Part shown: piece after piece, positions 1 through 29,533 of the stretch | Numbering within the stretch: the stretch's first letter is position 1 | Layout of the letters: the number at the start of each line of letters is the position of its first letter | Virus record (IMG/VR): IMGVR_UViG_3300020579_000029 | Span: 1 to 29,533 of that record | DNA from: a virus | Direction: 5' to 3' (one strand) | Length of the DNA stretch: 29,533 nt | Translations under genes and position numbers: made by a program | Notes under the pieces: generated by a model | The model's input: the letters and a program-made list of their open reading frames with translations, nothing else | Told to the model about the DNA's origin: nothing | Databases searched by the model: none

Positions 1-788
1 TTGTTTATTACAAGTAAGTGTGTAGGCCACCCAGCCTGCGGATTGAAAGTGGCTCCCCAGATAGGCGAATACAGCCCTGGACTGATGGTCACCGTAGACC
101 CACTGATCCCAGTAACAGTCACGGTCTGCGTCTGACTATTACCTGCCGGGCCATTCTGGCCCCCCGACTGCGAACAATCGGGCAAAGCACCACTCGTCTC
201 ACAGTTCCAGATCGTCCCTGGATCAGTCGGCTGATCGGCCTGCCACAGTAAAAGTAGGTCACCAACCTGCAGGTTCGTGGTGTTCGATAGGGTAATAGAT
301 GTAGCACCCTTGGCATACCCAGCAGTCCAGTTAGCAGTGCCAGCCAAGTTACCAAAGGCGGGCGCCTGGATATCACCATTCATGATGCACACGCCCCCAC
401 CCAGGCCCCAGCAGCCTGTACCAGGACCAGTCGTATACTTTACTACGGTCTGATCAGCCCCCATACCCTTTATAACAGTATTGGACTTGCCAGCGAAGTC
501 TATTCTACTATTCAAATAAAATGTCCCCGTACCCAACAGCACATACTGATTAGCACCACAAGCGGCTATAGCACTATTTATAAAAGCTGGCGACCCTGGC
601 GACCCTAGTGTCCCATAGGGTGCAATCGTCGTACCGCACTGGCTCCAGCCCGCATCCGGTATACCGCCCACTACTCCAGCAGCGGACCAGTCAATGGCCC
701 TGCTAGGGTCGATGACTCCAACCCAAGCCTGTCCCCAGGCCGCCTGAGCACATAACATACACAGTAATATAAGTACTAACTGTCTCAT
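1..788 (-). CDS. Exported beta-helix (pectate-lyase-3-like) protein, 3' part missing
   Basis: The frame is open from the ATG at 788 to the window edge (262 codons), so the C-terminus is missing. The N-terminus is a good Sec signal peptide: MRQ, then a Leu/Ile/Cys-rich core, then AAWG|Q as the likely cleavage site near residue 19. The mature part starts like phage and bacterial pectate-lyase-superfamily proteins: a segment resembling INSAIAACGANQYVLLGTG (about residues 68-86) is followed by FYLNSRIDF and a VIKGMGADQTVVKY-type rung, the usual first turns of a right-handed parallel beta-helix. Such domains bind or cleave host polysaccharide in tail spikes. The ATG overlaps the TGA of the preceding gene (ATGA), so translation is probably coupled. 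It is the last gene seen in the fibre/depolymerase block. The fold is inferred from pattern; the signal peptide is seen directly. Confidence 0.75.
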   Translation of the reverse strand, partial: MRQLVLILLCMLCAQAAWGQAWVGVIDPSRAIDWSAAGVVGGIPDAGWSQCGTTIAPYGTLGSPGSPAFINSAIAACGANQYVLLGTGTFYLNSRIDFAGKSNTVIKGMGADQTVVKYTTGPGTGCWGLGGGVCIMNGDIQAPAFGNLAGTANWTAGYAKGATSITLSNTTNLQVGDLLLLWQADQPTDPGTIWNCETSGALPDCSQSGGQNGPAGNSQTQTVTVTGISGSTVTISPGLYSPIWGATFNPQAGWPTHLLVIN

Positions 789-2158
789 CAGTGTGCCTGC
801 AGCGCCAATGCATACGCCTCAATCGTTCCACTTGTAGCAGTCCAGGTTGCTGGGGCCGTCAGCGATCCCGTGGTGATGCCAGAGCCAAAACCGTCTCCAA
901 AGTTACCGGCGGTGCCATCATAAGTGAACCCTGTGCCTGTCAGTCCGCTTATGTTAGCAGTCCCCCCAGATAGCACAATAATAAAATTAGGGTTACCTGA
1001 AAGCGTGAGCGGCACCCCTGCGCACGACGTACACGTGGTGTCAGCAACTTTGTTGGCAGGGTTAGACCCAGCATCAATTGCAATAGTCGTCAGTGGAGGT
1101 ACTGCCTCCCACACAACAACATCGGCCGTACCGCCGCCAAACGAAGTAATCGGCTGGCTAAAAGATGTTACTCCACTTACCGACTGCGTACAATAATAAG
1201 CATCAAGCGTATTACCCGACCCAGCTGCAGGAGCGTTTGGGCCATGAATCCACGCCACGTTACAGGCTCCAGCGGGAGGCGCCCCCATCGTAGCTGCCGC
1301 ATTCGACAACATGGCCACTACTAGAGCATGGTTTGCCCCAGTAGACGCCAGAGTCACTACACACGGAGTCACTGTACAGCCAGCAGATATATGTGCCACC
1401 TGCGTCTTCGACCACGGGCCCGGATTCGTTGACGACCCACAGGACACAGCCATAGGGTTATTTAACTGTAGCCCTACGCCATCATCCAGCACAATCATAA
1501 TAGTCTTATTAGGCGACGTGAGCGGCCAGTCGCTGGCTGCCAATGGCAATCCGCCACACTTAGTTACGTTCCACACGCCCCCGCCAATGTTAAGTGTCAT
1601 GGCCCCAGTGTTTGATATCCCAGCAAACATGTTATAAGCCTGCCCTGGCACGTGCCCAGTGACCGGTGGCTGTATCGTAACTGTCTGAGCGTTAGCAGTG
1701 CCCGCAGTGGTCGGCAGTCCAGGACAGCCATTTATAGGATTAGCCAAATTGAGCACAACATTGGTGGCATCGTACTGAGCATACGCAGTAGGGTTAGGCT
1801 GGATGTCGCCATTCACAAGGGGCAGCGTGCCACACTTAGTTATGGGCACAGCCGCCAGGCCATCAACAGTGAGCGTAGTGCCAGGGCCAGTGTTCGTAGC
1901 CACAGGTGCCCAGCTGACCCACTGTCCATTGGTCCACGACGTTATGACAGGCACAGTGGTCACAGTCTGTACCTGAGCTGTACCACCTCCTATACCAAAG
2001 GGAATGCCTGACCCAGTACCGCCACCCACACCCCCCCTAACTTGGGTAGGATCAATCTGTGTGTTACCCTGCCCCCAACTAGTAGAGGGCCAGCACAACA
2101 CTAGAAGTGATTGGAGCAGTATTAAAAGTAACAGTGTTACCCGACAGCGTATAGTCAT
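788..2158 (-). CDS. Exported cysteine-containing beta-sandwich fibre-like protein
   Basis: This is a 456-residue protein if started at the ATG at 2158, which follows GGGGGAGGTA. An upstream in-frame start at 2182 would add eight residues before the hydrophobic stretch. Residues 1-29 look like a signal peptide: MTIRCR, a long Leu-rich core, then STSWG|Q. The rest is Gly/Thr/Ala/Val-rich with evenly spread cysteine pairs, as in all-beta secreted or fibre proteins. The C-terminal ~200 residues resemble the 257-residue protein at 6492-7265: a NHALVVAML strand, a YYCTQSVSGV segment and a VVVWEAV motif where the other has AAEYSG. The first 80 bases are overprinted on the 3' end of the preceding fibre gene in another frame. 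I recognise no enzyme motif. Role in adsorption or at the host surface is inferred from context. Confidence 0.7.
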   Translation of the reverse strand: MTIRCRVTLLLLILLQSLLVLCWPSTSWGQGNTQIDPTQVRGGVGGGTGSGIPFGIGGGTAQVQTVTTVPVITSWTNGQWVSWAPVATNTGPGTTLTVDGLAAVPITKCGTLPLVNGDIQPNPTAYAQYDATNVVLNLANPINGCPGLPTTAGTANAQTVTIQPPVTGHVPGQAYNMFAGISNTGAMTLNIGGGVWNVTKCGGLPLAASDWPLTSPNKTIMIVLDDGVGLQLNNPMAVSCGSSTNPGPWSKTQVAHISAGCTVTPCVVTLASTGANHALVVAMLSNAAATMGAPPAGACNVAWIHGPNAPAAGSGNTLDAYYCTQSVSGVTSFSQPITSFGGGTADVVVWEAVPPLTTIAIDAGSNPANKVADTTCTSCAGVPLTLSGNPNFIIVLSGGTANISGLTGTGFTYDGTAGNFGDGFGSGITTGSLTAPATWTATSGTIEAYALALQAH

Positions 2159-2753
2159 TACCTCCCCCAGGATTCTGCACAAGCCCGTTCAGTAATACCA
2201 CCACAAACTGGTTAGCCACCGGCGTGATCGCTAGCGTAAACACCTTGTTGACCCCATTGACTGTACCTGTGACCGCATGCAATCCAAGGTGCGTAAGCGT
2301 CGTGGTGCCACTAAAAGTGTTATTACCTGTAAAAGTGTTGTTGGCGCCCAGCATAGCGTTCCCGACCCCGGCGCCCGCAAACGACGCTGCCGCAGCCTGC
2401 ACCGCCGCCGAGATATTCATAGACGGCCCTGAGATGGTCAACTTAAGGCTGAACGCAGGCGGCTGCCCCACGCCCACTGGATTAGACGCAGCCACAAACG
2501 TAAATAGCCACTGCGTCCCTACAGCTCCTGACTGTGCCGCTATGACACTATTGTCAGGCAGGTCCACAGTGAACGCCCCAAAGCTGTCCATGTCACCCGC
2601 ATAGACATGGGTAATAATGCTGGCATTGATCAGCGGTGTCTTACCAGGCGTGCCTGGGTCGATAAAATTAGCCGTCCAATCGCCATTAGCGTAAGGCACG
2701 CCATTGGGATCGAGCACCGTAGCGCTTACTGTAGTGAACCCAGGTCCTGCGAT
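2079..2753 (-). CDS. Short tail-fibre protein with an apparent AUC start codon
   Basis: The protein has 224 residues if started at ATC 2753. The N-terminal ~85 residues are a paralogue of the start of the SGNH spike at 4493: the spike reads MAGFGFTTV and this gene reads (ATC)AGPGFTTV. Both continue with PYANG.W.ANF, PGTPG.TPLIN and FTVDLPDN. ATC 2753 aligns with the spike's ATG and lies eight bases after AGGAGG, so it is the best start. The next conventional option, GTG 2717, would cut twelve conserved residues and has no SD. Residues ~125-150 carry an ANNTFTGNNTFSGTTTL repeat common in phage fibres. The C-terminus (VNGVNKVFTLAITPV, NGLVQNPGG, DYTLSGNTVTF) is a known kind of small beta domain of phage tail proteins. 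The spike's TAG stop is in the same frame, so readthrough is an alternative. Confidence 0.75.
   Translation of the reverse strand: MAGPGFTTVSATVLDPNGVPYANGDWTANFIDPGTPGKTPLINASIITHVYAGDMDSFGAFTVDLPDNSVIAAQSGAVGTQWLFTFVAASNPVGVGQPPAFSLKLTISGPSMNISAAVQAAAASFAGAGVGNAMLGANNTFTGNNTFSGTTTLTHLGLHAVTGTVNGVNKVFTLAITPVANQFVVVLLNGLVQNPGGGNDYTLSGNTVTFNTAPITSSVVLALY
2496..2753 (-). repeat. Duplicated fibre N-terminal domain (partner copy at 4239-4493)
   Basis: The first ~85 codons of this gene and of the SGNH spike are recognisably the same at protein and partly at DNA level, including matching stretches around PYANG, PGTPG, TPLIN, VYAG and FTVDLPDN. It is probably the conserved domain that anchors alternative fibres or spikes to the tail. 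Duplication followed by swapping of the distal domains is inferred. Confidence 0.7.
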
Positions 2754-2760
2754 ATAGCTA

Positions 2761-2767
2761 CCCTCCT
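2761..2767 (-). promoter_or_regulatory. SD preceding the AUC start at 2753
   Basis: On the minus strand the sequence reads TAGGAGGGTAGCTATATCGC. The TAG is the stop of the SGNH spike gene and overlaps AGGAGGG, and ATC follows AGGAGG by eight bases. This SD decides the start in the absence of ATG, GTG or TTG at a usable distance. Confidence 0.7.
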
Positions 2768-4493
2768 AGGGTATCTGCTGTATTATGTTGCGAATAGCTA
2801 ACGCTAAACGTCTTGTCACGTAGGCTGTGCCTAAGTCGGTTGGATGGACGGTATCGCCACTGATATAGGCATCCGCGTTTCCTGTGCCACTTGGAGACGT
2901 GACAGTCCCCGTGCCGGTAATCCAGGGCGCTACTACGGGATCGCCGTTCACGGGAATAAAATAGGTATTTGGATCGTTAAATTGAGCAACGCCAGCCTTC
3001 ACTGAGTTTTCGTCCCGCGTGATGTTTGCGGAACCCCCATTGTTGGGGGCGTCGGGGAGAATGCCACTCACAATAATCGGCACGGAGGGCAATCCCGCTC
3101 GAATTTGCTGCAGTGTGGATAAAACGGCAGCCTGTATTCCAGGCACGTTAACGTCATTGATGCTTGCCGAAACCACAACGAGGTCGGGACTGGCCGGGAT
3201 CACATCATAAACGATTCGCTGCGGATAGCTGTATTGCGCACCGCTGGCCGTGGAAACAAACCCAGTGCCACCAGTCGAGTCGTTCCACACATCGCTCCAG
3301 CCAAGCAGATAGCCGATCTGATGGGGAATGGTCGCATCGACCAGCGATACACCGTTATCGATACTGTCCCCCACCCACACTACACGAATGCGATCCTGTG
3401 TTGGTGGCTGCCAAACACTTTCGGTCGGACCTACGAGGACGCCTTCGAACACATTGTTATTGTGGAATGCGACCGTGATTGTGCGATTCTTGCGTGCTCC
3501 TGCGTTAGTGAAGTCCATCAAGACATAAGAGGGATTAGAGCCGGTCCCGGCTAGGTAGCCAGAAATCGTCACATATTGCCCGTCCACAATGTACCGAATC
3601 GATTGCTGTGCGCTGTTAACTTTGATGGAAACCTTCGTGGCATCGGTAACAAATGTGACGGCGAATCCAGTCGAGGCATTCGGTCCAGGAGTCGCATTAA
3701 TAGATGCCGCCCATAGCTGATAGCCCGGTGACCCCGTGATATGCAGAGTTCCTTGGGTCAAATAGAACGGCGAAGGAGTCGCGTTGTAGGCGTAGACGTT
3801 CGTCAGCCCACCAGGAGCGCTGGCCGATGTGGTAATCGCAGGCTGGATCGACTGAGCCGCAGCGGGAACGGAGATTCCGTAGTAGGACCATGTAACGGTG
3901 CCATCCACAATCGGTGCCATGCCCTGGCCACTTGGTCCAGAGGCTCCCGATGTGCCAGCAATGACACAAATATATTGGTATCCAGCTATCGAAACGACCT
4001 GGCCCACCTGATAGGCGGTAAGGGTTACCCATGCGGGGGCGGGGCCGAGCGGAGTGTTTATCACTGGATTGTTTATAGCGGCTATGGAGGCCACACGCCT
4101 TAGCAGTGTCCCAATGCTGGTTAACCGTGGCACAAATGGCTGCACTGCTGCCGATATATTTTGTGTCGCCCCAGTGATCGTAAGTGTGACTGCAGATGTA
4201 GATATGCTAAGGCTCGTAAGTGTAGCCTTAGACTCGAACGCAAAGCGCCACTGCGTGCCTATGGCCCCAGTCTGTGTACCTATGACAACGTTATCCGGGA
4301 GGTCTACTGTAAAGAACCCCACGTTGTTCATGGTGCCAGCATATACAGTGGTAATGGAGCTGCCGTTGATTAACGGTGTGACCCCAGGCGTACCTGGATT
4401 GACGAAGTTTGCGGACCACGTACCGTTAGCATAAGGCGTCCCTGAAACGTCCGCGATAGTGCCAGTTACTGTGGTGAATCCGAAGCCAGCCAT
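2766..4493 (-). CDS. Tail spike/fibre with C-terminal SGNH (GDSL-type) hydrolase domain
   Basis: A 575-residue protein starting at ATG 4493 after TAAGGAGGCTAA. Residues 1-~85 are the shared fibre N-terminal domain. Residues ~153-206 (AWVTLTAYQVGQVVS, YICVIAGTSG, DGTVTWSYYG) look like the small carbohydrate-binding-type modules common in phage fibres. From ~365 there is an SGNH hydrolase with all four blocks visible: GDS with nucleophile Ser377, a glycine in STGGTG (~409), SIND with Asn446, and DTVHP with Asp547 and His550. The family hydrolyses ester bonds, often removing acetyl groups from polysaccharides, so the likely role is deacetylation of host surface glycan during adsorption. The substrate is not known. 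The C-terminal part looks compositionally unlike the N-terminal domain, suggesting module exchange. Confidence 0.88.
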   Translation of the reverse strand: MAGFGFTTVTGTIADVSGTPYANGTWSANFVNPGTPGVTPLINGSSITTVYAGTMNNVGFFTVDLPDNVVIGTQTGAIGTQWRFAFESKATLTSLSISTSAVTLTITGATQNISAAVQPFVPRLTSIGTLLRRVASIAAINNPVINTPLGPAPAWVTLTAYQVGQVVSIAGYQYICVIAGTSGASGPSGQGMAPIVDGTVTWSYYGISVPAAAQSIQPAITTSASAPGGLTNVYAYNATPSPFYLTQGTLHITGSPGYQLWAASINATPGPNASTGFAVTFVTDATKVSIKVNSAQQSIRYIVDGQYVTISGYLAGTGSNPSYVLMDFTNAGARKNRTITVAFHNNNVFEGVLVGPTESVWQPPTQDRIRVVWVGDSIDNGVSLVDATIPHQIGYLLGWSDVWNDSTGGTGFVSTASGAQYSYPQRIVYDVIPASPDLVVVSASINDVNVPGIQAAVLSTLQQIRAGLPSVPIIVSGILPDAPNNGGSANITRDENSVKAGVAQFNDPNTYFIPVNGDPVVAPWITGTGTVTSPSGTGNADAYISGDTVHPTDLGTAYVTRRLALAIRNIIQQIP

Positions 4494-4515
4494 TTAGCCT
4501 CCTTACACTATAATG

Positions 4516-4659
4516 TTAATAACGTCCCTTCCCCTTGCGTGCCTTGCGCCCCTTGCCACGCTTCCCGGAGCGCTCACGGCCCTTGCGTCCACCAAAGTTC
4601 ATCTCGCTGCCCTTGCCAAACAAGTCACGGTCGGTCTCTTCTAACGACGGCTTAGCCAT
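4516..4659 (-). CDS. 47-residue very basic Lys/Arg/Gly-rich protein
   Basis: An intact small gene between the beta-helix gene and the SGNH spike. ATG 4659 follows CCAGGAGGCACC, an excellent SD, and the TAA is at 4516. The first 20 residues are mixed and acidic (MAKPSLEETDRDLFGKGSEM). From residue 25 on nearly every residue is Lys, Arg or Gly, with GRKGRERSGKRGKG and KARKGKGRY blocks. No known family is recognised. The composition suggests binding to nucleic acid or to an acidic surface, but nothing shows which. It resembles in style the small basic genes at 9097, 22473, 22600 and 26446. The SD and position in the operon argue that it is translated. Confidence 0.65.
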   Translation of the reverse strand: MAKPSLEETDRDLFGKGSEMNFGGRKGRERSGKRGKGRKARKGKGRY

Positions 4660-4677
4660 GGTGCCTCCTGGTTAAAT

Positions 4678-6495
4678 TTACCGATGTACAGACTGTCCGC
4701 CCATAATCATTGCGCCGCCGCGAACACTGGTTGCGCCTGGAATTTGAAATGATGATCCGAACTCCACAGCACCCATACTAGGCGTGAACGGAGACACCGT
4801 AGTGTTCCAAGGGAAGCCATTGTAATCAACTGTCAGGCCCCCGATAGTTACTCCCGCGTACTTAGCCGGACTGCCGGAAGTGATAGTAAAATTGAAGTTG
4901 TCTAGAGCAGATTCCGCCGAGATCGGTGTCGTTGGCTCGCTGACAAACAATGGATCGGAGCATGACTCGTTGGAGAACCCGGTTGTAGGGCATCCCGTGT
5001 TTCGCATATTGAACAGCAGATTATTATTTCGTGTGGTGAAGTTACTCGATGAAATCCCCGGACCGGAGTAGCTGATTACTCCGGGCGTCAGGCCGCTGTT
5101 ATAGCTGGCTTCTGAGAATCCCATCATTAGCACGTTCTCCATGATGAACGAGGGGCCGGATGAATTACAGCTTACGTCCCGGCAAACGAAGTCGATCATG
5201 GTTGCGCCATAACCAACAAAAGTGTCGTTCTGGAGAGTCAACGTACTTGCATGAATCATCTCGAAGGCATTTTGATCTCCAGCGGCTCGGCAGAAGTCCG
5301 ACAGGTACGTGTTAAACGTGGATGGGATTCCTGCGAAGGTCGCGGACATTCGCTTACAGTTCCCGATGCTAACACTGTCAATCACACTGGCGTTCGTAAC
5401 TGCACCTTCCTTGAATTGCTGGCCCATATTGCCGTAGGCGATGGACCGAGAGACAGAAACGGTCCCTCCCGTGACATGAAGCAAATCGAAGCCGTCCTGT
5501 GTGTTGTAACGGAAAATACATCCAGTGCAAGTGAAGTTTAGCGGTGTGTCCGGCGTCCCCACTCCGTCTCCATAGCCAGTGCTGCCATCGTCGTAACAGG
5601 AGATCGCGGGAATCGCGTCCACAATGGGATACTCTTCGTTGCAGCCGTTCCACTCAATCGTCAAGCCAGTGGCATTGACTTGACCGCTCGAACTCATAGT
5701 CCCTAGACCGTCGTCAAAGTTCCACCCAGACCCACCATTGAAACCAATCCGTAACCGGGTAGCAGTTACCGTGCCCCCGATAGGACCAAGAATCCCATTG
5801 TTCGCTAGGCCGTGGATGTTCACATCTTGAAACAGGATGTCATGCGTGGTCGTATAAGTACGAATGCCAGAAATAGCGAAGTCATCGAAGGGAAGATTGC
5901 CGCTACAGAAACTCGGAAAGACCGGAGTGCCCAACTTAATGCACTGCGCGTGGTCGGTGATCTCAAGGCACAGGAAATCCGTAAACGCTGCATTGGTCAG
6001 GTCCCATACCCAGTCAATTCCGAACCCCCCGAAGGTCTGCGTCTTGGTCGCGCAATTGGCCCAATTCTCTCCCACGATGCGCGTGTGCTGTCCTGACGTT
6101 CCAGCCGGAATCGGCAGCGCATACATATGGTCATTGCCAAGACCGCCGTTGCTATAGTTGAAGAAAGTATGTCCTTGATTATCGACTGCCCCAATTCGCC
6201 ACGGTCCGCCACGGATGAAGTAGGTGTCACCGCCCGCGCCAATCCACGCGCCTGCCGCAGTGTTATTGGCCCATAAGTAGCGCACATCTCCGAAAGCGCA
6301 GGCTTGATTGGTTCCGCTTCCAGGGTCGTCCACATCCGCTGCACCGGAACATCGCCCGGTAGGATTGTTGGCAGCATCATAACGTGTCCCGCCGTTTGTG
6401 CGAACGTACCAGCAGTTTCCGGTGCCTGAGCCTGTGCAGGTTGCCGCTAACGAAATGCCAGGAGTGAGAGCTAATATGATTATTATCAGCTTCAA
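4678..6495 (-). CDS. Exported cysteine-rich right-handed beta-helix protein
   Basis: A 605-residue protein with a TTG start at 6495 that overlaps the TGA of the previous gene (TTGA) and follows GGGGGTCGGAGA. Residues 1-17 form a clear signal peptide (MKL, Ile/Leu core, GISLA|AT). The body shows repeated short beta rungs with Asn/Gly turns, such as LTIEWNGCNEEYP, CTGCIFRYNTQDGFDLL and VSRSIAYGN, typical of a parallel beta-helix. The end (SPAKYAGVTI, VDYNGFPW, PSMGAVEF) is a common C-terminal cap of secreted bacterial beta-helix proteins. Many cysteines are spread through it, fitting disulphides formed outside the cytoplasm. Likely role: polysaccharide binding or cleavage at the cell surface; no catalytic residues can be assigned. 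Whether it is in the virion is uncertain. Confidence 0.78.
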   Translation of the reverse strand: MKLIIIILALTPGISLAATCTGSGTGNCWYVRTNGGTRYDAANNPTGRCSGAADVDDPGSGTNQACAFGDVRYLWANNTAAGAWIGAGGDTYFIRGGPWRIGAVDNQGHTFFNYSNGGLGNDHMYALPIPAGTSGQHTRIVGENWANCATKTQTFGGFGIDWVWDLTNAAFTDFLCLEITDHAQCIKLGTPVFPSFCSGNLPFDDFAISGIRTYTTTHDILFQDVNIHGLANNGILGPIGGTVTATRLRIGFNGGSGWNFDDGLGTMSSSGQVNATGLTIEWNGCNEEYPIVDAIPAISCYDDGSTGYGDGVGTPDTPLNFTCTGCIFRYNTQDGFDLLHVTGGTVSVSRSIAYGNMGQQFKEGAVTNASVIDSVSIGNCKRMSATFAGIPSTFNTYLSDFCRAAGDQNAFEMIHASTLTLQNDTFVGYGATMIDFVCRDVSCNSSGPSFIMENVLMMGFSEASYNSGLTPGVISYSGPGISSSNFTTRNNNLLFNMRNTGCPTTGFSNESCSDPLFVSEPTTPISAESALDNFNFTITSGSPAKYAGVTIGGLTVDYNGFPWNTTVSPFTPSMGAVEFGSSFQIPGATSVRGGAMIMGGQSVHR

Positions 6496-7265
6496 TCTCC
6501 GACCCCCGCGGTCCCACCAATGCCTCCCAAGCCCCCAAAACCACCACCTCCCGCTCCGGCTGACACCGCCGGATAAGATACGGTATAGTAGACGAATCTC
6601 GTACCAGAAATAGTGACCCCTGTCAGAGTGCCGGTTCCTATAAATCCTCCGGCACTGACATTCAGTTGTTCTTCGATCATCAAATTAGCGCTTGCAGCCG
6701 AATCGTCGCTGCCAACCAGTGTCCAGCTTCCGGCAGCAGCCCACGTATTCGATGTGTCAAGCGTTGCCCCGCAACCAGACAGAACCAAGTTACCGGCAGT
6801 AGCTGTATAAGAACCATTGGTCCAAGTATTAGTGGCGCTCTCGAAACCGGACATGCCAGTAACAGCGGTATTCACGGGAGTCGCTGTTAGAGAGACCCCG
6901 CTGTACTCAGCGGCACAGAACCCAAGCAGTCCTCCGTTGTTGCCTGTCACGGAAATGGTGATCGTGGTTATGCTGCCTGTATTATCCAGGCGGAACATAG
7001 CAACCTGTACGTTATCGGCTACTGGGCCTGCATCTAATGTCATGCCAGTACCGCTGGCAGTTACTCCGGTGATCGTCCCAATTGCCGGAGTAGATACCTC
7101 CACCACGAAGAAGTTTCCGCTTGCTGTTGTCCATCCCGTTGCGTGCGTGACCGCTCCACCAGATATACTCAAGCTGCCGAAGCATCCCTGATTCACTCGG
7201 GCAATCGCTCCCCAACACGGCCCCGCGATGAACAGCAATCCGAGAGTAAGAAGTAGGCGTCTCAT
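6492..7265 (-). CDS. Exported small beta-sandwich protein with Gly-rich tail
   Basis: A 257-residue protein; ATG 7265 overlaps the TGA of the upstream gene (ATGA). Residues 1-19 are a signal peptide (MRR, LLLTLGLLFIAG, PCWG|A). The mature part is Thr/Gly/Ser-rich with alternating beta strands: NFFVVEVST, VQVAMFRLDNTGSITTITIS and GFCAAEYSGV. The pattern of a variable-residue strand followed by an EYSG motif recurs in exported bacterial and phage proteins. The last ~25 residues are almost only Gly and Ala (AGAGGGGFGGLGGIGG), possibly a flexible linker or adhesive tail. It shares the domain type with the C-terminal half of the gene at 788-2158. No enzyme motif is visible. It could be a fibre tip or a secreted adhesin-like factor. 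Confidence 0.68.
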   Translation of the reverse strand: MRRLLLTLGLLFIAGPCWGAIARVNQGCFGSLSISGGAVTHATGWTTASGNFFVVEVSTPAIGTITGVTASGTGMTLDAGPVADNVQVAMFRLDNTGSITTITISVTGNNGGLLGFCAAEYSGVSLTATPVNTAVTGMSGFESATNTWTNGSYTATAGNLVLSGCGATLDTSNTWAAAGSWTLVGSDDSAASANLMIEEQLNVSAGGFIGTGTLTGVTISGTRFVYYTVSYPAVSAGAGGGGFGGLGGIGGTAGVGD

Positions 7266-9094
7266 CTCACCATCCCAAGCATCTGCGTGTAAGAGTTGCT
7301 CGCACCGACGACTGATTGAGCTATGGTGAAGTCGATGAAAAGCGCCGCCGTCAAGTCAATAGTCGCGGAGACGGCGATATTGGCATCCGCGATCACAACA
7401 TCCGGCGTAGAAACAAGCGCTCCTGTATCGAGCGTCAGATTCCCCTTGAGCGCGAGGGTGCCGGTTGTTCCGATTGCGGAAGTCACTGCCGTAGTGACGA
7501 TGTTATAAGTGGCATTGGTGATCGCGGTTGTGTTCAGGGCTGGAGTGACCCAGCTTCCCAGAGTTACGACCGTACCTGAACCGCATCCGCTGATCGTACA
7601 AAGTTTGATCCTAAAGGTAAGTACCGGACTCGAAGCGGCTGTACTGGAATAGATTCCCCCGCCGTTGATCTCAAATGGCTGACTTAGGGTATTGAAACAT
7701 CCTGCGGGAATGGACAACTGAATAAGGTTCTGATCGGTATTGATCGTAGGATTAGAGCTGGTAACTGCCACTGCACTAGCTACGGGAGCGCAACTGCCGT
7801 TTATCTTGGCTGGAAGATCGGCAGCAACAATAGGAGTAATGGTCTCGGTGATGACGTTCGCAGCGTTGACGTAGTGAGGTATACCAGTACTGGCCGCTCC
7901 AGCCAGATTTATCAGGTAACCTGTAACGGATATGGGAGCTTGTATACAGATGGTGTTTGCTATATTGCAGGGGTCAACCGCCGCACTTGTCGTACCTTGA
8001 GCGAAGGCCATAAATCCGGCAGTTGTACCAGTAGCCTCAAAAACAGGACTCTCTACACCGCCAGTTCCCGTATAAGAAAGGGTAGTCCCATCATCAGTAG
8101 CTAGGGAATTTGCAACGCCTTGCGCCCCGCCCGAACCTTTCGGCAACACGTTATTCGTGATGGCGGCAGCGGATGTGACGCAGGTGGGGCAGTCAGCGCC
8201 GACTATGGCACTAATCGTTTCTGTGATCGTTGGCGCTGAATAAGAATAATGTGGAATGCCCGTTGATGGCGTGACCGCATACAATCCGTGATAACTCGTC
8301 ACTCCAGACGCTGGTGCTTCCCAACACACGCTGCCCGCTGGTTGCTTCGCTACGCAGTTGTCGGCACCTTGCACAAGGGCGTCGAAGCCTGCGCCTGTGC
8401 CGGTGCCTATGAATCCTGGGGCTGCGATACCGCCTGTGTCGGTACAAGTTAGGGTGTTCGCTGTGGTGACGCCATTGTCGCAGAGGCTATTCGTGGGAGC
8501 GCCCCCTGCACCTCCACCTTGGACTAAAACGCCTGCGTTAAGGATACCCGATGACGATTCCGAGGTCGCGGAGTTGAAGTAGGGTATGCCTCCAGAAGTC
8601 ACTGTACCGCTAACAGTTTGTGGGAACACGGGAGCGGCCCCGCCCCCACCGCCCCCGCCAGCACGAGCGGAGACGGTGGCTTTGCGGATGGTGGCGGTTA
8701 CTGTGCCTGAGGTGGCGGTAGTAAACACCATGCATACGTTTGTATAAGCTGCTACGTTTACCTGCCACACTCCAGCTGCTGTGGCTGTGGTCACGGGAGT
8801 TGTGCTGTTGGATGGGAATACGTTTAGGGGTGCCCACGTGAGAGCGCCATCTGCAGACCCGAAGAAGCTTACGGTCCCGGAGAAGGGTGAGGCGCCTATA
8901 GTGAATGTAGCACCACCGGCGTTCATGGTGGCGAGCGTTAGGGCTGATGTGGATGCTGACTGTTGCCCAGGGCTCACGGGGCATGCGGCTGCTTGGGTAG
9001 TCAATGGACCCACAACGAAGTCTTGCTGCGCAGCGGCTACACCAGCGATGCCAAACAGTAGCAGGCCCAGGAGTAATATACGTATACGCAACAC
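7262..9094 (-). CDS. Exported tail-fibre-like protein with two internal repeats
   Basis: A 610-residue protein if started at GTG 9094, five bases after AAGGAGG; an in-frame GTG at 9100 lies inside the SD and is unlikely. Residues 1-22 are a signal peptide (MLRIRI, Leu/Gly/Phe core, GVAAA|QQ). Residues ~145-153 are a poly-Gly linker. Two copies of an ~80-residue unit follow (about 222-302 and 347-429): APGFIGTGTGAGFDALVQG matches SPVFEATGTTAGFMAFAQG, and STGIPHYSYSAPTITETI matches STGIPHYVNAANVITETI. The C-terminal ~170 residues (PAGCFNTLSQPFEINGGG, VLTFRIKLC, SYTQMLGMVR) look like a fibre-tip beta-sandwich. Repeats and domain style point to a fibre; the signal peptide is unexpected for one. 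Confidence 0.75.
   Translation of the reverse strand: MLRIRILLLGLLLFGIAGVAAAQQDFVVGPLTTQAAACPVSPGQQSASTSALTLATMNAGGATFTIGASPFSGTVSFFGSADGALTWAPLNVFPSNSTTPVTTATAAGVWQVNVAAYTNVCMVFTTATSGTVTATIRKATVSARAGGGGGGGAAPVFPQTVSGTVTSGGIPYFNSATSESSSGILNAGVLVQGGGAGGAPTNSLCDNGVTTANTLTCTDTGGIAAPGFIGTGTGAGFDALVQGADNCVAKQPAGSVCWEAPASGVTSYHGLYAVTPSTGIPHYSYSAPTITETISAIVGADCPTCVTSAAAITNNVLPKGSGGAQGVANSLATDDGTTLSYTGTGGVESPVFEATGTTAGFMAFAQGTTSAAVDPCNIANTICIQAPISVTGYLINLAGAASTGIPHYVNAANVITETITPIVAADLPAKINGSCAPVASAVAVTSSNPTINTDQNLIQLSIPAGCFNTLSQPFEINGGGIYSSTAASSPVLTFRIKLCTISGCGSGTVVTLGSWVTPALNTTAITNATYNIVTTAVTSAIGTTGTLALKGNLTLDTGALVSTPDVVIADANIAVSATIDLTAALFIDFTIAQSVVGASNSYTQMLGMVR
7808..8431 (-). repeat. Two divergent ~80-codon repeats inside the fibre-like gene
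   Basis: Copy one spans about 8189-8431 and copy two about 7808-8056, separated by a TTNNVLPKG-type linker. Both contain GTGTxAGF.A..QG, STGIPHY and ITETI..IV.AD at the same spacing. The copies are clear in protein but diverged in DNA, so the duplication is not recent. Confidence 0.65.
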
Positions 9095-9106
9095 GATCAC
9101 CTCCTT
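9095..9106 (-). promoter_or_regulatory. Twelve-base perfect Shine-Dalgarno overlapping a stop codon
   Basis: On the minus strand this is AAGGAGGTGATC, complementary over its full length to the usual bacterial 16S 3' end. The last Arg codons and the TGA of the 57-residue basic protein lie inside it. It directs the GTG at 9094, suggesting strong, coupled translation of the fibre-like gene. Confidence 0.8.
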
Positions 9107-9270
9107 GTTTTACGCCCTACGTGTCTGTAGGAACCATGACGGCCTAGGCGCCCAGAGCGTTCCATTCCCTCAGCCTCACCTACTGCTTGGCGTTGAGGCA
9201 CACCTTCGTCGCGCAGATATTTAATCTTCTCAGATACTCTACGCTGGGACGCTTTGCGCTTATTTGGCAT
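9097..9270 (-). CDS. 57-residue basic protein with an 'EG.PQ.QAV' motif
   Basis: Starts at ATG 9270; GGGAG lies eleven bases upstream, a long but workable spacing. A GTG twelve bases earlier sits on that SD and is rejected. The sequence begins MPNKRKASQRRVSEKIKYL, then RDEGVPQRQAVGEAEGMERS, and ends in a basic tail HVGRKTRR. Small proteins with a helical K..L..EG.P..QAVA.A..M...G layout are frequent in phage genomes and recall the DUF6496-type family; I am not certain of membership. Function unknown. Two-thirds of the protein is probably helical and basic, so nucleic-acid contact or a virion filler role is possible. Its stop codon lies inside the SD of the next gene. Confidence 0.7.
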   Translation of the reverse strand: MPNKRKASQRRVSEKIKYLRDEGVPQRQAVGEAEGMERSGRLGRHGSYRHVGRKTRR

Positions 9271-9287
9271 GCTGCCGTACACTCCCT

Positions 9288-11174
9288 TTAGAGTGGGCCT
9301 ACTTTGCCTTGGCCGCCTAGGCGCTTGACTAGGTTCTCGAACTCTTGGCGCTGTGCGTTTTCACGCATGGCTTTCAGCAATGGCCCTATAGCCCATGGTG
9401 GTACTGATGTTGGGCCAGGCGCAGGTGGCCCAGCTGCTGGTGGAGCGGGTGGTGCTGAAGGAGGTGGGGCAGCAGTAGGGGGACTAGCTGCTGAGGGAGC
9501 CCCACCCCCTCCTGTTGGGGGAACTGGTCCAGTAAATGGTCTAAGCTGTTCACCACGCCCAGAGAGCCAGTCTCTGTAGGCGGGCTTGTCGAGTAGACTA
9601 ATGCCTAGTTGGCGTCCGAGTGCTCCACGGGTACGGAACTGGCCTGGGACCATTTCTGCTAGGGACGACGATTGAGATTGCTGACGTAGCTTATTTTGTA
9701 ATTGTTGCTCGCGCCATTCTACGTTGCCGGGCCATTCTGGAACGGGCTTAGGTTGGCCTCCTGGAGCGCTGGGCAGGTCGTTCATGGTGCGCACCAGTGA
9801 GCGTATGGAGCTGGCCAAGGCAGGGCTGCTGTATTTATCCAGTATGCCAGCTACCTTATCGTTCAGGTTATATTTCTGGAGCACACGCATGCGGCCCTCG
9901 GGGGTGTCAGAGTCAATCAGTTGGCGTACGGGGGCGCCAGGATCGTTGAACGATTCCATGAAGTCTGTGTAGTCACTTTTAAGTTGGCGGTATGCGGGGC
10001 CACTGCCTGCAGCATCGTGTGCGGCGCCCATCGCTTCTCCTAAAGGCTTCTGTATGGATACCAAAGCGCGGTAATTTTGGCCAGCATCTGGGCCACTTAC
10101 CTTGGCTGCTGCCTCCCCTAGGCGTGTGTAGATACCTTGGGCCTTGGCATAGGGTACGTCGCCTAGTACACCACTCATGGGGGTGATAGCTGCTGGGTCT
10201 AGAGGGGTGCGTAGGGTGTCCATGTAACTGGAAGGCACCCCTGCCTTATGTAGGGCAGTGCGGAACTCTTGTTGCAGGCCAGCATTGTTCAAGCCTTCAT
10301 GCGTATCCCTTATGGCTGCTTCAACTTTGGACCAGTCTATCGGCGTGCTGGGGCCGATGGAAGCATGCATATCGGCCCACTTCTTATTGAACTCTTTGCG
10401 GACATCCTTGCTGGCAGTCTCAGCTAGATCGCCAATCTGGTCGGCGCCGTGCGAGGCCATTTCGTCCATGAGGCCCCTGCCAGTCTGTTGGCGCTCAAGG
10501 GTGGCGTTCTCACCGATTACGTTGCTGGCTTGTTCGTTTACGTTTTGGAGAGCTGAACGACGGGCAGGTTCGCCTACACCCTGAAAGCGGCGCATCATGG
10601 GGCGTAGACCTGTGGTGGCGGCCATCTCACCTACTTTGGGAGCGGCCTTCAAGGCTAGCATGGACCAGGCTGAGTTCAATAGACTGCCTGCACTACCTGC
10701 GTAGTCACCCTTGGCGGACTGTTCCATGCTGCGGACTGTTGGGGCACCTACGTAGGGGACCGCACCCACAAGACCTTCAGCGACTCCAGCAGCCTTGTTG
10801 GCTATACCAGGTTGTGCATAACGTTGGGCTGCTACACCCTTGGTCTCACGCCAGCTAGCTGTGGGGTCCAGGCCACCTATAAACTGCTTAGCACCCTGAC
10901 CTAGAGCTTTGAGCGGATGCTGGTTCATCTGCTCTAGGTCAGCAATGTTACCTTTGAGCGACGTGTCTACGTTCTCGGGCATGCCGACGCTTTGCGTTAG
11001 AAAGCGCTTTACAGCCCCAGGCTTGGGAGGAGCTACAGTCTCGACATAAGCATCACCGTGCTTAGTCCAGTACTTACCTGTGTCAGGGTCAAACCATATT
11101 GGACCCTGCTGGACAGGTTCACTGTGGCTACTGATACCGGTGGCAAAGGAGTCTGGGCTTTGTTGTGGAGGCAT
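9288..11174 (-). CDS. Large internal virion (ejection-like) protein
   Basis: A 628-residue protein starting at ATG 11174, which overlaps the preceding TAA (TAATG) with AAGGG seven bases upstream. It opens with a short WFDPDTGKYW segment (residues ~27-36), then long Ala/Gly/Lys/Gln-rich helices. A more hydrophobic stretch at ~125-180 contains GLVGAVPYVGAP and LLNSAWSMLALKAAP. Residues ~540-595 are a Pro/Gly/Ala linker (PPTAAPPPSAPPAPPAAG) before a short C-terminal helix with VKRLGGQGKVGPL. It is the last and largest of four genes between the 138-residue protein and the fibre block, where T7-like phages encode the core proteins gp14-gp16 that are injected into the cell. There is no transglycosylase motif I can recognise. 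The ejection role rests on position and composition. Confidence 0.65.
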   Translation of the reverse strand: MPPQQSPDSFATGISSHSEPVQQGPIWFDPDTGKYWTKHGDAYVETVAPPKPGAVKRFLTQSVGMPENVDTSLKGNIADLEQMNQHPLKALGQGAKQFIGGLDPTASWRETKGVAAQRYAQPGIANKAAGVAEGLVGAVPYVGAPTVRSMEQSAKGDYAGSAGSLLNSAWSMLALKAAPKVGEMAATTGLRPMMRRFQGVGEPARRSALQNVNEQASNVIGENATLERQQTGRGLMDEMASHGADQIGDLAETASKDVRKEFNKKWADMHASIGPSTPIDWSKVEAAIRDTHEGLNNAGLQQEFRTALHKAGVPSSYMDTLRTPLDPAAITPMSGVLGDVPYAKAQGIYTRLGEAAAKVSGPDAGQNYRALVSIQKPLGEAMGAAHDAAGSGPAYRQLKSDYTDFMESFNDPGAPVRQLIDSDTPEGRMRVLQKYNLNDKVAGILDKYSSPALASSIRSLVRTMNDLPSAPGGQPKPVPEWPGNVEWREQQLQNKLRQQSQSSSLAEMVPGQFRTRGALGRQLGISLLDKPAYRDWLSGRGEQLRPFTGPVPPTGGGGAPSAASPPTAAPPPSAPPAPPAAGPPAPGPTSVPPWAIGPLLKAMRENAQRQEFENLVKRLGGQGKVGPL

Positions 11175-12094
11175 TATTGTACCCTTATGGCCTTAGGTCC
11201 AGGGCCTGTAGGTTGAGCGGCTCCAGGTGCCCCAGGAGGTGCTGCTCCAGGTTGATCGCCGGGCACAGGCAGCTCATATCGGGCGCGAATCATTCGCTGC
11301 TGCATCACGTTCTGCTCAATCTGCTTGACGATCTCCTGCTTACGTTCGAGCAGGTTAGCTTTATCGGCGTCATCCAGGGCCTTGTTGGGAGAGATGCCCA
11401 GGAACGCCATGGCCAAAGGGTTCTTGCCAGCGACGATGATGCTGTCGATCTGCTTGACCTCGGCATACTTTTCACGGGTATCGACATCGAGCTGCTGCTT
11501 ATCGGGGTCGTGAACGTAGCCCCACTGCTGCTTAGGGCTCATACCCTTTAGGTCGTTCACTAGCCTTACACGTTTATCCAAGTCAGCCTGCTTAGCCTGC
11601 AACAGGGCCATGTCGTTGTGAAACTTTGTGGCAGCAGCCAGTCTTTTGGATAGCTCAGCATCTTTCTGCCGGGCGGCAGCATCATCGTCTTGCTGCTTAC
11701 GGCGGGCCATGGCAGCCGCGTCAGTGTCTTCCTTCTCTACGACCGCTGAGGGTTTACCGGCAGGGAAGCTGCGCGTCTCCTTTGTGTACGGATTACGTAT
11801 AGTAAATAGCCAATTGCCGTGATCATCTTGTTCATACTGGCCTCGGTCGGTATCCCAGCCAGCGGTCTTCAGGTTCTGCTGGAGCACCTGATTTTTTAGG
11901 CTATCGTTGCGCTCCGTGGCAGACTGCGCTGCCTGCTCCAGTTGATCAGAGAGCATCTGGCTCTTGATGCGCTGAGCGATCTCAGCGCGGGACGCAGCAT
12001 TGTTGGCCAGCTCTTCGCTAGTCTGCTGATTCTGCTGGCGCTGCGATGCCCAATCATTCGCTATCTGTCCTGCAACTCGGCCAAAGGCTCCGAT
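11174..12094 (-). CDS. Helical internal virion-like protein with an AUC start codon
   Basis: A clean frame begins immediately after a TGA, and the second codon is ATC 12094, six bases behind GGAGG within GGTGGAGGTGATTT. Starting there gives 306 residues (M/I-GAFGRVAGQIANDWASQ...). The first in-frame ATG (11956) has no SD and would discard 46 residues that read like the rest of the protein: Gln/Glu/Ala-rich helix such as QQTSEELANNAASRAEIAQR. The body is strongly helical and charged, with KQQDDDAAARQKDAELSKRL and KANLLERKQEIVKQIEQ, probably coiled coil. The end is Pro/Gly/Ala-rich (PGAAPPGAPGAAQPTGPG). It lies between two other ejection-like genes, suggesting an internal virion component. No family is recognised with certainty. 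Confidence 0.7.
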   Translation of the reverse strand: MGAFGRVAGQIANDWASQRQQNQQTSEELANNAASRAEIAQRIKSQMLSDQLEQAAQSATERNDSLKNQVLQQNLKTAGWDTDRGQYEQDDHGNWLFTIRNPYTKETRSFPAGKPSAVVEKEDTDAAAMARRKQQDDDAAARQKDAELSKRLAAATKFHNDMALLQAKQADLDKRVRLVNDLKGMSPKQQWGYVHDPDKQQLDVDTREKYAEVKQIDSIIVAGKNPLAMAFLGISPNKALDDADKANLLERKQEIVKQIEQNVMQQRMIRARYELPVPGDQPGAAPPGAPGAAQPTGPGPKAIRVQ

Positions 12095-12096
12095 AA

Positions 12097-12105
12097 ATCA
12101 CCTCC
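12097..12105 (-). promoter_or_regulatory. SD preceding the AUC start at 12094
   Basis: The minus strand reads GGAGGTGAT here, nine bases matching the anti-SD, followed by TT and ATC. It sits just after the TAG (12108-12110) of the previous gene. No ATG, GTG or TTG in the downstream frame lies within reach of this site. Confidence 0.7.
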
Positions 12106-12107
12106 AC

Positions 12108-12854
12108 CTATGCCTGCGCCAGCCCAGCCATCCAGGGGGGCTGAGCTATGCCAGGGTCCATATAGTATGAGCCCTCTGTACCTAATTGTGGAGGGGCCTG
12201 GTAGCCTCCACCTCCGCCACCAAATGGGGGCAACTGGCCTGCCCACGACGGCGTGGCGATGTTAGGGGCGCCAGGGGGCCGTGGCTGGTTCATCAATAGG
12301 GACGCTATGCCACCAAAGCCAGCGGTCTGCGGGAAGTTCACGCCTGGAGGGGCGCCAGGTTGAGGGGCGTAGAATGGTAATTGATTGAGTGCCTGCCAGC
12401 TCTGAGAGGCCAACTGTTGGTTCTGCTGCTCGTAGGGTGCTAAGCCCTGAGCGATGGCTTGGGCTTGGATGCCGGGTGCTTGGGCTAGGCCGCGCTCAGC
12501 TAGATATGCCTGTGTAGGGTTAGTCACAGAGTCTATGAGTTGCTGGTTGAGGGGCTGTGTCATGGAGTTAATTTGGCTGGCAGCTTGCTGAGGCGTAGTG
12601 TTCGTTATGCGCTGCAGAGCCTGGTTCTCGGTGTTATAGTACTGGCCTTCCTGTTGCTGATACTGCTTATTCAGGTTGAGCATGGTCTGCAGATATTGGT
12701 TCTCTTGGCCAGCCTGGCCCATTTGGCTGATCAGCGACGGGATGGCCAGGCCGATGCCTGCGCCCCTGGTGAGACCGCCACCTAGGTTGCCGCCACCCAG
12801 AGTTTTGAACACGCTGCTTAGCACACCGCCGAGTGAACTAAATATCTGGCTCAC
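12108..12854 (-). CDS. Gln/Gly/Pro-rich ejection-like virion protein
   Basis: A 248-residue protein with a GTG start at 12854, placed after AAGGAGCATAAC. Residues ~1-40 are Gly/Ser/Leu-rich and amphipathic (FSSLGGVLSSVFKTLGGGN), followed by a Gln/Asn-rich helix (~45-165; KQYQQQEGQYYN, PYEQQNQQLASQ). The last ~80 residues are Pro/Gly-rich with a GGGGGGY stretch. This Gly-rich membrane-active-looking head plus Gln-rich helix is shared with the neighbouring 188-residue protein. It sits in the run of genes that in T7-like phages encodes proteins injected with DNA. I infer an ejection/internal virion role. No enzymatic motif is present. Confidence 0.62.
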   Translation of the reverse strand: MSQIFSSLGGVLSSVFKTLGGGNLGGGLTRGAGIGLAIPSLISQMGQAGQENQYLQTMLNLNKQYQQQEGQYYNTENQALQRITNTTPQQAASQINSMTQPLNQQLIDSVTNPTQAYLAERGLAQAPGIQAQAIAQGLAPYEQQNQQLASQSWQALNQLPFYAPQPGAPPGVNFPQTAGFGGIASLLMNQPRPPGAPNIATPSWAGQLPPFGGGGGGYQAPPQLGTEGSYYMDPGIAQPPWMAGLAQA

Positions 12855-12855
12855 G

Positions 12856-13422
12856 TTATGCTCCTTGGCCGAAGAACTGGCTGACAGCCTGGTTCACAAG
12901 TTGGTTCTGATCAGGTACGCCGCCACCATAGTTTTGACTGAACAGTTGGTTGGTCAGCTGGTCAGCGTACCCTGGACTTAGACTGCCACCCATTTGGCCC
13001 TGTGACGTAGCCAGTTGGCCTGAGGCGTTGGCCAGAAATTGCTGTTGCTGCTGCTGCCCCAGAGGTGCGGGCGTTGTAGACGTAGCGCCTGTTGTGGGCG
13101 ACTGGGTCATGGAGGGCGATGTGCCGCTCTGTTGGCCCTGGCTGATCTGGCCCATCACGTCACTAAGCGATGGTTGGCTTACTTGGCCTGCTATGTTCAT
13201 GCCGGTGGATGCAAGGCCGCCGAGGGTGCTTAGGCCGCCTAGGGCTGAGCCTCCACCGATGGCGCCTAGGGCTGGACCTAGGGTATTGGCGCCTGCGATA
13301 CCCAGGGCCTCAAAGGGTGTGGCTACGGCTGAGCCTATCGTTCCCAGGATTGGGCCTACAGTGCTGCCGACGGTAGCTAGGGCGCTGCCAATGGCCCCCA
13401 GTACTGGTACTATGAATGGCAC
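12856..13422 (-). CDS. Small Gly/Ala-rich internal virion protein (T7 gp14 position)
   Basis: A 188-residue protein with a GTG start at 13422, well placed after AGGAGGGTAGCACC. Residues 1-~85 are almost entirely small and hydrophobic (VPVLGAIGSALATVGSTVG), able to form an amphipathic or membrane-inserting helix pair. A poly-Gln stretch (GQQQQQQF, ~122-129) and a Gln/Ser/Gly-rich C-terminus follow. T7 gp14, an ejected protein that forms the outer-membrane part of the injection channel, has a similar length (196) and the same position two genes after the nozzle. Equivalence is inferred from order, size and composition; no sequence identity is claimed. The start overlaps the end of the previous gene by 13 bases. 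Confidence 0.65.
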   Translation of the reverse strand: MPFIVPVLGAIGSALATVGSTVGPILGTIGSAVATPFEALGIAGANTLGPALGAIGGGSALGGLSTLGGLASTGMNIAGQVSQPSLSDVMGQISQGQQSGTSPSMTQSPTTGATSTTPAPLGQQQQQQFLANASGQLATSQGQMGGSLSPGYADQLTNQLFSQNYGGGVPDQNQLVNQAVSQFFGQGA

Positions 13423-13826
13423 GGTGCTACCCTCCTACTTTTGTGCGTCAGGCCCACTACGACCACTGCAGGCGTTGGCCACTGTTCGCCACCCCACATA
13501 CGGGCCAGCCTGTAAATCTCGCGCTCGGCGTCTGTGGTGGGGTCAAGTACGGTGGCCCACAGATGGTAGCCACGCCTGGATAGTTCACGTAGGGACCACC
13601 CCAGTAGTCTGCGTAGGGTCGTGACTGGTGCGTCCTTAAGCATCTGGCAGCGCATCAGGATTACTAGGCCATGGGCTGGAGCGGTCATCAGGATGCCCTG
13701 TACGTGTGCATCGTCTTCCACTACAAACACCCAGTCGTGCTGGATAAACTGGCGTGGCATGCTCTCGAAGCCCGTGATCAGGCCGCTGGGCCATGCTTCG
13801 TTCTCTCTGAATAGACGCACTTGCAT
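13410..13826 (-). CDS. GNAT-like 138-residue protein (T7 gp13 position)
   Basis: Starts at ATG 13826, one base after the nozzle gene's TGA; there is no clear SD, so translation is probably coupled. The layout suits a GNAT acetyltransferase fold: strand DWVFVVEDD, strand HVQGILMTA, strand GLVILMRCQML, helix LRRLLGWSLRELSRRGYH, strand LWATVL, helix DAEREIYRLARMWGG. The usual acetyl-CoA-binding Q/RxxGxG/A loop is not visible, so it may not be catalytic. T7 gp13 has the same length and occupies the same place between nozzle and gp14, and is also described as GNAT-like. I infer a counterpart with a virion assembly role. The acetyltransferase reading alone would be uncertain. Confidence 0.55.
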   Translation of the reverse strand: MQVRLFRENEAWPSGLITGFESMPRQFIQHDWVFVVEDDAHVQGILMTAPAHGLVILMRCQMLKDAPVTTLRRLLGWSLRELSRRGYHLWATVLDPTTDAEREIYRLARMWGGEQWPTPAVVVVGLTHKSRRVAPCHS

Positions 13827-13827
13827 A

Positions 13828-16236
13828 TCAGCTAATAGTTATGGGCCGTCCTGTGGGCCTAGGGACAACCATCCAATCAAAACTGTCTAGCTCTACTCTG
13901 CCACTGCCTTGGATAATGCAGGCGGCTGACGTTGCTACTCGCAGGGGGCGCATACCTACGTCTAATTGGAACTCTTGGCCGGGGCCACCTAAGCCTGGGT
14001 TAGTGTAAGTGCGCATCAGAGCCGTCACGGCTGGCAACTGCGATACCCTATCCAGCACAGGTAGCACTGTAGGTAGTATAAAATTAGCGGGCACGATGGC
14101 GTTGTTTGTGCCCCTGACGAGTAGGCGCCGCAACATAAACCTGTCTGTAGGGCTCTTACCGATGACCTCGGCAGTGCGCACGCTCCACTGTACAGGTAGC
14201 GATCCAAAGTGAGAGGCCCAGTTTTCGTCACCCGCCTGCCAGCGCTGGATGTTGCCGAAGCTGTCGGCAAATAGTGTTACGGGTAGGGAGTCGCCGGGAC
14301 GTAACATAATCATGGCGTTGACTAGGTCGCCTATGCCGTTGAACCAGTTGAGGGTCGTCCAGGCCCGCAGAGTCAGGTCGAACACGAACGCAGTCTTCAT
14401 GTTGCCGAAGACGTTATTGAAGTTGTCGAGGGTAGGATAGGTGGCTACGTAGGTGGCTGGAGCTACGGTCTGGCAGGCCCAGCACCGGTAGGCGAAGGCC
14501 CAGTTGAGCGGGTTGATGTCGGTGTTCAGGGAGTTGCCATCGAGTGTTTGCTGGGACTGGTCCAGGAATATAAATGGGCGTAGTTCTTCGCTCAGTAATC
14601 TGTCGCGTACGCCGTCGAATACGGCCCAGCCCAGGTGAGTCAGGCGCACGATGCCGAAGCCCGGTACAAACTGTATGGTGCGCGGGGCGATGCAGCCCAT
14701 GTCGGTCTGGGCTTGCTGGATCGTAAAGTTAGTGGCCCCGAATACGCCCGTGATCTGGTAGGTGCTGAAGTCTTTGAACACTACCAATGAGCCTGTGGGG
14801 ATGATGCCGCTTTCGGCTATCGTGAACACAGCCATGCCCGTGATCTGGCTGCCGTCGCCGTGGCCCAGGAACGCACTGTTCACGTCGGTCCAGCTGTTGG
14901 GATTGTTGCTGTTGGACATGCGCAGGGCTGAGGGGCCGTCTATGCCGTCGGGTAGGTCGTATGGAGCTGTGTTACCTACCCACAGGGAGCCTGCGTATAC
15001 GACTCCTGCGGCAGCACCTGGAGGTGCGGTACCTGAGCCTCCTGTCAGGGCTGTAAGTTTAGTGCCATCGAACTGCATGGGCGGGTAACCGTTGCCCAGG
15101 ATCAGTATCTGCTTGTTGATGAACTGGATCATGTACGAGATGGGCATGATTGTGCCCTGGATGCCACCGAAGGGTGTCCAGATAATGTTTACGCCTGAGA
15201 ACTGGTAGGTGCCGTCGTACTCCCCTGGGTAAGGCTGGATGCTGTTGAATGCTGTGGCTGGCAGGTCGGCTATGGCGTTGGCTGCACTGTAGGTATTACC
15301 CGTGCCGGTGCCGGTCATGGAGTAGAACGTAGTGGTGGTAGCTGTGTTGGTGACTGGGGGAGCTATGTTAGGGAACGGCAGGGCGTTGCCTAGGTCCCAC
15401 AGCGTCACTAGGCCCCCTGGATTAGTGTTGGGCACGTAGCCGCTGACGAGTTTCTCGGTGCCTGAGCTGGTGGAGCGGTACAGTAAGAAGCCTGCTGCTG
15501 ACAGGGGAGCGTTAGCGATGGTAATTTTAGTCTGGTTGTTGGCGCCCCCAGGAGTCAGGGAGATTTCGTTGGACGGTAGAGTGGTGCCTGACGTGATCAG
15601 GCCGATGCTCAGTAGCTCGGCGGTGTCTATAGGCTTATCGACGGCGACGACTTTGTAGAAGTAAGTTGTGGCCGGGTTCAGCAAGCCAGGTGACACGCTG
15701 CCACCCGTCGATGAGGCGTTGGGACCAACTTGAGTCACCGTGAATGTGCTCGTGGTGGGGATGGAAAGTATTATAAAGTTGCCGTTGAACGTGCTATCTG
15801 CGAAGCCAGTGATGTTTACTAGGGTGCCTACAACGGTTAGGCTGTGGACGCCGCCGGTTGTGTAGGTAGTTGTGCCGTAGGAGCCACCTACGCCAGATGT
15901 GGGGTTGACACGTACGGCTGTGACGCCGCCGACACCTGCATAGGCTGCTGAGCTACCACCTATGACTGGGGCAGTACCTAGGCGCCCTGTGGTCTGGCCT
16001 AGACCTGTTATGTACACAGAAGACACAGTAGGTTGGTATGCGCCTATGGAGAAGAACTGGTTAGTGACTAGGGGGCTGAACACTAGTTCTGAGCCATGGC
16101 ATGTTACGAGGCTGCCACGGTGTGTGAGCAGCATGTTCGATAGGCGTGCCACGCTTCCCTTAGGTTGCAGGGTATGGGACGTGCTGGCGTTCATGCCCCT
16201 AATGAAGCCGGATTGCGAGATGGGTTGGATGGCCAT
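13828..16236 (-). CDS. Tail nozzle (tail tubular protein B-like)
   Basis: An 802-residue protein whose ATG 16236 overlaps the preceding TAA (TAATG) without a good SD. The N-terminus (FIRGMNASTSHTLQPKGSVA, then MLLTHRGSL) has the podoviral nozzle style in which the chain starts by threading along the tail. Residues ~60-370 are Thr/Gly/Ser-rich beta domains. Residues ~485-555 show the most recognisable stretch: LVVFKDFSTYQITGVFG, then MGCIAPRTIQFVPGFGIV, then GWAVFDGVRD and LSEELRPFIF, as in propeller blades of T7 gp12-like and related nozzle proteins. It would form the distal tail tube below the adaptor encoded just upstream. The function is inferred from these motifs and from gene order. Confidence 0.75.
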   Translation of the reverse strand: MAIQPISQSGFIRGMNASTSHTLQPKGSVARLSNMLLTHRGSLVTCHGSELVFSPLVTNQFFSIGAYQPTVSSVYITGLGQTTGRLGTAPVIGGSSAAYAGVGGVTAVRVNPTSGVGGSYGTTTYTTGGVHSLTVVGTLVNITGFADSTFNGNFIILSIPTTSTFTVTQVGPNASSTGGSVSPGLLNPATTYFYKVVAVDKPIDTAELLSIGLITSGTTLPSNEISLTPGGANNQTKITIANAPLSAAGFLLYRSTSSGTEKLVSGYVPNTNPGGLVTLWDLGNALPFPNIAPPVTNTATTTTFYSMTGTGTGNTYSAANAIADLPATAFNSIQPYPGEYDGTYQFSGVNIIWTPFGGIQGTIMPISYMIQFINKQILILGNGYPPMQFDGTKLTALTGGSGTAPPGAAAGVVYAGSLWVGNTAPYDLPDGIDGPSALRMSNSNNPNSWTDVNSAFLGHGDGSQITGMAVFTIAESGIIPTGSLVVFKDFSTYQITGVFGATNFTIQQAQTDMGCIAPRTIQFVPGFGIVRLTHLGWAVFDGVRDRLLSEELRPFIFLDQSQQTLDGNSLNTDINPLNWAFAYRCWACQTVAPATYVATYPTLDNFNNVFGNMKTAFVFDLTLRAWTTLNWFNGIGDLVNAMIMLRPGDSLPVTLFADSFGNIQRWQAGDENWASHFGSLPVQWSVRTAEVIGKSPTDRFMLRRLLVRGTNNAIVPANFILPTVLPVLDRVSQLPAVTALMRTYTNPGLGGPGQEFQLDVGMRPLRVATSAACIIQGSGRVELDSFDWMVVPRPTGRPITIS

Positions 16237-17537
16237 TATGGGATCACGAAGCGTCCAAAGTTGGTGCCCCCAAACACAGTGAACTCACCGCCGTGCTGGC
16301 TGATCTGCACGGGGCCAGCTAGTTGACGGTTGGTGCGTGCCCACATTTGAACTTGGGACTGATAGGCTTGCATGGCTTGTTGGCTGCCTTGGGCGTCCCC
16401 TTCCGCAGCCCTGGCGCGTGCGAGCATGTACCAGCTGAGCATGCTGTCCCAGCCGCTGGGGATAGGTAGGATGCTAGTACTAGTACCTGGGGTGTACTGC
16501 GCTGTAACTATTAAGCTGCCGTGGAGTGTCAGGTTAAGTTCAGCGACCAGGGTACCTGCGGGCCAGCCCAGAGCCAGTGTGCCACTGAGGCCCCTGACTA
16601 GGCCGTTTATGGTATTCCCACCTAAGTTGGAATAGCTAACGACCTCTGTGCCGATCTGTGCTAGGCCGAATGGCAGTACGAATCTAGCTGAGCCAGTGAC
16701 AGTTATGCTGGTGTCAGTGGGGGCGGCTGCCACTGCTAACATGGTGGACCCAGCGGTGCGTGCAGGCTGCGGCCAGTTTTCTATGATTAGGCGGTTATCG
16801 ACTACGGCTGCGGTAGCGATGTCTAAGATTGAGCTGGTGACTGTGTTGCGCTTGAAGAAGCTCTGACGGTTGCCTAGGCTCATGGGCCAGCCGTCGTACC
16901 AGATGTCGGTGATCTTGGTCCACTCGCCTGGGAGGACGTAGTTCATTTGACCAGCGACACTGGAGACACCGGTGTAGTTTGGCAGGCCCCCTACGGTCTG
17001 ACTGATTTCGCGTAGGCCCAGGGTTAGCCACCTGAACAGTGTACCAGCTGCGAATGTCTGGCCGTCCTGGTCGGGGACGTAGGCTGTGCTGCGTATTGGA
17101 GGGACTCCTGGGATGCCTGGTTGGGATATGACTACTACGCCAGTGGTGTCAGCCTGGCCTACCCATACGTTTTCGCTGCCTGCAGCGGCGTTTACGGCTG
17201 TGAAGTAGGCACGCATGCCTGACATTCCGGGGAGCACTGTGGTGGTTACTTGGATACCTTGACCGGCGCCTACCACTAGGCCGGTGACTTCGGCTGACGG
17301 GATGGTCTCACCGGCGGCGGTGGTTTGAGTGACCACGGTAGCGTAGGTGCCTGCAGGTAGGGTGGCGCCTGGGACACTGATTACGATAGAGGTGTTGGTG
17401 GGTGTGGCTGTCAGTAAGGGGGCTGGGTCGGGTATAAGTTCGCGTACGATCTGGATGATGTCACCGACACGTATGCCCCCGCCGAGGCCAGAGCCTACTC
17501 CAGAGCTTCCACCACTTGGGCCAAGTATTGGTGACAT
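16236..17537 (-). CDS. Tail adaptor / head-tail connector (tail tubular A-like)
   Basis: A 433-residue protein starting at ATG 17537, with AGGA eight bases upstream. A Gly/Ser-rich N-terminus leads into a helix (IIQIVRELIPD, ~26-36). A beta insertion follows (~40-160). A core follows with LFRWLTLGLREISQTVGG (~168-185), DIWYDGWPMSLGNRQSFF (~214-231) and VVDNRLIIENWPQPARTAG. The C-terminal helices are WDSMLSWYMLARARAAEGDA and QAMQAYQSQVQMWARTNRQ, a helix pair like that with which adaptors pack around the portal. It sits directly upstream of the nozzle gene, the T7 gp11-gp12 order. The central beta-rich inserts make it longer than T7 gp11 (about 196 residues), so a different connector class is possible. 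Confidence 0.65.
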   Translation of the reverse strand: MSPILGPSGGSSGVGSGLGGGIRVGDIIQIVRELIPDPAPLLTATPTNTSIVISVPGATLPAGTYATVVTQTTAAGETIPSAEVTGLVVGAGQGIQVTTTVLPGMSGMRAYFTAVNAAAGSENVWVGQADTTGVVVISQPGIPGVPPIRSTAYVPDQDGQTFAAGTLFRWLTLGLREISQTVGGLPNYTGVSSVAGQMNYVLPGEWTKITDIWYDGWPMSLGNRQSFFKRNTVTSSILDIATAAVVDNRLIIENWPQPARTAGSTMLAVAAAPTDTSITVTGSARFVLPFGLAQIGTEVVSYSNLGGNTINGLVRGLSGTLALGWPAGTLVAELNLTLHGSLIVTAQYTPGTSTSILPIPSGWDSMLSWYMLARARAAEGDAQGSQQAMQAYQSQVQMWARTNRQLAGPVQISQHGGEFTVFGGTNFGRFVIP

Positions 17538-17538
17538 G

Positions 17539-18621
17539 TTATGGTCCTAGGTACTCCAGGCGAATGTGGAGTGCGTATTGCATGGGTGTCGCCCCAGAAC
17601 TAGCATACCCAGCAGTAGAATATTGGATATTCGTACTCGCCTTAGCTGAGACTACATAGATTCCTGGAGACGTAGCTATAGGAAAGTTAGTATTCCCAAC
17701 TGTATTCCCACTTCCCCCAGATGCGGCTGGAGTACCAGTCTCAGCAGCACTGCTGTCAGCATCAGTCCAGGCGATGTTCACGCTAGGTAATGTTGACGAA
17801 CTGGTGGCTGCCTGCGTCAACACTTCATAAGCAGAAATGCGGTACACCCCGGCACCCCCAGCAGGCACCGCATAAAGTGTTGCTGTAGCGATGTTAGCTG
17901 CTTGTGTACTAAGGTTGACTTCAGCAATCGTGTAAGGAAATGCTAGCCCAGTTTGGCAATTAGTGCCGTCACAGGTTACCTCAGTAGAATTTTGAGGAAG
18001 AAGTGGAATTGATGCAACACCATCCAGAGTTCCGCTATCTGGGCTAAGTGTGACAATTGCCGTCCCTGTATTTTTAACGTGCCATATCTGCCCTGTAAGT
18101 AAATGCGGTATAGTTATCGTGGTCGTGCCAGTAACGTTGATCCAAGAGTCAAAAGCAGTCAGGGTATAAGGAGAGGATTTGGTGGAAATAGCAGCCGCTA
18201 ATCCAGCAAACAACTCCGTTCCACTATGGGTATTATTGCCCGTAAAAGAGATATTGCTTCCTGCCGATATACTTACCCCGCTCAATGTAATTGAATATGT
18301 ATAAGTAGGAAGTAATGATGCGGCTATGGAGATGTCGTATATGCCTGGGGCTGCCCAGAAATTTACGTTACCAAAGGTGTCCCCCAGGAAGGGGTTGGTC
18401 ATGGAGCCGAGGGCTGAGTTGGCGTAGAGTGTGGCCAACGTTCCAGTGCAGGGATTGGTAGGAGGCTGGACGTGGGCACACACAGTGACCGTAGGATTGT
18501 TAATGCCTCGGCCACCGCTGCCGAATGCTACTGTGTTATAGGGTACTACGGTTTGGGCATAACCTAGGGTGCTGCAGGCCAGTGTCCCCAACAGTAGAGT
18601 TAGTGTGTAAACCCACTTCAC
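17539..18621 (-). CDS. Exported fibre-like protein within the head-tail gene block
   Basis: The GTG at 18621 follows AGGGGGGAAGCA and gives 360 residues; an in-frame ATG at 18639 would start inside the SD. Residues 1-22 are a signal peptide (MKWVYTLTLLLG, STLGYA|Q). The first mature domain has VTVCAHVQPPTNPCTGTLA, TLYANSALG and FWAAPGIYDISI. This is the 'value, source, target' layout seen at the start of many exported or fibre proteins with P-x-ATLY-x-(D/N) motifs. Residues ~125-140 read ISFTGNNTHSGTELF, a fibre linker like that in the gene at 2079. The C-terminus is a further beta domain ending in ALHIRLEYLGP. Its place between the decoration-like gene and the adaptor is unusual for a fibre, and the signal peptide is unusual for a virion protein. 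Confidence 0.72.
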   Translation of the reverse strand: MKWVYTLTLLLGTLACSTLGYAQTVVPYNTVAFGSGGRGINNPTVTVCAHVQPPTNPCTGTLATLYANSALGSMTNPFLGDTFGNVNFWAAPGIYDISIAASLLPTYTYSITLSGVSISAGSNISFTGNNTHSGTELFAGLAAAISTKSSPYTLTAFDSWINVTGTTTITIPHLLTGQIWHVKNTGTAIVTLSPDSGTLDGVASIPLLPQNSTEVTCDGTNCQTGLAFPYTIAEVNLSTQAANIATATLYAVPAGGAGVYRISAYEVLTQAATSSSTLPSVNIAWTDADSSAAETGTPAASGGSGNTVGNTNFPIATSPGIYVVSAKASTNIQYSTAGYASSGATPMQYALHIRLEYLGP

Positions 18622-18641
18622 TGCTTCCCCCCTAAACAACT

Positions 18642-18684
18642 TGGGGAGCAGGAGCCAGGTCGTGCCCTGACTGCCAGCTCCCCA
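18642..18684 (-). other. Nested stem-loop in the leader of the exported fibre-like gene
   Basis: TGGGGAGC (18642-18649) pairs perfectly with GCTCCCCA (18677-18684). Inside it CAGG (18656-18659) can pair with CCTG (18666-18669). On the minus strand it is followed by AAGTTGTTTAG and then by the SD of the GTG at 18621. It fills most of the only sizeable gap in this part of the block (18622-18708). It could be a weak terminator, an mRNA processing site or a translational control element. Confidence 0.45.
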
Positions 18685-18708
18685 TTGTGAAACTCCCCTC
18701 GTAAGGAA

Positions 18709-19137
18709 CTAAGTTGTGTACACGACCTCGAAGTCACCCACTGCCGTGGGGAGGGTGCCCCCCATGGTGGTTAGAAAGTTAATGGTCACAAGGCCAGTGG
18801 TCACCGTGCCCATCAGTTCGACACAGAACGGGTGGCACCAGTCTACGTATACTGTGGATGCAGTTAGGCCCACCGCAACCGCTGGTGAGAACTCTGCAAA
18901 CGTAACTGTGTTGGTGCCGTCTCCACCTGTTACGGTAAGGGACACAAACGTAGGGGTGGTACCTGTATAAGGTCCATAGATACGCGCCCGCACGTAGCCC
19001 TTGGTGGCTGTCCCGGCAGTCAGGGTAATGGTAGTAGTCTGGACTGGTGTGCCCGATAGGACGACAGCCAGCGACTGGGCCAGGAACCCACTGCCTAAGC
19101 CAGGGGAGATTTTGGTGACGCTGTTATTGATTGCCAT
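18709..19137 (-). CDS. Decoration-like or other small capsid-associated beta protein
   Basis: A 142-residue protein from ATG 19137 after AGGAGCACACGAA, a good SD. The sequence is Thr/Val/Gly-rich beta throughout: SLAVVLSGTPVQTTTITLT, YVRARIYGPY and VSLTVTGGDGTNTVTFAEF. There are two cysteines at WCHPFCVEL (~104-112). There is no signal peptide. Position just after the capsid gene (with a homing endonuclease between) and the beta-rich composition fit a head decoration protein or head fibre, which strengthens or adorns the shell. No family is recognised with confidence. A tail-associated role cannot be excluded. Confidence 0.6.
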   Translation of the reverse strand: MAINNSVTKISPGLGSGFLAQSLAVVLSGTPVQTTTITLTAGTATKGYVRARIYGPYTGTTPTFVSLTVTGGDGTNTVTFAEFSPAVAVGLTASTVYVDWCHPFCVELMGTVTTGLVTINFLTTMGGTLPTAVGDFEVVYTT

Positions 19138-19149
19138 TTCGTGTGCTCC

Positions 19150-19599
19150 TTATTGTGCCTGCACGGCTCCAGGAGGATTAGCCTGTAACCTGCGCAATTC
19201 TTGCGTAGCCCATTCTCGCTCAGTCTTCGCAGCACCAGACAAATTACCGTTGGAGTTACTGCGAGAAAAGGTCTTACGATAAGCCAAAGCTACCTCTGCC
19301 TGCTCTCGTTTGATTATGAAGTAAGGCAGACATTGGGTTAGGATTAACTCAGCTGTAGCTGAGTATACACGCCAACTATACGCATCGTGCTGTTGACCAC
19401 GGCTACGGTGCTTGTTACGGTGTACAGCACCAAACCCGAAAGTATCCTTGCACCACATGATTAGGCGTGGATCGCAGTTAGACACACTTACACAGAGCTG
19501 AGAATACATCCCACTCTTGGCATATACGGGCTTAATGTAAATAGCCCCTTCGCCATCTATGGCCATCGCTAATCGGGCGTAGTCTATTTCAGTTGGCAT
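19150..19599 (-). CDS. LAGLIDADG homing endonuclease (single motif)
   Basis: A 149-residue protein starting at ATG 19599 with GGAGGCACTC upstream. Residues 10-20 form the LAGLIDADG helix (LAMAIDGEGAI) with the acidic residue Glu17 at the usual metal-binding place. The strand IYIKPVY follows, then SQLCVSVSNCDPRLIMW and YFIIKREQAEVALAYRKTF, which are hallmarks of small phage-encoded LAGLIDADG enzymes. Single-motif members act as homodimers and cut long DNA sites. It is free-standing, lying between the major capsid gene and the decoration-like gene. It is clearly paralogous to the protein at 28350-28856. Likely role: intronless homing into phages that lack it. Activity is not certain. Confidence 0.85.
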   Translation of the reverse strand: MPTEIDYARLAMAIDGEGAIYIKPVYAKSGMYSQLCVSVSNCDPRLIMWCKDTFGFGAVHRNKHRSRGQQHDAYSWRVYSATAELILTQCLPYFIIKREQAEVALAYRKTFSRSNSNGNLSGAAKTEREWATQELRRLQANPPGAVQAQ

Positions 19600-19625
19600 G
19601 AGTGCCTCCGCACCCAGTATACCAT

Positions 19626-20606
19626 TTAGGCAAGACTAGTAATTGCGCGATTCATCCTGGGTGAGTTGCATCCGACTTGCCAAGTGAGAAAAATTTGACT
19701 CACCACGACCCTTTGATTGCTCGGGCGAATCCAAGGGTCCACTTTGAAATAGTCGTTCGCGTTGAAGATGGGCCAGATGTACTTGCTGTTCAGGATGAAC
19801 GCTGTCTGTGGGGGCGCGAAGGGGTCCGCGATCACCACGGCGTTGTTATAAATAAAGTGGTAGCGGAAGCCTGCTTGGAGGGCTTCCTTGTCCTGGACCA
19901 TTTGGCTGAAGCGCACTAGAGGTGTGAACTGGTTCTTGAAGCCTGCGTAGCGCGTGTTGTCCATGGCGATGATGTCTGGCTCGTCGTAGCCCAGCACCAC
20001 GCCCTGGTAGGCGGTCTCGGCGTTGGCAGGTGTTAGGGGGGTGCCGCCGCCTGCAAAGTTGGCCGTTGGGTTCCAGAACGTGCTGGTTGACCGGTTGATA
20101 CCGGCGATAGTGTTGTTGGTGGTCTGCACCCATGCGACGATGTTGTCTACGTCTATCGATGAGTTAAATGGTGACACACCCCACAGGGCGTTTGAGAGCA
20201 TGTCGAGCATTGATCCGGCTGCGACTTGGAGCATGCTCTTCACGAGGTCCATACCTATTGGGCCGCCGCGTCCCAAGATAATGTCAGTTACCGGTAGGGA
20301 CAGGTTCTGATAATAAGGGCGCCACACTTGGTTGGCAGGCTGGATGGGGTCGATGATGGTGGTCTGCAAGAGCTGGTCACCCCAATACGGGCCACGTGTT
20401 GAGAGCACAGTGGTGATCAGGGGGTAGATTACTTCAGCGCCCCAGTCGAACTTGCGGCCTCGGCGGAACAGTGCCCATAGCAATGGTGAGGGGCGGAAGA
20501 CCACGTCTCCAAATTTGCCGTCGATATATTTCGTTGAGATTGCGTCCAGCGTGTTCTGCAGCTGGGCTGAGGGTTGTTGAACTCCAGTACCTACAACGCC
20601 TGCCAT
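19626..20606 (-). CDS. Major capsid protein
   Basis: A 326-residue protein with ATG 20606 after GGAGGCATACT. The N-terminus has the arm typical of podovirus HK97-fold capsids: SAQLQNTLDAISTKYIDGKF, then VFRPSPLLWALFRRGRK. It continues with strands and a central domain (YQNLSLPVTDIILGRGGP, SMLDMLSNALWGVSPFNSS, GYDEPDIIAMDNTRYAGFKN). Near the end are FRYHFIYNNAVVIADPF and WQVGCNSPRMNRAITSL, the terminal P-domain style. The scaffold-like gene lies just upstream in transcription, as expected for a capsid built on a separate scaffold. The length fits capsids of T7-like and related phages. The HK97 fold is assumed from family knowledge. Confidence 0.88.
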   Translation of the reverse strand: MAGVVGTGVQQPSAQLQNTLDAISTKYIDGKFGDVVFRPSPLLWALFRRGRKFDWGAEVIYPLITTVLSTRGPYWGDQLLQTTIIDPIQPANQVWRPYYQNLSLPVTDIILGRGGPIGMDLVKSMLQVAAGSMLDMLSNALWGVSPFNSSIDVDNIVAWVQTTNNTIAGINRSTSTFWNPTANFAGGGTPLTPANAETAYQGVVLGYDEPDIIAMDNTRYAGFKNQFTPLVRFSQMVQDKEALQAGFRYHFIYNNAVVIADPFAPPQTAFILNSKYIWPIFNANDYFKVDPWIRPSNQRVVVSQIFLTWQVGCNSPRMNRAITSLA

Positions 20607-20625
20607 AGTATGCCTCCGTTACTGA

Positions 20626-20733
20626 CTACGCCCTACGAAATTCCTTCTTACACTTGCGACAAACGTAATTGTCGGTTCTATACGGATTACACTCATCACC
20701 CTTAGGTATTTTAGCTAGCTTGTGGTTGCACAT
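20626..20733 (-). CDS. 35-residue zinc-ribbon microprotein between scaffold and capsid
   Basis: A short intact frame starts at ATG 20733, four bases after the scaffold TAG, and ends with TAG at 20626. It fills nearly the whole gap to the capsid start. The sequence starts MCNHKLAKIPKGDEC and ends NYVCRKCKKEFRRA. Cys2/His4 and the CRKC pair could bind one zinc ion, with Cys15 as a spare ligand. The SD is weak (AATAGGCGC), but coupling to the scaffold gene is possible. The pattern is too specific to look like chance. Function unknown; it might bind DNA, RNA or a capsid component. Too short for ordinary gene callers. Confidence 0.6.
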   Translation of the reverse strand: MCNHKLAKIPKGDECNPYRTDNYVCRKCKKEFRRA

Positions 20734-20737
20734 GCGC

Positions 20738-21517
20738 CTATTGGACCGAACCACCGGTCATCAACTTTTGAATGTCCTGGTCACCGAACGCATCATCGAG
20801 TAGTTCGTTGACTTCGGTGTACACTTTTTCGCCCTTGGGCCTGGTTGGGATTGCGCTTGCTGTGCCAGGACGGGGAACCTGAGTCGCGGCGGCGGCCTTC
20901 TTGCCCTCTTCGATGCCACGGTTATATTCGGCTAGCTTCAGGGCGGCTAGCCTGTCTTCCTTGGTGGACTCTTCGTAGGCTTTGATCGGGTCGGGCAGGC
21001 CCCAGGCGTCGTTAATTTTGTTGTCCTGGGCGATCTTTAGGTAGTCTTTCCAGGACTTGTCGGCAGGCTTGTTGGGTAGGCCGTTCCAGCGCTGCTCGTA
21101 GTCGCGTGTCACGACATAGTTGAAACCTTGGGCGAGTGCGGCCTTGTGATCTTCGAGGGCCTTGTCGTACTTGGCCTGCTGGTCGGCAAGCTGCTTAGAC
21201 ATTTTCTGCATGGCCTTGCCGACCTTGGCGAGCCAGGGGTCTTCGGCCCAGGCCATGTCGTCGTCGTCGTGCTTGGGCTCGGCGGTCTTAGGCGGGGGCG
21301 CGTCTTTCATCTGGTTCCAGAGCTTCAGGGCGTCCTCGGCAAGCTTGTTGACCTTTTCACGCTCCACATCGACTGCCTTGGCACGCTTAGCAATGTCGTC
21401 GGTCTGGGCAGAGCGCCACTTGCGCACGTCGCCAAGTTTAATTTTGGTGTCGCCCATGGCGAGTTCGAGGTCGTCTGCCAGTTTGCTGTCTGCAATAAGC
21501 TCTTCGAGTGAGGCCAT
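20738..21517 (-). CDS. Capsid scaffolding protein (inferred)
   Basis: A 259-residue protein from ATG 21517 after TAGGAGACTATAG. It is strongly charged and mostly helical: IAKRAKAVDVEREKVNKLAE (~43-62), MQKMSKQLADQQAKYDKALE, then a possible globular patch (YVVTRDYEQRWNGLPN, DAWGLPDPIKAYEESTKED). It is followed by a Pro/Thr linker and a small C-terminal helical segment (VNELLDDAFGDQDIQKLM), the usual capsid-binding end of scaffolds. No cysteine is visible. Location immediately before the capsid gene is the classic place for scaffold. The assignment rests on composition and position, not on a named family. It has no protease motif. Confidence 0.75.
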   Translation of the reverse strand: MASLEELIADSKLADDLELAMGDTKIKLGDVRKWRSAQTDDIAKRAKAVDVEREKVNKLAEDALKLWNQMKDAPPPKTAEPKHDDDDMAWAEDPWLAKVGKAMQKMSKQLADQQAKYDKALEDHKAALAQGFNYVVTRDYEQRWNGLPNKPADKSWKDYLKIAQDNKINDAWGLPDPIKAYEESTKEDRLAALKLAEYNRGIEEGKKAAAATQVPRPGTASAIPTRPKGEKVYTEVNELLDDAFGDQDIQKLMTGGSVQ

Positions 21518-21527
21518 CTATAGTCTC

Positions 21528-21968
21528 CTATGCTGCGGGCGGTTGCGTCATGGGGCCGCCTCCCGCTTGAGTTGCACTTGGTGCGCCCGTGGCGGCGCTG
21601 AATCCCAGGGGCGATCGGACTGCACCCTGCGTTGATTGGGCTGACTGCAGCTCTTTGAGGGCCTTGTCGAGGGCCTTCACGGTTTGGCTGAGGTGCCCAG
21701 ACACGTTAGGCAGGCGCATACCGCTTTGGACGAACGCGGCCATCAGGGCTGCTTTCACACTTTGCAGAGTTCGCATCAGGAAGGCTGGGTCGGCACCGTG
21801 AAGTTCGCTGGACATTTGGCTGACCTGCGATCCAGCGTCCGAGGAGCCTTCGCCAGGGACGCCTCCTGGGGCGCCACCAGGGCCACCCGCACCACCACCT
21901 GCTCCCGCCGACAAGGATGTGAGGGCTGGGCCAAGCAGCGATGCGAGCGGGTTTGAAGCTGAGGCCAC
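21528..21968 (-). CDS. Gly/Ala/Ser-rich protein with a helical centre
   Basis: A 146-residue protein with a GTG start at 21968 that overlaps the TAG of the previous gene (TAGTG); the SD is weak, so it is probably coupled. The N-terminal ~45 residues are low complexity (SAGAGGGAGGPGGAPGGVPG). A helical middle (~55-115) reads AFLMRTLQSVKAALMAAFVQ and TVKALDKALKELQSAQSTQG. The tail is Ala/Pro/Gly-rich. I recognise no family. Such proteins, with two disordered ends and one helical bundle, occur near portal and scaffold genes in several phage groups. It may be a virion component or an assembly helper. Confidence 0.6.
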   Translation of the reverse strand: MASASNPLASLLGPALTSLSAGAGGGAGGPGGAPGGVPGEGSSDAGSQVSQMSSELHGADPAFLMRTLQSVKAALMAAFVQSGMRLPNVSGHLSQTVKALDKALKELQSAQSTQGAVRSPLGFSAATGAPSATQAGGGPMTQPPAA

Positions 21969-22213
21969 TAGCGTTTCTTACCCTTTTTGCCCATCTCTAG
22001 GTGAGCCACAAAGTTGTTCGGGTCGGGCGGCTCGCCTCCAGTGTCCCAGGGTTCGATCAGGTCGAGAACGTCGGGACCGGGTTCGGGGCCAGCCTTCATA
22101 ACGTTCAGGGGCGTGTTGAGGTCGGGGAAGTCTACGTTCTCGCGTACGGACTCCCGGTCGTCGCTTGCTGGATCGTAAGGCTTCCAAGCTGGACCGTGTT
22201 TACTTTGTGCCAT
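21968..22213 (-). CDS. Small acidic/proline-rich protein, function unknown
   Basis: An 81-residue protein from ATG 22213, with AAGGAG nine bases upstream; that SD lies in the last codons of the previous gene. It is Pro/Asp/Glu-rich and probably disordered (KPYDPASDDRESVRENVDF, GPEPGPDVLDLIEPWDTGGE), with a basic tip MGKKGKKR at the C-terminus. There is no hydrophobic core or catalytic motif. The basic tip resembles those of the other small proteins nearby. Function unknown; position in the block before the scaffold suggests a virion or assembly role. Confidence 0.6.
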   Translation of the reverse strand: MAQSKHGPAWKPYDPASDDRESVRENVDFPDLNTPLNVMKAGPEPGPDVLDLIEPWDTGGEPPDPNNFVAHLEMGKKGKKR

Positions 22214-22215
22214 GG

Positions 22216-22410
22216 CTATTTCTCCTTGTTACGCTTAGTGGCGCTGGCACCCGCAGGAGCATAGTTCATTGGGTCGGCGGGCATCACAGTGTTAATGTCG
22301 TCGTCCACCATCGGGGTGTCAGTTTCGTAGGGATAACTGTCGTGGTCGTTTACGGGGGACCACAGTGTGGGGGTGCGTTTAATGCCCCGGTTGTCGTATC
22401 GCGTTGTCAC
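22216..22410 (-). CDS. Small hydrophilic protein, function unknown
   Basis: A 64-residue protein with GTG start at 22410, after CAAGGAGCCAGC, a strong SD. The sequence is rich in Asp, Asn, Pro and Tyr (NDHDSYPYETDTPMVDDDIN) and ends in the basic KRNKEK. It is probably disordered and has no recognisable domain. Only two bases separate its stop from the next start, whose SD is embedded in its last codons, so the two are translated together. No function can be assigned. Confidence 0.55.
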   Translation of the reverse strand: MTTRYDNRGIKRTPTLWSPVNDHDSYPYETDTPMVDDDINTVMPADPMNYAPAGASATKRNKEK

Positions 22411-22429
22411 GCTGGCTCCTTGAGATTAT

Positions 22430-22451
22430 GGGGAGAGCCGCAGCCCTCCCC
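22430..22451 (-). other. Short GC-rich hairpin between two small genes
   Basis: GGGGAG (22430-22435) pairs with CTCCCC (22446-22451). An A-C mismatch and an inner GC/GC pair follow. It lies between the stop of the 18-residue basic gene and the SD of the GTG at 22410. There is no T-run, so a standard terminator is unlikely; mRNA processing or stability is possible. Confidence 0.35.
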
Positions 22452-22472
22452 CCTGAGTTTGCTTAGGTGCTG

Positions 22473-22529
22473 CTATTTCCGCTTTCCCTTACGACCACGG
22501 TGTCTCCGATCAACGAAGGTCACGCGCAT
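22473..22529 (-). CDS. 18-residue basic mini-gene
   Basis: ATG 22529 follows AGAAAGGAGACCAAC, one of the better SD sequences of the window, and the frame ends at TAG 22473. It encodes MRVTFVDRRHRGRKGKRK, an almost wholly basic peptide after the first seven residues. It is short enough to be chance, but SD strength and the shared GRKGKRK ending with its neighbours support translation. Function unknown; it may act as a DNA- or RNA-binding peptide, or translation itself may matter. Confidence 0.4.
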   Translation of the reverse strand: MRVTFVDRRHRGRKGKRK

Positions 22530-22544
22530 GTTGGTCTCCTTTCT

Positions 22545-22578
22545 CTGCCATAACCCCTTGTGGGGGAGACCCTGGCAG
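22545..22578 (-). other. Hairpin between the two basic mini-genes
   Basis: CTGCCA (22545-22550) pairs with TGGCAG (22573-22578), and inside it CCCC (22554-22557) pairs with GGGG (22562-22565) around a four-base loop. It sits directly before the SD of the 18-residue gene. There is no T-run, so it looks more like an mRNA structure than a terminator. Confidence 0.4.
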
Positions 22579-22599
22579 GAGGTGTTGCGAGTAAAATCG

Positions 22600-22689
22600 T
22601 TAGCGGCGCCTGCCGCCCTTGCGGCCACCTTTACGGCCACCCTTACCGCCACCCTTGAAAATTGATCCGCCTGTCAGTACGTTTGACAT
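22600..22689 (-). CDS. 29-residue Gly/Lys/Arg-repeat mini-gene
   Basis: ATG 22689 lies one base after the TGA of the previous gene, with GGAG six bases upstream; the TAA is at 22600. The peptide is MSNVLTGGSIF followed by KGG/RKGG repeats (KGGGKGGRKGGRKGGRRR). Repeats of this type occur in RNA- or DNA-binding tails. No other family is recognised. The regular repeat, good SD and operon position support a real gene. Length is a limit: it could be a chance frame in a repetitive segment. Confidence 0.5.
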   Translation of the reverse strand: MSNVLTGGSIFKGGGKGGRKGGRKGGRRR

Positions 22690-22690
22690 G

Positions 22691-22930
22691 TCACACTCCG
22701 TATACGACTAGGGATGCGGCTGTGTCGGCGCCGCTGGCTGCGATAGTTAGGGTGCCGCCAGAGACTGTGGCGCCCAGTGTTACCTGTGCAGATGAGTCCA
22801 AGGAGAAGGCGTCGATCATGCTGAAGCCGGTTGCGACAGTGTTCGTGTTGACCACGCTAATATTGGCGCAGTACATGCGCCGGTTGCCGCTGTAGCCGTA
22901 TATGAAACTGTTAACTGTTGCGGCTGCCAT
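22691..22930 (-). CDS. Small Ala/Thr/Ser-rich beta protein
   Basis: A 79-residue protein from ATG 22930, placed after GGGAGGAGGGCAC, a very strong SD, which suggests high expression. Sequence: SFIYGYSGNRRMYCANISVV, TGFSMIDAFSLDSSAQVTLG, and a C-terminal TLTIAASGADTAASLVVYGV, likely a compact beta sandwich. There is no signal peptide or catalytic motif. High predicted expression, small size and beta content fit a minor virion protein or decoration protein, but it lies well before the capsid gene. Function unknown. Confidence 0.6.
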   Translation of the reverse strand: MAAATVNSFIYGYSGNRRMYCANISVVNTNTVATGFSMIDAFSLDSSAQVTLGATVSGGTLTIAASGADTAASLVVYGV

Positions 22931-23051
22931 GTGCCCTCCTCCCGCTAACGGTGACGACGCACGTAATTACGCATGCTAGGACGCCTAAGAGTGTGGCGGC
23001 GATTTCTGCGCCCACGGGCCATTTAATTGATCCGCCACTCTGGGTGAGCAT
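22911..23051 (-). CDS. Small single-span membrane protein (start uncertain)
   Basis: The frame from ATG 23051 gives 46 residues. In-frame starts at 23090 (ATG) and 23108 (GTG) are possible, and none has a clear SD. The middle is a good transmembrane segment, about GAEIAATLLGVLACVITCVV, followed by a basic tail SGRRAHGSRNS, so positive-inside topology puts the C-terminus in the cytoplasm. The end overlaps the next gene by 20 bases and supplies its SD. A holin-like or membrane-anchor role could be imagined, but no lytic enzyme is nearby and the call remains open. The gene may be spurious. Confidence 0.42.
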   Translation of the reverse strand: MLTQSGGSIKWPVGAEIAATLLGVLACVITCVVTVSGRRAHGSRNS

Positions 23052-23334
23052 GCCATGATTGCCAAGCGCTGATAGCGGAACGCTCCACATATTCCCAGAA
23101 TGCCTCACTGTTGAACTTGTAGCGTGAGTCGTCTTGGATGCTCTTGTGGATCAGTAGGGGGACGCGGGTGCCGTCTACAACGTATTCGGCGTCCCAATAA
23201 TCTCCACGGTCGTGCCAGCTTATACGTGCTATCTCGTGGCCGTTTAACATTACGCTGTAAGGGTGGGGGGTGCCTGAGGGGATTACAAGGAGGGCTGTGC
23301 CGTATGCTCCGTGCAGGGCATGCCGATTAACCAT
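23023..23334 (-). CDS. Unknown 103-residue protein
   Basis: ATG 23334 has only a weak SD (GTGGTAAGCA). The sequence is mixed alpha/beta: YGTALLVIPSGTPHPYSVML, HEIARISWHDRGDYWDAEYV and SEAFWEYVERSAISAWQSW. It is rich in Trp, Tyr and His, which gives it the look of a real folded protein. It overlaps the HTH gene upstream by 52 bases and the membrane protein downstream by 29 bases if the latter starts at 23051. I recognise no family and assign no function. Confidence 0.5.
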   Translation of the reverse strand: MVNRHALHGAYGTALLVIPSGTPHPYSVMLNGHEIARISWHDRGDYWDAEYVVDGTRVPLLIHKSIQDDSRYKFNSEAFWEYVERSAISAWQSWHAHPEWRIN

Positions 23335-23513
23335 TGCTTACCACGGCTGTTTGGGCCACGGTATATCGCACAACCTGCATCCACTAGGGTGCCGTCTACA
23401 CACCACTGGCGGATGGTGCGGGGAGTTATGCCATAGAACTCGGCGGCTTCGATAGTGTCGTACCAGTTGTATTGAGGGTGCGTGCGTTTGAAATGTTCAC
23501 GGGTTGTGGGCAT
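23283..23513 (-). CDS. Small HTH (excisionase/MerR-like) DNA-binding protein
   Basis: A 76-residue protein from ATG 23513, with GAGG six bases upstream. Residues ~17-43 (WYDTIEAAEFYGITPRTIRQ, then WCVDGTL) match the helix-turn-helix of the MerR/excisionase-type 'HTH_17' fold: a leading strand, helix TIEAAEFYG, turn, and recognition helix PRTIRQW, followed by a G-T-L wing. The tail (IYRGPNSRGKQWLIG) could form the wing hairpin. Its start overlaps the HNH gene by 17 bases. Because it adjoins a homing enzyme it may belong to that mobile module or act as a regulator or packaging DNA-binding factor. The actual target is unknown. Confidence 0.65.
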   Translation of the reverse strand: MPTTREHFKRTHPQYNWYDTIEAAEFYGITPRTIRQWCVDGTLVDAGCAIYRGPNSRGKQWLIGMPCTEHTAQPSL

Positions 23514-24093
23514 GTTGGACCTCGCGTTCGTGGGGGCAGTATCCCATGGAGCCTCGGCAACAGTTACAGTTGAAGCAGAGTAGGCGGTATCTGTCCTTAG
23601 GGTAGCCTAGTTTGCGTACTTCCCTATAAACCATGCGGCTAGTCTTCAAGCGGCGCTTGTGCTCGGCGCCATCACCGTAGATGTGATCGAGTGTCATAAA
23701 CTCCCAACGGGATTCGTTGCATCCTGGGCAGGCACACTTACCACCGTAGGCGGCTATCAGCTCCATCTTCAGGTTGGTCTCATACTTGATCCTGCGTTCC
23801 TGAACACGCTCTTTGTGACGTTGAAAATAAGCACGCTGATATTCCCGCGCCTGTTCTCGGTGCTTCTCACGATATCGAGCTGCTGCTGCTTTGTACCACG
23901 GCTTATTTCTATTCTTTAGGTAAGCACGCTTAGAGTACTCCTTAGTCTTATCTGGATTAGCAGCAAACCACGCTTTGGCCACTGCTCGTATCTTCTCACC
24001 ATTAGCAATACGGCGCATGCGGCGATATTCGTGTAGGTGGTCCTTGTTGGCTGCAGCCCATTCACGGTGGCGCTCAGTTGCGGTGTTCATCAT
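23497..24093 (-). CDS. HNH homing endonuclease
   Basis: A 198-residue protein; ATG 24093 and the adjacent ATG 24090 both lie behind AGAGGACTT, the second at better spacing. The N-terminal ~105 residues are Arg/Lys-rich helices with repeated DNA-contact-like motifs (DKTKEYSKRAYLK, YREKHREQAREYQRAYFQRH). The C-terminal nuclease has zinc cysteines (CACPGC, ~120-125), LDHIYGDGAEHKRR with His137, and YRLLCFNCNCCRG with Asn175 and Cys173/176: the typical HNH core. It is free-standing immediately after the portal gene. It is probably a selfish homing enzyme aimed at a site near the portal gene. Activity looks intact since all expected residues are present. Confidence 0.85.
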   Translation of the reverse strand: MMNTATERHREWAAANKDHLHEYRRMRRIANGEKIRAVAKAWFAANPDKTKEYSKRAYLKNRNKPWYKAAAARYREKHREQAREYQRAYFQRHKERVQERRIKYETNLKMELIAAYGGKCACPGCNESRWEFMTLDHIYGDGAEHKRRLKTSRMVYREVRKLGYPKDRYRLLCFNCNCCRGSMGYCPHEREVQHAHNP

Positions 24094-24109
24094 AAGTCCT
24101 CTAGAATCA

Positions 24110-25798
24110 TCACCTTGGCCTTTTCAACTTGCTCAAGGCGCTTAGTTGGAGTTCTTCTCTTACCTCAGCAGCTATTTCTGCACTATCTGGAAACTCCAGC
24201 GCTTCAAGGGCTCGTCCAAGCGGCATGTGACCTTCCTTTAACAGGCCCATCACCAAGGTACGCATGGCGGCAGCGGACATTGGGCGGATGGATGTGTGGT
24301 CCAGGTAAACGTCGTAGTCTTCGATGGGGCCTAGCTCGGGCCACGCCGTCAGCTTCACATCTCCGCTGTCTTGGGATACGAACTGTGTGCCCTGCTTAAG
24401 GTTGCGCATGGTCCAGAACACCAGTTCTGCGGTGCGTTGGACGCTCTCGGCCATCATTCGGGCTCGCATTCTGGTGAGGAATTGGGACTGGAATATGGAT
24501 GCATCGTTCAGGTCGGCGCCTACGTTGCCGGGGGCCTGTTGACCAGCTCTAGCTGGTGTGAACCCTTGTAGCTCTTTCTGCAGCGTCAGTAACTGTTGGG
24601 GCGCCTGGGTCATGTGAGCGGGCATGGCTTGAGGGTATTTACATTCGGGCACAGGGGAGTTGGCGTTGATGATGCACACCTGGGCAGGGATGCCACCGAA
24701 CTCTTCGGCACGCAGACCGGTGCGCTCGTCAATGAACCAGATCATGTTGTTGGTGCGGACGGCGTTTTCAAAGTTTTGGGTCAGGTGGCGCTCTGCGAGT
24801 TCCTGTAGGCCCTTTGTGTACCTGACAGGTGGTGGGCACCAGAAGCTGCCAAGGGTCGGCATGGCGTGGTAGGGGATTATTGGCCAGCTGCGGAACGGGT
24901 AGGGGTTGTCGCCGTCGGCCAGGACTATGCCGTCGCACTCTACGATCCAGCGACCGTTGGGCCACTTGAGCTTGCGGCGAGGGGCAGGGATCAGTGCTCC
25001 CAATTGTGATTGGATGCGTTCAACGTCTTCTTTGGGGATGTCCATGGAAGTGTAGTCGCGGATGTACAAGTGCCTTACGGTTAGGCGACCGTCGCCACTA
25101 GGTTTTATTGTGGGTATGCCACCGCTGATGCTCATGGGGCCGTCAGGTAGTTTGAGGCCGATGTCGAAGCCGTCGGGTGGTGCGGACGCCCGGCCGAGTA
25201 CGTTGCGTGGATGGACACGGTAACCGTTCTCGGGCCATAGACGCTGGATTTCGTCAATGTACATGCGGTCTTTTAGGATCACGTAGACCCACTGTTCGGG
25301 GTCCGCGCTGCCTGGATCGGGGAACACTGTCGAGGGGTCGCGGACTTCCATCCACACTTGGCCTTGGCCGCGCTTAGCCTCGGGATCGAAGCCTACCTGG
25401 ATGAAGCCCGTGCCGCAGTAGAGGCCCCAGAGTTCGGCCAGGAATATTTTGTTGTTGAAATACTGCTGGCGCCAGTGTTCGGTGAAGCCGTCTTCGGCGG
25501 CGCGGTCGCGCTTGCCGTCCTTCATGATGAATATCTTGGGCTGCTGATCGCTGAGGTCGGTGGCTTCGTTCAGCATTAGGGTTTGGAGCTGGGGTACGAC
25601 TACGCGGGGGCGGAAGGTGGGTGAGGCGGGGAAGCGGCCTGTGAGGCTGTGAAAGTCACGGACCTCTTGGAACCAGTCGTCGCCCAGGGTGTTGTCGCGC
25701 TCGTCCTGACTTATGCGCTCCAGCTCATCAATCTGCCGGGTGATGGTTAGGTCGGGTGACTCTTGCGCGGTTTCACGTTTGATGTTGATGATGGCCAT
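24110..25798 (-). CDS. Portal protein
   Basis: A 562-residue protein from ATG 25798 (MAIINIKRETAQ), with AAGGT upstream; an upstream in-frame start at 25837 lies within the previous gene and lacks an SD. Recognisable regions are the wing (LGDDWFQEVRDFHSLTGRFP, LWGLYCGTGFIQVGFDPEA) and VWMEVRDPSTVFPDPGS, a typical portal strand. Next come the clip/stem (SWPIIPYHAMPTLGSFW, KGLQELAERHLTQNFENAVR) and the helix near the tunnel loop (SQFLTRMRARMMAESVQRTA). Twelve such subunits form the DNA entry ring at one capsid vertex, to which TerL docks. It lies between the terminase region and the scaffold/capsid genes as expected. Portal identity rests on overall pattern and place. Confidence 0.82.
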   Translation of the reverse strand: MAIINIKRETAQESPDLTITRQIDELERISQDERDNTLGDDWFQEVRDFHSLTGRFPASPTFRPRVVVPQLQTLMLNEATDLSDQQPKIFIMKDGKRDRAAEDGFTEHWRQQYFNNKIFLAELWGLYCGTGFIQVGFDPEAKRGQGQVWMEVRDPSTVFPDPGSADPEQWVYVILKDRMYIDEIQRLWPENGYRVHPRNVLGRASAPPDGFDIGLKLPDGPMSISGGIPTIKPSGDGRLTVRHLYIRDYTSMDIPKEDVERIQSQLGALIPAPRRKLKWPNGRWIVECDGIVLADGDNPYPFRSWPIIPYHAMPTLGSFWCPPPVRYTKGLQELAERHLTQNFENAVRTNNMIWFIDERTGLRAEEFGGIPAQVCIINANSPVPECKYPQAMPAHMTQAPQQLLTLQKELQGFTPARAGQQAPGNVGADLNDASIFQSQFLTRMRARMMAESVQRTAELVFWTMRNLKQGTQFVSQDSGDVKLTAWPELGPIEDYDVYLDHTSIRPMSAAAMRTLVMGLLKEGHMPLGRALEALEFPDSAEIAAEVREELQLSALSKLKRPR

Positions 25799-25799
25799 A

Positions 25800-26216
25800 T
25801 CACTGTACCTTAGGCTTTGCAAACAGAGTGTCGTCACCGTTCAGGTAGCCGCGCAGGGCGGCGATTGGGTCCTCAGACTTGATACCCTCTTCCTGCTTCA
25901 GGAAATCTTCAATCGCTATGCCCACTTTTACCCAGCTATCAAAGGTCATAACCTGAGGGACCAGTAACTGTGGATTGCCCATTACTTTACTTTGCAAGTC
26001 GGCCCACGCTGTGATGCGGCTAGAGCGCCGGTTCTTTTTGAACGCTTGGCCTATCGCGCTTAGGATGTCTGCGGGCGTTGCGTACTCGCGGTCGTCCGAC
26101 GCGCTGCCGCTCGACGCAGTAGACCTGCTTCGATCTCCGCTAGGTCGCTGTCGGTCGGTACGGTCATGCGTGGCGGCTTCGTTGTCTGGTCTGTCTGGCG
26201 TTCTGGGCGTACCCAT
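25800..26216 (-). CDS. Unknown protein between terminase region and portal, start overprinted on its neighbour
   Basis: A 138-residue protein. ATG 26216 follows CCGGAGGCAGCCGA, a strong SD that lies inside the preceding gene's codons. The first ~45 residues, which share DNA with that gene in another frame, are low complexity (THDRTDRQRPSGDRSRSTAS). The rest reads like a folded helical protein: DILSAIGQAFKKNRRSSR, FDSWVKVGIAIEDFLKQEEG and DPIAALRGYLNGDD. No family is recognised. Place and size would suit a small terminase subunit or a packaging helper, but there is no visible HTH. The portal gene starts one base after its TGA. Confidence 0.55.
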   Translation of the reverse strand: MGTPRTPDRPDNEAATHDRTDRQRPSGDRSRSTASSGSASDDREYATPADILSAIGQAFKKNRRSSRITAWADLQSKVMGNPQLLVPQVMTFDSWVKVGIAIEDFLKQEEGIKSEDPIAALRGYLNGDDTLFAKPKVQ

Positions 26217-26446
26217 TCGGCTGCCTCCGGGTTGACCACTAGCATTTCTGCGAACTGGCTCCCTGCCCTGATCACTAGTTCACCACTGAGCGGATCGTAG
26301 TCTGTGTAGAGTATGGAGCGCTCGTTGAGTTGGTCGATGTCGCTGCACTTTATGCGTAGCTCGCCACCCTCTCTACGGGCCAGCGCAAGGAGTACACGGG
26401 TGTAGTAGGAGAGCGGGTCCTGCTTTCCGCGTGTGTGTGAGGGCAC
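26060..26446 (-). CDS. Unknown protein after the terminase
   Basis: A 128-residue protein with GTG start at 26446, overlapping the previous TAG by one base (TAGTG) and preceded by AAAGGTAG. A stop lies in frame just upstream, so no longer version exists. Residues ~13-75 are well ordered: YYTRVLLALARREGGELRIK, LNERSILYTDYDPLSGELVI and MLVVNPEAAEWV. This has the look of small proteins often found beside phage terminases. The Lys/Arg-rich C-terminus includes DLAEIEAGLLRRAAARR. Its last 157 bases are overprinted by the next gene. Function unknown. Confidence 0.6.
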   Translation of the reverse strand: MPSHTRGKQDPLSYYTRVLLALARREGGELRIKCSDIDQLNERSILYTDYDPLSGELVIRAGSQFAEMLVVNPEAAEWVRPERQTDQTTKPPRMTVPTDSDLAEIEAGLLRRAAARRTTASTQRPQTS

Positions 26447-26610
26447 TAGCGTCTACCTTTGTCTTTGCGGCGGCCATAGGCTTGTTCGGATCGCAGCCTG
26501 GATACTTTGGCGCCGCGCTTTTCACTGACGCCCTGGTTGGGGATGAAGCCACCGGTGGGTTCGCCGTGCATGTGGCGGCCTTTCATACGGCCCTTTGAGT
26601 TGCGTGCCAT
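26446..26610 (-). CDS. 54-residue basic protein next to the terminase
   Basis: ATG 26610 directly follows the TerL stop (TAA|ATG), with GGAGGGTATCTAA upstream giving a good SD, and TAG lies at 26446. Sequence blocks: MARNSKGRMKGRHMHGEPTG, NQGVSEKRGAKVSRLRSEQA and a basic end GRRKDKGRR. About a third of residues are Lys or Arg. There is no hydrophobic core or known domain. Its place between TerL and the portal-side genes hints at packaging, for example contacting DNA, but nothing proves this. It belongs with the other very small basic genes of this window. Confidence 0.65.
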   Translation of the reverse strand: MARNSKGRMKGRHMHGEPTGGFIPNQGVSEKRGAKVSRLRSEQAYGRRKDKGRR

Positions 26611-28353
26611 TTAGATACCCTCCAGTCCATGTCCTAGTATCGGCCTACTGCTACCTTTGGACGATGACATAACCTTTTTGAAGTGGCGCTGCAGGCTGAA
26701 CTCCAGGTCGTCTTGCCACTTTGGCAGTTTTTCGCGTAGCTGGTCGTCGTCGGTGCCCATCACGAAGGGGTCGCGCCACACACGTTTACCCAGCACCTTA
26801 GGGGGCGGGTTCTGGACGTACGCTATCGCTGCGAGCATGGCGGACATCAAGATGTCGTCGTGGCCGTACTCTACTTCCCAGCGCCCGCTCTCCACTAAGG
26901 TAGCTTGGTCAAGTTGTTCGAGGCAGGCTTCGTCCCTGACGGTTAGGGTGGGGAACTCTTCGCCGCGCATCTTTCCACGGATGCAGGTGCGGAAGTTGTC
27001 AAACAGTTTGCGGCGCGAGTAGGTGGTGGTTTCCCAGCCGATCAGGGTGGAAGGTTTGCGGCCCCACTTGTCGTCCTTACCTTTCCACAGGGCGAAGTTA
27101 GGGTACATGAGTTGGTCGCGTAGGATGCGGATGGTTTCGCGGCCACTGTTGCCGGTGAGTTCGACGTTGAGCATGGCCTTGTTGTACCAGCGACCGGCTA
27201 CGTTCAGGTACTGCGCTAGGATGTCGGGGGTGATGCGTTCACTGTACCGGGCCACGATTGCGCCTACTGTGCCGTCGATCACTGTGAAGGCTGCGAAGTC
27301 GCCCTCTTCTACACCCACGGCGGCGTCGGCGCCTATGTAATATGTGTGGCCCACTTTAGGTTCTTCCCACAACAGCAGGGAGCCCTGGGGGGTCTTTTCA
27401 AAGCGCGGGTGGTCGGCGTCCCAGTGCAGATGGCCTTTGGCGACTGGGGCTACGATGCACTCACGCACATACTTGATTTCGTCGGGCGGGAACGCTGGGT
27501 CACCCGATGCGACGAACGCTACTTCTGGGGTCCACGGGTATTCCTGGGAAAACCTTGGCAGCATGCCTTGACACTTATTTTCTAGCGTGTAGCGCATCCA
27601 GGATATCTGGGCTTTGTTGGCGTTGAATGGCGGGGCCATCAGTTCGCGTTCAAGGTCGGTGGCGGGGGCGTCGTCGGCGTCGGCGGGGTCGGCTATGCAC
27701 ACGGGATCGTCCAGGAAGCCGATGAACACTGGAATGTAGCCGTTGTGGCCTGCGACTGCGCTCTTCCAGAACTCGTAGAACACTTTGCCTGGTCCGACTC
27801 TGCCGAAGGCTGTCGATTCGATTATGACCATGGTGTCGGGGCCTTCGCTGACTGCGGGCAGTAGTGACAGGAAACTTTCTTCACCAGGGAACTTGGCCGC
27901 TTCGGACATGTGCAGGGCTGACAGTGTGAGGCCGCGTCCACCTCCAATGGAGCCTGCGGTGGCGATGTCCAGGATGCTGTCGCCGCCTTTGTGTTTTACG
28001 ACAATGTGCTTGGTGAAAATGTCGCCTACTTTTACGGGGAGTGCTTTGGCGAGGTCGCGGGGGACCCTGAATAAACCTTCTGCGGTGTCGTTCAGGTGCG
28101 CTACGATTTTGGCGTGGGCCTGTTCGCGGGCCAGGCAGTGCAGCAACAGTAGAGCATCAGCCTCACTGCTTATGCCTACGCGGCGGCTTTTTAGAACGAT
28201 GGCCCGTACCATTTCGGACTCTTCGTACTGCTCGGATATCTTTCTGGTAAATATCTCCTGGGAGGGGCGTAACTTAAATGGTACGCTGCGTCCGTGGATC
28301 AGGTCGCGGATGGGCAGCTTTTCGAGCAGATCGACGGAGCGCTGGATGTTCAT
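26611..28353 (-). CDS. terL: Terminase large subunit (DNA-packaging ATPase/nuclease)
   Basis: A 580-residue protein that packages DNA into the procapsid through the portal ring. The ATPase part has a Walker-A-like LKSRRVGISS (residues 54-63) and a Walker B segment LTLSALHMSEAAKFP (142-156) with Glu151 as the likely catalytic acid. The nuclease part has the three acidic clusters of the RNase-H-like fold: YYIGADAAVG with Asp343, VELTGNSG with Glu398, and GHDD with Asp499/Asp500. ATG 28353 overlaps the stop of the homing endonuclease gene (ATGA) and has no strong SD. The gene appears complete. Packaging mode (pac or cos) cannot be told from it alone. Confidence 0.93.
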   Translation of the reverse strand: MNIQRSVDLLEKLPIRDLIHGRSVPFKLRPSQEIFTRKISEQYEESEMVRAIVLKSRRVGISSEADALLLLHCLAREQAHAKIVAHLNDTAEGLFRVPRDLAKALPVKVGDIFTKHIVVKHKGGDSILDIATAGSIGGGRGLTLSALHMSEAAKFPGEESFLSLLPAVSEGPDTMVIIESTAFGRVGPGKVFYEFWKSAVAGHNGYIPVFIGFLDDPVCIADPADADDAPATDLERELMAPPFNANKAQISWMRYTLENKCQGMLPRFSQEYPWTPEVAFVASGDPAFPPDEIKYVRECIVAPVAKGHLHWDADHPRFEKTPQGSLLLWEEPKVGHTYYIGADAAVGVEEGDFAAFTVIDGTVGAIVARYSERITPDILAQYLNVAGRWYNKAMLNVELTGNSGRETIRILRDQLMYPNFALWKGKDDKWGRKPSTLIGWETTTYSRRKLFDNFRTCIRGKMRGEEFPTLTVRDEACLEQLDQATLVESGRWEVEYGHDDILMSAMLAAIAYVQNPPPKVLGKRVWRDPFVMGTDDDQLREKLPKWQDDLEFSLQRHFKKVMSSSKGSSRPILGHGLEGI

Positions 28354-28856
28354 GCCACTTTCTTTCCCGAGTTCAGCTCTCGCATGATGCGGTACAGACG
28401 CTCACGGTCTTCCAACACCCATGGCAGTAATTTACCCAGGCCACGTTGCCCCAGAACACGTTCATGAGTTAATTGCCAATGACCGGTAACCAAACCTTGT
28501 AACTGTTGGGCTACGGCTGCTCGATCCTGTTTGATAATTAGGAAATGGTAACAGTGACTAAGTATCCACGACGCTCTACGACTTGCTGTGGACCACACAT
28601 AGATTGTCTTGTACGGTGCTGGGCGTAGACGCGCTGTGTACGTTCCACCAAATGTCTGCTTCAGCCATTCCATCAGTTCAAGCGATGTGTTTGTCACACG
28701 TACATAGATCGCATAGCGCATAGACTTGTAGCTTGCCGTAGGCGCCTGGCGGCTTATGTAGATGGTACCTTCACCATCAATGTAAGCGGCCAGGCGTGCC
28801 CAATCAGTAATAGGAACCCAAGGATACTTTTCTGGGTGCTGTGTCCAATCGCTCAC
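28350..28856 (-). CDS. LAGLIDADG homing endonuclease next to the terminase
   Basis: A 168-residue protein with GTG start at 28856 after GGGGGGAGCAA. Residues 22-31 form the motif LAAYIDGEGT with Glu29 in the metal-binding place. Continuing family features are the strand IYISRQ, YAIYVRVTNTSLELMEWLKQ, and HFLIIKQDRAAVAQQLQGL. The protein is a clear paralogue of that at 19150-19599, about 9 kb away. It is free-standing between a zinc-binding protein gene and terL, overlapping both by a few bases (GTGA and ATGA), so it is inserted without breaking the operon. It probably homes into related phages by cutting near their terminase gene. Cleavage activity is inferred from the intact motif. Confidence 0.85.
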   Translation of the reverse strand: MSDWTQHPEKYPWVPITDWARLAAYIDGEGTIYISRQAPTASYKSMRYAIYVRVTNTSLELMEWLKQTFGGTYTARLRPAPYKTIYVWSTASRRASWILSHCYHFLIIKQDRAAVAQQLQGLVTGHWQLTHERVLGQRGLGKLLPWVLEDRERLYRIMRELNSGKKVA

Positions 28857-29215
28857 TTGCTCCCCCCAACAACTATCGACCTAAACATTCCACCCATGGA
28901 TGCCTGCATAAAGCACCCCTGACTACATATGCTTTGTCGCTCAGTGATCCCAGTTTTAGGGTTGACCTTCGCTTGTACGTACACCGGGTGATAGATGTTG
29001 CGCCCGTGTTCGACGCGGGTGGGGAGTTCGCGTTTGCAGACGATGCAGTACTCTTTCTTCTGCTGCGAGTTGCGCTGGCTATATATGCGGGTACCGGCGT
29101 CGGCACTGGCGCGGACCTCGGCCAGGAGCTTTTCATAGTTTGTGAGGGACAGGGCGTTCCAGTCGGTCTCCGTTGGAATGTTAAATTGGTGCGTAGCTAA
29201 GCTAGACTTCGGCAT
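28853..29215 (-). CDS. Small zinc-binding protein (four cysteines)
   Basis: A 120-residue protein from ATG 29215 behind GGGAGGGTGGA. The N-terminal half is helical (WNALSLTNYEKLLAEVRASA, residues ~19-38). The second half has YCIVCKRELP (~56-65) and SICSQGCF (~95-102), giving CxxC and CxxxC pairs that would bind one zinc in a treble-clef or ribbon-like fold; between them lies HGRNIYHPVYV. I do not recognise the family. It is the second of two cysteine-motif proteins at the start of this packaging region, so a role in packaging or regulation through DNA binding is conceivable. Function unknown. Confidence 0.62.
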   Translation of the reverse strand: MPKSSLATHQFNIPTETDWNALSLTNYEKLLAEVRASADAGTRIYSQRNSQQKKEYCIVCKRELPTRVEHGRNIYHPVYVQAKVNPKTGITERQSICSQGCFMQASMGGMFRSIVVGGSK

Positions 29216-29459
29216 TCCACCCTCCCTGGGGCGCTATAAAAAACACATGCCTGTCGCGGTTAGTGAGTTGAAGCTCGCGGCGCCGGTCCATTTCTAGTTT
29301 CCACTGGGCTCTGGACTTGCCACGGGGGGTGGTGAACACGTAGCCACAGCGGCAGGTGCGGCAGCCGAACTGATAGTATTCTTCGTCTTGCGCCAGGATT
29401 ACGGGGTCACTGCGCTCACACGTGCCTTTTTTGTGGTTCGGGCAGACGGGGGCGTCCAT
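29202..29459 (-). CDS. Small zinc-ribbon protein
   Basis: An 85-residue protein from ATG 29459; TAGGGA directly upstream is a short-spaced SD. Residues 6-14 (CPNHKKGTC) and 33-38 (CRTCRC) supply the cysteines of a zinc ribbon or rubredoxin-like knuckle, and YVFTTPRGKS follows. A charged helix (RAQWKLEMDRRRELQLTNRD) and a short end WNAEV complete it. Such ribbon proteins are common as small phage DNA-binding or regulatory factors. It overlaps the next gene by 14 bases. Target unknown. Confidence 0.6.
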   Translation of the reverse strand: MDAPVCPNHKKGTCERSDPVILAQDEEYYQFGCRTCRCGYVFTTPRGKSRAQWKLEMDRRRELQLTNRDRHVFFIAPQGGWNAEV

Positions 29460-29463
29460 TCCC

Positions 29464-29477
29464 TACTAGTACTAGTA
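29464..29477. promoter_or_regulatory. Perfect 14-base palindrome TACTAGTACTAGTA
   Basis: It lies just upstream of the first complete gene (ATG 29459) and contains the hexamer ACTAGT twice. On the minus strand a TTGACT-like hexamer lies about 17 bases before it. It could be an operator, a recognition site or part of a promoter. It also places three TAG stops in one frame across the end of a possible upstream gene. Confidence 0.35.
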
Positions 29478-29533
29478 CACGGGCGCTAAGTCAAGTGAAT
29501 AAACGTGCGGGCATCTTTTGGATTGCGGCGGGC
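29472..29533 (-). CDS. Possible 3' end of an upstream gene (truncated by the window)
   Basis: One minus-strand frame is open from the window edge to TAG at 29472 and would end ...KRCPHVYSLDLAPVY. Only about twenty codons are visible, so it may be chance; a second frame, ending in TGA at the ACTTGA a little further in, is an equal candidate. No function can be given. If it is real, the palindrome at 29464-29477 overlaps its stop codon. Confidence 0.3.
   Translation of the reverse strand, partial: PPQSKRCPHVYSLDLAPVY

Follow-up and report, generated by a model that had tools for sequence, protein, structure and literature searches.

Predicted Sec signal peptides on tail fibre-type genes of Acidobacteriota phages

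We identified six genes in a fragment of a soil podovirus whose products, together with their relatives, are very probably exported through the Sec pathway, and which probably encode tail fibres, spikes and spike-linked polysaccharide enzymes that dock on the particles at lysis. The genes lie in IMG/VR record IMGVR_UViG_3300020579_000029, whose 29,533 nucleotides were analyzed in full and are referred to here as the window. It comes from a podovirus lineage whose hosts are most likely Acidobacteriota. This reading draws on sequence data: the predicted signal peptides are confined to fibre-type genes and occur across three tail types, cysteines are paired, and fibre domains are located directly behind the signal peptides.

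All six open reading frames, which the initial annotation had described as carrying Sec signal peptides, are present on the minus strand (Table 1) and score positive with a rule-based Sec/SPase I scorer that considers n-region charge, the hydrophobic core and small residues at −3/−1; each shows the n-region, core and −3/−1 features of Sec/SPase I export. Among the other 28 predicted genes of the window, a single one scores, and weakly (5.2). When applied to an annotated stretch of E. coli K-12, the scorer recovered each of the six exported proteins (TolB, Pal, CpoB, YbgS, ModA and YbhC) and called no cytoplasmic protein; its false positives were limited to two membrane proteins, TolA and YbhI. 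The start codons of the six genes have plausible ribosome sites, and AAGGAGGTG is found immediately upstream of GTG 9094. Three of the six starts are GTG or TTG, which would suit an artefact, whether from the choice of starts, from chance or from composition. That explanation is hardly credible and is refuted by the comparative data, since the trait is conserved across dozens of divergent phages with three tail types and is nearly absent from 14 control phages, in which the one comparable gene is an annotated tail fibre.

Table 1. Features of the window, with predicted signal-peptide ends (a slash marks the cleavage site) and cysteine counts (of the mature part where a signal peptide is predicted).
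Feature	Position	Strand	Start codon	Sec/SPase I score	Signal peptide	Cys	Remarks
Fibre-block protein 1	3..788	-	ATG 788	12.1	MRQLVLILLCMLCAQAAWG/Q	6 (partial)	Partial, open at window edge; mature part with weak pectate-lyase likeness (Pfam PF12708, E 0.049, below cut-off)
Fibre-block protein 2	788..2158	-	ATG 2158	9.3	SWG/Q	10	
Fibre protein	2079..2753	-	Probable ATC 2753		None	0	Shared fibre N-terminal domain; C-terminal tail-fibre match (phrog_18673 tail fiber, E 3.4e-7)
Fibre protein	2766..4493	-			None	1	Shared N-terminal domain, CBM5/12-like module, GDSL esterase (PF13472, E 3.6e-9)
Predicted secreted beta-helix-like protein	4678..6495	-	TTG 6495	10.7	SLA/A	18	
Fibre-block protein	6492..7265	-	ATG 7265	11.5	CWG/A	3	
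Protein in usual tail-fibre position	7262..9094	-	GTG 9094	13.2	VAAA/Q	14	
Ejection-block protein (by position)	9288..11174	-			None	0	Border of fibre block
Nozzle/tail-tube-like virion protein	13828..16236	-			None		phrog_3287, E 9.2e-6
Adaptor/head-tail protein (by position)	16236..17537	-			None	0	
Signal-peptide protein between capsid and adaptor genes	17539..18621	-	GTG 18621	8.4	GYA/Q	4	
Major capsid protein	19626..20606	-					phrog_9953, E 8e-22
Portal protein	24110..25837	-					phrog_156, E 1e-14
Terminase large subunit	26611..28353	-					phrog_2, E 3e-23

The description of several mature parts as cysteine-rich also held when residues were counted from the cleavage sites of the initial annotation (Table 1); most core structural genes of the window encode 0-2 cysteines. 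As a correction to that annotation, the fibre block also contains two signal-less fibre-like genes (2079-2753 and 2766-4493). Within the window, a fibre-family match or fibre N-terminal domain was found only in these two, and none of the six signal-peptide genes has a significant family match among Pfam and PHROG profiles. The gene at 7262..9094 adjoins that of the large ejection protein, and its homologue in relative L002 (1263 aa) likewise has a signal peptide. Searching with the 17539-18621 product as a single protein returned no relatives in IMG/VR nor among 50,697 phage records; the matching place in relative L006 is occupied by a protein that combines a signal peptide and the shared fibre domain.

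Using the nozzle/tail-tube-like protein as query, we gathered 56 non-redundant relatives and ran the same scorer on their genes, including the fibre genes. The trait is concentrated in the fibre block, where 50-75% of genes have signal peptides versus 0-4% from the head to the ejection block. Eleven signal-peptide genes of the relatives lie upstream of the fibre block, and these include fibre-domain proteins. In both the window and its relatives, the genes follow those for ejection proteins within the virion module, which is the position of tail fibres or spikes. One protein, in L024, combines a signal peptide, the N-terminal domain and the start of a tail-spike pectate lyase (tail-spike match E 1.7e-8). 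Cysteines are enriched in the mature parts of the signal-peptide proteins of these relatives (2.05 vs 0.68 per 100 aa), and the difference is also seen within the fibre block between signal-peptide and signal-less genes (2.02 vs 0.79 per 100 aa; medians 2.0 vs 0.09, p 1e-7). The predicted +1 residue is Gln in 40 of 65 phage signal peptides and in 9 of 23 from a sample of host proteins, and two of four Acidobacteriaceae genomes have a glutaminyl cyclase family match.

Of 47 copies of the shared fibre N-terminal domain, 42 immediately follow a signal peptide, and the domain's structure model (pLDDT 86) is a beta-sandwich resembling the N-terminal parts of podovirus tail fibres. Its cysteine count is even in 47/47, where column shuffling expects 23.6 (maximum 35 in 5000 shuffles); cysteine column pairs co-occur (15/15 and 21/24), and each of the at least 10 changes in cysteine number on the tree is even. 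Even numbers, together with gain and loss in pairs, are a mark of disulfides, although in phylogeny-corrected sign tests the pairs are too few for significance to be attainable. The cysteines of this domain are thus predicted to form disulfides in an oxidising compartment, which does not by itself imply virion membership. Confinement of the cysteines to signal-peptide proteins was ruled out by L042 and L043, whose N-terminal domains have no signal peptide and still contain an even number. It could be argued that the hydrophobic N-terminus is a retained virion docking or membrane-contact helix rather than an export signal, because short-tailed phage fibres attach by their N-termini and the scorer accepts membrane anchors, as seen for TolA and YbhI. 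We regard this as improbable, given the clear c-regions, SPase I sites and frequent +1 Gln described above, the paired cysteines, which would be hard to explain in a reducing cytoplasm, and the signal-less paralogues, in which the same mature domains start at Met.

Isolated phages of Acidobacteriota carry the trait in all three tail types: the plaque-forming podovirus Tunturi_1 (gp12, gp13, gp14 and gp17), siphovirus Tunturi_4 (gp113 and gp114, plus gp111 if its start is placed earlier than annotated) and myovirus Tunturi_5 (gp337, gp338, gp341 and gp342, three of the four annotated as tail fiber). No large fibre candidate without a signal peptide was found in Tunturi_1, and the phage nonetheless forms plaques. 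The fibres of Tunturi_3, which infects the same host strain as Tunturi_1, have no signal peptide; export is therefore not required by the host, and we rejected the idea that the host imposes the trait. The Tunturi paper makes no mention of virion proteomics.

A fibre-domain search of GTDB contigs gave no matches, and host links were therefore taken from the family of the 4678-6495 protein and from 297 Acidobacteriota genomes. This protein is related to Tunturi_1 gp17 and Tunturi_4 gp114; its structure model, built from two sequences, had a pLDDT of 27 and was not used. It also has homologues on Acidobacteriaceae chromosomes, where they are signal-peptide proteins beside glycosyltransferase genes in polysaccharide loci; judged by sequence, these homologues are plainly secreted proteins and not virion parts. 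Such kinship favours the main rival explanation, in which the six proteins leave the cytoplasm without ever joining the virion. As secreted depolymerases, adhesins or proteins that mask receptors, they would act both before lysis and after it, on the polysaccharide of the host or on cells nearby, while other, signal-less genes encode the true fibres. The two signal-less fibre candidates of the window, which have the shared domain and could be its true fibres, also speak against virion membership of the six, and lambda Lom offers a known precedent for an exported protein encoded within a tail-fibre region (PMC12309495). Lom differs in being a single-gene outer-membrane host modifier, whose mature part was computed here to have no cysteines. 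We consider the non-virion explanation rather unlikely, with secreted depolymerases staying a live option for some members. The signal peptide directly precedes an N-terminal domain that other phages have without it and that nests in the same tree; a genome can encode several large signal-peptide members, of up to 2,479 aa, which is more than one would expect of secreted enzymes; and every large fibre or spike candidate of Tunturi_1 has a signal peptide, so that its particle would be left without a receptor-binding protein.

Signal-peptide fibre genes were also found in prophage remnants among the 297 genomes, and exported prophage proteins are common, both of which would fit lysogenic-conversion or moron cargo that alters the host surface. 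This is very unlikely, because the genes constitute the fibre block itself, are carried by lytic isolates with clear plaques, and keep the order of ejection genes followed by signal-peptide fibres even in a prophage remnant (L124-L125). No integrase was seen in the window, and the genes are not Lom-like accessory genes of temperate phages outside the virion module. The prophage cargo suggested by the initial annotation is thus not supported. Its proposal of export is strongly supported, and late attachment after lysis is the best-fitting of its options given where the genes lie, the presence of fibre domains and the fact that Tunturi_1 lacks a signal-less fibre.

Under late attachment, each of the six proteins would pass through Sec, lose its signal peptide to host signal peptidase I, usually with Gln then exposed, and fold with disulfide bonds outside the cytoplasm. 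The Sec signals and paired cysteines suggest that the fibres are probably made in an oxidising space outside the inner membrane. Heads and tail stubs would be assembled in the cytoplasm, as usual, until lysis mixes the compartments and the fibres could dock on the particles via their N-terminal domains; P22 tailspike and T4 fibres are known to join particles in extracts. We infer that the exported fibres are likely to be present in virions. Whether many Acidobacteriota phages of all three tail types divide virion production between two compartments, the reducing cytoplasm for capsid and tail and the oxidising envelope space for the receptor-binding fibres, and join the parts at or after lysis, we judge to be evenly balanced.

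If true, this would be a second assembly route for tailed phages, and would explain both the use of disulfide-stabilised spikes by soil phages and the missed fibre annotation of such genes. Fibres could be shared between sibling particles and particles from different cells, as a public good that would affect host range, and could work as secreted enzymes before lysis. Annotation and depolymerase studies may find it worthwhile to check fibre genes for signal peptides.

In the textbook view, tailed-phage assembly is entirely cytoplasmic. We found no published description of an assembly route with exported fibres for any tailed phage; our literature search for exported tailed-phage fibres matched only endolysin signal sequences, Lom and phage proteins that follow the Q-rule. 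Proteins of this lineage resemble T7 gp17, P22 gp9 and N4-like SGNH fibres in lying behind the ejection genes, in an N-terminal beta-sandwich and in pectate-lyase/esterase modules, but those fibres have no signal peptide and are both synthesised and attached within the cytoplasm. The same scorer found no signal-peptide fibre in T7, P22, N4 or the LIT1 stretch. The adsorption protein pIII of filamentous phages has a Sec signal peptide and disulfides and is completed outside the cytoplasm; it differs in being membrane-bound and extruded without lysis by a phage that is not tailed, and we know of no sequence relation to the window proteins. BcepC6B gp19 and PBR31 orf035 of Burkholderia and Xanthomonas podoviruses (annotated as tail fiber and putative structural protein, respectively) have a signal peptide and directly follow the spike gene; these two make it less likely that only Acidobacteriota phages have the trait. 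We looked for published virion proteomics of either phage and found none. They differ in that a single small gene is involved, that the adjoining spike is signal-less (BcepC6B), and that they are unrelated in sequence as tested. Finally, the Bacteroidetes Q-rule proteins include five, of unknown function, from phages of Porphyromonas gingivalis (PMC5837995, PMC10367356); Acidobacteria are not mentioned in the Q-rule paper. As predicted here for 40 of 65 signal peptides, signal-peptidase cleavage exposes Gln on these phage-encoded proteins, whereas the proteins of our study are predicted fibres and spikes of Acidobacteriota phages.

The window is a virus contig of 29,533 bases whose genes are arranged as in a short-tailed phage. 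Read from its right end on the minus strand, PHROG matches identify the terminase large subunit, portal and major capsid protein, followed by the features tabulated below. The genes at 19150-19599, beside the capsid gene, and at 28350-28856, beside the terminase gene, carry a D-G-E-G motif that by eye resembles LAGLIDADG homing endonucleases.

Gene plan and fibre-type genes of the window
Feature	Position	Strand	Basis	Mature cysteines
Adaptor	16236-17537	-	Position and weak matches	
Nozzle	13828-16236	-	Position and weak matches; phrog_3287	
Small acetyltransferase-like gene and ejection proteins	9288-13422	-	Position and weak matches	
Fibre block	1-9100	-	Beyond ejection genes	
Signal-peptide gene	1-788	-		6
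Signal-peptide gene	788-2158	-		10
Signal-peptide gene	4678-6495	-		18
Signal-peptide gene	6492-7265	-		3
Signal-peptide gene	7262-9094	-		14
Signal-peptide gene	17539-18621	-		4
Signal-less fibre gene	2079-2753	-		
Signal-less fibre gene	2766-4493			

The initial annotation had assigned Sec signal peptides to six genes, and the starts, ribosome sites and cleavage sites found on re-examination are consistent with that reading. Signal peptides were called by a purpose-written rule-based scorer for Sec/SPase I, which, on an annotated E. coli K-12 stretch, picked up all six proteins known to be exported, no cytoplasmic protein, and two membrane proteins as false positives. The six genes score 8.4 to 13.2, and only one of the 28 other window genes scores at all (5.2). 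Core genes mostly encode 0-2 cysteines. The predicted +1 residue is Gln in four of the six genes and Ala in two; Gln at this position is common in phage (40/65) and host sample (9/23) alike. The protein encoded at 17539-18621 and its counterpart in a relative (L006:6792-7754) lie outside the fibre block, between the capsid and adaptor genes, and are possibly head or neck fibres.

Relatives were collected with the nozzle protein, which found seven; an alignment of eight then yielded 63 loci, of which 56 non-redundant loci, window included, were surveyed. Counted interval by interval, from head to ejection genes, plus-strand genes with a signal peptide make up 4.0, 2.8, 0, 0.8 and 0%; in the fibre-block intervals they make up 50, 58, 73 and 75%. 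Signal-peptide genes upstream of the block include fibre-domain proteins encoded at other genome positions (L006, L066, L070 and L091). Across the 56 loci, signal-peptide genes encode 2.05 cysteines per 100 aa versus 0.68 in all others, and the late-ejection-gene interval 0.05. Within the fibre block the medians are 2.0 with and 0.09 without a signal peptide (p = 1e-7), although many of the signal-less genes encode ejection proteins or have a signal peptide that escaped the scorer.

Many signal-peptide proteins of the block share an N-terminal domain of approximately 120 residues, which an iterated profile found in 60 ORFs (47 distinct copies retained). The signal peptide ends exactly at this domain in 42 of the 47; the other five proteins (two in the window, two in L042 and one in L043) begin at the domain itself. 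These signal-less copies occupy three tree positions, with supported branches forcing at least two changes, so the same domain functions with and without export. Its model is a beta-sandwich (45 sequences, pLDDT 86, pTM 0.80), and among viral models those closest to it include tail fibres of podoviruses and the SGNH-esterase fibres found in N4-like phages; solved structures, one a cyanophage neck fibre, resemble it only weakly. In relative L024, a signal peptide and the N-domain precede a tail-spike pectate-lyase start (phrog_2234, E 1.7e-8; PF12708, E 2.3e-12), a predicted architecture linking the signal peptide with fibres of the virion. In the window, the domain is present on the two signal-less genes and absent from the six signal-peptide genes, whose virion membership therefore rests on position and relatives. 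The domain of gene 2079-2753 begins upstream of the first GTG; the ATC codon at 2753 follows AGGAGGG by 7 bases, aligns with the paralogue's Met and looks like a non-standard start or an ATG misread by sequencing error.

The number of N-domain cysteines is even in all 47 copies (0 in 3, 2 in 16 and 4 in 28), where column shuffling gives a mean of 23.6 and a maximum of 35. One pair of cysteine columns co-occurs without exception (15 versus 15), and another occurs together in 21 with three exceptions. The tree requires at least 10 changes of cysteine state, none to an odd number. The independent pairs are too few for formal phylogenetic sign tests to reach significance, so parity and repeated changes carry the argument. 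Such joint gain and loss is the pattern that disulfides would impose; since disulfides need an oxidising compartment, the pairing supports predicted export independently of the signal-peptide calls. The signal-less fibres L042:12945-17295 and L043:18423-22040 have even N-domain cysteine numbers and many cysteines beyond, and may have lost a signal peptide recently or use an alternative export route.

Among 50,697 phage records, 4678-6495 matches only Tunturi_1, 2 and 4 (hosts Tunturiibacter, Acidobacteriota), and 7262-9094 likewise matches Tunturi phages only. Tunturi_1 has signal peptides on gp12, gp13, gp14 (annotated tail spike), gp16 and gp17, with 10-32 mature cysteines in each except gp16; the scorer found none on its portal, capsid, gp30, gp31, gp36 or gp37. 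In the siphovirus Tunturi_4, gp113 and gp114 combine signal peptide and cysteines, as does gp111 (L010:14762-17857, PP885687) from an earlier start: it is annotated from locus position 15119, which probably removes the signal peptide at 14762. The jumbo myovirus Tunturi_5 has the trait in gp337, gp338, gp341 and gp342 (three annotated tail fiber), and the mature starts of gp337 and gp341 share a motif with signal-less Tunturi_4 gp112. Tunturi_3, from the same host strain as Tunturi_1, lacks the trait. All Tunturi phages form clear plaques at titres of 1e8-1e9 (PMC11924767), a report that mentions neither signal peptides nor structural proteomics.

Across fourteen other phages, Bacteroidetes phages among them, a single gene combined a signal peptide with four cysteines and a length of at least 350 aa, BcepC6B gp19; its PBR31 homologue also has a signal peptide, and by these predictions the trait extends beyond Acidobacteriota phages. 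Both genes (L183:4960-6033, Burkholderia podovirus; L184:832-1641, orf035, Xanthomonas podovirus) are small, lie between spike and holin genes and are annotated tail fiber and putative structural, respectively.

The main rival explanation, above all for 4678-6495, is that the exported proteins are enzymes secreted without ever becoming part of the virion. Homologues of this gene in Acidobacteriaceae genomes have signal peptides and 18-20 cysteines and adjoin glycosyltransferase genes, so the module may derive from a polysaccharide protein secreted by the host or have been passed on to one. These chromosomal relatives, often tandem copies (L030, L031, L033 and L036), are likely secreted polysaccharide enzymes of unassigned activity. 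The N-domain itself occurs in three of 297 Acidobacteriota genomes searched: two copies have a signal peptide, and in one of these cases two cysteine-free ejection-like genes precede the gene; the third copy lacks a signal peptide and follows a tape-measure-like gene. Docking of the exported proteins on particles is suggested by the shared N-domain, gene position and the lack of an alternative receptor-binding candidate in Tunturi_1, whose annotation offers no further large fibre gene. Virion fibres and secreted enzymes may both be true together.

Export signals, their limitation to fibre-type genes and paired cysteines are established from sequence. Host signal peptidase would cleave the exported fibres, which would be oxidised in the envelope and dock on particles at lysis. 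In other phages, fibres and spikes attach to finished particles in vitro, which makes such docking plausible by analogy. Searches of 5.39 million open papers, which cover few subscription journals or preprints, turned up no description of tailed-phage fibres exported through Sec. The nearest known cases are the Q-rule proteins of P. gingivalis phages, whose function is unassigned, and Lom.
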